From NCBI GenBank assembly GCA_015680905.1, contig CM027381.1, forward strand, positions 88,933,501 to 88,997,500: a DNA stretch of 64,000 nucleotides, given 5' to 3'. The position numbers and the translations under genes are program-made. The DNA is from Coptis chinensis. Lineage: Eukaryota; Streptophyta; Magnoliopsida; Ranunculales; Ranunculaceae. The notes under the pieces were generated by a model. It saw only the letters and a program-made list of their open reading frames with translations, was not told the origin of the DNA and did no database searches. Shown piece after piece: positions 1-64,000 of the stretch (position 1 is its first letter; the number at the start of each line of letters is the position of its first letter).

Positions 1-861
1 AGTCATCCTTATTCACTATCCTGTACACTACAAATAAACACTTCAATTTTTCCCACTCTATTGAAAAGAATGTCAATTACTTGTCTGCAAAAGAGATGAG
101 ATAAAAAAGTATACAAAATTTTGGCATGTATGAGCGATGAATCTAATACAGTTTCATCAAACTAATCGAAACGATGAATAATCAATCGAAAAACTAAAAA
201 TGGTTCAATTAAACAAAATTTCAAACTGAAAACAGATGGATCGGTTCCTAAATGAATGAAAAACACAAAAACCCCATTAACATGAATAACCAAACCCTAA
301 AACATCAAAAAACCCTAAAACTCCAATAAAAAAACCTCATATAATCAATCAACTCAATCAAAATTTCAACAATTTGGATAATCAGGGCATTCAATGAAGC
401 ATCGAGGTTTGAAACAAATTACCTCGAGATACGAATAGACAATAAGCGAGAAAAAAAGTACGTTGTTAATTTAATGGGACTGCTATTATATAATAAGCTC
501 TCGGGAAATTGACTAAGAGATGCAGTCTTGGCTCAGTCAATCAATCACTACTATTAAAAAAAAATCCATAATACCATAAAGAAAAATCCATGATACCTCA
601 TTGAGCTCTAAAACGATGCCGAAAATAGAGCAGAGCCGATCTTAAGTTGTTCTCTTGCCAACTAGTCTCTTCGCCACTTGTAGTGGGTGGGCGGGAAAAG
701 ACTGAGTGGGTAGCAAGGATTGGAGACTGATTAATCCTTCCATGGCCCAAGTTTGGCTAATACGAAAAATTGTGAATAATTGATTAGGAAAATTAAAAAT
801 ACTTGCCTGACTTGACTTATACCGATTTAGGCTTTTCCGAGAGCGATTAATAGAGAAGGGG
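1..861. other. AT-rich intergenic DNA, no gene recognised
   Basis: No coding similarity was recognised on either strand. The stretch is AT-rich with several short A runs. It ends at the target-site copy of the solo LTR that follows, so it and the DNA from 1525 onward were once contiguous. Confidence 0.5.
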
Positions 862-866
862 GCTAC

Positions 867-1519
867 TGTTGGAGTTATCCCTCACATGAGGAGAGAAACC
901 GAGCCGAGAGAAACAAGCGAATTCGCATCGCAAGTCGAGGCGTGATGGTGCGTTCGGATGAGAGATGAGCGCCATCCAAAGGTCCAAGAACATAGACCAA
1001 TTCACGCCGGCTTCAGTCTTGGTAGCGACTTCGCGCTCAGAGGAAGCCCAGCGCCGAGGCATAATTTTTGTGGGCCTTGCTCACAAGACCGAAATTTGGT
1101 TTTGGAGATAAAACCAAAAATCAAGGTTTTGGAAAACCTAACCAAACAAGTCGAAGGATTGAAATCCGCACTAAAAACAAAGAGAGATAACCTTTCTGAG
1201 ATACAACCCTCAGAAAAGAGATAAGAGTGATCTAGTAAGGTGAGAGACCTAAAGGAGAGATTGTAATCTTCCTTCCCACTTTATTAAGAACTCGCTCTTG
1301 TGGAAGTAGGCATCATTGGCGAACCACGGTAAATCTTTGTGTTGTGGTTTTGCTTTTCTTTAACTTTACATTATTATCATTTGTTAATAGTTGTTTAGCG
1401 AGTTGGGCATGTTAGTATAGGTTGTAGTTGATATTTGGATTTTGTCCGGAGTTGAATTGAGTTCATACAAGTTATCTGTGTAGTGGGGGAACCGATTGGT
1501 ATTGGTATAATCCCCAACA
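867..1519. mobile_element. Solo LTR, Ty1/copia-like, with 5-bp target duplication
   Basis: The 653-bp unit starts TGTTGG and ends CCAACA, the inverted termini usual for copia LTRs. It is flanked by GCTAC at 862-866 and again at 1520-1524, a perfect 5-bp target-site duplication. No gag or pol sequence and no second LTR are nearby, so this is a solo LTR left by LTR-LTR recombination. The open frame at 958-1224 lies inside it and is not treated as a gene. The copia assignment is inferred from the termini and size only. Confidence 0.82.
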
Positions 1520-1524
1520 GCTAC

Positions 1525-2175
1525 CTGTGCACTTTTTGTATTTTTTGGGTTTAGTTTTTTTTTTTTTTTCTTTGTTGTTTCTTGTTTGTGAGTATTGGTT
1601 ATTTCTTCCATTACGTAGGCTTCCGTGGATTAATCTTTGGATGGGTTTTAGAATAGAGAAATTTAGTGTTTTGTGTAGAAAGTTTGATTTTCTTTTTTTC
1701 TCTCCTTGTTCCCGTGAGTAATTTTTTCCTCTCCTGATTAGTAAAGTGGGTACTTAATACAGCCTCAAAGAGGTTGAAAAGAGAGTGCTATTATATATAA
1801 AAGGGACTGCGTTTTTAGAGTCTTTATCTTTGCTGAAATATAGTTGAAGCCCTTGCTAGTATGACTTAAACAGTTCATCAAAAGAAGGAGAAAATATCAA
1901 GAATATATGCACTGGATAATAATTATAAGAAGTTTGGTCGGGCATTTGACCGCATTTTTTATAAACAAATCTGTCAAAACAAATTTTATTCGTATTCTCA
2001 ATTTCTTTTTGAGCGAGAGAGGATCTCGTTTACCAAATTCCAAACCAAAATGACAGAAATAACCTCACAGTCTCGACAAATTAATCTGGACTAAAAATTA
2101 GACATCATAATAAAGGACAGTATCGTCACTTACAAATCCTTCTTTCGCGTTTCTTCCAAGCTTTGCAAAATTATC
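1525..2175 (+). promoter_or_regulatory. Upstream region of the acireductone dioxygenase gene
   Basis: No coding sequence was recognised. A TATA-like TATATAA lies at 1794-1800, about 375 bases before the ATG. That would imply a long leader, so the promoter assignment is tentative. T-rich tracts occur at 1556-1571 and 1690-1705. Confidence 0.3.
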
Positions 2176-4151
2176 ATGGCAGCCATGGTTGTCTCTGGAA
2201 AGGTGAGCTTGTTTATAAAGTATAGTTATTTTAAATTAATCCAAAACAATATAGAACAGATTAGTTTTATTTTTTTTATGCAGGATACTCGGGAGGAAGT
2301 TATCCAAGCATGGTATATGGACGACAGTACTGAAGATCAGAGGCTCCCACATCATCGTGAGCCTAAGGAGTTTCTTTCCTTGGATCAACTCGCTGGTATG
2401 CATCTCTTTCCTAGTTGAATACTGATAAGAAAATTATATTAAATATGCAACATATTGCAGAGCTAGGTGTGCTCAGCTGGCGGTTAGATGCGGATAACTA
2501 TGAAACTGATGAGGAATTGAACAAAATCCGTGTGGATCGTGGATATTCCTATGTGGTAATTTTTCCCTATTGGTGTTTATTATCTATGTATTACTGAAGG
2601 GTACTTGAATTTTTCCCTGCTAGCGTCACTTACACAGTTTGATCTTTTACCCAGGATATTATCGAGGTTTGCCCAGAAAAATTGCCTAACTATGAGGTGA
2701 AGATCAAAAACTTTTTCGAAGAGCATCTCCACACTGATGAGGAAATTCGCTACTGTGTTGCAGGAACTGGTAGGAGTAGTTCTGACTTACTGGTTTGATA
2801 TTGAGGTGTTATTACGTGATACATGTACCAATTCTTTTGAGCTCTTCTCTGATTGCTATTTATTTTTGTGAAGGGTATTTTGATGTGAGGGATCGAGATG
2901 AACGCTGGATTCGTGTGTGGGTAAAGAAAGGAGGTATGATTGTGCTTCCGGCTGGAATTTATCACCGTTTTACTCTGGACACTGACAACTACATAAAGGT
3001 ATTACATCTTTAACTTTTTGTTTTTCTATTATTCTACAAGAGATAATTAGAAATCATCTTTCCTGCTTGATAATGCAGAAGAGCAGATGAATTCAAATTG
3101 GTGGGTAAATGGGGAAACCCATGTATTGCTTATAGTAGTCTTCATACTTTGGGCCTTTTGTTTCTTATTAAGTTTTCCTCGTCTTTTCTTTCTTCTTCTG
3201 GCTATATCTGCCTAATTGGAAACTATGCTCTGCCTTTTTTTGTGTGTCTGCATTGTGAGATAATTCTATGCAAAATAGTTGTACATATTTGAACACACTT
3301 CTTCTAGCAAGTCCCTAATTGTTCAAAGATTTTGTCTTGAGGTGTTCTTCTTAGATCCTTGCATCAGTTTATCTTCTATTCTAAGCTCCCTGCTTGGTAT
3401 TAAGATGAAAAAACAAAAACGCGCTAAAGAAAGAAAAGGTCTAAAACATAATTTAAGGTTTACGGATGTGCCGATATCAGGTGTTAGTGGCTACTTATTT
3501 GTTCATTCTATGGACTCTGACACATCAGAAGTTCTGTGGTACTCTAGGGTCTCTTTGCCCACTATAGCCCTGAGTACTAAATTTTTTGAAACTGACAAGC
3601 ACTTTGAAGTTTTTACCTAAGAATAAAAGATAATAAGTGAGATGCATTTCTAGATATACACTTAGATTTGTGCCTAATGTCAGTAGTTGACAACTTCATG
3701 CGTTTATTTCCTTTTGTACCGTCTTTCAAATTTTCGAATGAAGTAAAGCACCAATCAGAGTGGGGTGTTTTTTCATGCTGAAGAACCAAAAACATCGAAA
3801 TTTTATCTTTTGGTGGCATTTTGCTTATATTATCACCATTATGTTTCATCACATGCGCTCTTTATTGTTGGCTCTGTAAATATATGATTTGTTTCTGATG
3901 TGATATATCTCAGGCAATGCGGCTTTTTGTGGGTGAGCCAGTGTGGACTCCGTACAATCGTCCTCATGATCATCTTCCTGCAAGGTATTCTACTTCTTTC
4001 TTTCCTTTTATAGAAAAAAATTATATATTTATCTTCCTTCGTCTCGAAAGTTTTCATATCTTAAACAAAGGGTCTATCTTGCAGGAAAGAGTACATTGAG
4101 ACTTTTGTGAAGAAAGAAGCATCCAACAATGCTGTTGGTGCTGCTGCATAA
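2176..4151 (+). CDS. ARD: Acireductone dioxygenase (ARD), seven exons
   Basis: Acireductone dioxygenase of the methionine salvage (Yang) cycle: it oxidises 1,2-dihydroxy-3-keto-5-methylthiopentene, to the keto acid precursor of methionine when Fe is bound. Exons: 2176-2202, 2284-2395, 2461-2555, 2655-2769, 2874-2998, 3914-3984 and 4085-4151. All introns are GT..AG and the joined frame is open for 203 aa, normal for the family. The cupin metal ligands are visible: the HxH(x)3E cluster in EEHLHTDEE (about His102, His104, Glu108) and the later His in GIYHRF (about His147). The plant-typical N-terminus ([11 protein letters not shown]) is present. The start is the first ATG; a second in-frame ATG three codons on is possible. 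Intron 5 is about 915 bp; the open frames inside it are not genes. The protein has no targeting peptide and should be cytosolic or nuclear. The gene appears intact. Confidence 0.96.
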
Positions 4152-4195
4152 ATTGTCAACCCTCTTCCTTGATATCCAGAAGCCATTGTGGCTAT

Positions 4196-4201
4196 AATAA
4201 A
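4196..4201 (+). terminator. Poly(A) signal AATAAA of the ARD gene
   Basis: A canonical AATAAA starts 44 bases after the ARD stop codon, in a T-rich 3' region. Position and sequence fit a plant near-upstream polyadenylation element. Confidence 0.5.
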
Positions 4202-6730
4202 TGTATGTGTTCTGGACATGCGTCCTTTGATTTAAAATTAGCTTATATACAAACTAAATAATAATACTGTGGTATGTATATTCTACTGGTTTTCACTATT
4301 CAAGTGAAAGTACATGTTTGATCAGCATCCCTTGTTCTTGGAAGAAGCATCAATATGAGATATTACTCTTTTATATATGAGCATCTTTAACAACTTTTTA
4401 CACATCTGCCTTCTCTGGTACTGTTGGGCCGGGCAACTCCACTATTTGTAGTATTTTGAAGTTAAACTGCCATCTTCAAAAATATCAGCTTAGGTAGGTA
4501 ATCACTAGTTGAAGGAAACTTCGCGATTTGTTGTAAATTATTTACACAAGAACGAACACTCTTTATATGCATTTTGACATAATGATTATCTTAAAAATTT
4601 CAACATTATGTAATAATGATGTATGAGAACGTCAGTGCATAGTTCTTGGCAGTTAGGATGTGGCAAAAAAAATTATGAGTTATAATTATTTGTCATAACA
4701 AATTTATAGTATGAAACTATGAATGACAATCTTATTATTGCCAGTGTGAGTGGAATCCAAATACAACAAATCAAAATGCAGCTCTATATACCAAACGAGG
4801 AGTGGAATAAGAAAGAAATGAAAAATGAAATATAAAAACACTGAACAATTCTCTCAACGAGTGAAATGGAAGTCTCTATTGAAACAGAAAGTGAGGACCC
4901 AGTGCAAGTGTAACTGTTGGCCTAATTTACATTGACACGGATAGGTGTGTCCGTGTTGGACACGGATACGAAGTGTCTGACAAGACGAAATATAAAAAAT
5001 TGAGGTATATCATATACAATAAGTGTCTGATATGTGTCCGACACGGATACGTATCTAACACGGAGTTTTTTTGAAACGTATCCGACACGGAGTTTTTTTG
5101 AAATATGGCATGTCCATGTTACATAGCTCCTGGCGAACATAACAATTCAAGGAAGATGGAAAAGGTTGGGGTGCTAGGATGGAGTTAATGAATTATACGT
5201 TCATACGAAACAAAACTCTGAATGAGTGAAATCAACATCTAAATCTATATTGAGAGAAATGCAGATCTCTTGTGTACCCAGTTTGGTGTAGAAATTAACC
5301 ATCGATAATCTGTATGATTTCTGAATACAGCAGCTATAGGAGTGTCGAACTAGGAACTCTACAGTATACTTATCAAAAAAAACAAAAAAACACTATGAAA
5401 ACTCTACAGTTTCACAGATTTGTTTCAATGCAACAAGTGATTTTGGTCTGTCAAATAAGGACGGCCTAATTCTTGTCGCCTGTCAGATCATTTAAACCAA
5501 GTAATATTAAGGGAAAAGAAATGTACACTCGACAATTATCTGTTGTCTGTTAAAAATGACACCCATTACGTATAGCACGACCTCAATCCTCATTGGTCCA
5601 ATTTGCATGTGAATATTGCACATGCTAAAACGGCATGGACGATTAGCCGCAATGGTTTGCAGTTTTAGCTTAATTAGTGCTAAAAGGACTTAACACCTCT
5701 TTTAGCTGGTGAATTGACTTGCTATAGGCATAATTCACATTACGGAAATGGCACTTGACTAATTGTATTAGCTAGCATTTCCTCACTGATTTAGTAACGC
5801 TTCCTGCTGTTCCTCTTGCTGAAACACTAATGTTATTAAGGAGATTCTCAAAGTTCTCAATTCTCATGGATGCTACCAGCTTACGATTCTAAATGATTTG
5901 TTTGTCATTCTTTTTTTGGAACTCTTCTATGTAATCTCTCTCTGCCTACTTCTTACTATTTCTGTAGTTATTGAGTTTTATTACTATGACCAGAGACCAA
6001 ATCATCTTAATTAATGTATCCTTAGTGTCCAACTTTTACCTTAAAAATACACATTGTGTTGTAATCCAACACAACAACATAAGAAAAACTTCATACTGTG
6101 AATCTTACTTGTGTTGCATTTGTCGTAAAGTCCAGTTTGTACATAAGTACAAAGAAGGCACCTTGCGGGTTTGCGGCGCATAAATGGCCTAAGTATTTAC
6201 TGATCGTAACACGTAAATGATGTCGAAAAACTTGTGTTGAACGAATGAATGACAATACCTAATAAATTGAACCTAATCTTGCAAATATTTCTTCATCCAC
6301 CTAATTAATTTCCATGACAAGGATGAGAACATAGAATAAATCATAGGAGATTATGTTTTACTCTGGCACAATCTTTTGATGATATGTGACTTTCATTATT
6401 CTTAAATGTCTGGCCTATGTATTCTTATCTGTTAGACTGTTACCTAACTGTATACAATCACAAATCATCTGGACTCTGGAGAACCAACATTCTTAGGAAC
6501 TTTTGAATATGATTTAATTGATGATGAGTTGTCCCACTTAAAATCATTAAGTACCAAACCTAAAATGCCTCCTCTGTTAGTGATTTATAACATTAAAGAC
6601 GAGATCTCAAAATTTAATAACATGATTCTTCATATTTGGAAAGTATCATGATTTGTAGATAGCACAATGCCATATATATCATTGACACTGTCATAGGATC
6701 TTCTGACATAATTCTTGCCATATTCAATTC
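4202..6730. other. Intergenic region with a small repetitive insertion
   Basis: No gene recognised. About 4920-5125 is rich in repeated CACGGATAC/GTATCCGACACGG motifs in both orientations, giving false open frames on the minus strand. This looks like a short dispersed repeat. The rest is AT-rich unique-looking sequence ending in the MADS-box promoter. Confidence 0.5.
5050..5103. repeat. Two tandem 27-bp repeats
   Basis: Two adjacent 27-bp units start CGTATC and end in a T7 run plus GAAA. They differ at two positions. They sit in the CACGGATAC-rich patch. Confidence 0.8.
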
Positions 6731-6741
6731 TATTTGAACTC

Positions 6742-6749
6742 TATATATA
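6742..6749 (+). promoter_or_regulatory. TATA box of the MADS-box gene
   Basis: TATATATA lies about 60 bases upstream of the MADS-box ATG at 6805, the usual TATA-to-start spacing for a gene with a short leader. Confidence 0.5.
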
Positions 6750-6804
6750 CCTTAAGCTAGTACAAGGGGACAGTGAGTACCACCACTATTCTATTATCAT
6801 ATCA

Positions 6805-7557
6805 ATGGCTAGGAAGAAGGTAAAGCTTCAATGGATTGCAAATGACTCTGCTAGAAGAGCCACCTTCAAGAAAAGGAAGAAGGGATTGATGAAGAAAGTG
6901 AGTGAGCTTAGCACCTTATGTGGAGTTGAAGCTTGTGCTATCGTCTATGGGCCATATGATCCACAACCAGATGTTTGGCACTCTCCATCCGAGGTGCATC
7001 GTGTGCTCATGAGGTTCAAGAGCATGCCTGAGATGGAGCAAAGCAAGAAAATGATGAATCAAGAAGGGTTCCTCAGGCAAAGGGTTGTAAAACTGAATGA
7101 ACAACTCAAAAGGCAACAAAGAGAGAACCGTGAACAAGAGATCACCCAACTAATGAACCAAGGCATGATGGGGAAGAGTCTGCATGACGTCAGTATGGAG
7201 GATTTGGGTGATTTGGGATGGTTGATCGAAGAGAAGTTGAAAGTCGTTCGTGCGAAGATGGAGGTTCAAAGGAAGGCAATGGCGGCTCCACAAATGAACA
7301 TTGGCAATGAGCGAATGCAGGTTGTAGGTGGTGGTGGTGGTGGTGGTGTCGGTGGTGGTGTCGGTGTCGGTGGTGGTAATGGGGTTAATATGGATATGTC
7401 CATGGAGTCTCTTCAGAGGCAGCAGTCATGGTTTGTGGAAATGATGAACTCTGAACCTCAGGAGCAACGTCCTAACAATAACGCGTACTTTGGAGATGAT
7501 TTGGTAACAACACATTATGGGGACGCTACTGCATGGCCTAAAAATTTCTTTTCTTAA
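6805..7557 (+). CDS. Type I MADS-box transcription factor, M-gamma (AGL80-like)
   Basis: Single-exon gene of 250 codons. The frame opens upstream, but the MADS domain begins exactly at the ATG at 6805 (MARKKVKLQWIANDSARRAT), so this start was chosen. Residues 1-60 form a MADS domain, followed by an AGL80-type segment (FKKRKKGLMKKVSELSTLCG, then CAIVYGPYDPQPDVWHS). After it come a charged, glutamine-rich coiled-coil-like stretch (about 75-165) and a low-complexity Gly/Val run (about 174-194). There is no K domain, and the lack of introns agrees with type I. In Arabidopsis, M-gamma factors act in the central cell and endosperm as heterodimers with M-alpha proteins. That role is inferred from the family. 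No lesion is visible. Confidence 0.92.
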   Translation: MARKKVKLQWIANDSARRATFKKRKKGLMKKVSELSTLCGVEACAIVYGPYDPQPDVWHSPSEVHRVLMRFKSMPEMEQSKKMMNQEGFLRQRVVKLNEQLKRQQRENREQEITQLMNQGMMGKSLHDVSMEDLGDLGWLIEEKLKVVRAKMEVQRKAMAAPQMNIGNERMQVVGGGGGGGVGGGVGVGGGNGVNMDMSMESLQRQQSWFVEMMNSEPQEQRPNNNAYFGDDLVTTHYGDATAWPKNFFS

Positions 7558-9255
7558 GAGAATTTTACTGTTGCCTTTTTAATTTATCTGTTTATGATTC
7601 TTGATTTCTTGTTACTATGAATTTCAAGTTCTATGTTTCGGGCCATCTATGTTCTATGGCCTAACCTTTTCATCTTTTCTAGTTTCCATCCGTGCATGGT
7701 ATGAACTATGTGAAGGGAATAAGATTTAAATATTTGGTCATTTTGTCTTCTGGCTAAAAAAGTTTTCCTAGTTTAAGCATTACTAATTTGGCCTCGTTGC
7801 CTCGTTGGGGGCTCATTTGGGTGAATCACCTATGTCAAATTGGCATCAATACTTCAATAGTAGTGTATAAGACTAGTCTATCTTCCCTATCCGTTCCAAG
7901 CTATCAATATGGCCCTCCCATCTTCTTCAGCCTAGTATGAAAATCACATTTAGGCTAACTACTTGAGAACCTTTAGGCGGATATGTATGTCTGTAGTAGA
8001 AGACAGAGGTTAGATCAATAGCTTAAAGCATGTTGATCTATCCCTCCAAAATGATTTTCCTCTTTTTTCTACGGAAATTTTATGTCGCATAGGACCCCAA
8101 GGTTTCATCACCAAAGGTCTAAACCATATTTGATACTGTTCCATTTTCCGAGTAGGGTCATATATAAATATATAATGAACTAATAATTTCACTGAAAATT
8201 TTTCATTTTTCATTTTTCTTTCTTTAATTTTTTGCCCCGTTGAGCATCATGTTATGTTAGTGATTAGATTAGATTGCGATTGTGGCTGCATATACCAAAG
8301 GGATGCGATATTTACAGCAAGATGTATATATTCCAATTAAAAGATCAAATTGTAATGACATATCTACCCTGTTATGATATATAATTGTCCTGTGTTCATA
8401 GTGAACTTATGTATGGAATTCGATACAATTTGAGAGTAAAATGGTCACTCTATCTATGTCTTGACTTTCGGCTTGGGTTTGGAATAAAAAAAAGCCAAAA
8501 GAGAAAGTAGAAGAGACCTTCATCCTAAATTCCATGGTGGGGTTAAGCTTGGGTACTTTCAATATGCACTAGATATGCAAGAGAATCATACCAAAAGAGT
8601 GTTAAAGATAACAACATTGCGAAATCAAATGAAGATCAGTAGATTACTAGTCATCCTTGTTACTCAACTTGGTTTATCTTTGTACAAGACAACAGTGAGA
8701 CGAAGAAGGTATATACTATATAGGAGAAAAGCCTCCAAAATCCAAATAACAATTATGAGACGGGAGAAATTTGGAGTCAGTTGCGCAATCTTTTTCCTTC
8801 AATTTTTTTTTATATATATTTTTTAATTATAGGAAATTTTTCCTTCAATTAATTTTGTCCAAAACCATAGCTCATTTGGTCATTTGCAGCATATGCTACA
8901 GTGCTACACGGCTACACCATGTCTTTTTTCAACATTCATAAAAACCATAATTACACTCCTATTAAATTCCGTATCCCAATGAAACTAATAATTGAAAAGA
9001 AATAAACTTGTCACGGATTCATTGATTGTTGATAAAATATATACTTGAAGAACAAAACAATTTACATTTCTTCCATACACTTATGTAACTCGGAAGAGTA
9101 TTTTTTTTTTTTTTTTTTGCTTTGTAAGAGTATTTTTTTGTTTTTTGATGGGTAAGTATGTTTCAAATGAGATCAGCAATTCTTTGAGCCCATATCTCTA
9201 GTATTATCATCCAAAAGTTTTACTGACTTTGCTAGTCAACACCTGCACTTTGTAA
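7558..9255. other. Intergenic, no gene recognised
   Basis: 3' flank of the MADS-box gene, then AT-rich DNA with a long T run near 9101-9118. The open frames at 8010-8213 and 8575-8826 have no recognisable domain. The region ends at the TAA target site of the next element. Confidence 0.5.
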
Positions 9256-9376
9256 GAGCATCATCAACGCATTTCCATTTTGCGTTGTGACACATCATCG
9301 GTTTTGACAGTTCAAAATTTCTAAAAGGAAGGGAAGAACTAGCGATGTGTGGGTAAATATGAGTAAAAAAAATTGG

Positions 9377-9434
9377 ACGGGACAAGTTGTCCCGTGCGAA
9401 TCTAATTTTTTTTAAAACGGGTAAAGTTGTCCCG
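9377..9434. repeat. Left subterminal palindromes of element 1
   Basis: ACGGGACAAGTTGTCCCGT at 9377-9395 is a perfect 19-nt palindrome around a central G. A related ACGGGTAAAGTTGTCCCG follows at 9417-9434. The same motif occurs twice near the right end, which suggests transposase or host-protein binding sites (inference). Confidence 0.75.
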
Positions 9435-9583
9435 CCCCCTATTGACCCATTTTATTTAAAACGCGCAGACAAGGTTCCAGTAACATTTGCCCCGCAAGAA
9501 CTCAGCAAGATAACTCAAAATCCAAACTTTCAATCACCTAATAAAAATTCGATTTTCAACCAAATTTGTTTTTGTTTTTTTGC

Positions 9584-11823
9584 AATGGATCAACGTTGTC
9601 GAGCTGGACGTAAGAAGACCGGAAAATGATTTCAATTTTCTACGGAGATTGAGTATTGTTGATCATCCGACGCTGGCTTCCGATCCACACGAGCATGTTT
9701 CGTGTTTATATAACACTGACGGAGTAAGTATGAGTTTATGAACGTTATTCAATTTATTTTGATTGAAAATCGTGTTTAGAATTTAACATATAATAACTGT
9801 TTGATTAAATGCCTCAACGTGTAGAAAATGAGTTCGACGAGATGGAGATGCGCAATGCCGAGTATTAAAGACTTCTGGAGTCATCTAGTGGAAAGAAGGG
9901 AGGAAATAGAGCACATAAGAGCCGAATTTTGGGAACACCTTTTGGTCTATTGATATCATGTACGAGCATTTGGATTGATAGTCCACTAATATTTGCAATG
10001 GTGGAACGATGGTGGCACACCACGCACACTTTTCACCTTCCATGTGGTGAGATTGGTATCACACCACTTGACTTTACAATGCTAACGGGTTTAAGTGTGG
10101 GCGAGAAGAAACCAGTTTTGTTTGATTCAAGTATCGAAGATGATTTTGAAAGGTTAAAGACTCTACTGCCTTCGTTGTTTGATTTTGAAGGTAGACTTGT
10201 TCCAGGGAATATGGATGGCAGATACATTTTGAACCTACACATCAGAGAAAAATTCATGCACTGATTGGATATTGAATATTGTTTAGAACATGAAGTTGAC
10301 GCCCTATATTTGGACCCAAACTCTACAGAGGAGGATGAGTTTATCGATTTTTTTGTTATATTTTTTTGTGCCAAGTTGGTTTTACAACAGGAAAATCTGG
10401 GGTTCGGGATGGTTGGTTAACGTCTTTGGTAGACCTTGATAGCTTGAAAGATTTTGACTGGGGAGGTGCTTTCATGGCACATTTATATACAGGGCTTGAT
10501 TTGTTTGTACAAATAAATCAAATGGGGAAGCAATGCAACGAAATTACTTGGATACTACAGGTAATTCAATAGGATTTAACTTTTAAGATATAAGCTTTTA
10601 TTTTGTTAGTTAAATATTATATAATTTAAATTAATTAGATACACTTTCATTTGATTATTTCAGTACTGGTGGTATGAGTATTTGGCTTGCTTAAACCCTA
10701 TACTGAGAGAGGATTGGGATAAGGACTTATGGCCTCGCCCACAGGGATGGACTGCAGACGGTCATGCTAGACTAAGGGATGAGGTCCATAATGATCTTCA
10801 AGCTGTTAGAATCCAAATAAAGACAAAAAATATGAGATCTATTGTTTGGAGTCTGTGGCAAGGTTCTCAATTTGAGAATATGCATATATGTCAGCATAAT
10901 ACTCTAATGTCGTTAAAAAGATTCATATTGCAAGCCCCTGATATACGTGCTTGGTTCCTTGGAGATATGATAGAGTGACTTTGCAAACCATTGGATATAC
11001 ATATATTCCTGCTCCCCCATCCACAGATATGCGTGCCATGGATGTTTCAGAGAATTTGATTGAACGGTATCGCGTTAAGAGTGCGTGGCCGTGTTTTACA
11101 GATTATGTTGATGTGAACTCTAATCTTGATTATGAGACTTATTGGCGGAAAGTTTCTAGGGGAAACCTATCTGCAGATCCACTGTATAGAGGTGCAAACA
11201 TGGTTGTCGCAACTAGTCAGAGTTTTAGGCAAGACGTCCAATTCCCATAACCTGCAAGTTCCACAAGAACATCTGGAGTATATCATGGTTATACACCCCC
11301 ACCTAGTGATCCATATGACCCATGGTCATACCACGTTGTTAGTTCTCAGGGAATGGAGACCACATTTCACTTGGAGCGTTCGATGTTTAATGAGGTATAT
11401 TTATATTTCATTATGTTAATTTAAACATAATATGTATATTTAACTTAGATACAATATTGACACAATGCAGGAAACAGTACATGCTCGATTATCAAATGAA
11501 ATGCAAATCAACCAGGGGGCTTCGAGCTAGTTTAATTGAGCACACTCAACAATATTATGGCTATTTAGACGAAGAACAAACGCAAAGATCAAACGCTGAG
11601 CGTAGGATGGCTGAGATGACAAACGAATTGGAAGCCTTGGTAATTTTATTATATGTTTTATATTTTCATTTTTTTTTATATATATCCAATTTTAAATTTT
11701 AATTGCATTATGTTGATGTTTCAGAGAATTGCTACTGATATCATGCAGCAAAATAGTGCTCCTAATAAGAGAGGGCGAAAACGGAGAGGGAGTGGCCAGA
11801 GCAGTCAGGGCAGTGCTCCATAG
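9584..11823 (+). pseudogene. Plant mobile domain (PMD) protein gene, decayed, in element 1
   Basis: Fragments in order match a PMD (aminotransferase-like/PP7-long-form-like) protein. They are an N-terminal segment (9606-9722), the PMD core with VERWWHTTHTFHLPCGEIG (9998-10051) and ITPLDFTMLTGLSVG, a middle segment with WGGAFMAHLY (10459-10488), an exon with YWWYEYLACLNPIL from about 10664, and a C-terminal coiled coil with a Ser/Gln-rich tail ending at the 11823 stop. Introns with GT..AG ends are visible, for example 10561-10663, 11395-11468 and 11641-11724. The frame is broken by shifts near 9608, 9930, 10355 and 10965, by a stop at 10262-10264, and by further breaks in the last coding part. 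Order and spacing parallel the PMD gene at 38849-41075. Some PMD proteins work with PP7-like phosphatases in transcription and transposon silencing; this copy is very likely non-functional. Confidence 0.85.
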
Positions 11824-12183
11824 TGCTATATTTTGTAATAATTTAGTGATGTCATTGTTGTTGTTGTTGGTTGTTGTTGTTTTTTAGAATTTGAACAGGT
11901 TTTTGAAAATCTTAACAGGTTTAGGTATATGAATTATGTTAATTAAACAAATGAGGCTATGCCAAATTTTTTTTATGCATTAAATTAATTATTACATTAT
12001 GTTAATTTAAATTCAAGACATACCATTAATTATTACTTAGAATCTATACATGTTTTTTATTATGTAGACAAAGAAATTCTCATGTGAACAATCAAGCCCA
12101 TGTAAACGTGACTAATAATCCCATGGGCCTCCAAGCCAAAACTATATTGCATAATAAAGGAAAAATACACTAAAACAAAGGGA

Positions 12184-12308
12184 TCAATTTATATCCGTTG
12201 GCATTATTCCCAAGGGAGATCAATTTATATCCGTTGGCATTTATTCCCAACGGATATATTTCTATCCGTTGAAATTTATTTATAACGGATATATTTCTAT
12301 CTGTTGGG
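12184..12308. repeat. Array of TATCCGTTGG / CAACGGATA motifs
   Basis: Direct copies of the TATCCGTTGG type and inverted CAACGGATA-type copies alternate within about 125 bp just upstream of the zinc-knuckle gene. They may form hairpins or regulatory sites of the element. Confidence 0.7.
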
Positions 12309-12414
12309 TCTTTGCATATATATTCAAAGTCATTTTCATTCCTCACTTCAGCTTCTCATTTTCATTCTCTAATCTTTCCCAACTTGAATTTTTATCTCAA
12401 CTTCAACTATCAAT

Positions 12415-12768
12415 ATGGGCGAATCAAATATTGTCCATATTTCTACACCTGAGATTTGTCAGTGGTGTAAGAAAGTTGGTCATTACGCTACTTCATGTCC
12501 ATACATTAACATCAAATGCCCAAAACATGAATGCAACGGCATGATGATAGTGGTCATAGCTAGCAATGATGATGGAACATTGGAAGACAAACTTCTAAAG
12601 TGTGATGTTAATGATTGTCCCTCAAATATCAACATCTATCATTCAAAAAAGGTTGACATATGTGTATGTCATTTTTGCAAGAAAGCAGTAGATTTCTGCC
12701 CTAGGTGTGGCTTGTGCGATCAATGCAATCCTTCAATGTGTGATGGAGAAACAAGTTGTACCTCTTAG
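12415..12768 (+). CDS. Small cysteine-rich zinc-knuckle protein inside element 1
   Basis: Intact 117-codon frame opening at the ATG at 12415. Residues about 16-29 form a CCHC zinc knuckle (CQWCKKVGHYATSC, spacing C-x2-C-x4-H-x4-C). Further paired cysteines follow (CPKHEC, CDVNDC, CVCHFC, CPRCGLCDQC), so at least one more zinc-binding module is likely. CCHC knuckles bind single-stranded nucleic acid. I do not recognise a named family. The gene lies 3' of the PMD pseudogene in the same orientation and inside the inverted repeats, so it belongs to the transposon. It is the only reading frame of the element without a visible lesion. A role as an accessory nucleic-acid-binding protein is inference. 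It could also be a captured host exon. Confidence 0.7.
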   Translation: MGESNIVHISTPEICQWCKKVGHYATSCPYINIKCPKHECNGMMIVVIASNDDGTLEDKLLKCDVNDCPSNINIYHSKKVDICVCHFCKKAVDFCPRCGLCDQCNPSMCDGETSCTS

Positions 12769-13112
12769 AATTTAAGTGTAGGATATGTAATATTTGTATT
12801 TTGTTTAATTCCCTAGTGTATTGTCTTTAATTGTTTTGCATGTGTTTTTAATTCCGTAGAATTTTATAAAATGTTTTGTGTTTTTATTTCAAATTAAGTT
12901 GTAGTGTTTTTCATTTCTAGTTGAGTTGATTTGTTTTTAATTTCAACTTATAAATAAACACATTTTATTAAGAAAATATACTTTCATTAAAACAAAATAC
13001 AATTTTATTTAAAGAAAAGCATACATGTAAACAATAAAAACATATTACAACATAAAATTTAAATAAATTAGTACGCTAAAACATAATCTAATACCACTCA
13101 AGTACACATTCA

Positions 13113-13276
13113 AGCCCAACGGTAAAAAGCCCAACGGTACAATTTTTGCAAATCCTCTCAAATCGTTCAGGCCCAACAGTACAAAAACCCAACGATACAA
13201 TTTTTACAAATATTCTAAAATCGTTCAGGCCCAACAGTACAAAAAAAACCCATTTGTACTAAAGCCCAACGGTACA
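13113..13276. repeat. Subterminal CCCAACGGTACAA repeats of element 1
   Basis: About six copies of a CCCAAC(G/A)GTACAA-type motif are spaced through 160 bp, some with an intervening AAATCGTTCAGG. Repeated motifs near a transposon end often bind transposase. Confidence 0.7.
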
Positions 13277-13324
13277 AAATTGAACCACTTGAATTTTTTA
13301 TTAAAAAAAACAAAAAAATGTTGG

Positions 13325-13373
13325 ACGGCTAAAGTAGTCCCGTCCCACTCTTCGACGGGTCAAGTTGTCCCAT
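13325..13373. repeat. Right subterminal palindromes of element 1
   Basis: ACGGCTAAAGTAGTCCCGT (13325-13343) and ACGGGTCAAGTTGTCCCAT (13355-13373) are imperfect copies of the palindrome at 9377-9395, so both ends carry two copies. Confidence 0.72.
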
Positions 13374-13532
13374 GCACACCATTTCTATTTTCTTCACCAA
13401 TTTGGCTCTAGTTTTGACAATTCTTAAAATCAAAACAATAATTTGGCAACGCATTGGTGACGAAAATTGCTATAGAAATTGTCAACTGTCACATTGAAAA
13501 TGAAATATCACAACGCGTTGATGATGCTCTAA

Positions 13533-14831
13533 GAGTATATTTAATCAGTATGTATAGAACTATACATATTAATATAATTTCGTGTGTAATACGCACAAAT
13601 CTAAAATAAAATATATAAATATTTATATATAATAAATTCTGTTAAGCCATTTTATAAGATCATCATGATAGTAAGGAACCTAGCTTGAACTGATAAAAGA
13701 TTGATAGTAATGCAATAAATCAAAAGATTATAGAATAAGTGTATGTGATTAGCATTTTGGAACTATATATAGATATATATAATGTAGGCCTTGAAAAAAG
13801 CAGCAGTCATTATACACTACACCAATTTGAATGTTTAACTATGTATTTAAATGTTCTACTTATTTATGTGATCAAGATAAAATGAGATAATAGTGGTTTA
13901 AAAGGAGGGATCGGAAGACAGGCAAAGACGTGATTATAACGCATCAGATAAGCGTCAATCAGTGTAGCAATCATGCTTGTTGTGGGTCAAATGAAAAGGT
14001 TGCGAATTGTGAGAGCATCATCATCTGATCTAGCCAGCCTTTACCACCCAAGCCTTTTTAAGCTTCTCTTAAGCCATTCTATAAATCAAGCTCTTCTTTT
14101 AACATAATTCCATTATTATGAAATAGAGCCCCTTTTTTCATGTTTGGGTGTCTTATATCAGTACCAAAGGAAAACGACAGAAAGTAGTGACATCATCATA
14201 TTAAGAGCTCTTGGATGCTTTGCAGAATTTTCACTTTATTTTTATTTTCATATTTTTATTCTGTTTTGCCACCCCCTTATCCTTGTTCTGTGCTTCTGCC
14301 ATATTATAATCATCATTTCTGTACTGATAAAACAAAATTTGTACACAATACCCAGATAGTGAAAACTTCAATCTTTCTTTGCTTAAAACTCATGATATAG
14401 TCGTTAAGAGAAACCCATCATCTGTTTTATGTCTAGTTGTTTTCCTAGTTTGAAAGTTTGAATGCATGGGTGGGCTAGATATAAGTTTGTGAGACCTCAG
14501 AGTTACTCAGACAAGCAAAACCAGGTGTAGACAGTGACTATGAGAATCATCTATCATCATCATCATCATCTCTTCACGAGATTTCTTTCTGCCTTCCATC
14601 AAATGATGCCTTTCTGTGTCTGAAAAACCTGTGCATCAGTGCATGTGTTGCCTTGTGTCACTTTGTATCTAGTGCGAAGATTCTATTTCCATTTCTCTTA
14701 GTTATTTCAGTGTTCTTGTTTCATTGTTGAGAGTTGAGACTTTGGAAGAAGAAAAAGAAATCCAAAAAACAAAAACATCAGACAAGGGTTTTGTTTCGTT
14801 TTGTTTATAGAAGTTGCCTACTTTAGTAGTT
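13533..14831 (+). promoter_or_regulatory. Upstream region of the IDD gene
   Basis: No coding sequence recognised. It contains an (ATC)n run near 14552-14570 and purine-rich leader-like DNA (AGAAGAAAAAGAAA near 14746) just before the IDD start. A promoter and long 5' leader probably lie here, but no TATA box could be fixed. Confidence 0.4.
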
Positions 14832-17800
14832 ATGTTGTCTGCAATCATGTCTAATTCAACTTCTTTATCTGAAGAAGCTAGTGTATCTTCTGTTACTGGG
14901 GTTCAAGATTTTAGTAGTTTAAATATGATGTTCTCACCACCCCTTTGTCCTCAGCAACAACAGAAGCAGAACAAAAGGAAGAGAAATCTTCCTGGAAACC
15001 CAGGTATAATTTTTTGCTATACTAACTTATTTGGTTATGTTTTTGGACTTGTATCACTTTCTCACTTGTTTTCTTTCTTTTAATGATTTTAGACCCAGAG
15101 GCTGAAGTCATTGCTTTATCACCCAGATCACTCTTGGCAACAAATAGATTTGTGTGTGAGATCTGCAACAAGGGATTTCAAAGAGACCAAAACTTACAAC
15201 TGCATAGAAGAGGGCATAACCTTCCTTGGAAGCTAAAGCAGAGAAGTGGTACAGAGATAAGGAAGAGAGTCTATGTATGTCCAGAATCTACATGTGTTCA
15301 CCATAACCCTTCAAGAGCACTTGGTGATCTTACTGGTATCAAGAAACACTTTTGTAGAAAACATGGAGAGAAGAAATGGAAATGTGAGAAATGTTCAAAA
15401 AAATATGCAGTTCATTCAGATTGGAAAGCCCACTCAAAAACCTGTGGAACAAGGGAGTATAGATGTGACTGTGGAACCCTTTTCTCAAGGTAATTTGTTC
15501 TCTTATCTTCCCCTTTTTATGTTTTGTTAAAATGTTCTTTATGGTTCAGTCTGTCTATTGTTTCAATAATTCCTACTTTATGTTTCATTCATCTTCTTCA
15601 CATTTTAGGGAACCTCATATCTGATTTTGAGGTTTTGATGTTTTAATGAAAGTTTGCAAGTGGGAATAAGTCTAGACTGATTAGACTCTAGTGTCCTTAA
15701 CAAGGAGGTGGTCTTTGTTTTGTAAATCAGTTGCTTTTTGTTTTGGGGTTGTTCTTGCATAAAAGTGGTAAAAGCTTGCATGGAATAATCTGAAAACTTA
15801 TTAAATGCCATTGACAGGTTGCATGCAGTACACCTAATTAAAGACAGGTGTCTGTTACTGGTGTGATTGGTTAGAGTAACTGAAGAAAGAAAATTTGTCT
15901 GGACCTTCCATGGCAAATTCTGAAGAATGATAAGACCAATGAAAACAAAATTCCAAACAGTTTGAACTTTCATTAGTACACAGTGACTTGATTTTTCATG
16001 TGACTCAGTCATAGGTTTTGTGAGTCTAGTGCCTTGGAAAATTCCATTGACATATATGCTCCTGTTTATAAAATCAAATGACAGTATCAACTATCATGTA
16101 TGTTTAGGATCGGACTAATTATCAAGCACACTGATTAACTAAAAAAAAAATTATCAAACACACTAATGCTGTAATGCAGTCATAGTTTGGGATTTCGGAA
16201 TTCCGGTAAATCCAAAAACCGAAATCCAGTAAATTTCAACCCTATAGAATTTGGAATTTCGATTATTTCGACACTATATTTAAAATTTCGATTTTTTGAA
16301 AACCGAAATTCCAAACGGAATTCCGTTTCGTTCGGAATCACGAACTATGAATGCAGTGGAAAAAATCTGAACTTATATTTTGATAGAGACTAGGAATATC
16401 TGAAATCTAACATTTGCATTGAGCTTATTATGCTTGGAGAGTTGGAGTTATTGGCAACTACCAACCTTTTTCTTATACTTTTTGGTAAATGTTAGCTTTG
16501 AATATCTGTTTCATACTGCATGCCATATTACCACATTCATGCAAGTCAGCAAGTGTCTCTTTTATTTTTCCTGTTTTTATTTACTGCTTTTCCATATATT
16601 GGTAATTGGTACTGAGCTATGGAAGTATGGAGAGAGAGTGTCTACAATCTCATGAGACATGATGATCAGTCTTGGCCACTAAAAAGCAAAGATTTTGAAT
16701 AAACTTTTATTTTAAGGTCTCAATATCTATTGGGTTTTTGTGACTATGATTATAAAACCTGTTATTATTTATCACTGTGCATGTTACTACTATTTACTTG
16801 CAGAATCCTCTGAACCTGTAATCTATAAGACTAGAACTAATAACAAAAGTGGTAGAACTGCAAACATCTGAAATGAATAGTTGCCTTCATTTCATCACTA
16901 ACATGCTTGTGGGTCATAATGACATACTATTCTTCATGCACAGACAGATTATGACCCTACATAGTTCATCTTCAAAAAAATTCAAAGACCATTATATAAT
17001 AAGCTAAGACCAATGCAAGTTTTTGCATGCCAGATTTCACTCATTGGTATTGCAGACTAACACCCCCTCCCCCCCTCTCTCTCTTTCTCAATAAGCAACT
17101 TTGTCCCTGAAAGACATGGCATTATACTTTTATTTCATCAAGCTTTATGCCCACCAAAGGTCCACCCATTTTTCATGCATAGATTTTAGGCCTCTACTTT
17201 TCATCGCATGCCCTTGATATTTCCATTAGCAATTTTTTAGGCCACATATCAAGCATGACAAATTAATATCATTAAATTTCTCCTTGCATAACAAATATAC
17301 AAATTAGAAACCTTATAGCAAAAGTATAATTTTCTGAGCTGTCTCTGATTTCTGAGTAGCAAATGCAAAATAACCTTTTTTCATGCATAGATAGTTAGAT
17401 ACACAAAACTCTGCTGTTCTCTCTAGTCTTTGTTTTATGTTCTCATTTAGTTTTCCATTTCTCTACTTTTATACCAAATGTGCAGGAAGGACAGCTTCAT
17501 TACCCACAGAGCTTTCTGTGATGCTTTAGCTGAAGAAACTGCAAAAATTTCCACCTACCCATCAACAACAACAAACCCAATAGAGCGTCCTGTCTATATC
17601 CACCCACAAAACCCACCACCCCCTCTCTTTCCATTTCCACACCCACCAACTGAAGTTTCTATTTCTTCATGGGACCCACTTCATAACCACGACCCCACTT
17701 CCAACCCAATCAAGCTTGAATTTCATGATTTTCATCAACAACAAACGTCTGACCCCGCCTCAAATCAAATTCCAAACCACCAACAAGTGTCAAATATCAA

Positions 17801-18305
17801 CTCTTTTTTCCAAGAACAACTTCAACAAAAAAATTTTGTCACTACACCCACTTTTCTCCAACCACACCCATACACCACTACTGCTTCCAACACCGGCACT
17901 GTAACTAATTTATCAGCAACTGCACTCCTGCAAAAGGCTGCAAATGTTGGTGTTGCTCCCATTTCTAGCCCTACACAAGCTCAATCAGTGGGTCACATGA
18001 CATCTTTTGTGTCCCAATTTCAAATGGCTGATTCTGGCTCAGGGAATCATATGGTTGGTGCAAGTATATCACCAGGGTGTCTAGCACCACATTCAGGACA
18101 TTTTGCCACGTGGAAAAAAAGAGACCGTTTGACTAGAGATTTTCTTGGTTTGACTGGAGAGTGTGGTGGTGATGCTAATGTTGGAGACCTCTTGTCCTTC
18201 ACTAGGACTGTTGATTTTCCATCCTATGATCGCGACCGTTCATTTTTGAGACCTCCTGATTTTGGTTTTGCTGACTCAGCTACAGACACTTGGGGTGATT
18301 GTTGA
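14832..18305 (+). CDS. INDETERMINATE-domain (IDD) C2H2 zinc-finger transcription factor
   Basis: Three exons, 14832-15003, 15093-15489 and 17486-18305, join in frame to 462 aa; a start at the ATG at 14847 would give 457 aa and is about equally likely. After an N-terminal basic motif (KRKRNLPGNP, a likely nuclear signal) comes the ID domain: C2H2 finger 1 (about 77-99), the long finger 2 (118-148), and two C2HC-type fingers (153-175 and 180-201). The Ser/Pro/Gln-rich C-terminal half ends with the TRDFLGL motif near residue 406, conserved in many IDD proteins and linked to co-repressor contact. IDD factors control gibberellin response, root patterning and carbon metabolism, often with SCR/SHR or DELLA proteins; which member this is cannot be settled here. 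Both introns interrupt codons at usual IDD positions. Intron 2 (about 2 kb) contains a MITE. Confidence 0.95.
16181..16349. mobile_element. hAT-type MITE in IDD intron 2
   Basis: A 169-bp element with inverted ends (CATAGTTTGGGATTTCGGAA at left; the right end reads inward as CATAGTTCGTGATTCCGAA). It is flanked by AATGCAGT at 16173-16180 and 16350-16357, a perfect 8-bp duplication as made by hAT transposases. The interior is a string of GAAATTCC/GGAATTTC motifs and can fold into a near-complete hairpin. Confidence 0.85.
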
Positions 18306-19418
18306 GGATTGCAAGTTTGCAAGTAGCTATGTTTTGGGAACACCGAATGTCTACAATGCCACTTGTTTTTTTTGGACTATGACGAAGGTGTCCTTAGGAG
18401 TTAGGACTATCAGCGTGAAGTTTTCATCTCACTTGTCACTAGATTATACTTTTGAGAAAAATGACAACGATACTAAAATCTGTTTGTTTTGTTTTGAAAA
18501 CCGTCAACTTGAGAGAATTTGAAGTTCTATTTTATGTTTTTCTTTTAATGAGTACAGTAATTGTTTACTTTAATTTTAGGTGATAACTAATATTTTCTCA
18601 TCTCTATAAGTTTGTGCTTATAGAGTGTTACTTCACTACTTAAGTCCTTTCATATTGCAGTGCACTTGAGCTAGAAGCTATGATAAGGGAAAAAGACTTA
18701 TTTCAGTTTTATCTTAACTACTGAAATACTACATTAATTGTTCAAGAAATTGTTCCTAAATGTCTAGACATTAGACACAATTTTTTCCTATGGCATTGAT
18801 AATTAAACTCTAGATTCACTGTTGAAATATGATAATATGCTAATTAAAATTTCAATATTCCAGTTATTCAGAGAGAAGGAAAACAATAGGACTTAATCTA
18901 GCTTCAAAAACATACATTTGAAGAAGAGAGAAGACAAGAACTAAAAGCAGAGATAAGATTCCTGAAACTTTGGTAGGTTAATAGGGCCAAGAATAAGAAG
19001 GGAAAGAGCAGCAGAAGGAAGCTTTTGGTTTGTCTCTTAGTGAAGGGGAATGATAAAAAGAACAGGCTTTTTCAGTAGGCAAATGGTATACATGGTACCT
19101 TAACCTGCAACTACACTATGCCTATACTTTCTAAAAGCTTTGCATATCCCAATAATACCCACTTCGACCTTTCTGGAATCATATTGCTCTTCGCTTTAAT
19201 AATTTTCCCTCTAGGCCTGGGAATATGGATATTCAAAATAGAAAGATATCTCTATCTTTTTTTTTGCTCTTCCAAGTTTCAGCCGTTCAGCTGATTTTCA
19301 ATCTTTTTTTTGTATTATTGTTTCTAAAAGCTCATTGTACAAAAGATTGTTTATGAGCAAAACTAGTTTTCACTACTTCAATCTGTAAGTTCAAGTAATT
19401 TCTACAAAACTGTTGGTA
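18306..19418. other. IDD 3' flank and intergenic DNA
   Basis: Directly downstream of the IDD stop. No gene recognised. The open frame at 18262-18522 overlaps the IDD stop in another frame and is a shadow. Confidence 0.5.
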
Positions 19419-19426
19419 ATTGTAGC

Positions 19427-19582
19427 CATAGTTCGTGATTCCGAAAGAAACTTCGGAATTCCGAATATATAGTTGAAATATCTGAAATTCTGAAATCATC
19501 TAAAATTCCGAATGTAATAGGAATCGAAATTTAATGAATTTCGATTTTTATATTTGTCGGAATTCCAAAATTCCGAACTATG
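19427..19582. mobile_element. hAT-type MITE, sister copy downstream of IDD
   Basis: A 156-bp element of the same family as 16181-16349, with ends CATAGTTCGTGATTCCGAA and its inverted partner. The flanks ATTGTAGC (19419-19426) and ATTGTAGG (19583-19590) agree at 7 of 8 positions. Confidence 0.8.
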
Positions 19583-19821
19583 ATTGTAGGTTACACAGTT
19601 CATCGGACATGTTTTTTAATCAAAATGATCTATTCATAATAAAGCACATCATACTTGAAAATTGTGAGGGAGTAATATTCACATCTAATAAATATCAGGC
19701 ACGTGTCCAATATAAACAGAAATATCCTACCGACCTCATGTCTTCGTCTTCCGAGCTCACTTCATAAGCGACTCGCCTCATGTAGGTGATCTACTTCGGC
19801 TCGTACTACAAGCAACAACAC

Positions 19822-20089
19822 CAGGGCCGGCTCTGAACTTTGAGGGGCCCAAGGCAAGTTTTTTAAAATAAGTCTATATTATTGAGAAAAAAATAAGTCT
19901 TTTACACGAGGGGACGTGGGCCAATGTTTGAATGGACTGGACTGTACATAATTTGATTGGACTAAACAACCTTGAGTCATTTACGTGTGGTCTAGTGGAT
20001 ATAAAATTATATTGGGAGGCCCAAAATTTAACCAACAAGCTGGAGGCCCCTAGGGCGCCTTAGTTGGCTCGCCTCTCGTCGGGCCCCCC
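19822..20089. mobile_element. Possible small hAT element (CAGGGCCGGC end)
   Basis: The left end starts CAGGGCCGGCTCTGA, a common terminus of plant hAT elements. The right end is only loosely complementary. Flanks AACAACAC (19814-19821) and GACGACAC (20090-20097) agree at 6 of 8 positions. The surrounding 19680-20530 looks like a degenerate LTR-like repeat with TATA-like CTATAAATA near 20393. Confidence 0.4.
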
Positions 20090-20553
20090 GACGACACTAT
20101 CGCCCGATCTAAGATGTTCGTCCTACGAGCTCGCTCCAAGGTGACACAGATCGAACGGACGAAGTCACGCAGAATGCTTCATCTCATGACATCATCCCTT
20201 ATCTAGATGCAATCATTACCAGGGCCATATTTATACAGCCCATTACCGCAATATACGAACTACTACAACCACTCCCCATCATTACTGGGTTCCTACCAAC
20301 ACCAACCCTACACGCATCCCTAATCTCCACCACACATCTGTACTAATCGGTACACATGTTGCGCAGATCTACATGCTCTATAACTATAAATACCACCTGC
20401 ATGAACTACGCCAAACCTAATTCTACTCTCACCCCAGAAGTGAAAGCTAGATACGTAGGCAATTTGCTCCGAACAAACTCAGTCTTTCCAATCTACTAAC
20501 CCCTTCTCTTCCACCTTAATCACATCTATAAAGCCCACACTTTTACAAAAATC

Positions 20554-20593
20554 TAGTCATTCTGAAGTTATAGCCCTTCTGAAGTTATAGCCC
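20554..20593. repeat. 20-bp tandem duplication
   Basis: CTTCTGAAGTTATAGCCC-type sequence occurs twice in direct succession. Confidence 0.6.
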
Positions 20594-20618
20594 TATGTGA
20601 GTACAGTAATGCATATTA

Positions 20619-21055
20619 GAGCAAGTCCAATGGGGGGGCTATATGAATTGCTAAAGGCAAATAAAACAATCCAACCACAAAAATGTCATTCCAATGAGGC
20701 AGCTAAAAGGGTCTTAAATTTAGAAGAAATAAAAAACTCAGCCAAAGTTAAGACCTTCCCTAGCAGCTGCTATAATAAGTTCGAGAGAAGGACGACATAG
20801 TTTCTACCGTTCGTGTGTTAAATTTCGACGGACGGCAAAAACTGTGCCGTCAGTCCAAAAAAAATTCAACTTAAATTACAAAATAATGGATGAATGGCAG
20901 AAATTATGCCGTCCATATCATTTAGCACTTCAAAATAGAAAATGCGATTGGATTGGTTTTTTGATTTTGGGGTGCCAAATTTGGCTGGGCAAGCTAAAAA
21001 GCCTATGTAGCACCTTTTAGCAGACCAATTTAACAACTCTCCATTGGACTTGCTC
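20619..21055. mobile_element. Tourist-like MITE (PIF/Harbinger), 437 bp
   Basis: Perfect 15-bp inverted ends GAGCAAGTCCAATGG (20619-20633 and 21041-21055) with TTA duplicated at 20616-20618 and 21056-21058. No coding capacity. The middle holds two small hairpins built on GACGG...CCGTC. Related, degenerate sequence occurs at about 33960-34150. Confidence 0.88.
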
Positions 21056-21291
21056 TTATACATTTTCATTTGAGCACAAGTCTGAAAAAATCAATTTAGA
21101 TTCTAATAGCTGATAGGGGAGCTATTCTAATAGCTACAAAGATTCAATGGAAAAAAAGACTCAAAGTTTTTGACAGGAGAGTTTAAACCCTACTTCTTTT
21201 GTTAACTCTAACACTACACTTTGGAATATAAACACTATACCATAGTACATGTGCTTCCACATCAACTAGTAATAATAATAATATATCATTT

Positions 21292-21786
21292 TTGCAACAA
21301 CATCAGAGTAATCTCTCTATCATGTCGGATATTGTAAATATTATGTTTGATGCTGCTTTTAATAAGAAATCTCTATCAGGAGCTGCTACTGCTATGGCTT
21401 GGAATGAAGAAGAAAATTTAGTTACTGCTGCAGTGAGGAGATTCTCAGCAAAGTCAGCAGAGGAGAGTGAAATTCTTACAGCTGAGGTAGTAGTGCAGCT
21501 GGCAAAACACTTAAGAGGAGAAAAATTTATTTTTGAAGGTGACAACATCAATGTTATCAACAGTTTAAGATTCCAAGAGATCAGTATTGCTTGGTATTTA
21601 CAAAGTATTATTAAAACAATTATCATAATTATTGCCAGTAAATTTAATTTTTCATGTTTTCAATGGTTAAGAAGATGTTTTAATGGTGAAGCTCATAATC
21701 TAGCTAAGTGGGCTTATAGATCGTTTGACAAGAATACTCTATCAAAATGTTGCTTAGACTTTCATTGGACCCCTGAGACTCTATAA
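21292..21786 (+). pseudogene. Orphan RNase H-like domain of the plant non-LTR type
   Basis: The 164-codon frame matches the RVT_3/RNase H-like domain found at the end of plant LINEs and as stand-alone genes. Visible motifs in order are MFDAAFNKKS (first acidic residue), ESEILTAEVVVQLAKHL, FEGDNINVINSL (catalytic Asp), and GEAHNLAKWAYRSF with the conserved His. No reverse transcriptase or endonuclease domain flanks it, and upstream is a short TAA repeat. It may be the 3' end of a truncated LINE or an old domesticated fragment. The frame itself is uninterrupted, so expression cannot be excluded. Confidence 0.7.
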
Positions 21787-21789
21787 TAT

Positions 21790-22980
21790 ATATACATGTG
21801 TGTGGTTTAGCTAGTAGCGAAAAAAAGAAGAAAAAATCAATTTAGAGAAGATCCTATTACAGAATACAGAGTCACAAAATCCTTCTAAGCACTATCTGAC
21901 CACCTCATTCAAACTACAGATACCTATCGTCACCAGACTATTAGAATTTCAGAGTAAATTTAGTGAGACAAGCAACGATGGATGGGACCTTTGCACAGAA
22001 ATCAAAGAAGTTCCACCAGCAGAAAGAGGACAGAGCCTTGTGTTTAAAGTGTTCCCTTAGCATCTTTTACTAATCGTTGACATTTTCTTCCCATTGCTTT
22101 CTTTTCGATTTCTCACTTTTTCTTTTCAAAACAAACCCAGAAACATATAACATTGACATTGGAGCACTGGACAGCTTTTCCTCACGCTTACTATAGTTTC
22201 TACTATTTCTGTTTCTCCTTCAAAAGTTGTATTTCCATCTCTATTTCCAAGTTTGTTTTAAGGAATGGGATAGTAGGAGTAGCTGATGCCACAGTTAAAA
22301 TCAAAAGTGTATGATCCTTCATCGTAGAACTATATGGTAGTTGTTTTATATTTCAGACGCTGGGCATAGTATTTAGATTGGGCTTGTATAAATACAAGTG
22401 TGCATGAGTATGAACAACAAAGAAATATGAAACAACTTACAATAATGTTCAAATTACTAAGGCTTAGAAGTTAGAGGGCACCTTGTCGGAAAACCATGCT
22501 TTAGCCAGGGACACTTTCTTGTTCAAGTTCCAGGAATGCAGTCAGTATCCAGTAGGCAAACGGATGTTCAATCTGACTCCCTCGAACAAAATATGTCATT
22601 GTGTGTAGTTAAACAAATTGCTTAATTTCACAATATGCCCTTCGTTACTACTTGACTTGAAGGTCTGCCAACAACGGAAAAACGTTCTCATTTGGTCATG
22701 AACGGCTAAACCCACAGCCTAATGATTAAGGCCCAAGATTCTAACCAGATGGCCCATGATAGTCGTAAGGCCCGTTAATGAGCCCTCATGAACCTTGAAA
22801 ACGTAAGCCATGATTTCATCCATGGGGAACAGACTTATAATTTTATAAATAAGAGAAGCATCTAAAACGTAAGCCGTGGTTTCATCCATGACTCTTCATT
22901 CAAAGTCCAAATTGTTTAATGTGACACTACGTCTAAAACTAATATGCTAATCGAACGGCCTAGATTAATGCACGCACTTA
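21790..22980. other. Intergenic region before the aldo/keto reductase
   Basis: No gene recognised. A short near-repeat (AAACGTAAGCC(A/G)TG(A/G)TTTCATCCATG) occurs at about 22799-22822 and 22866-22890. Confidence 0.45.
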
Positions 22981-22990
22981 CATTGGTCAC

Positions 22991-22998
22991 TATATATA
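22991..22998 (+). promoter_or_regulatory. TATA box of the aldo/keto reductase gene
   Basis: TATATATA occurs 173 bases before the ATG, in a compact AT-rich setting consistent with a core promoter and a leader of about 140 bases. Confidence 0.5.
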
Positions 22999-23170
22999 CG
23001 CAACATCAGTTCCACTTAACACTTAACTTTCCAGTAATTGTGGATATTTGGTTCCAACGTATAAGTACTTTTTTGGCATCTTATTGTTGTTGCCACTTCT
23101 GCTTCTTAAATATATAATAAGCCACTGAGAATTTTAATCTGTAAGCAGATATAAGAGAAAGAAAGAGAGA

Positions 23171-27280
<4,110 letters not shown>

Positions 27281-27397
27281 ATATTTATATATTTAGCTTC
27301 TGTACTTGAACGTTACATTACAAGTTAATCAAGGTTTACATTCATGTCTATGTCGAATACACAAATAGGTTTTACATATACCTAAAGCTTGTATTTG

Positions 27398-27403
27398 AAT
27401 AAA
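27398..27403 (+). terminator. Poly(A) signal AATAAA of the aldo/keto reductase gene
   Basis: A canonical AATAAA about 118 bases after the stop codon. The same 3' UTR block is partly preserved in the duplicated relic near 30030. Confidence 0.45.
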
Positions 27404-27568
27404 CACCTAAAGCTGTCACCACTTTGTTTTGCTAATGGAAGTAAAAGTTTAGCTTATCTTAGTTGCATTTGGTTGATTATTCTTCTTTTATCATTTAAAT
27501 TTTTTTGCATTCTACGAAAGGAGGCTCATTTTGTCAGGTCCCAAAAGTGACAACTCTGATAATTCCAG

Positions 27569-29338
27569 ATGAAACCTCAGAAGCCAATTTTCACACACCC
27601 AACAATTCTCCTTTTACAAAAATGCAAAACACTAACGAGCTTAAAACAAATCCATGCAACCATGATCACAACAACACTTATTCACCACACCTATCCTTTA
27701 AGCAAACTTCTCCACGTTTCCTCCACACTCTCCTTAACTTACACACTCACTATCTTCAACCAAATTTCAAACCCATCCATTTTTCTCTACAACACTCTGA
27801 TTTCTTCATTCACTAACAACCCACACCACACTCACATTGCTTTCTCACTTTATTCTCAAATACTTACTCATAACTCACTTAAACCCACTTGTTTCACATA
27901 CCCATCTTTGTTAAAAGCTTCTTGTTCTCACCCGTGGTTATACTATGGCAAACCCCTTCATACCCATATCTTGAAATTTCTTGTACCAAGTTATGACCAC
28001 TTTGTTCAAGCTTCATTGCTTAATTTTTACTCAAAATGTGGTATGTTGGATGTGTCTAGATATCTGTTTGATCAAATTACTGAACCAGATTTAGCTACTT
28101 GGAATACCATATTGTCTGCTTATGCTAAGAGTAGTACTAGTAATGAGGATAATAGTTTGTCTATTGAGACATTGTTTTTATTCAATGAGATGCAAGTGTC
28201 TTTAACTAGGCCTAATGAGAAAACACTTGTGGCTTTAATTGGCGCTTGTGCTAATTTGGGAGTTTTTAATCAGGGGACATGGGCTCATGCATACATATTG
28301 AGGAACAATCTTGAATTGAATCGTTTCGTTGCGACGGCTTTGATTGAATTTTATGCAAAATGTGGGTGTCTAAATTTAGCTAAACAAGTATTTGAGCGAG
28401 CAGTTAGGAAGGATACGTTGTGTTACAATGCAATGATTGGTGGATTCGCGATTCATGGTCAGAGTCGAGGGGCACTTGATGTTTTTGATAGAATGAGATG
28501 TGATGGAGTAAGGCCTGACGATATAACATTGTTGGTGGTGATGTACGCGTGCGCGCATGCTGGATTGGTTAAGGATGGTCGTAGAATCTTTAACACCATG
28601 GAGGATGAATATGGGATTGAGCCGAAACTTGAGCATTATGGTTGCCTCGTTGACCTTTTAGGTCGAGCGGGGAAACTTGAGGAGGCGAAAGAAGCAATTC
28701 GGGACATGCCTATGGAGCCTAATGCAGTGGTATGGAGGTCTTTGCTAGGGGCATCCAGGGTGCATGGGAATTTAGAGTTAGGACAGCTTGCTCTTAAAAA
28801 CTTGATAGAACTAGAGCCAGAGACAAGTGGGAACTATGTTCTATTATCAAACATGTATGCCAGCGTTAATAAATGGGATGATGTGGAAAAAGTAAGGGAA
28901 GTGATGAAAGATCAGGGAGTTAACAAAGCACCAGGTTCTAGCTTCGTTGAGATTGGTGGAGCAATACATGAGTTTATATTGGGAGACAAAACACACCCAC
29001 ATTCAAAAGAGATTTACATGAAGCTTGAAGAAATGAATAGGAAGTTACACACATATGGCCACAATGCAAGTATAAAAGAAGTGTTGTTTGACATAGAAGA
29101 GGAAGAGAAAGAGGATGCCCTCACTTATCACAGTGAAAAGCTTGCAATTGCCTTTGCTCTTATTGCATCCAATTCAAGTGTTCCTATTAGAATTATAAAG
29201 AACCTTCGTGTATGTTATGATTGTCATGCAAGTACTAAGCTTATCTCTAAGATATATGAAAGGGAAATAATTGTTAGAGATCGAAATAGGTTCCATCATT
29301 TTAGGGATGGAAAATGTTCTTGTTTAGATTATTGGTAA
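27569..29338 (+). CDS. PPR protein, PLS class with E and DYW domains
   Basis: Intronless gene of 589 codons starting 289 bases after the aldo/keto reductase stop. The N-terminal part (LLQKCKTLTSLKQIHATMI) is followed by PLS-type pentatricopeptide repeats (for example DLATWNTILSAYAKSS, ALIEFYAKCGCLNLAKQVF). E/E+ motifs (EPNAVVWRSLLGASRVHGN) come next, and the protein ends in CSCLDYW. The deaminase-like zinc signature is present (YHSEKLAIAFALI, then CYDCHAS), so the DYW domain looks catalytically competent. Such proteins bind organelle RNA and direct C-to-U editing. From memory it closely resembles Arabidopsis At5g43790, target site unknown to me. Mitochondrial or plastid location is expected; the N-terminus has no clear-cut signal. 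Confidence 0.94.
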   Translation: MKPQKPIFTHPTILLLQKCKTLTSLKQIHATMITTTLIHHTYPLSKLLHVSSTLSLTYTLTIFNQISNPSIFLYNTLISSFTNNPHHTHIAFSLYSQILTHNSLKPTCFTYPSLLKASCSHPWLYYGKPLHTHILKFLVPSYDHFVQASLLNFYSKCGMLDVSRYLFDQITEPDLATWNTILSAYAKSSTSNEDNSLSIETLFLFNEMQVSLTRPNEKTLVALIGACANLGVFNQGTWAHAYILRNNLELNRFVATALIEFYAKCGCLNLAKQVFERAVRKDTLCYNAMIGGFAIHGQSRGALDVFDRMRCDGVRPDDITLLVVMYACAHAGLVKDGRRIFNTMEDEYGIEPKLEHYGCLVDLLGRAGKLEEAKEAIRDMPMEPNAVVWRSLLGASRVHGNLELGQLALKNLIELEPETSGNYVLLSNMYASVNKWDDVEKVREVMKDQGVNKAPGSSFVEIGGAIHEFILGDKTHPHSKEIYMKLEEMNRKLHTYGHNASIKEVLFDIEEEEKEDALTYHSEKLAIAFALIASNSSVPIRIIKNLRVCYDCHASTKLISKIYEREIIVRDRNRFHHFRDGKCSCLDYW

Positions 29339-29895
29339 CAAATATCGTATTAATGCTTCTATGTTTTCTTTCTTATTACCCTTCAAGATACCTATTAGGT
29401 TGTGAGTGTAGGTTAAGGAATGGCAAAGACACATCTAATGATGAATTCATCAGCTCTTCGATAGACCTTGATATAGAAGAATGTGATATGCCCATTCAGA
29501 AGCTTGACGCAGTCCGTTCTTGTAAAGGTCAGATCCCTTGGAGCTTTCTAACGATATAATATTGGATGTTGGTTTTCCCTTAAGATTATTTTGGCCAATG
29601 TTGCTACCTTTTTTTCTGATAAAATGTTATATGACTGAATTCAGGATCTCATGGTGTCTCATCCAGTCTTTCATCCGATTCCTCATCAAATAGATGTTCC
29701 GCAACAAGGAGGATTGGAAAGGGGTGGAGGCGGCGTGATTATTTGCAGCAGAGATCTCGTCAAGAGTGTTTGAACACCATTAGGAACTGAAGAAGTGAGG
29801 ATCACCAACATATGAATGTGGATTCAAAATGCAAAAAGTGCAAGCTACTTGATGTTTCCTTTGAATCTCTAAGTGAGTTGGGTTCAGTTGAAGAT
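29339..29895. other. PPR 3' flank, no gene recognised
   Basis: The frame at 29314-29559 overlaps the PPR end and has no recognisable domain. The stretch ends at the aldo/keto reductase relic. Confidence 0.4.
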
Positions 29896-30075
29896 GAAAT
29901 ACACAAATACGCCTTCTGTTAGAGATTTCAAGATCAGAACCTAGGTGTTTTTTTTTTTTTTTTTACTGAACAATACCAATAAACGCATGTTTACCTTTGC
30001 AAAAAGGTATTTACATGTTAGCTGAAGCTTGTATCTGAATGAAGCACCTAAAACGATACTTGAGTACTTCAACTT
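29896..30075 (+). pseudogene. Relic of a second aldo/keto reductase: last codons plus 3' UTR
   Basis: The sequence matches the 3' end of the gene at 23171-27280. It encodes YTNTPSVRDFKIRT-stop (compare FANTPSAKDFKIRT-stop), then a diverged copy of its 3' UTR including GAAGCTTGTAT(C/T)TGAAT and the CACCTAAA block. A T run of about 20 lies just after the stop. Nothing upstream of the final codons survives. Confidence 0.85.
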
Positions 30076-30617
30076 ATCTGCAGATGTATTTGGTTAAATA
30101 GCACAATCTTTTTATACTCTTTGCCTCCTGCACAAGGAGGTTGAATTCGTTTGTATTCCAAATAGGCCTATTGGGCACTGTTGCAACAGGAAAATGCACT
30201 CTGTAGTTTGCTATTGGATTAAACAAGTGTAATATAAAAAATAATTACCTGTTAATTGCAATTTGCAAGTGAAAACCAAACGTGTTCAAACTTCAAACCT
30301 ATGCTGAAGTTCCGCTAACCATTTATCCATGTATTCATTGGGGCATTGGGCAATGGACACTGTCAGCATGAGTTCGTCAGAGACTTGAGAGTACGTAAAG
30401 ATTCGGACGATGGGCATACTGATCGAAATTCCGTTTTTTACCCCTGTGAAATTTCAACCTTTTTGAGATTTTGAACGAAGCAATGGTAACTCACACAGTA
30501 GTAAAACTGTAAAACCAGTCAGCCAAAGTGTACTTTTTTTTATAAAAAATTAAACTGATCGAACCCAAACGTAATCTTAAAACTGAGGAACAAATCTAAA
30601 AAAGAGTTTGGAATCGA
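30076..30617. other. Intergenic and 5' leader of the p24 gene
   Basis: No gene recognised. It carries the promoter of the p24 gene; no convincing TATA box was seen. Confidence 0.4.
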
Positions 30618-32963
30618 ATGGAGAGAAGAAAGAGAATGAGATCTGAAACGAAGCTATGTATAATTCTCGGAATATTCATGACTTTGTTTCTACGAAATAT
30701 ATCGGCACTTTCTATTACCGTTAATGATGTGGAGTGCGTTTCTGAATACGTTCTCTATGAAGGTGATAATATTTCTGGCAATTTCGTTGTTGTCGATCAT
30801 GATATCTTTTGGAGCTCTGATCACCCCGGCATCGACTTCACTGTACGTATCTCTTCTTTTTTCTTTTTTCTTCTGTTTATTATGGTGACTTGATTGATTT
30901 TAATGGGATTTTATTGATTTGGGTATTGGAATTTTGTTCAAGTTTGTATCTTTAGTGATAATTGGTTGTTATAGACTTATAGCTATCAAGGTAATGAATT
31001 TTGTTTTAGTTATTTGGGTAATTTGTAGGACTTAGGTGTGCTAAATTTCGACTATATTTACTTGCTTTTAACCTTGAAGAGTAGTAGGGAACTTGGAGGT
31101 TCAGATGTCTTAAATTCTCATTGGGAGAGATGGCGTGAGAATGCTCTGAAGTTCTTCTTGTTGGGTCAATTGATGCAACACTTAGGTTTGAATTGTTTCT
31201 ACAATAGCTTCCCCTCATGTAGTTGTCGTATGTCTTAGACGCGTTTGGATTTGAACAGGATTGAAGGAGATATGGTGTAGAGATTAATTTTTGATAGGTC
31301 ATGTTTTTTATAGCTGGTAATGATAGGAATTGGTGAAGTTGTATATGTGATTATAAGATTCAAATTATTCTTAGAGTGGATTTAAGGATTGTTCGAGTCT
31401 TCAGTGTTTTATGTCATTTTTCTCCTCCCTTTGTGCCTGTTTAAAACATGTTTGAGGAAGTTTCTTCTTTTTTCTTTATTCTCCCTTTTTTAGGTTAGCA
31501 CTCATTTTGTTGTAGTTGTTTTTTGGAAGTCCTTAGATATATCACTTACTGATTGTTGTGCAGTGTACTAGGAGCCATAATTCGTGGTCTGTTTGTTCAT
31601 GCACTTTTATTAGTTTATACTTTATAGTTGCTGTGTTACCAAATTTTCTTCTGACATGTCTTCAAGTGATTCTCAAAGTTTCAAAGAAAGAAAAGAAAAG
31701 AAAATTTGAAGATGGAAAGTAAAAATCACAAAGAATGATAAACATAATTGAAAAGGATGGAATATCTTGGATCCTCTCTTTTCAACCAACCAGCCAATGT
31801 TTTTTTTATTTGTCAGATAACAAGCAACTACATACTGCACTGTTTTTTATATCCGTTGGACTTCCTGCAGGTGTCATCTCCTGGAGGTAATGCGGTACAC
31901 TCTTTGAAGGGAACATCTGGAGACAAGTTTCAATTCAAGGCCCCACGAAGTGGAATGTACAAATTTTGCTTCCATAATCCTTATGCAACACCAGAAACTG
32001 TATCTTTCTACATACACGTCGGTCATATCCCAAACGAGCATGACCTTGCTAAAGATGGTAAGTTCAAGTTTGATTGCAACTAGCTATTCATATGCCAAAA
32101 ATATTTCTTTTTATCAGAATATGAATGTAGTAGTGTTTTATGCTAACCTCTGTATGGTTTCTGTTACAGAACATTTGAACCCTATAAATGTGAAGATTGC
32201 TGAGCTCCGAGAGGCATTGGAATCTGTTACAGCGGAGCAAACGTACCTTAGAGCGCGTGATTCTCGACATCGTCATAGTAAGTTTCTCTTACTATTCATT
32301 TTGGCATCCACTAGCAATTTCTGTTGAATCACTATTTTCTTACATTTTTATGGAGTCCAAACCTGTTGATTTATCATTTTCTCGACTAAGCAGTAAACCT
32401 TTCAACAAGTCGGGCGAATGAGTTAACTACAACCTACAATTTTGGTTGTTTAGTTCAACTCAGTGATGATATATAGGTTCTACCGGGGAATGTGCGACTG
32501 GTTTTCCTTTTAAGTTTTCTGTTAGTGTTGAATTTTTAGCTTTTTCTTTATGGAACCTGCCATAGGCTTGTAATCATCTGTATGTATAATTGCTTGTTTG
32601 AATAGATGATAGAATATTTAGTAGTTTAGGTTTTTAGATTGAAGTTACGGGGCCCATAAGAACATATCAAGCCAGACCCTTCGATAGCTATGGTGCCATG
32701 TGTACCAAATCAGGTTCGTGCCCCTCGGCACTCGGTTGGATGTCTCCTTGAACTGATTTCTTGATGTCTTCCTGCCCTATTTATTAGCTAACTGCTGAAT
32801 CTTTGTACTCTTATTTTTGGCAGCAAACGAGAGCACTCGAAAGCGGTTACACTTGTACACAGTATTGGAGTACCTTGTATTGGTAGCCGCCAGTTCACTT
32901 CAAATAATATATATCCGTCGCCTGTTTAGCAACACAGTTTCATACAACAGGGTTGGGATATAG
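30618..32963 (+). CDS. p24 family (EMP24/GP25L) cargo receptor, beta subfamily, four exons
   Basis: Exons 30618-30842, 31871-32057, 32170-32277 and 32824-32963 join in frame to 219 aa. The product is a type I membrane protein of COPI/COPII vesicles that sorts cargo between ER and Golgi. An N-terminal signal peptide (about 1-31, LCIILGIFMTLFLRNISA) is followed by the GOLD domain (about 32-130) with two cysteines in VECVSEYV and KFCFHNPY. A luminal coiled coil (about 145-180) leads to a transmembrane helix (LEYLVLVAASSLQIIYI) and a short cytosolic tail with RRLF. The tail lacks a classic KKXX, which fits the plant beta group rather than delta. Start at the first ATG; an in-frame ATG six codons later is possible. 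No lesion is visible. Confidence 0.93.
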
Positions 32964-33671
32964 AAGAGTCCTATCACTGTCTCGGCTTGTTTAATTTATA
33001 TTGGGTCAGTTTGTAGAATTTTCTCTTGAATCTGAAAATATCTGTTTTATTTATTTAATAAGACATTTTTCTGGTCGAAATGTTGTTTCTCAACTCAATT
33101 ATTCTTCCACTTCAAGTTATTTCCACTTTGTATTCATATATTAGCAAGGTAGGAGCATAATAAGCCTCCATCATTGTTTTGATGTAGAGGCAAATTCCAT
33201 TGGTTGATATTTGCAAAACTTTGAGGCAAACTCCATGGCATCATAACTCCAGTAGAAAATATAAGTGTAGGTGGAACTTTATTTTACTGTAAAAAATCCA
33301 TTACGAATGAACAATTAATTTCAGAAAGAATGGGAAATTGCCTAGTTCAAGTGCCACCTCTTTGGCTCTTTCAACCTAGAAGCCGCTACTCAGTTTTTAC
33401 ATTTGACTGACAGACCAATATACTGCTTTTCTGCTTCCATATCTCCTAATATTCAAATGGTCGCCGATATTTTCTTTTTTCCAAATGGTATTGGATGTGA
33501 TTAATGAATCGGTGATTTTAATTTGCAATATCAAAAGGCTATATATCTACTTTCCTACTGAGAATGTTATAAACTGTAATAATCACTGTTCTAAAAATCG
33601 GTCTAATAAAGCCGATCGTTTTTAAAATCGTGAACCCAAAGCTAGGGCTATATAGGCGGCCTCTAGGCGTC

Positions 33672-33675
<4 letters not shown>

Positions 33676-33715
<40 letters not shown>
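33676..33715. repeat. 40-base poly(T) tract
   Basis: Uninterrupted T run. It could be the reverse-strand poly(A) tail of a retroposed sequence, but no retroposon body could be defined. Confidence 0.85.
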
Positions 33716-33719
<4 letters not shown>

Positions 33720-34161
33720 GATTAAATGTCGAAAAATAAAGGCCATAGGCAAGATTTAAATGAGTTTAAAATACCCCTAATGTAAATTATGTCACTATAA
33801 CAAAAATATGTTTTTATATGAAGTCAATTTCTTCAACTATTACACATTTTGTAATAAGTATTTTTTTGTTTGTGTTTATTTTTGAATTATGGTAAATGAT
33901 TTTCTTTATTTTTTGTAATATGTGTATATTACTATATATATTAGGAAAAAAACTCGGCTAGAAAAATAAAGCATCAAAGTGTGCTATATGGGCTGCTAAA
34001 TGCCATACAGCACCCCCAACACACAAAATATTCATTCCAATAGGGCTGCTAGGTGGGTTCTAAATTTGGTGCTAACTCGGCTAGAAAACTATGTCTACCA
34101 AGGAAAACAAATTTGAGTGGGCTTAATTTTTCTTAACCAATGTGCCGAACTTTGCAGGTTG

Positions 34162-34185
34162 TATATATATATATATATATATATA
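34162..34185. repeat. (TA)n microsatellite
   Basis: Twelve TA units directly upstream of the OTP86-like gene; it may include or mimic the core promoter. Confidence 0.85.
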
Positions 34186-34303
34186 AGTATATAACCACAT
34201 TTTTTGCGTTGTCTACGAATAACTGATTAATATGCGCTTATTATTATTATTATTACACTCTTATCGCGTGCACACACTTGAGCTTCCATGCACCAAGAGA
34301 AAA

Positions 34304-37150
34304 ATGAGCATGGCTCTGCAACACTACTACTACTACCACTGCACCCAATCCTTACTTCACCCCAAAGTCATAAACCCTCCTAAAACCCCATCACTTCAAC
34401 TCCCTCAAATTTCATCTTTCAAAGAGCTTTGTAAGCAAGGAAAACTTAAAGAAGCTTTTTCCACATTTCAAACTTTTTTCACTAATGAAACCGCAACTCA
34501 ATTTCCTTCTAATGAAGTTTACTCATCCATTTTAGAGCTTTGTGCTAGTAAGAAAGCATTAGCTGAAGGTAAACAAGTTCATGCTCATTTACTTACATGT
34601 AATTTAAGTTTAGATTCTGTGTTTATGAATACTAAACTTGTGTTTATGTATGGGAAGTGTGGGGCATTATTAGATTCTAAGAGTTTGTTTGATGAAATGT
34701 CTGAAAGGACTATTTTTACATGGAATGCTATGATCGGTGCTTTTGTTTCTAATGGGGAGCCTTTGGGGGCAGTTGAGTTGTTTAAGGAAATGCGGGTTTT
34801 GGATGTTCTTGTTGATGCTGTCACTTTTCCTTCTGTATTGAAAGCTTGTGGTGTGTTGAAAGATCTTGATTATGGGAGGGAGGTTCATGGTTTAGCCGTT
34901 AAAAGTGGGTTTGTGTGGAATGTGTTTGTTGTTAATTCACTTGTGGCTATGTATGCTAAGTGTGATGATTTTAATGGAGCTAGAGTGTTATTTGATAGAA
35001 TGACTGAAAAGGGAGATGTTGTGTCGTGGAATTCGATGATATCAGCTTATTCATCCAATGGGAAATCTCTTGAGGCCTTGAGGCTTTTCCGAGAAATGCA
35101 GTTGGATGGTGTTTCCATGAACTCCTACACTGTAGTCGGTGTTCTTCAAGCATGTCAGGAACCATGTTTCTTAAGATTGGGTATGGAGATGCATGCTGCA
35201 CTTTTGAAGTCTTGTCGTGAAGTTGAAGTATATGAAACTAATGCATTGGTTGTAATGTACTCAAGATGTGGTAACGTGAGTGACGCATTAAGAATGTTTC
35301 GTGAAATGAATGAGAAAGATAATGTGTCTTGGAATTCAATGCTTTCAGGTTTTGTGCAAAACGAGCTCTACTCAGAAGCTGTTGGCTTTTTCCGTGAAGT
35401 GCTTGACATGGGTTGTAAAATTGACCTGGTTTCAGTAATAAGTATTGTTTCTGCATCCGGTAGATTAGGGAATCTGTTAAACGGAATGGAAGCTCATGCT
35501 TGTGCAGTAAAACTTGGTTTTGATTCTGATTTACAGGTGGGAAACACACTATTAGATATGTATGCTAAATGTCATCGTGTACATTATATGGTCCAGGTTT
35601 TCGATAAGATGCCCGAAAAAGACATGATATCCTGGACAACAATTATAGCTGGCAATGCTCAAAATGGTGGTTACTTAAAGGCATTGGAATTGTTTCATGA
35701 AGTACAAGAGGAAGGGATGAAGGTGGATGCTATGATGATTGGGAGCACTCTCCTTGCATCTAGCGGCTTGAGGTGTGTTTCCCATATCAAGCAAATCCAT
35801 AGTTACCTAATGAGACAATGTCTGTTTGATCTTGTGCTAGAAAATACGCTTGTAGATACGTATGGAGAATGTGGAGAGATAGACTATGCATCTCAAATGT
35901 TTGATAGGATAGAGAATAAAGATGTTGTAACATGGACAAGCATGATATCTTGTTACATTCATAATGGGTTCGCAAACGAGGCCCTTGAACTTTTCTATGG
36001 CATGGGTAAGGCAGGTATTGAACCTGATTTAATAGCACTGGTGAGTGTACTCTCAGCCTGTGCAAGCTTATCTGCATTAAAGAAAGGAAAAGAGATCCAT
36101 GCATATCTCATAAGGAAGTGCTTCAGTTTGGAAGGGACTGTAGTGAGTTCTCTCGTTGATATGTATGCACATTGCGGACGCGTAGATAACTCGTACAGAA
36201 TATTCAGTCTTGTTCAGTATAAAGACCTGGTATTGTGGACTACCATGATCAATGCAAGTGGAATGCATGGTCAGGGCAAGGAAGCCATCACTTTCTTTAA
36301 CAAGATGATGGAGGCAGGTCTCACACCTGATCATATAACCTATTTAGCGCTTCTCCATGCATGTAGTCATTCAGGATTGATAGAGGAAGGAAAAAGGTAT
36401 CTTGAAATTATGAAAACTGACTACAATTTAGAACCATGGCCAGAGCACTATGCCTGTCTGGTTGATCTTCTTGGACGTGCTAAATGCCTAAATGAAGCAT
36501 ATGATTTTGTAAATAAAATGCCAATTGAACCGACTGCTGCAATTTGGTGTGCCCTCCTTGGAGCGTGCCGCGTGCACTCAGATAATTCTCTGGGAGAAAA
36601 TGTTGCTAGGAAGCTCCTCGAGTTGGAACCACAAAATCCAGGAAATTATGTTCTTGCATCAAATGTGTTTGCTTCTAATGGGAAGTGGAAAGATGTGGAT
36701 GATGTGAGAATGAGAATGAAGACAAGGGGACTGAGGAAAAATCCTGCATGTAGTTGGATTGAGGTTGCAAATAAGGTGCATACTTTCATGGTAAGGGACA
36801 AGTCGCATCCACAATCAGAAGAGGTCTACTCAACATTGACTCAGATAACTGAGAGGTTAGAGAGAGAAGGTTATGTGGCTGAGACAAAGTTTGTTTTGCA
36901 CAATGTACAGGAAGAAGAAAAGAAAAAGATGCTATATGGGCATAGCGAGAGACTAGCCATTGCATTCGGTCTGATTGGGACTTCCTCAGGTACACCAATT
37001 CAAATCACAAAGAACCTTCGGGTATGCGGTGACTGCCATGTTTTCACCAAGCTTGTCTCGAAATTCTTTGAGCGAAAGATTATAGTGAGAGATGCCAACA
37101 GGTTCCATCATTTTGAGGGTGGTGTCTGTTCCTGTGGGGATTTTTGGTGA
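34304..37150 (+). CDS. OTP86: PPR-DYW RNA editing factor, OTP86-like
   Basis: Intronless gene. The frame opens at 34232 (972 codons), but the ATG at 34304 (MSMALQHYYYYHC, 948 codons) is a more plausible start with a basic, Ser/Thr-rich plastid-type leader. A long PLS repeat array covers about residues 80-700 (for example VFMYGKCGALLDSKSLFDEM). E/E+ motifs and a DYW domain follow, with the deaminase signature GHSERLAIAFGLI, CGDCHVF and the ending CGDFW. Compared from memory with Arabidopsis At3g63370 (OTP86), long blocks agree, such as SGRLGNLLNGMEAHA, DLQVGNTLLDMYAKC and LVDLLGRAKCLNEA. OTP86 is required for editing of the plastid rps14 transcript. Orthology is inferred and not tested by phylogeny. 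No lesion is visible; the last residues are DFW instead of DYW. Confidence 0.9.
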   Translation: MSMALQHYYYYHCTQSLLHPKVINPPKTPSLQLPQISSFKELCKQGKLKEAFSTFQTFFTNETATQFPSNEVYSSILELCASKKALAEGKQVHAHLLTCNLSLDSVFMNTKLVFMYGKCGALLDSKSLFDEMSERTIFTWNAMIGAFVSNGEPLGAVELFKEMRVLDVLVDAVTFPSVLKACGVLKDLDYGREVHGLAVKSGFVWNVFVVNSLVAMYAKCDDFNGARVLFDRMTEKGDVVSWNSMISAYSSNGKSLEALRLFREMQLDGVSMNSYTVVGVLQACQEPCFLRLGMEMHAALLKSCREVEVYETNALVVMYSRCGNVSDALRMFREMNEKDNVSWNSMLSGFVQNELYSEAVGFFREVLDMGCKIDLVSVISIVSASGRLGNLLNGMEAHACAVKLGFDSDLQVGNTLLDMYAKCHRVHYMVQVFDKMPEKDMISWTTIIAGNAQNGGYLKALELFHEVQEEGMKVDAMMIGSTLLASSGLRCVSHIKQIHSYLMRQCLFDLVLENTLVDTYGECGEIDYASQMFDRIENKDVVTWTSMISCYIHNGFANEALELFYGMGKAGIEPDLIALVSVLSACASLSALKKGKEIHAYLIRKCFSLEGTVVSSLVDMYAHCGRVDNSYRIFSLVQYKDLVLWTTMINASGMHGQGKEAITFFNKMMEAGLTPDHITYLALLHACSHSGLIEEGKRYLEIMKTDYNLEPWPEHYACLVDLLGRAKCLNEAYDFVNKMPIEPTAAIWCALLGACRVHSDNSLGENVARKLLELEPQNPGNYVLASNVFASNGKWKDVDDVRMRMKTRGLRKNPACSWIEVANKVHTFMVRDKSHPQSEEVYSTLTQITERLEREGYVAETKFVLHNVQEEEKKKMLYGHSERLAIAFGLIGTSSGTPIQITKNLRVCGDCHVFTKLVSKFFERKIIVRDANRFHHFEGGVCSCGDFW

Positions 37151-38144
37151 TGAATGGCAGCTGCATCCAAATAGTGGAAACTGGGTGTTGTTTTGGAAAT
37201 GGTACATGTATACAGCTCAGTCAAGACTTACTGTTAAATCTTAATCTTGGTTGCTTGAACCCAGAATGCTACAGGTCAAGTTGGCACCGGCTCTGGCTAT
37301 ATGACAGAGGGTTCTGCAAGATGTTATGTTTGACCTGCCTGGGATTTAGCCAATGCTCTTTCGGATAAGATTTGAAGATTGAGGCTGGAAAGGAAGAAGT
37401 CAAAAGGGTGCCTGTGTGGCCGTCTTCCTTTTGCTTGGCGGAGATTAGAGCGAAAAACTAAGAGGAGAGCAGCTCGCCTGAGGCGTTGGGATCAAGTTCC
37501 TAGGTCTCCCAACCCTGGGCACTTGAAAATGCATTTTGAGGATTTGGGCAAGGACCAACAATCAACAATCAGCATTAGGAATCGGAGCTGTAAAAAGAAT
37601 TCATATTTAGTGGCGATCAATATAACTCATGAATAACAAGTGACTCCAGATTGCTTTTTTGTTGTTTTGGTGAAACCTTATTGACTGATGAGTATGGAGA
37701 GCAAAATCCTGCCAATGGATGCATCATTTTTCTTGATCATTGTGATGTTTTCCCTTGTACATTTGTTGTACCATTATAAAATTATAATATAGCTGTTTGC
37801 GTTTCTATGATGTTTCTTCTCTTTTATAATATAGTGAAATTTATTCAATCACTGAATGCTATCTGCCTTATATATGATATCTTAGTATTCAAGATTCCAA
37901 AAAACAAAAGTTTTTTGTGAAACTTCCCTTAAATAAACTATCGATACATTTGCAAGTATGCATGTTTCCTCATGGTCCCTCAGCAGTACATCTCACTACA
38001 GAAAATTCTAAGCCGGTTGTTAAAGGACTGCTCTAGCAATGGACTTGCCAGCATTTCACGATATAAGATTACTCGGTATTGATTAGTGCAATGTCCTCTC
38101 CCTTGCGTTTCAAAGGATCAGACTTCTCTGACTGCACATAGCAA
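37151..38144. other. OTP86 3' flank up to the transposon block
   Basis: No gene recognised; the Arg/Lys-rich frame at 37379-37636 has no known domain. Non-genic similarity to the retrotransposon LTR begins at about 38145. Confidence 0.5.
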
Positions 38145-38670
38145 AATAAAGCAAAACTATAAAGTGGAGTGTGAAGTGTCTCAAAAATAATGGAGAATGA
38201 CAAATTAGTAAAAAGCAAAAGTAGGGGTATATAATCTAAAAGTGAAGGAGTGAGAAGGCAGCCATTGCATTTAGGGTCCAAACCATTTGGTTTGTAGGAG
38301 TAGAGAATGCACTTAGACTTGATCTAGTGTCATGTAGGATTTATTTTCTTGTCTAGTTTTTCAATTAAGTCATTTACTTTCTTGTTTTTCAATTCAATCT
38401 GGTTCTTGCTTTTTACATTTCAATCAATCTTATTTCTTTTTGTTATCTCTTCAATCAATCATTTCCTTATATTTGCTTTCAAGTTTATGTCTTGTCAATG
38501 TTCAAAACTACTTTAGTTTTCAATATTCTTCATTACTTAGAACCAAAACTTGTCCTAAATAAGATCTTAGAGCATTTCTAGGTGGTGGTAGCATACTCTT
38601 CATATTTGAAGAATGCTACTACAGAAACTGGTCGCAAATTTCGACCGCAAAATTCATTGTAGACCCCACC

Positions 38671-38786
38671 TGCGCGACATTATTAGTATCGGTGCTTGCA
38701 GCATTACCATTGTCGACGACAAATGATATCGGGCGCCCGATCTACTAATGTCGCGTGCTATGCTTAATAAAATGTCACGCGACAGT
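38671..38786. repeat. Left subterminal TGTCGCG motifs of element 2
   Basis: GCGCGACATTATTAGTA, TACTAATGTCGCGTGC (38743-38758) and AATGTCACGCGACA (38771-38784) are repeats and inverted repeats of one motif. Partner copies lie at 42461-42475 and 42551-42575. Confidence 0.75.
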
Positions 38787-38848
38787 CGGACTTTTGTCAT
38801 TTCACAACTTTTTTTTCAACTTACTCTAGTTCTAGTTCTAGTAAAAAA

Positions 38849-41075
38849 ATGAATTCCGACGACGAATACGTCTATAATAACCAAACACGATGGAGTGGTG
38901 ACGGTGAGAAAGAAGAAAATAGTGGTAATAGTGCATACGTTTGAAACAATCCCATTGGTGATCTAGATGATGAACCAAACACTGAGGCTGACGATCCATT
39001 GCTGTTTCAGTATCAGCAAGTCGACTTTGAATTTCCTACTGATACTATTGATTTCAGCCATCTTAGGCCAGTGTCATTGAGGTTTCATGATATGCATGTT
39101 TCAAGAGTTGTTCTTGAACAACAGGTATGTATTTTAATTTCATATATTAGTCGTAGTAGTAGTTAATTTTAGTTGTTATAAATACGTACATTTTTATTTT
39201 TATTTTTATTTTTTTAATTTTAGTTTCATTTTGCGTACATCAGAAATGTGTTATGTATCGGGTTCGGTGCACTCCACATGCGGTTAAGACGTGGTGGGAT
39301 GATATTAAGAAAGTTGGTGCACTTGACCATGTTAGAGATGCAATTTTAGCGACTCCCTTTAGCCATCTAGTTGACATACCTTATAGTAAGACTGACATTC
39401 AGGGAGTTATTGCTGGTTTAGTTGAGAGATGGTGGGATAGTACACATACTTTTCACTTCTCTCAGGGAGAGTTGGGCTTCACTCCACTAGATTTTACCAT
39501 GATTTTTGGTTTGAGTATAGGATTAGGTAATCCATTGAGATGTAGCACTAAATTCCAGAGTTGTGCCCAAATGATGAGTTTTTTCCCTTGTCTGACCGAG
39601 GAGTCATATGACAATGCTGGTGTTAGGATTTCTGGTATCAAGGCTGCAGACATTACACCGTTGCATACTGATTTAGGATTGCAGTTTTTGATAAATTATT
39701 TGTCACTTGATTCTGATGATGGTCAAGCACATGCTGATGAGTATGTAAGAGCTTTACGTATGTATTTGATGGCCTTCTTTTTTTTCCTTCCGCCATTCCA
39801 CGATTAACTTGGGGTATCTAGCCAACTTTGAGCACTTGCATGAGTTAGGCGGTATTGATTTTGGTGGAGCCATATACTGTCATTTGTTGCGTTGTAAAGA
39901 TTGGGCTTCTCGGCAGACTGGTGTTGTTAGTAGTCCCCAAATGGGAGGGTTTGTCATTCTCTTAGAGGTATGGTTTTATGAGTATTTTCGTGTTGCAAAT
40001 CCTATCCTCACAGAGTATACCGATGAGAGGCCTAGGCTCAGGGCTTGGCACGGACCTCGTAGAGCTCGTCTGACCAGTGAGATCAGTCATAACATAACTT
40101 CTGTCCGAACCCAGATCGAGCTTAGCACACAGGCTTCTATTGTTTGGAGGCCTTGGAGGACATCTCGTGCACATCGGGCGCCGAATGATCAGAGATACGC
40201 ATTGATGATTTCTCATAGGAGGATGGTATTCACTTGTGGGAGTGATATGGAGTGGTATTTAGGGGATAGATGTTACAGACAGCTCACACCATGCTTTGGT
40301 ATCTCCCCTGATCCGCCTACCCATGTATCAGAGGCTAAGGATATGACCTTAGAGCAAGTCATCGAGAGAAACGTGTATTGGACTTGGCTACAGGCTTCTG
40401 ACCTAGTTACATTGCAAACTTATGAGCAGTACTATCGTTATTGGTTTAGGGTATCTATTGGTCATTTGCTCCTAGCTGTGGGTCGTACAGGCAACATTCA
40501 TACGGTTAGCAATTTGGGTGTCAGATGTGAATTCCAGATTGGCCACCGGCCACAAAATGACGCTTCAAAGATGGACCATACACACATTTGTTCCAGCCGG
40601 ATCCCCTCACCGAGTGGCCTTGGGTTTTCAGGTTTGAGTGATCCGAGTGGCGGGACGATTTACCGACCCATTTCTTCTATTGATGACACTTTCGCCGCAT
40701 GCTAGAGAGCCTGAACAACTTGGACATCTACCTCTGGTAATTATTTTTTTTTGGTTTTGGTTTATTTTATTTTTGTTTATTATAAAAATGTCATAAATTA
40801 TTAATGAATAATTATTTCAGGATGAGCTACGCATGAGATATGAGACATGCATTCGTGTAAATGATGGCTTGCGCTCCTCGATATTCGCCTATAGTGCTGA
40901 GAGAGAGAGACTTCTTTCCCAGGCTCATGTGGATTATGACGATTTGCAACGCCAGGTTGATGAGTTACAGGCTCAAATTGATCACACAAGGGTTAGTTCA
41001 TCACAGCATGGCCAGTCGGAGAGTTCAGCACAAGGACAGTCGAGGAGGAGTTCATGGCAGAGGAGGCGTATGTAG
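38849..41075 (+). pseudogene. Plant mobile domain (PMD) protein gene in element 2, mildly broken
   Basis: Exon 1 (ATG at 38849) carries an acidic N-terminal region, ends in VSRVVLEQQ and splices at about 39124 (GTATGT) to an acceptor before 39244. Exon 2 holds the PMD core: HAVKTWWDDIKK, GLVERWWDSTHTFHFSQGEL and FTPLDFTMIFGLSIGL. Then come GGIDFGGAIYCHLL and VWFYEYFRVANPILTEY, and a last exon (about 40821 on) with a coiled coil (LRSSIFAYSAERERLLSQAH) and a Gln/Ser/Arg-rich tail. Two lesions are seen: a TGA at 38942-38944, and a one-base frame change in the T run at about 39777-39787 that separates two long frames (39253-39807 and 39809-40705). Exact introns in the 3' part are uncertain. The domain order equals that of the PMD gene in element 1. 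Family knowledge ties PMD proteins to transposons and to silencing; activity of this copy is doubtful. Confidence 0.87.
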
Positions 41076-41307
41076 GAAGTGATGACTTGATGATTTATAA
41101 TATTATTTGGTGTATGATGATTATTATTATGTTGTGTGATTTAGAATTGTTCATTTGATCATTTTGATAAGTTCTAATTTACTTCCTTTGACTTAGCAAA
41201 TGAATTGCAATTTTTATTAATAGAACGACAACTAATACATGATTGCAAATACATAAAATAAAAATAAAAAAAATAAAATACAACTATTACATACTACTAG
41301 AGTTACT

Positions 41308-42376
41308 CTAGTTATCAAGCCAGTCATCATTTTCTTCATCATTGGCTTCTTCGTTGTTGGAAGCTTCATTTGTACTACTTGATCCAGCCCTCTTTTCATA
41401 TTTAGCTACAATTGCATCTTGTTTTAGCTCTAAAACCCTTCGCAAACGAGGATTGACTTTGTCAAGTGACATTGCCAACAACCTAGTCTCATTTTCCTCC
41501 TCTCTAACACGGAGTTTTTCTTGCTTCAAAAAGAACTTTTTTTGTGTTTTCTCTTGCTTCAATTTCATCATAGTTTGAAATTGCTTATTTAGAATCTCTT
41601 CTTTATTTCTTCGACTTACTTTAAAAGCTTCAAGAAAATCATCCATATTTTTAGCAGTGGATGCAACATTACCCTCGACAGTAAAAGCAACTTTCTTGTT
41701 CTTCTCAATACTTTGCTCTGCTTCCTACCGACAGACCTCTCCAAAAAACCTTCGGTACTGTTAGGATCGTATTCCGAGTACAGTGAAGGTGAAGGGGTAG
41801 AGTAAGGCGTTGAAAGGGTTGGGGTTGAGGGTGAAGAATCAAAACCTTCAACATCTCCGGATCTTGCTTTCTTCTTTGGTCTTGGAGCAAGTTTACGTTA
41901 CATGAAATCGAAGTTCTTTGCCACTTTGGCGTATTTTGGACTAGATTATAACAATCTTGCCATATCAATGGTTTCCCAGTAGTAGCCGCATAAGTTGTTG
42001 CCGTGTCTGAAAGCTACGTTTATTAAAAAAAAAAATCAATATCAAGTAGTATATAAAATGAAGTATAAACGAATCTTACAATGTCTTCACATCCCCACCC
42101 GCTTGGAGGTTGTTCTTCAAGCTTTCTTAGTATAGCATGATATTTGTTGAAGAACGGTAAAATAATCGACCAACGTTGTGAGACTCCTTTCCACTTACGG
42201 TTGCGGTCAAAACCTTGAATTTGATTCATCTTAGCCATAATTCGTTCCCAATAAACTTTTCCCGATTGATCATTACCTATTATAGGATCTTCTCCAATCT
42301 CAATCCACACTTTAGTAAGAGCAATATTTTCTTCATTTGTCAAACTTGGACCCCTTCCTTGTTTTGGTTGTGACAT
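41308..42376 (-). pseudogene. Myb/NAM-like PIF/Harbinger ORF1 protein, frameshifted
   Basis: On the minus strand the frame starts at 42376 (MSQPKQGRGPSLTNEENIAL) and shows the trihelix/Myb-like DNA-binding region of NAM-associated, PIF ORF1-type proteins: NEENIALTKVWIEIGEDPII, GKVYWERIMAKMNQ, RKWKGVSQRWSIILPFFNKY. An intron (donor GTAAGA at about 42081, acceptor near 42015) leads to TTGKPLIWQDCYNLVQNTPKW, the typical second block. A Ser/Thr/Pro linker and a C-terminal coiled coil follow (MDDFLEAFKVSRRNKEEI to DDWLDN-stop at 41308). Frame changes near 41925 and 41725 and an in-frame stop make it a pseudogene. In PIF/Harbinger elements this protein works with the DDE transposase, which is absent here. 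It lies tail-to-tail with the PMD gene. Confidence 0.85.
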
Positions 42377-42841
42377 TGAGAGTGTTGTGTGTGAAAATGA
42401 AGAAGGAGATGAGTGTAGATATATGGATGTAGAAATCCGGCCGTTTTTTTCCCATTGGAGCACGCGACATTAGGAGTGGTGCGCAACAGTGCAACTGGCG
42501 CGCGTGGTGCTGGTCAAAGTCAAAAAAGTTGTGGGGCAACATTTGCAATGACACGTGACATTACTAATGTCGCGCCGCATCCGCATCCAAATTGCCAAAT
42601 TTGCGAACAAGAATGCGAACAAACAGGTGATGCAACCACGAATGCGACCACCTAGAGATGGTATTTTGGGAAATTCCGACGCATTCCTTCAAATTTGAAG
42701 GATGCGACCATGAATACGTCCACCTAGAGATGCTCTTACCTTCCTTTCTTCAACTCCCAACCATTCAAACTCTAAACAATCTAGGATGGACCTCACTTCT
42801 TACAATATTTTGAAGATACAAACCTCTATCACAGCTTCAAA

Positions 42842-42862
42842 TGGTGCCGCCGTCATGGATTG
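42842..42862 (+). other. Primer-binding site of the + strand retrotransposon
   Basis: TGGTGCCGCCGTCATGG follows the LTR end (..CTTCA) after two bases. The inverted copy at 54408-54424 reads TGGCGCCGCCGTCATGG. TGGCGCCG-type sites pair with 3' ends of plant tRNAs such as tRNA-Asp; the exact tRNA is inferred. Confidence 0.65.
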
Positions 42863-44230
42863 AAGGAGCAAGAATGTTTGGTTGAGTATCTAAGAAGGGA
42901 AGCATCTTTCTCATCTTTTTCACTTCTTGTTTTTATTTTCGTTGATTTATTTCGTTATTTTTCATCATTGACTTATTTTTTTGTAATACTAGGTTCAGCA
43001 ATCAACAGATGGAGAGGAGCTAAACTTGTCGATGGAAGACAACACAACTTGGTCGGAGCCGGCGGGTGACCGCTTGCGCGTCCGCACATACCATTGTGCG
43101 GGACCGCCCGTACATGTCAGCACACCACCATCCAGTTTTTTCCAGATCCAGATGTTTTTTGATGTTGAGTTGATCTAAGAGTCTGGATTTTGTAATAAAG
43201 TAGGATAAACCAGTGGAACTTGGTTGTAATAGTTAGAGATAAAAAAAAACGAAAAAAATATTAGGAAAAGTGGTTTTTGATTGATTTTTGTGGATGAACA
43301 TGAATTAAACTTGGTTGAAGTTGTATACTTACCAAGGGATTAGAGTTTTCTTTGTCTTGGGAAGTTCAAGTGTGTGAAGCAAGTTGTGAATCATAGCTCA
43401 CACACTTTGAATCAACTTGGTAATCAACACTTTAAGTATAATTAACTCTAGTTAATATAGATTATCAATCTAAACTAGTTAATCTATTATATTAGTATAG
43501 TATTAGTTTAGTTTTAATTTTTCGGCCCTTGAAGGTAAAATTGTTTAATTATCAAAAACCCAACTTGTGGGTTTTTAAGTGAACCTTTATTGTAACTTAA
43601 AACAGGGTAAAACTCAAAAGGTTGGGCCTGATTCTCAGATCACGTGCCCATCGACATCGCCTTCTCCTCAAGCAGCGTGTAAGCACGGCTTGAGAGGTAA
43701 ATTCTAAACCTCCTCGAAGCCCAAGTAAGAAGATACCTTGTGTGTTCAAGCATGTTTACGTGATTGTTTGAAATTTAATTTCCACACTGCAATTTACATT
43801 CGTGCATAAGGCTGAACCCGAGCCACATAACAACCATTGGGAAGTCATTCCCCAATGTAGGTAAATTGGACGTTGCTTGATTCTTGAATCCCTAGACAAA
43901 AAAAATGAATTAAAATCAATCAACTAGAGCCCAAAGTAGTCACGCTCCTCCAGAAAAATACAAAAATGTAGCCACAGGGATTTAGAGTAATCAGTTACCA
44001 AATTCCGGTGGACCAACTACCTTCCTCACTCCCCTCCCCTAGATTCATCGTGAGTGAGATTCTTGGTAGCACATCACTTGGTGAAGTGACTGCCTACTCT
44101 TCTGAGATGTGTAGTATAGTCATCCTAGTCTCGTACCCAATTGTTCCCTTGAATAGGGCATAGTAAACTATAGACCAAACAAATATTTTCAAAAATCTAA
44201 AGAAATGAATTTCTACTGTTTGTGCATCAT
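42863..44230 (+). other. Long retrotransposon leader
   Basis: No coding sequence. About 43150-44215 is repeated in inverted orientation at 53169-54140 and again at 56330-57200, which marks it as a conserved part of this family. A GC-rich patch is at 43055-43130. Confidence 0.7.
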
Positions 44231-44249
44231 CATTGATTGACCATTCATG

Positions 44250-45340
44250 TCCTATCAATATGCATCGCAACCGTCATAGAATTACAATGCAAACCCCGAA
44301 CCTTGTTCTTTTTGCGGTAGTCCTTATCACTAGTTATCCCATTGTCTATCATATACCGAATTCGAGTCTACTATGGGACATCCTTACGATTACGAACCTC
44401 AATTCTCAAACTTCCCTAGTACCCCATACACTCAAGAGTTTTCTAGTCATGCTGACAATTTATGGAGTTCCACCACAAATATTTAACCACCATTTATATA
44501 TCCACCTGGTCAGTCAGAATATGGTTTCACCTAAAACCTATTACCATTCACATCACCATCCATATCAAATTCATATCCCACTCCACCATCCATCACAGAC
44601 CAACTTTATCAGGAAATGGCCAAGCAAACAATACTAACTCAGCAAATAGCAACTACCTTATGTTTTCTCCATTCCAATTCAAAAGATGTCACATCTGAGA
44701 CTAATATTCTTCCTACCAGTCCAGAACCCAACCGAAAAGAGAAACAAGGTATTATTATAACAAATCCAATTGCTAAAGCCCATCCTGATAGTTCTGACCA
44801 ATTAAATCCCCCATCAACCTCCACCTCACTATCGTGAAAATTCCAGATCTTATGATGATGACTATATGCCTGAAGTCACAGTTTCTCTCACATGCCTTAA
44901 TGCATCATCACCAATAAATGAGAAAACTCTGGCAGAAGAAACTCAAGAGCATGTATTGGACTCGACATATTTGGAAAATGGCATTGAGAAAATTTATGAA
45001 GATGTAGGCAGAGATGACAAAGAAAATGAAGTGCTTGGAAAAGAGGGAATAAAATCTATGGTGGAAAGTGGATTTCAATTTAGTTTGGTCGTTAAAGACT
45101 TATCGATGGAACAAATTTGTGACATCCTTACTATTTCAGAAATGAACCATAATCTTGTGGAAAAACCAAAACTAGATGAAGAATTCTATGAGTCCTCGAG
45201 ATCATGTAAAGAACCACCACCCAACCTAAATTAACACCTCTTGAAATCCAAACTCCATTCATCAAAAATCCACCAATTTCCGAGGACAGTACCACGAAAC
45301 CAAATTTGCACTTAAGCCAATTGCCTTTGAGATCATTCAT
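44250..45340 (+). pseudogene. Degenerate gag region with zinc knuckle
   Basis: A CCHC zinc knuckle is readable at 44304-44345 (CSFCGSPYH, stop, LSHC: spacing C-x2-C-x4-H-x4-C with a TAG inside). It is followed by a Pro/Tyr/Ser-rich linker and two longer frames (to 44837 and 44866-45234) of acidic, low-complexity protein. The N-terminal gag present in the inverted relative (55600-56114) is missing here, and the sequence jumps directly from the leader to the zinc knuckle. Non-functional. Confidence 0.65.
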
Positions 45341-46688
45341 AATTTTCTAAACCTTCCCAGTAAAGAGACTTCGTCCAATATACAAATGTAAGAGTCTATC
45401 ATTTCAATAGTTGAGATACATGGTATGTCTTATTCCCCATCATCTGAGCCTCATAAAGGACATCTACTACCAACCTCTCACTCTTTTGGACAATTCAACT
45501 ATGACGGGTTATTGCATAAATTCCATGATGGGTTACACAAACATCCTTCTATCATTCTGCATCTTACACTCCAAATACATCATTTCATTCTGTTTGGGGG
45601 TGTATATTTTCATATGTTTTTCTATATTGATCCCCAACTGTTTAGATTATTAGTATATAGTTAACAACATATCATCAATCTCATATGCATAGTTTTGGGG
45701 AATCTGACTTAAAATGACCCCACATATAATCTTGAATATCTTACTATAAAAGATTCATATCGTGTTTTCTCGATGCATTCCATGGGAGTGCATCATTAAG
45801 ATAACCGGACCACTTCACTTGGAGTGTGTGGTTGTAAGTGCAGGAGCCTTAGTCCACATATATCTCGTATTTTCTGTGTAAAACACTTTTTACTCGTAGT
45901 TTGAGTAAGTGTGAACCTGTGGAGCGAGTATACAATTTTTCATTTTCTTTATTTTACATTTCTTTGTCAAAATAGTTGTTTTTTTTCCTTTCTCATTATG
46001 AAAAGAGTTATATGATTTTCTAAAACTAAAAAAATGAGCAATGGATTCCACGTAGACTAACCCTTAAAAGTACGCAATCTTCATTCTTCTAAGGGCGGTT
46101 TGAGGATCAATTATGTGTTACTAAGGGTCGCCCATATCATCATGCACTTTCTATCCCAGCTTAAACCACATAGATACCAATTGTCCCTTGTTTAACAACA
46201 TATCATCACTTCAACCACCAAATACATTCAGACAAGGACAAGATACCTACAACAATCAGAATAGAGCATTGGTTCCATCCTATTTTAACTAGAACTACCA
46301 AAATCCACCAAAGAGAACTAGTTCCACCACCCAATAGTGTCTAATCAGCTAAACCCTTCTATTATGTCTTGCTCAGTAAACCCCCCAACACACATAACTG
46401 AAGATACAGTCTAACTAGATTGGGTTCAATAAAGAGCCGACACGAAAGTTGCCTGAGATTACCTGTTATGATTTGTTTTCAAAAGCTTAGCGTTTAGAAT
46501 CACAGCTTTTTGAGTACAAGTATCTTAAAACATCTCTCCATAGTTTTCAAAACTAGAGGATATAAAAAATAAAAATTATATTCCCTGGAGTAACCAAAAT
46601 GATACCGGATCAACGTATAATTTTATCTTCTTGTCAAACCCTCTCTATGGTTAGAGATACTTTTAGATTGAGAAAACCATTTGTTTTT

Positions 46689-46726
<38 letters not shown>

Positions 46727-47114
46727 CACACACACACACACACATTTCACATGTGTCTGTATAGATAGTTACATACTTTTTAGTGTAATCATAATCATGC
46801 ATGCATGTTAGATCTTTTGTATTATATATGTTTTCAAAAATACAAAAATCTAAAAAGATTTCATAGTAGAATAATTATCCTTAGTATAATAAACCGTGTA
46901 TTTCTCGTTCTATATCAAACAACCCACGCCGCCCCAAACTTATTTGGGGGTGACATATTTTCATCATGAATAACAGAATACAGGTGTATCGTTGTTTTTT
47001 CTCATATTTCTATGGTAATCTCTTTCCATATCTCTTCATACTTTGAGAACAAAGCATAGTTCTAATTGGGGGTGATATAGTAACATTTTGTAAAAACTAT
47101 GCATTTTTTATATA
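45341..47114. other. Retrotransposon body without recognisable coding domains
   Basis: AT-rich, non-coding. I looked for reverse transcriptase, RNase H and integrase motifs in the translations supplied and saw none. It contains the CA microsatellite. Confidence 0.5.
46691..46744. repeat. (CA)n microsatellite
   Basis: About 26 CA units with a single TG interruption near 46724. Confidence 0.95.
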
Positions 47115-47119
47115 GTAGA

Positions 47120-50100
47120 TGTCACAGCCAGAATTTCAACAGAATTCGGAAAAACATTATTTGTTCCCGACTCTTCGATCTCCGAGGTGTGACGCACTCT
47201 CAACTTCCAAAAACCCATAAACAGTTTTTATATGCGGATAATTAAAAACCAATAAAAATTTTAACTTAAACAAAAGTCCTCTTCATTACAAAAATTTACA
47301 AATGAAAATACAAATAACTTTGTCTCAACGGAAACTCTATATCACCTCAAGGGAAAACAAAACATATCCTGAAAAGTGACGCTAACGCCAACCACAAGCA
47401 GCAACCAATCTTCTTCAACACTAAACCTGTCAAGACTTATCAACTGTGTTCAGTTAATGAACACACCCGATAAGCAAACATGCAAATCGGGTCAGCATTA
47501 TAAAAATGCTGGTGTGAGTAGCCCTAAAATACAACATATACTTATACCAATATATACACAAACCATACGGTAGTTAGTTCCTCCACCGAGGTGCCTTAAC
47601 TTTCAACGACTAATATAACATTCTTAAGTACAATAAGTATGGCAGGTAGTTCATCCACTGAGGCGCCTTAACTTTCCACTAACCACACAACAACCTATAC
47701 GCATAATAAATAGAGCACTACTTCAGTGCGCGAGATGTATCGTCGCAGGTAATGTGGGCCTTTGGATTAGTACTTTTGCCATGCAATACACACGCACCCC
47801 TTGGTATGAGTGGCCCAGATCGGATGGCATACCATACGACCTGCGCACCATAGATTTAGCCTAATAAATAAGGCATGTAGTTCCTCCATCGAGGCGCCTT
47901 AGGTTCAACTAAACAAATAACCAACATATTACCATAATTAGATTAATTCAGGCATTCTTTGCGTGTCCCTAAAATCACGTCGTATCTATGTCTTACCTAG
48001 TTTCCCTGGCTACCACAATCGCTACCCAACGCCGAACATGTACATCCACATGCCTCCCCTTACATGATGAACCACTTCGTGCGTAACCACCCTGAGCGGG
48101 ATGCCGCACACCAAGTAAATCCTCACACGGAAGCCATTATGTAAGTAATGCCACTATTCGGCATAAAATATCGCGTGTCTTGTTCTATTTTGCGAACGGA
48201 ATAATCAAGCCACTATTCGGCTACGCCAGAAGGGCCATTCAGCTTTACTGAAACGCCAGAAGGGCCAATCACATTACTTACGCCCGAAGGCCATTCAGTT
48301 TTCACTGAAATGCCAGAAGGGCCAATCACATTACTTACGCCCGAAGGCCATTCAGCTTTCACTGAAACGCTAGAAGGGCCAATCAAATAGCACACGCCCA
48401 CACAGGGCAGATCATATGAGTTGTGGTAGTCAGGTTCTAGGATTTTCGTTACGTAATTTATTCAGGTGTCATACATTAATAACTCATAATAAATCCATTA
48501 TATCACGTGCATGTCAAATACATTATTGCACTAAGCCACAATATTTAGAAATATCTCAATTATATCTCATAACCACTTTCATTCTTTCACGTGCCAATAT
48601 ATTATTGCACTACGCCACACTCCCGTGGGCAAATATTCACCAATACTATACTACCTCATAGTAGCATCTCACATATAAAATAATGGAGCGTTTATACATT
48701 TATTTCTCCAAAACTATTGCATTCAATATATATATATATATATCCCAACATATTATATAATGTCACAATATCAACGTCAAATCTTAATTAGATAATGACC
48801 ACCAAATTTATACAAGCTTCCACAGCATTTTAGCATTGGATTTGTCCATACAATTTACAACATAAAATGTAGCACAATTAAACAGTCCACAGTCCACAAT
48901 CAAAGCCTATATATATGTTTTACACACTACTCACGTCAAATCTTAATTAGATAATGACAAACAACGTTATATAATGTTCGACAACATTTTATTATTATAA
49001 TAGTCCATAAAATCAAATATGAGAAAAACTGGAAAAGTCAACATTCCACAGTCAACGGTCAATGGTCAAAGTCAACGGTCAACGGTCAAAGTCAACACGT
49101 CATGGTCAAAGTCAAACTGTCATTGTCAAAGCCAAACTATCGTTTCTATGTTCAACAGGTGCGTGGTCATAGCCATGGTTCATGGCTAAGGTCAAGGTGC
49201 ATGGCTCATGGGCTCATGACTACGAAAACGGTTCGGACCCAACTAGCTGAGCCCAAACCTTAGAACCCGAAAGTCTAAACGTTGAAAAACCCATTTGGAT
49301 CTCTATTTTAAGTCCTATGGACTGGCCCCAAACAATATTAGAAATTTGGCCCCAAACACTTAAATTGAACTGGTCCACAAATTTAAACAAAACCGGGCCC
49401 AACATCAACTGAAGAACTGGCCCATAGGCTAAGCCAAATTAGTCTGGCCCCGAACAAAACAAGCTAGGGCCCAAGAACTAGAACTAAAGCCCAACCATCT
49501 AAAATAGAATCCGGCCCACATAAAATTAGAATTTTGGCCCAACCAAACAAAAGGTTTAGGCCCAAAGAAACCGACCCAGGCCCAAGCCCAAATCGTCATC
49601 TTCTCCAACAGTTCTCCTCCACCACCAGCAGCCCAAATTTACGGCCACCACCATCTCCCATTTCATCAAGTCGGTTTTGATCCCCATACAAAAACAAACA
49701 ACATTAATGAAAGCGAAAACCCCAAATTGTTAAATCCAAACCTCACCCAAAACTAGATCTAGAAATTTTACTGCCGCCATTAATGGCTTCCGCCATCTTT
49801 CAACAGTCCCCACACACTCAAACACAACCCCTTCAATCGACAACCAACACAACATTCAACAACCCAACCAAAACAGTTCAACCTACAAAAATCGCCCCAC
49901 CCCAGTATCACAGTAATGGCAGAAATGCCATTAACGATGGCTCAAGATTTCTCCAAGCTCCAACAGCCCCCTCCCAACTCTCCAAATCATCAATCAATCC
50001 TATAACACAACACAACAGTTGAACATCACAAAAACATAGTTTAAACAAAAAAAAGAACGGGACGATTCCGTTTTCTTTGGCTGGGCGACGCCATTGAGGG

Positions 50101-50686
50101 CTTCTCGAAGCTTCGACAGTTCACTAAAAATGGATCGACAAATCAAAAGTTCAAAGCAACAACTACAACAGTATTTAAGTTCAAAGCTCACGCCGCCATT
50201 AACGCTCTGTCGAGCTTCAAGCTTCCAAAGCTTCATCAGTTTTTATAAAAATCCGATATTTAACAAAGTTTAATAAATACAACACGCACAACGTCGAATA
50301 AAACGGATAATGAACAGTATCAATCAGCAGAGATCTTAGGCAGTATACACCGATACTCGAAAAATTATAAATCCGGTGAAATAGCAAAAATAGCTACTCA
50401 CCTTTATTAACAGCTCGACGAATCCTCCTAGCCCGAATCGTCGCGCTCCACCCTCCAGCAAACGAGCTTCTAGCTCTGCCTCCATTTTCATTATTTTTAT
50501 TATCTTAAAAACCCTATTCTCTAGAACAATGTGTTTATATACTTGGGTCTGAAACCCAAGCCCAACACAGACTCGGGCCCAGAAACCAGGCCCGCGTATC
50601 CCAAATCCGATCCAGCGAATTAAAAATAAATAATTAAATTAATTAATTAATAAATAAATATGTATTTTAAAAATACGGGCGTTACA
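47120..50686 (-). mobile_element. 3.57-kb solo LTR, Ty3/gypsy (Tekay-like), nested
   Basis: Read on the minus strand it starts TGTAACGCCCG and ends GGCTGTGACA. It is flanked by GTAGA at 47115-47119 and 50687-50691, a perfect 5-bp duplication. Very long LTRs beginning TGTAAC.CCC are typical of Tekay/Del-type chromoviruses; the lineage is inferred. No internal region or second LTR is present. Internally it has tandem 57-bp units (48223-48386), three GTAGTTC(C/A)TCCA(C/T) boxes (47573, 47648, 47878), a GTCAA(C/A)GGTCAA cluster (49040-49135) and many GGCCCAA motifs (49200-49590). Confidence 0.85.
48223..48386. repeat. Tandem 57-bp repeat inside the solo LTR
   Basis: Two full 57-bp units plus a partial unit on each side share the motif GCCAGAAGGGCCAATCACAT. 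Because 57 is a multiple of three, a false 19-residue protein repeat appears on the minus strand. Confidence 0.85.
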
Positions 50687-50691
50687 GTAGA

Positions 50692-52265
50692 TATAATAGT
50701 TAATTTCGAAAAAGACCAAAAATATTTTTATGTTTAATATTGAAAAGTCTTGTTTCCTTTTTCTATGATGAATAAAAAGTTTCAAAGTTTTATTATAGCA
50801 ATAGAGTAAGGATTTGTTCTTCGTACTTAGACTGATATACATACAATAGTTTCTGCATCTTTTCATGAATGACATGCATCAACATATATTTGTATATAGC
50901 AGTGAGTTTCCGAAGCCAACGTTAGAACAATTAAGTTCCATATCCTATGAGAATATAGCCAAAAGCCTCATCTGAATGGTTATTGAGTGATGACACAAAA
51001 GACGCCCGGATAGAAAGACCACACGTCCACTTGCTTGATCATCACGCCATATCCTAAAAGAGAATTTAGGACCTTTTTAGATTGATATAGCCAAATAAAC
51101 ATTAAAAATCTAAAAAGATAGTTTTCCTCTAGTTACCCCTCTTGAGCCTTCATCCTTTTCTAAAAGTCTTTTTATTCTTCACCAAAAATTCCTAACCTGT
51201 TACAACACACAATAAAAAGCTTACCCAGCTAACAAGTTGAGAACTACATGGATATATAAAAAAGAGAAGAGAAGACCTTGTACAAAAACAGAACAGTTAT
51301 TTTCTTCGAAAAAAAAAAGAAAAAGAAAGAGAAGAAAAGAAAAAAAATACCCACAAAAAACCAAAAACTCCAAAAAAAACAAAGGAGTCAAAAACCGAAT
51401 CTCGCAAAAAGTCAAAATCAAAAGGAGACGATATCAAAAACAAAAAGAAACAAAAGCAAAGTTAGAACTCCCAAAAATTCAAAATCATATGGAGTCACAA
51501 AGCCAAAGGGCTAAAAGAATGTATCCTAATTCAGAAGCAAAAGAACAAAATGAGGTTCTTCTCTGATTACAAGTATCTTAAAGACCCAGTTTCCCAACTT
51601 ATCAGATTTTGTTTTTCCCTTCCCTTTTCTTTCTAAACCATCACCATATCCCTGTAACTCTTAATAAAAGACCTCTAGCTCGATTAGGGATAGGATGGTG
51701 TGATAGTAAGTGGCAAGTGTGATCAATCGACCCCGGTTTCTTTGGACGTCATTTGAGTATGCGAGGAATATAAGTGCCCGTTGCACTTGAGAGAATGAAC
51801 CATGAGTGAATCTATCAGAGAGTTGTGATTGTAACACACCCCTGTGAGAACCCACCTTAAGGACGCTCTCCAAAAGTCTCGGAAATAACTTTGCTTTTGC
51901 ATTTCATTGCTCATGTTTTGCACATTTATCTTTAGATGATTAAATTATTGTATATATGTTATTCTAAGTTCAAAAGAGCTTGTCTTTGTTCCCCACTAAT
52001 GAGATGTATGGACTTCTGAGAAGAAATAAGGAAACAAGACCCTTTGTATTAAATAGAAGAAGTTTGTGAGTACCTTCACTGAAAAACTCTCACGAGGCTT
52101 AAAGTCCGTCCACTAGGAAATTTCTAGTAGTTTAAGGCCTTGTTGCATATGGTCAATGCAATCGCACTCTGCGAAATGAGATTATTATAACTTATAATAA
52201 ATCACTCATTTGTGATAAAATTAGTTTTTTTCTCTCATCCTTGCTTGAGGACAAGCAAGATGCTA
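50692..52265. other. 3' part of the retrotransposon body
   Basis: Non-coding. A purine-rich tract at 51250-51470 creates Lys-rich frames that are not genes. The end has CTTGAGGACAAGCAAG (52244-52259), a motif often seen just before the polypurine tract of plant gypsy elements. Confidence 0.5.
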
Positions 52266-52276
52266 TTTGGGGGTGG

Positions 52277-53168
52277 TGATTAGCTCCCAAATGTGTATTT
52301 TATTACCCTTATATTGCTGTATTACAGCCCTTCTTACACTTCATGAAAGACAACTCATAGCTTTTATTGCCTTTTTCAGGTTACAGAGAAATTCAGACCA
52401 CTTATCATAAAAGCTGCATCTTAGCACCAAAAGGAACCTTAATTATGCTTATTATGAAGACCAGAAGCTGCTATGAAAAAGTGCTAAAAAGTTAAAGTCA
52501 ACAGTCAAAGTCAAATGTCAAAGTCAAAGGTCAAAGCCCTCAACTTAGAAGACCAGAGATGGAGGCCCTTATCTCAAAATATGGCATTCTCTAAAACCTA
52601 TCTTGGTCAAGAAGAAATCAAAAAGCTAAAGGAAAAACAAAAGCATAAAGTGGAGTATGAGGTGTCTCAAAAGTAATGGAGAAGGGCAAATTAGTAAAAG
52701 GTAAAAAGTAGGGGTATATAATCTAAAAGTGAATGAGAGAGAATGCATCCATTGCATTTAGGGTCCAAACCATTTGATTTGTAGGAGTAGAGAATGCACC
52801 TAGACTTAATCTAGTGTCATGTAGGATTTATTTTCTTGTATAGTTTTTCAATTAAGTCATTTACTTTCTTGTTTTTCAATTCAATAATCTTGTTCTTGTT
52901 TTTTACATTTCAATCAATCAATCAATCTTATTTCTTTGTGTTATTTCTTCAATCAATCATTTCTTTATATTTGCTTTCAAGTTTATGTCTTGTCAATCTT
53001 CAAAACTACTTTAGTTTTCAATGTTCTTCATTACTTAGAACCAAAACTTGTCCTAAATAAGATCTTACCTTCGTTTCTTCAACTCCCAACCATTCAAACT
53101 CTAAACAATCTAGGATGAACCTCACTTCTTACAATCTTTTGAAGATACAAACCTCTATCACAACTTCA
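52277..53168 (+). repeat. Complete 3' LTR with the empty site of element 2
   Basis: Starts TGATTAGCTCCC directly after the polypurine tract and ends CAACTTCA; 892 bp. Position 53061-53070 (GATCTTACCT) is the uninterrupted version of the site where element 2 sits in the 5' LTR. It ends abruptly at inverted same-family sequence. Confidence 0.85.
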
Positions 53169-54424
53169 GTAGTCACTTCACCAAGTGGTGTGCTACCAAG
53201 AATCTCACTCGCAATGAATCTGGGGGAGGAGAGTGAGGAAGGTAATTGGTCCACCGGAATCTGGTAACTGATTACTCTAAATCCTCGTGGCTATATTTTT
53301 GTCTTTTTATGGAGGATCGTAACTACTTTAGGCCCTAGTTGATTGATTTTAATTTAGTTGTTTGGTCTAAAGCTTCAAGAATCAAGCATCATCTAATTTA
53401 TCTACATTGGGGAATGATTTCCCAATGGTTGTTATGTGGCTCGGGTTCAGCCTTATGCGTGAATGTAAATTGCAATGCGGAAATTAAATTTCAAAATCAC
53501 GTAAGCAAGCTTGAACATACAAGGTATCCTCTTATATGGGCTTCGAGGAGGTTTAGAATTTACCTCTCAAGCCGTGCTTACGCGTTGCTTGAGGAGAAGA
53601 CGACGTTGGTTGGCGCATGATCTGAGAATCAGCCCCAACCATTTGAGCTTTTTCCTATTTTATATTACAAAAAAGGTCCACTTAAAAAGTCCACAGTCTG
53701 GGTTTTTGATAATTAAACAATTTTGCCTTCAAGGGCCCAAAACATAAAAGTAAACTAACACTAATACTAATCTAATAGATTAACTAGTTTAGATAGATTA
53801 TCTAGATTAACTAGAGCTAAACGGACTTAAAGTGTTGATTACCAAGTTGATTCAAAGTGTGTGAGCGATGATTCACGACTTGCCTCGCACATTTGAACTT
53901 CCCAAGATAATGAAAACTCTAATCTATTGGTAAGTTTACAACTTCAACCAAGTTTCAACTCATATTCATCTACATAATCAATCAAAACTATTTTTTTTCT
54001 TTGTTTTTTCGTTTTCTTTTTCTTTTTCTTTTTGTCTCTATCTATTATAAACAAGTCTACTGACTTATACTACTCTATTACAAAATCTAGGTTTCACAGT
54101 ACAACCACGCACGAAAAATAACTGAACTGTGAAAAAAATCAGATAACACTGTGTGGAGGTGGCCTCGCGGTCGCGCTCCGGCTAGGGGGCAGTCCCCCGT
54201 CGGGTTCCAGCCAAATCCGGTCATTTTTCAGCTGCAGCTTCAGCTCCTCTCTAGCATGTTGATCTCGAACCTGGATTTGCAAAAAAAATAAGCCAGTAAT
54301 GAAAAATAACGAAATAAATCAACAAAAATTAGAAAAATAAGAAGTGAAAAGGTGAGAGTGATGCTTCCCTCCATAGATGCTCAACCAAGCAACCTTGCTC
54401 CTCCAATCCATGACGGCGGCGCCA
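53169..54424 (-). mobile_element. Inverted copy of the leader and PBS (second retrotransposon)
   Basis: The reverse complement aligns with 42842-44110 (PBS and leader) and continues into its own LTR at 54427-55290. Its body past the leader is cut off at the 3' LTR of the + strand element. A GC-rich patch at 54160-54215 corresponds to 43060-43130. Confidence 0.8.
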
Positions 54425-54426
54425 TT

Positions 54427-55290
54427 TGAAGTAGTATTAGTGATGAATATTTCAAAGTTGTTGATGTGGTTCACCATAAATTGTTTGGAGCTTGAATGAT
54501 GGGAGTTTTAGAAGAAAAAAAGGTAGTTTTCTTTAGTTTAGGACTTGTGTTGGTTTACTAGTTTATGAAGAACATTGAAAAAAAAAAGCTTAAGTTGTTT
54601 TAATGATTGAAAGAACATAAACTTGAAAGAAATGAAATGCAATGATTGATTGAAAGAAGAACAACAAGAAATGAAATGATAGATTGATTGAATAACAAAA
54701 GCAAATAACAATATTGAAAATGAAGAACAATAAAGTAAATGACTTGGATGAAAAAAAAAACTATAAATTAAATCCTACATGACACTAGAATAAGTCCAGG
54801 TGCATTCTCTCTCCCTAACTTTTAGTTCTTATACCCCTACTTTATGCAAATGACTGATTTGCCATTCTCCATTACATTTGAGACACCTCACCAAGTTTGC
54901 TTTATGCTTTTTCCTTTTGCTTTATCCTTTCTTCTTAATCAAGCTAGGTTTTAGAGAAAGCCTTCTTTTGTGTCAAAGACATCTATCATTGGTCTTCTGA
55001 TTTAAGGACTTAACTTTCAGCTATTTGGGTTGGAGTCCTTGACCTTTGACCTTTAACTTTGACTTTGACATTGACTTTTTCAACACTTTTTTATAGCAGC
55101 TATGGGTCTTCATAATAAACATAATTAAAACTCCTTTTGGTGCTAAGATGCAGCTTTTAAGATAAGTGGTCTAAATTGCTCTGTAACCTAAAAAAGGCAA
55201 TAAAAACTATGAGTTGTATTTTCATTATGCATAAAAATGCTATAATACAGTAATATAAGGGTAATAAAATGCACATTTGGGAGCTGATAA
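54427..55290 (-). repeat. LTR of the inverted retrotransposon
   Basis: The reverse complement starts TTATCAGCTCCC and ends CTACTTCA and aligns along its length with the 3' LTR at 52277-53168. No polypurine tract precedes it, which suggests it is a 5' LTR that inserted next to the gag of another copy. Confidence 0.75.
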
Positions 55291-55599
55291 TTGAGGTATT
55301 TATATTCATGATAGGATGAGAAGTTTGGTCTTTTTGTTTGGTTGTGAGGGCATCTATCTTTTTTGTGAGGGATTCAATTCAAGTTTTTGATTTTTGGATC
55401 AGATTTCACCTTAAAAATACCACTAGCCTTAGATGTACTGGGTTGGGTTGTTCTGGAATTGTTTATGTCGCCCTAATGAGTACTATTTTCAGTTTAGTTT
55501 TCAAGAAAGGTTAAAGCTTCGGTTGTACCTCTATCCAAAAAGTTGTCATTACTCATGAAGTCGAGGGTTACTTTGTGTTCTTAGAGAAGACCTTTGAAT

Positions 55600-56114
55600 A
55601 AACATTAGACAAGAGTGGATTTTTCTAGTTTATGGTGAGGACATGAATGGAGTAAGTCAGAGAATCTATCCCATGCTTCGGAGAATGTCTTACTCGGACT
55701 CTGTCTGAAGAACTATATCTTGCTTTTTATCTTTTCTGTTTTCTTCAGTGGAAAATAGTTCTTCATGAAGGAGAACACAACATTTTCCTATGTATCGAAA
55801 GAATCGGGCTTCTGAGAAAGAAGCTATGTGTGACTTTTACCAGCTAGAGTGAAAGGAAACACTCGTAGCTTCACTTGATCATCAGTGACGCCCGGATGGT
55901 GGAAAGTATTGCATATTTCATGTATCCAGCGTAAATGTTCGTACGCTAACTCGTGTTCAAACCCATGGAAAATGGGTAGAAGATTGAACATGTTTGGTGG
56001 AATGCGAAAATCGTTTGTGAGCGGTGTGAGTCGTTGACAAGATGGAGGTCCATCTTGTAACGGTGTGTAGAAGTTGGAGAGAGGCTCTTCAACTTGCACG
56101 ACTTCGTCAGCCAT
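55600..56114 (-). pseudogene. Retrotransposon gag (Retrotrans_gag domain), broken
   Basis: On the minus strand the frame starts at 56114 (MADEVVQVEEPLSN) and shows the gag matrix-like segment: IFHGFEHELAYEHLRWIHEI, then QVKLRVFPFTLAGKS, which matches the usual LRLFPFSLKDKAKSWL block. Past a frame break, FSEAWDRFSDLLHSCPHH (about 55620-55690) matches the classic EAWDRFKDLLRKCPHHG motif. Frameshifts and stops are present. This is the N-terminal gag that the + strand copy lacks, so the two copies are complementary deletion derivatives. Confidence 0.82.
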
Positions 56115-56329
56115 CTTAGAAAATGGGGGACGAGAAATAGGAGATTGTCTAGGACGACGTGCTCTCCTACACGAATAAGGTTTATGCTCGCTAAATCTTG
56201 TAGTGCCTTAACGCAGTATCATACACTTTAGCAAGACTAGCAAAACTACCTAAAAATGTGCAAACGATGCAATGGATGCTCAAACAATCAAAATTTGTTT
56301 TTGTAATATAAAGTTTTGAAAATGTTTGC

Positions 56330-57205
56330 TTGGTCTATAGATTACTATGCCCTGTTCAAACGAATAATTGGACACGAAACTATGAGGGACCTACTACACG
56401 GCTCAGAAGAGTAAGTAATTACTTCACCAAGTGGTATGCTATTAAGAAACTCACTCACGGTGAATCTGGGGGAGGGGAGTGAGGAAGGTCGTTGGTTACA
56501 CTGGAATCTGGTAGTTAATTACTCTAAATCCTGGTGACTATATTTTTGTCCTTTTCTGGAGGAGCGTGACTACTTTAGGCTCTAGTTGATGATTTCAATT
56601 TGTTTGTTCGTCTGGGCCTCAAGTAACAAGCAACGTCCGTTTATCTACATTGGGTAATGACTTCCCAATGGTTGTTATTTGGCTTGGGTTTAGCTCTATA
56701 CGTGAATTTAAAGACAATGCGAAAATTAAAATCAAACAATCATGTAAGCATGCTTAAAACATACAAGGTATCCTCTTATAAGGGATTTGAGGACAGAAGA
56801 GTAAGTAATTACTTCACCAAGTGGTATGCTATTAAGAAACTCACTCACGGTGAATCTGGGGGAGGGGAGTGAGGAAGGTCGTTGGTTACACTGGAATCTG
56901 GTAGTTAATTACTCTAAATCCTGGTGACTATATTTTTGTCCTTTTCTGGAAGAGCGTGACTACTTTAGGCTCTAGTTGATGATTTCAATTTGTTTGTTAA
57001 ATGCGGGCCTCAAGTAACAAGCAACGTCCGTTTATCTACATTGGGTAATGACTTCCCAATGGTTGTTATTTGGCTTGGGTTTAGCTCTATACGTGAATTT
57101 AAAGACAATGCGAAAATTAAAATCAAACAATCATGTAAGCATGCTTAAAACATACAAGGTATCCTCTTATAAGGGATTTGAGGAGGTTGAGAGCTTACCT
57201 CTTGA
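56330..57205 (-). repeat. Leader copy with an internal tandem duplication
   Basis: The reverse complement aligns with the leader (about 43690-44215). It lies upstream of the gag at 55600-56114 in the same (minus) orientation, so both belong to one copy. The outer LTR of this copy is absent. Confidence 0.75.
56404..57184. repeat. 390-bp tandem duplication (two units)
   Basis: Unit 1 is 56404-56793 and unit 2 is 56794-57184. They are nearly identical; the only difference noticed is a short block near 56609/57000 (CGTCTGGGCC versus AAATGCGGGCC), one base longer in unit 2. Confidence 0.9.
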
Positions 57206-57879
57206 TAAGAGTTAATTTTGTATCATGAGTTGGTAATCACTCACGACAGTCAATCACACTTAAGTCAATACCTTGCTCAAAAAATTATTTGATGTATATA
57301 TAGCTTGAGCAAGAATTCGTACTCATGCCTAAAAAATTAGAACAATTATTACCAAGGTGCTAGAACAACTATAGGGGATTAGTGTGAGAAGGGTTTTTAT
57401 GAGAAGACAATATTACATTACACTACACTTCTTTTAATTACAAGTTACAGAAGTTACTAATGACAAATTTATTCTAAAATTACTAAAGAAGATAGAAGAG
57501 AGAGAGAAGTGTGGAGAATTGATTTACTATGTGATTCAAACTACTAATGAAATAAATATTTCAATTGTTAGTTTTCATATTCACTTTGATTCATAGACAA
57601 ATCAAAGTGAAAAATTAAACTTTGATCCCTAGTAGAATTTCTAAATCTCTAAAGAGATTATACTAGCATGAGAGAGTAAATTAGTACCCTATCTCTAGAG
57701 CGCTTGTTTAACCTCTAGTTTGTTTTCTACTTCTAGCTATTTTGTAATTGAAGTAAAAATCAAACTTGTTAAATTTTAAGCAATTGAATTACATCTTCAT
57801 TAGTAAAGTTTACTAATCCTCACGTGGGTTTATCTAACTCCAATGCTAATTAATCAACGTCATTCTTAAGGTTTTAAAG
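57206..57879. other. Region between transposon block and pTAC5 relic
   Basis: AT-rich; no coding similarity recognised. The first exons of the pTAC5-like gene should lie here if it were complete, and they do not. Confidence 0.45.
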
Positions 57880-60800
57880 GAAGTGGATTTGAGTACTGTG
57901 AATAAGAATTTGATTTCAGAAAGTTGGTCAGGTCCTATTCCAATGATGTTGGAGCTAGAGAAGGAGGAAGTGAAGGAAATGAGGGCTTTCGATAGCGGCG
58001 TAAATGAAGAGATGAAAAAGACGAAGAATAAGAGGGTTTCGTGTCTGAGGAAAGGCTCGGAAGGCGTGAAGGTTCATGCAATGCAGGTCTGCTTGCATTT
58101 CCGCTAAGAAATTTCAAGGCGAGTTTGGTTGATTGGTTTTATTTTTTATATATATAATTTGAATTGAATAATTTCATATAGATTGTTGATGACACTTATA
58201 AGAATTGTTACAGATGAAACAAAATTTCGTGACAGTTTCATGAGCGAATTTTGCTATAGATGAGAAGTACATTGGAATGTAGCATGCAGTTATGAATAAA
58301 AATCTAAGGACAATTAACATAACCACAGAAATGAGGCTAGTCAAGACAGATTGACATGATGCTTTGTGACCATAGTGTTATTACTAGTTACCTGGTGCTC
58401 TGCACTTCTGCAGTAGTCAGATCTCTGTAGCTGCTTATAAACTTTTTTTTGCCTATTTTATATGTAGAAAGTATCGAACTAGCTGAAACTTTCATAATCA
58501 CATATCGTCTTATAGCCAGCTATTTAAAAGCATTGCTCACTATCGAAGGATTTAGGATATTAGATGTAAAGGTGATGCTTAGCGCATTTTACTATTTGAA
58601 CCAGTCAGAAGGGGTCTCATATAATGTAAATCGTGAGGATGAAAAGTTGGAGACGTTTTTTTGGACAAGAACTTGATTGTGACCAACTATGCAAGAGGGA
58701 AAATGCGCTTGACAATATGTATAAAACAAATATCCTTAATTGTCTGTGCTTACACTTTGTACCGGATGGCATCTCAGTTAGGATAGAGTTAAAATGTCAT
58801 AGTAATGGGTGTATACTCGACAGGAGTAACCCAAGTTTGTTATGGTGGTAACATGAATTTCTTTGGTTTCTCACCTATGAGTTGAAAGTGTTCAAACCTA
58901 AATCTCTGAAGTAAAATTTGGATTCTAATAGGGGTGTGATCGTGATAGGAAGCATTAAAAACCTAGGATTTTATTCAGGTGAGGAAGATATGGAGTTTTC
59001 TAGCTTCTCAAGTGGGACTGAACGTGCTGTAAAAACTTGGCAAGTGAGTGGTGTATTTGTTGCTTGCTCTGTCATTTTTCTTTATAAAATCAAAATGGTG
59101 GGAACTCAATCCTATTTTTCACAAAAGAAAAAAAAAAGGACAAATGAAAAAATGAAAATGGAATGATATTAGTAACCAATATGTAACTTAACTACTTCGA
59201 AAACAATGACAGACCTCATTAGGTACTTGTGAGGATGGAATTATGACAGCTGAACTCTTGGAAAAGTTATTTATGGAGCAAGGAGCAGTTGATCCTAACT
59301 TTCATGTAAGTGCAGATCAGAGTTGGAAAGGTTTGTTTAGTTAATCTATTGTGGAAACCTTGTTAATGGCATTTTCATGGTTTGTTAGATAGTTGGCCTA
59401 CAATGTCTTGCTGCCTACTGTTGGATACTATTACCTATACTGTTGGAATGTCGTTTATTAGTACCTGTTCCACTGCAATATAGCAAAGTATCTCCATATA
59501 TGTCTCTTTTACCTTTCAAGATATTATTGGAGGTTTTAAGATAGTAAGTAGAAAACAAGAATAGCCTAATCTTTCAACGGATAGTTTAAGAGGAAACATA
59601 ACTTCACATACAGATATGTATAAATGCGACATGAATTGTCCATTTTGAAGTCTTTTTTAGTGAATAGTAACCCTTGGAACACCCAAAACCTGCACTCGTT
59701 TTGCAGCAAACAAGAACTACTATACTTTGATGCTCAAGAAGTGAAGATTTGTACAAACCCATTGCCTCACGTATGAAGTTCAGGACCCTCAACCAATGCA
59801 TCCTGCTAAGATTAAGATGGTTTTGATGGGGCCATTTGTATGGTGTGCTTTGGAAACGTATACAGCTAAGTCAGCAATGACGTTGAATACAACATTAGGG
59901 CAACAACATTTTACATAGTTTTTTGACACTGATGTAAAAGCAGAAGGAAATCCTTTTGTCAGTCCAACTAGTTGATTGAAAATTTTCGTAGTTCTTCCCA
60001 TGAACAACATAATTGTTTCTACTACTGAAAATGTTAATGTACGTCTCATGGAATCCAATGGCTTTGAGTATCTACTTTTGGCTTGTAATTCGGATGTATT
60101 CACTGACATAACATAAATAACCCTTATGCACTAAAGCTGATTGCTCAATTTCTATGTCACGATTGAAGAGGCTTTCTTTTTCTGCCAGGAGAGTACAAAT
60201 GGAGCTTCAGTTGCTTCTGTGACAGAAGTCTTGGAGATAAAGCAGAACGTTATAAAGGAAAGTGAAGTTGCAGAATTTAAGGCATCTCACCACCATGTCT
60301 TCCTTCTTGGAGAGAATCGGTGGGAAGATTCATCTAGACTTGTGGGCAGAAACAAAGAGGTTTCAGCAAGCAAGGTGGAGATTTCAACAACAACGTGTAT
60401 TGCTTGTCGTGGGGAGGGCCGGAGGGGCGTGTATTATGCACAGGTATGTCTGTTATCTATTTGCTCAAGAATTTGACTCGTTAAGGCCGAAAGGCATTAT
60501 ATCCCCGTAAGCTTTGCATTTTTGTGCCAGCATGTTGATGTTTTCATAGCACTATCCCTCTCTTCTGGAATAAATATCCATATCGATTGTACTAGTGATC
60601 AGACTGACTATATCTTACATATTAATAAGTGAGGAAGAAGCTAGATACAGATTCCCAAACCAGACTTTGGTTATAACTTATAACTTGAAGCTAATAATGG
60701 TCATTATTCTGTTTCAGAATGTGATGGAACTGGCGAACCAAATATCGAGCCGCAGGTGAGTAGTATTTCAAAATGAATATATATTTGGTACACTAAATAA

Positions 60801-60941
60801 TTTTGCCTCACAGGCACATTTTCAATGTGTTAGCAGTTTCTGGAATGTGTTGACGAGGGAACAAAATGTCCATATTGTGAAGGCCTTGGCTACAACATTT
60901 GCGATGTATGTGAAGGGAAAACACACTCCGTGCCTGATTAA
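57880..60941 (+). pseudogene. PTAC5: pTAC5-like gene, 5'-truncated and frameshifted
   Basis: Exons in order: about 57880-58086 (ends LRKGSEGVKVHAMQ), 58949-59043 (NLGFYSGEEDMEFSSFSSGT...AVKTWQ), 59213-59305 (TSLGTCEDGIMTAELLEKLF), 60189-60443 (acidic linker, then CIACRGEG), 60718-60755 (ECDGTGEPNIEPQ) and 60837-60941 (CPYCEGLGYNICDVCEG, stop). Together they form a peptidoglycan-binding-like domain plus a DnaJ-type CxxCxGxG zinc domain, the architecture of the plastid nucleoid protein pTAC5 (Arabidopsis At4g13670, from memory). The plastid transit region and first exons are missing beside the transposon block. Exon 2 is one base short (95 instead of 96), giving a stop in the spliced frame. Exon 4 is out of phase with exon 5 inside the zinc motif. 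Splice sites remain good, so decay is recent or two homopolymer sequence errors are present. Confidence 0.82.
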
Positions 60942-61689
60942 TGACTACAAACATGTATATACATGCTGGATTTTAATATGTTAATTCACATGGGTGTTAT
61001 TATGAGGACATCTTACCTTGTCACAGTAATTATGGTGGTATAGGAATAGTAATCCATGCATTACGATAAGATTTCGGATAGAGAAAATGGATGTATTTTT
61101 CAATAATTCCCACACCAAAGATGCTCTTATTTTGAAGCATGGTTATGTCCCCATTTTGTTTTCAAGAATGGGAAATGGCTTTGACAGAACCTCACCAGAA
61201 GAAAGATTATTGTATACCTCCTTTGTTTCATGAGCCAATTTTTTCATTGATTTGTCATGACTCATGAGATTGAATCCTTTGAAGTTGCAGTTACATACTT
61301 ACAAGTAAAGTTTACAATGGCAGTTTTTATTTTTAACTACAGATTTATAGTTTTGCTTTCTAAAAATTAGTCTAATTTGTCATTGAAGTAGTGATGTTGA
61401 GATGAACAATAATCATATGAAGTCACTACTGGGCCTTCATGATGGTATTTGAGTGGGGTTCGCGGGGAGGGCTTCAAGATGTGCAAGTTGTGCAAGGACT
61501 TGTAGAATCAAGGTCTAGAATTCAACCTTGGATCGCAAATTTACACGGGAACCACGAGACACTACACAAATTCGTGCTACAACGTTAAGGTTATGTACTG
61601 ATGTACATAGTATTATGAAAACACAAATAGTAGATATAATCTTTGCCACTTATTTGGTCTCGATAAGTTTGGCGGTACACCAACTCTTA
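60942..61689. other. pTAC5 3' flank
   Basis: No gene recognised; the frame at 61528-61815 on the + strand is a shadow of the kinase relic on the other strand. Confidence 0.45.
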
Positions 61690-62295
61690 CAACGACAAAG
61701 AAGAAAATATATAGTAAAGAGAGATCAAGAAAAGGATTTGGAGGCGGCATTACCAAGTCATCATTGTTTCCTTCCAACATGTCTACCACCTTACTCATTG
61801 AAGGCCGATTTGTAGGGTTTGTTTGTATGCACTGAAGAGCCACTACGATCATCTTTTTGGTCGTTTCTTCTTGAAACATCCCACTGGATTCCTCTATATT
61901 AAAGTCTGGTTTAAGATGATTATATATCCATTGCAGAAAATATATCTCACTCATGTTCTCTGCTAGGCGTCAAAGTAGAAGGTGTCAAACAGTTCCTACA
62001 TGCTCTCCTCACTGCTTCTGTACCAGTTAAATCCGTTTGGAATGTTATCTCAAACGAAAGCATAAGAACGTTTACTGGTATTGGTGTTGTTGTCGTTGTT
62101 GTTCTCTAGACAAGGAAAACCCTTAATGTTTGTGCAATTATAGAAAATGTTCATATTGGCTTGTTCATTATAGTAGTCTAAAGACGGTATGGATTCTAAT
62201 GAGACGTTCCTTCTTGGTAGAGGGAATTCTTCTTTTTCTATATCCACGTCCACCACTACTGTTATAATTTTCACTTCATAATATATGCGTTGCAC
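61690..62295 (-). pseudogene. LRK10L-type receptor-like kinase, collapsed pseudogene
   Basis: On the minus strand 61954 to about 61725 encodes the C-terminal lobe of a LRK10L/PR5K-type kinase: FLQWIYNHLKPDFNI, EETTKKMIVVALQCIQTNP, NRPSMSKVVDMLEG, then PPPNPF. Just upstream, 62295 to about 62000 encodes a fragment resembling the extracellular GUB_WAK/WAK-associated region (FPLPRRNVSLES, NMNIFYNCTNIKGFPCLENN). The transmembrane helix, the ATP-binding loop and the catalytic HRD/DFG segments are all missing between them. The gene is therefore a deletion relic and cannot make an active kinase. The ectodomain assignment is less sure than the kinase one. Confidence 0.7.
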
Positions 62296-62307
62296 ATGAT
62301 ATATATC

Positions 62308-63066
62308 ACTACAACAGAATCACCTAAGAAAGGCATGTACGGTGCGTCTTTTATCCTAAAAAACCACGCACAAAAAGTGACGGATGGTGACCTGTTTATA
62401 AGCATGTCTTCAATTTTAAACCACGCTTTAGTAAGCGTCTTTTGCCTTGGAAAATACAATAGCCACTTTAAGAAAGAACCACTCCTAAGTTAGCTTGGTT
62501 TTTTGAACAGACACTTCTGGGGCGTGGTTTTTGGGTTTCAGTTTTTTTTTTTTTTTAAAAAAAAAAATTTGACCAGGACATTCAGGCTCAGCAGAGCTTT
62601 CTGGTGAGGCCCAACTGAGGCCCATAAAATATTTCTAAAGGACTCAAACTTAACCCAGTTGAGTCCTCATTTAACCCACTGAATCTGCAGCACAATTCAA
62701 CTAATAGGGAGTAAAATTCAAACAGGGAGTAAAATTCAACAGGGATGCAGATCTGCTAGGAAATTTAATATTTCAAACCAATAGTCACTACAACAAACTA
62801 ATTGTATATCATTGTACATCATTGGCTAATAACTATCAAGCCTTATATATCCTTGTGTGAGTATAATAAGATAGCTTCCACATAGACTGAGCATTTTAAA
62901 ATCGACAAAAATCTTCAACATATAAAGCTCAATACTATTAAAGATTGAGCCGAAAGAAACAAGAATTGGGACAAACAATCAGAAAGTGCCTCAAAATCCT
63001 GCAAGACAAAAAATATATATACTTAGAAGTTAGACAGTACAAATAAAAGAAGTTCAAATTCTCAGT
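62308..63066. other. Possible CACTA-type terminus and A/T tracts
   Basis: CACTACAACAGAATCACC starts near 62308 and a second CACTACAACAAACT lies near 62787 in the same orientation. CACTACAA is the usual end of CACTA elements, but no inverted partner or 3-bp duplication was found. A T16/A11 inverted tract lies near 62541-62568. Confidence 0.3.
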
Positions 63067-64000
63067 AAAAAAAAAAAAAAAAAAAAAAAACATGGCAACA
63101 TCAAAGAGAAAATATGCAACAACCAGAAAGCATATACGGGGGGTTCAACTTTAGTGTGGAATAAAAAAAAATAAAAAAATAAAAAATAATATAGATATAT
63201 ATATATATCGGTTTGGCTATAGTGACACTCTTATTCTACCACTCTACTCTCACACCCCTCCTGGTCCCTCAGATCTCATCCTGAGATGATCACATCTAAT
63301 TCTAATAAAAAACGCAAAATTTTGAAATTTCGAACTATTTCAGAAACTAAAAAACGAAAAAACGTGAAATTTTTGACAAACTTTAATGGTCTTCTTCTTC
63401 TCCACTCCAGAAACTCTCAAATGAGTAACTTTTCCAAACCAAGCTTTTGAACAATAGCAAACGAAAATTCAAAACAACTATTTCTTTTTCGTGGCAGTGT
63501 CTGTGAGACACCTATTTCTTTAAACAATAGTGATTAAAACGAAAATCACTTCTCTATAGGCGTGTTGAGCTAAGACACCTCATTATAATTTGATAAAATT
63601 ACTTCTTGCCTTTCTACAGGTAAATGTCAATCTTCGTCTATTTGTTTGTTCATTGTTCTTTTCTTCACTAAGTTTGAGGGTTGGTAGGATTGATCTCCCT
63701 TGGTGAATGAAATTGTTGTTGTTGTTTGAGGGTTGGTAGGATTGATCACCTCAGCTTTGTGGGAGAGATGGTAGATTTCCTGAAGTGCTCCTACCTTTCT
63801 GCATTTTTCCCGACCTGAGGTTTTGTCGTTGGAGGTGTCTGTAATCATGTTGATTACCTTTTCCTCTTCGTGGTCGGAGGAGTGTTGTCTCCTGTTGTGC
63901 CTTGGTCAACCTGGAGATTTAGATCATTGGGTCGTTCTGCTCCTGCTCCTGTTGTTAGCAGGTCGTTCATGGCTCCGGCTCCTGCTTCTGTGTTTGTTGG
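63067..64000. other. Right end of the window, no gene assigned
   Basis: A 23-base A run begins at about 63069 and an (AT)n run lies near 63194-63208. GAGGGTTGGTAGGATTGATC occurs twice (63674 and 63727). GC content and codon-like texture rise after 63840, so a gene may begin or continue past the edge, but nothing could be recognised. Confidence 0.4.

What the first reader, a model, noticed from the sequence alone, without database searches (positions are those of the whole stretch)
9256..42735. Recurrent PMD plus PIF/Harbinger association: a candidate new transposon lineage
Two elements with distinct termini, about 25 kb apart, share PMD cargo with the same layout: acidic N-terminus, PMD core, coiled coil, Gln/Ser-rich tail. 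They also share similar length (4.27 and 4.17 kb) and two-gene structure with different second genes. One capture followed by divergence, or repeated capture, would both be notable. PMD may protect the element from host silencing or act in transposition (speculation).
Basis: inference. Interest (0 to 1): 0.88.

Follow-up and report, generated by a model that had tools for sequence, protein, structure and literature searches.

The report
Plant transposons sharing genes between partners
Two jumping genes in a plant genome turn out to belong to large families in which four genes, including a domain known from plant gene silencing, are split in pairs between partner elements with the same ends, which suggests that the partners may depend on one another to move.

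Summary
E1 (9256-13529) and E2 (38570-42735) are TWA-flanked PIF/Harbinger-type transposons; E2 has an exact empty site at 53065-53067. In the window's 936-Mb genome their PMD genes have about 95 and at least 127 relatives, mostly in a fixed two-gene layout. Four genes recur: plant mobile domain (PMD), ORF1-like, DDE transposase (TPase), and a Cys-rich zinc-knuckle-like gene (ZnK), dealt out in pairs among elements with the same ends. E1 lineage: PMD+ZnK (73 of 95 PMD places) and TPase+ORF1-like (85 of 97 TPase places). E2 lineage: PMD+ORF1 (75 of 127), PMD+TPase (8 of 127), ZnK+TPase (71 of 97); no listed TPase within 6 kb of a listed ORF1. In one element TPase replaces the ORF1 coding region almost exactly. 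PMD shows constraint, ZnK none. E1 and E2 PMDs lie on one side of a 100% split from eight other PMDs of this genome; no confirmed MAIN/MAIL gene was sampled. An open-access library search found no report of PMD in PIF/Harbinger elements. What PMD does is not shown.

The parts
9256..13529 (.). Element E1 (4274 bp), PMD+ZnK element of the E1 lineage; TSD TAA at 9253-9255 and 13530-13532
   Evidence: 15/15 terminal match, equal TAA; genome has 339 exact TWA+terminus places, 0 for the reversed control
9585..11823 (+). PMD gene of E1, several exons, broken by frame changes
   Evidence: PF10536 E 2.5e-14 on one exon; about 95 related places in the genome; start and stop codon checked, introns read by eye
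12415..12768 (+). ZnK gene of E1: open 117-aa Cys-rich zinc-knuckle-like ORF
   Evidence: open frame; about 81 close relatives, 73 of 95 PMD1 places have one downstream on the same strand; no Pfam hit
9373..9437 (.). E1 left subterminal repeats (CGGGACAAGTTGTCCCG type)
   Evidence: the repeat finder D2; TGTCVCG sites at element positions 132 and 172 here and 131 and 171 in partner L078
13321..13375 (.). E1 right subterminal repeats of the same D2 family (no exact TGTCVCG site there)
   Evidence: the repeat finder D2
38570..42735 (.). Element E2 (4166 bp), PMD+ORF1 element of the E2 lineage; TSD TTA at 38567-38569 and 42736-42738
   Evidence: 15/16 terminal match, equal TTA, empty site; 1283 exact TWA+terminus places in the genome, 0 for the reversed control
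38849..41075 (+). PMD gene of E2 (three exons by eye; one internal stop and one frame change)
   Evidence: PF10536 composite E 6e-30; at least 127 related places in the genome; start and stop codon checked
41308..42376 (-). ORF1-like gene of E2 (NAM-associated C-terminal domain in the composite reading; an intron and a frame change near 41900 by eye)
   Evidence: PF14303 E 3.3e-9 on the composite, none on single ORFs; at least 150 related places, 75 of 127 PMD2 places have one convergent downstream
38673..38790 (.). E2 left subterminal GCGACATTA/TGTCGCG repeats
42459..42575 (.). E2 right subterminal repeats of the same motif
52658..53168 (+). Related copy of the host repeat that holds E2, without E2: the empty site, TTA at 53065-53067
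   Evidence: alignment of joined flanks, 511 bp, 93% identity; repeats D5, D8, D12; TTA checked

Best explanation
E1 and E2 are copies of two lineages of PIF/Harbinger-type cut-and-paste transposons whose coding capacity is divided. Each lineage has four genes (DDE transposase, ORF1-like protein, PMD protein, ZnK protein), but an element typically carries two; elements with different pairs share terminal and subterminal sequences. Shown: the gene pairs and their regular orientation, the shared ends, the 3-bp TWA target duplications, the empty site, and an exchange of ORF1 for TPase inside otherwise homologous elements. Inferred: TPase and ORF1 made by some elements act in trans on all elements with matching ends, and gene pairs are reshuffled by recombination or gap repair between partners. 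PMD is kept as a useful element gene, not as passing cargo (supported by fewer amino-acid changes than neutral). Most likely, and not shown, PMD acts in trans for the whole lineage, either against host silencing (by kinship with the MAIN/MAIL silencing proteins) or in the transposition complex.
For: Co-occurrence within 6 kb of listed places: pmd1-znk 73 of 95; tp1-orf1_1 85 of 97; pmd2-orf1 75 of 127; pmd2-tp 8 of 127; tp-znk2 71 of 97; tp-orf1 0 of 97; pmd1 or znk with tp1 or orf1_1 0. Random placement gives means of 0.15-0.30, maximum 3. Seen from the PMD or TPase all pairs of a class have one orientation; seen from ORF1 and from ZnK1 there is one exception each. Partners share ends: first 60 bp 73-92% and last 60 bp 67-92%, against 40% and 51% for E1-E2 and 55% and 53% for L078-L071. 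TSDs: equal in 8 of 8 E2-type elements and concordant in 23 of 23 E2-terminus pairs on C1 and 22 of 22 E1-terminus pairs picked from the list; equal in 5 of 6 E1-type loci fetched. Partners seen in sequence: L069 and L070 PMD+TPase, L071 ZnK+TPase, L078 TPase plus ORF1-like gene with E1 ends. TPase of L069: PF04827 3e-80, PF13359 1.2e-5. E2 against L069: homology at 1-2746 and 3817-4166 only; the missing stretch is almost exactly the ORF1 coding region. Median dN/dS: PMD2 0.49-0.53 (30 sequences), PMD1 0.36 (7 sequences), controls 0.86 and 0.93. PMD2 amino-acid:silent changes 121:72 when shared by copies, 188:52 when singleton, p 4e-4; the frame-shifted reading shows no such fall (135:55 and 149:76).
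Against: That all four genes are needed has not been shown; no expression or mobility data. ZnK1 dN/dS 1.36 (7 sequences) gives no sign of constraint; ORF1 shared versus singleton is not significant, p 0.48. Stops make up 12 of 205 shared PMD2 changes (5.9%, expectation 4.2%), so some shared changes are in dead copies. Lists are capped, so 'never together' rests on the best about 80-150 places per gene; 44 of 127 PMD2, 74 of 150 ORF1 and 18 of 97 TPase places have no listed partner. One ZnK2 place lies near a TPase1/ORF1_1 pair, and one distant ZnK place each near a PMD2/ORF1 pair and a PMD1 place. The L078 ORF1-like gene hits PF14303 only below cut-off (E 0.0057) and shows no significant pairwise match to the E2 ORF1. 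Only one genome; many listed copies hold stops.
Confidence: 0.75

Rival explanations
1. Passive capture (Pack-TYPE view): PMD and ZnK are host or foreign gene pieces caught in non-autonomous elements that ride on TPase and ORF1 made elsewhere; their abundance only reflects hitch-hiking.
For: None of the 95 listed E1-type PMD places has a listed TPase or ORF1 within 6 kb; ZnK1 shows no constraint; Pack-PIF elements are described in plants (PMC8903248, passages seen).
Against: The same two extra genes occur in two lineages with different ends; PMD shows constraint in both; PMD appears with ORF1, TPase or ZnK; no parental host gene was found, the nearest PMDs being other repeated genes.
Confidence: 0.15
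2. PMD is a silencing suppressor: element PMD competes with or poisons the host MAIN/MAIL1-PP7L pathway so that the whole lineage stays expressed.
For: MAIN and MAIL1 are PMD proteins needed for TE silencing, and Ikeda et al. speculate that captured PMD could serve MULEs against silencing (PMC5418596, passages seen). A trans-acting good fits its separation from TPase.
Against: No functional test; element PMDs sit far from the other PMDs sampled and no MAIN/MAIL sequence was compared.
Confidence: 0.4
3. PMD (and ZnK) are parts of the transposition machinery, for example a second DNA- or partner-binding factor at the subterminal repeats.
For: Partners carry subterminal TGTCVCG sites at matching places (E1/L078 left end; E2/L069 both ends); Harbinger movement already needs two proteins (PMC2836001, abstract and passages seen).
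Against: Binding not tested; the motif is short, was found by eye, also occurs 6 times elsewhere in the window and is absent in exact form from the E1 right end; in Arabidopsis Ping or Pong proteins (ORF1 and TPase) suffice to move mPing (passages).
Confidence: 0.3
4. Two independent captures of different host PMD genes, with no shared history.
For: The two PMDs are only about 36% identical over the best exon and differ by an intron within the PMD (by eye).
Confidence: 0.12

Closest known systems
PIF/Harbinger transposons (Ping/Pong/mPing, Harbinger3_DR)
   Same: 3-bp TWA target duplication, short terminal inverted repeats, DDE transposase (PF13359/PF04827), separate ORF1-like gene, MITE-sized relatives with the same ends
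   Different: Here listed ORF1 and TPase places never coincide in the E2 lineage, and two further genes (PMD, ZnK) are regular components; published coding elements nearly always carry ORF1 and TPase together (PMC2836001, PMC4482050, passages seen)
PMD-carrying MULEs and Ty3/Gypsy elements (Ikeda et al. 2017, PMC5418596, passages seen)
   Same: A mobile element carries a PMD gene; anti-silencing role proposed
   Different: MULE PMDs are fused to the transposase and Gypsy PMDs belong to LTR elements; here PMD is a separate gene in elements with Harbinger ends
Pack-TYPE (Pack-PIF) elements (PMC8903248, passages seen)
   Same: Non-autonomous elements with Harbinger ends carrying coding DNA
   Different: No parent gene found; the cargo is the same gene in two lineages, PMD shows constraint, and a gene is exchanged as a whole
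VANDAL21 with VANC21 (described in PMC8616336, passage seen)
   Same: A DNA transposon carries an accessory gene that favours its own family in trans
   Different: Other protein; VANC21 has a shown effect, PMD here has none shown

Membership tests
PIF/Harbinger superfamily | 3-bp TWA target site duplication | tested here: met
   1 of 6 fetched E1-type loci has TCA
PIF/Harbinger superfamily | short terminal inverted repeats | tested here: met
   15/15 and 15/16; 339 and 1283 exact TWA+terminus places, controls 0
PIF/Harbinger superfamily | DDE transposase of the PF13359/PF04827 kind in elements with the same ends | tested here: met
   not found in E1 or E2 themselves; in L069, L070, L071 and, degenerate, L078
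PIF/Harbinger superfamily | ORF1 with a Myb/SANT DNA-binding domain | tested here: inconclusive
   E2 composite hits PF14303 (3.3e-9), single ORFs do not; no Myb model listed; that PF14303 is typical of plant Harbinger ORF1 is recalled, and no held paper holds both 'NAM-associated' and 'Harbinger'
PIF/Harbinger superfamily | ORF1 and TPase in one autonomous element | tested here: inconclusive
   E1 lineage: 85 of 97 TPase places have the ORF1-like gene; E2 lineage: 0 of 97 (capped lists)
Plant mobile domain (PF10536) | match above Pfam cut-off (34.9 bits) | tested here: met
   E1 exon 53.6 bits, E2 composite 105 bits; L014 122 bits; the third-group piece L079 only 18.5 bits, below cut-off
PMD-MULE | PMD fused to a MULE transposase | tested here: not met
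   no transposase model hit in the E1 and E2 ORFs scanned; ends and TSD are of Harbinger type
Pack-TYPE element | captured fragment of an identifiable host gene | tested here: inconclusive
   nearest PMDs are repeated ones or the 5-place L079 group; host-gene status of L079 not known

The most novel reading that the evidence does not exclude
A multipartite DNA transposon: four genes, all needed for long-term spread, distributed over partner elements that share ends and complement one another in trans, with the partition reshuffled differently in two lineages (PMD+ZnK / TPase+ORF1 versus PMD+ORF1 / ZnK+TPase / PMD+TPase), much as multipartite viruses split their genomes; PMD proteins are a core component that plants may once have domesticated as MAIN/MAIL silencing factors.
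Probability: 0.35. Interest if true: 0.93.

Novelty: new variant of a known kind. Interest (0 to 1): 0.85.

Why it matters
It would add a further class of carriers to the plant mobile domain, described so far (in what I saw) in Gypsy elements, MULEs and host genes, and gives a direct way to ask what PMD does: its element copies are numerous, show constraint and are linked to a tractable cut-and-paste system. It also offers a natural case of a transposon whose genes are split among partners, which bears on how non-autonomous elements persist, on how transposon-host conflict may have shaped MAIN/MAIL silencing, and on annotation, since such PMD genes may be listed as host genes in other plants.

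Tried and rejected
Relatives in viral contigs: two of 8 scans used; one found no match, the other three pattern matches of which none was a relative. PDB by sequence: one chance hit, E 0.57. Structure of the PMD (L014 with 13 other rows): mean pLDDT 31.5, pTM 0.22, discarded, no fold search made. Common origin of E1 and E2 from their terminal DNA: ends 40% and 51% alike over 60 bp, far below partner pairs (no random control run), so the shared motif TGTCVCG is kept only as a hint. A PF13359 genome search did not complete; the TPase protein search served instead. A whole-PMD census was not possible: 117 of 3773 first-look candidates were scored, and E1 and E2 are not among the places listed. 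The tree is small: 26 sequences (11 E2-type, 6 E1-type, L079, 8 others), 422 columns, fragments joined by model column; its labels 'Gypsylike' and 'genic' are guesses of mine and not results: Pfam scans of the PMD frames of L001, L003, L004, L006 and L007 gave PMD, with weak DUF1985 in two, and three side ORFs gave nothing. One label printed (PMD2 32) was an artefact of re-rooting; the tree as written gives 100. In one search the means for the 5' end and exons A and B include L073, which one search shows to be unrelated there.

L069 and L070 are PMD+TPase elements outside the 127 listed PMD2 places. In one search the last two C1 places (both minus, unpaired) were left out, and the 22 E1-terminus pairs were picked by eye from the first 100 of 339 places. 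One search compares the 8 PMD-partnered with a hand-picked 15 of 71 ZnK-partnered transposases.
Full report
Observation. E1 spans 9256-13529 (4274 bp, TAA on both sides, 15/15 terminal match) and E2 38570-42735 (4166 bp, TTA on both sides, 15/16). A scan of all pairs 2-8 kb apart flanked by equal TTA or TAA returns only these two at 15/16; ten Markov shuffles return none (at 14/15, one hit in one of ten). E2 sits inside a repeat of which a second copy lies at 52658-53168; E2's joined flanks align to it over 511 bp at 93%, with one TTA at the junction. Both elements start with a PMD gene running inward from about 300 bp behind the left end. The second gene of E1 is an open 117-aa Cys-rich ORF on the same strand with no Pfam hit; that of E2 is a convergent gene whose composite reading hits the NAM-associated domain (PF14303, E 3.3e-9), though its single ORFs do not; I recall this domain from plant Harbinger ORF1 proteins. 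No transposase was found in either element.

Copies in the genome. The window's own genome (936 Mb, 116 contigs, unnamed) was searched. The E2-type PMD exon has at least 127 places, the E2 ORF1 exon at least 150, the E1-type PMD exon about 95, the E1 ZnK about 81 close relatives. Exact TWA+terminus strings number 1283 for E2 and 339 for E1, against 0 for the reversed controls. Among 30 fetched E2-type PMD loci, 28 have a TWA-flanked terminus with at most 3 mismatches; the 8 elements for which both ends were found have equal TSDs and lengths of 4142-4459 bp. Of 6 fetched E1-type loci, 5 have both ends and equal TSDs (four TAA, one TCA); the sixth, L073, has lost its 5' part. Terminus pairs on C1 are TSD-concordant in 23 of 23 cases (E2 end) and in 22 of 22 picked pairs (E1 end); 18 of the 23 and 14 of the 22 are short, mostly about 400-570 bp, the size of MITEs.

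Partner elements. Two long E2-terminus pairs on C1 that were missing from the PMD list, and one of 2.7 kb, were fetched. L069 and L070 carry PMD plus a DDE transposase; L071 carries the transposase and a ZnK-like gene, 41% identical over 64 residues to the E1 ZnK. L078, a 3.9-kb pair with E1 ends and TTA on both sides, carries a degenerate transposase and a convergent ORF1-like gene that hits PF14303 only below cut-off. Genome searches with these proteins gave the co-occurrence table. E1 lineage: PMD-ZnK 73 of 95, TPase-ORF1 85 of 97, none mixed. E2 lineage: PMD-ORF1 75 of 127, PMD-TPase 8 of 127, TPase-ZnK 71 of 97, TPase-ORF1 0 of 97. Exceptions between lineages: one ZnK2 place near a TPase1/ORF1_1 pair, and one distant ZnK place each near a PMD2/ORF1 pair and near a PMD1 place. 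Random placement gives means of 0.15-0.30 per comparison and at most 3. Seen from PMD or TPase every class has one orientation; seen from ORF1 and ZnK1 there is one exception each. Exact termini lie near the matching genes: E1 ends near pmd1 11 of 23, znk 10 of 17, tp1 10 of 30, orf1_1 10 of 31, but near pmd2 0 of 35, tp 0 of 34, znk2 0 of 54 and orf1 1 of 42; E2 ends (C1 only) near pmd2 3 of 6, orf1 3 of 8, tp 6 of 8, znk2 5 of 7, and near 0 of 35 E1-lineage places. Lists are capped; 44 of 127 PMD2, 74 of 150 ORF1 and 18 of 97 TPase places have no listed partner.

Exchange of genes. E2 and L069 are homologous over E2 positions 1-2746 and 3817-4166 (82% each) and not between. The E2 ORF1 start codon lies at position 3807 and its stop at 2739-2741, so the exchanged block is the ORF1 coding region to within about ten bases, with the right-end leader kept. 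The 8 PMD-partnered transposases range from 70 to 95% identity to that of L069, overlapping a sample of 15 of the 71 ZnK-partnered ones at 70-89% (figures), which hints at more than one exchange.

Selection. Across 30 E2-type PMD copies median dN/dS is 0.53 (exon B) and 0.49 (exon A); across 7 E1-type copies 0.36; a frame-shifted control gives 0.86 and a non-coding control 0.93. Changes shared by copies are poorer in amino-acid changes than singletons (N:S 121:72 versus 188:52, Fisher p 4e-4), as expected if moving copies were constrained and inserted ones decay freely; the frame-shifted reading shows no such fall. Against this, stops are not rarer among shared changes than expected (12 of 205). 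ORF1 shows the same trend without significance (median 0.73; p 0.48). ZnK1 shows none (1.36, 7 sequences). These are results partly against the view that every gene is needed.

PMD relationships. With 26 sequences and 422 columns, E1-type, E2-type and L079 PMDs are split from eight other PMDs of this genome with 100% ultrafast bootstrap; the E1-type and E2-type groups each have 100%; the order among the three is unresolved (55%). L079, itself below the Pfam cut-off, belongs to a group of five places, and at least 88 further PMD places 33-41% identical to it lie outside the E1 and E2 sets, their elements unknown. No confirmed MAIN/MAIL gene was in the tree, so capture versus donation to the host cannot be decided.

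What is known. Ikeda et al. 2017 (PMC5418596, passages) describe PMD-A in Gypsy elements, PMD-B and C mainly in genes, and two captures of PMD-C by MULEs, and speculate on an anti-silencing use. Nicolau et al. 2020 (PMC7156037, passages) tie MAIN and MAIL1 to PP7L and TE silencing. A 2021 review (PMC8616336, passages) repeats the counter-silencing idea. Two held papers contain both 'plant mobile domain' and 'harbinger'; the passages shown report no such element. A search for split, bipartite, multipartite or segmented transposons as phrases found no paper, and I saw none in the listings of related searches. Harbinger movement needs ORF1 and TPase (PMC2836001, abstract and passages), which published coding elements nearly always carry together (PMC2836001, PMC4482050, passages). 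The library holds open-licence papers only, and Repbase was not searchable.

Mechanism. Shown: target duplications, empty site, shared ends, gene pairs, gene exchange; supported: constraint on PMD. Inferred: TPase and ORF1 act in trans on all elements with matching ends; exchange arises by recombination or gap repair; PMD serves the lineage in trans. Anti-silencing is my first guess for PMD (about 0.4), a part of the transposition complex the second (about 0.3). Subterminal TGTCVCG sites at matching places in partners (E1/L078 left end, E2/L069 both ends) are candidate binding sites.

Verdict. The recurrent PMD-Harbinger association is real and multi-copy, and the gene partition was not expected. 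I rate it a new variant of a known kind; a true multipartite transposon remains possible and testable.

Noticed in passing
G000, at least 88 places, e.g. C4:82155064, C5:5337318, C9:6819888: A further large set of PMD genes, 33-41% identical to L079 and outside the E1 and E2 sets; what carries them is unknown.
   Followed up: partly
L079 (G000:C8:25155300-25156700): Third PMD group with five listed places and an open 281-aa frame; element or host gene not known.
   Followed up: partly
L072 (G000:C7:34004293-34008993): E1-type element with equal TCA instead of TAA/TTA on both sides.
   Followed up: no
E1 positions about 700-760 (window about 9955-10015), compared with L072, L074-L077: Patch of exon A with many small frame-breaking differences between copies, while introns 2 to 4 average 93-99% identity.
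   Followed up: partly
window 12182-12307 and 13109-13245: Two short tandem arrays (about 35 and 58 bp units) inside E1 before and behind the ZnK gene.
   Followed up: no
window 48222-48385: Tandem array of a 57-bp unit, 2.9 copies, 92% matches.
   Followed up: no
window 56404-57184: Tandem duplication of about 390 bp; the two repeat families that make it up are each 100% identical between the two units.
   Followed up: no
window 38170-38569, 42736-43138, 52658-53168, 54239-54891: Repeat family into which E2 inserted, with an inverted copy at about 77-82% identity.
   Followed up: partly
G000, terminus pairs: Short pairs, mostly about 400-570 bp, with the E1 or E2 ends (14 of 22 and 18 of 23): MITE-like, possibly moved by the same transposases.
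   Followed up: no
L070 (G000:C1:2685640-2690230): PMD+TPase element whose transposase is only about 47% identical to that of L069, suggesting a separate exchange or strong decay.
   Followed up: no
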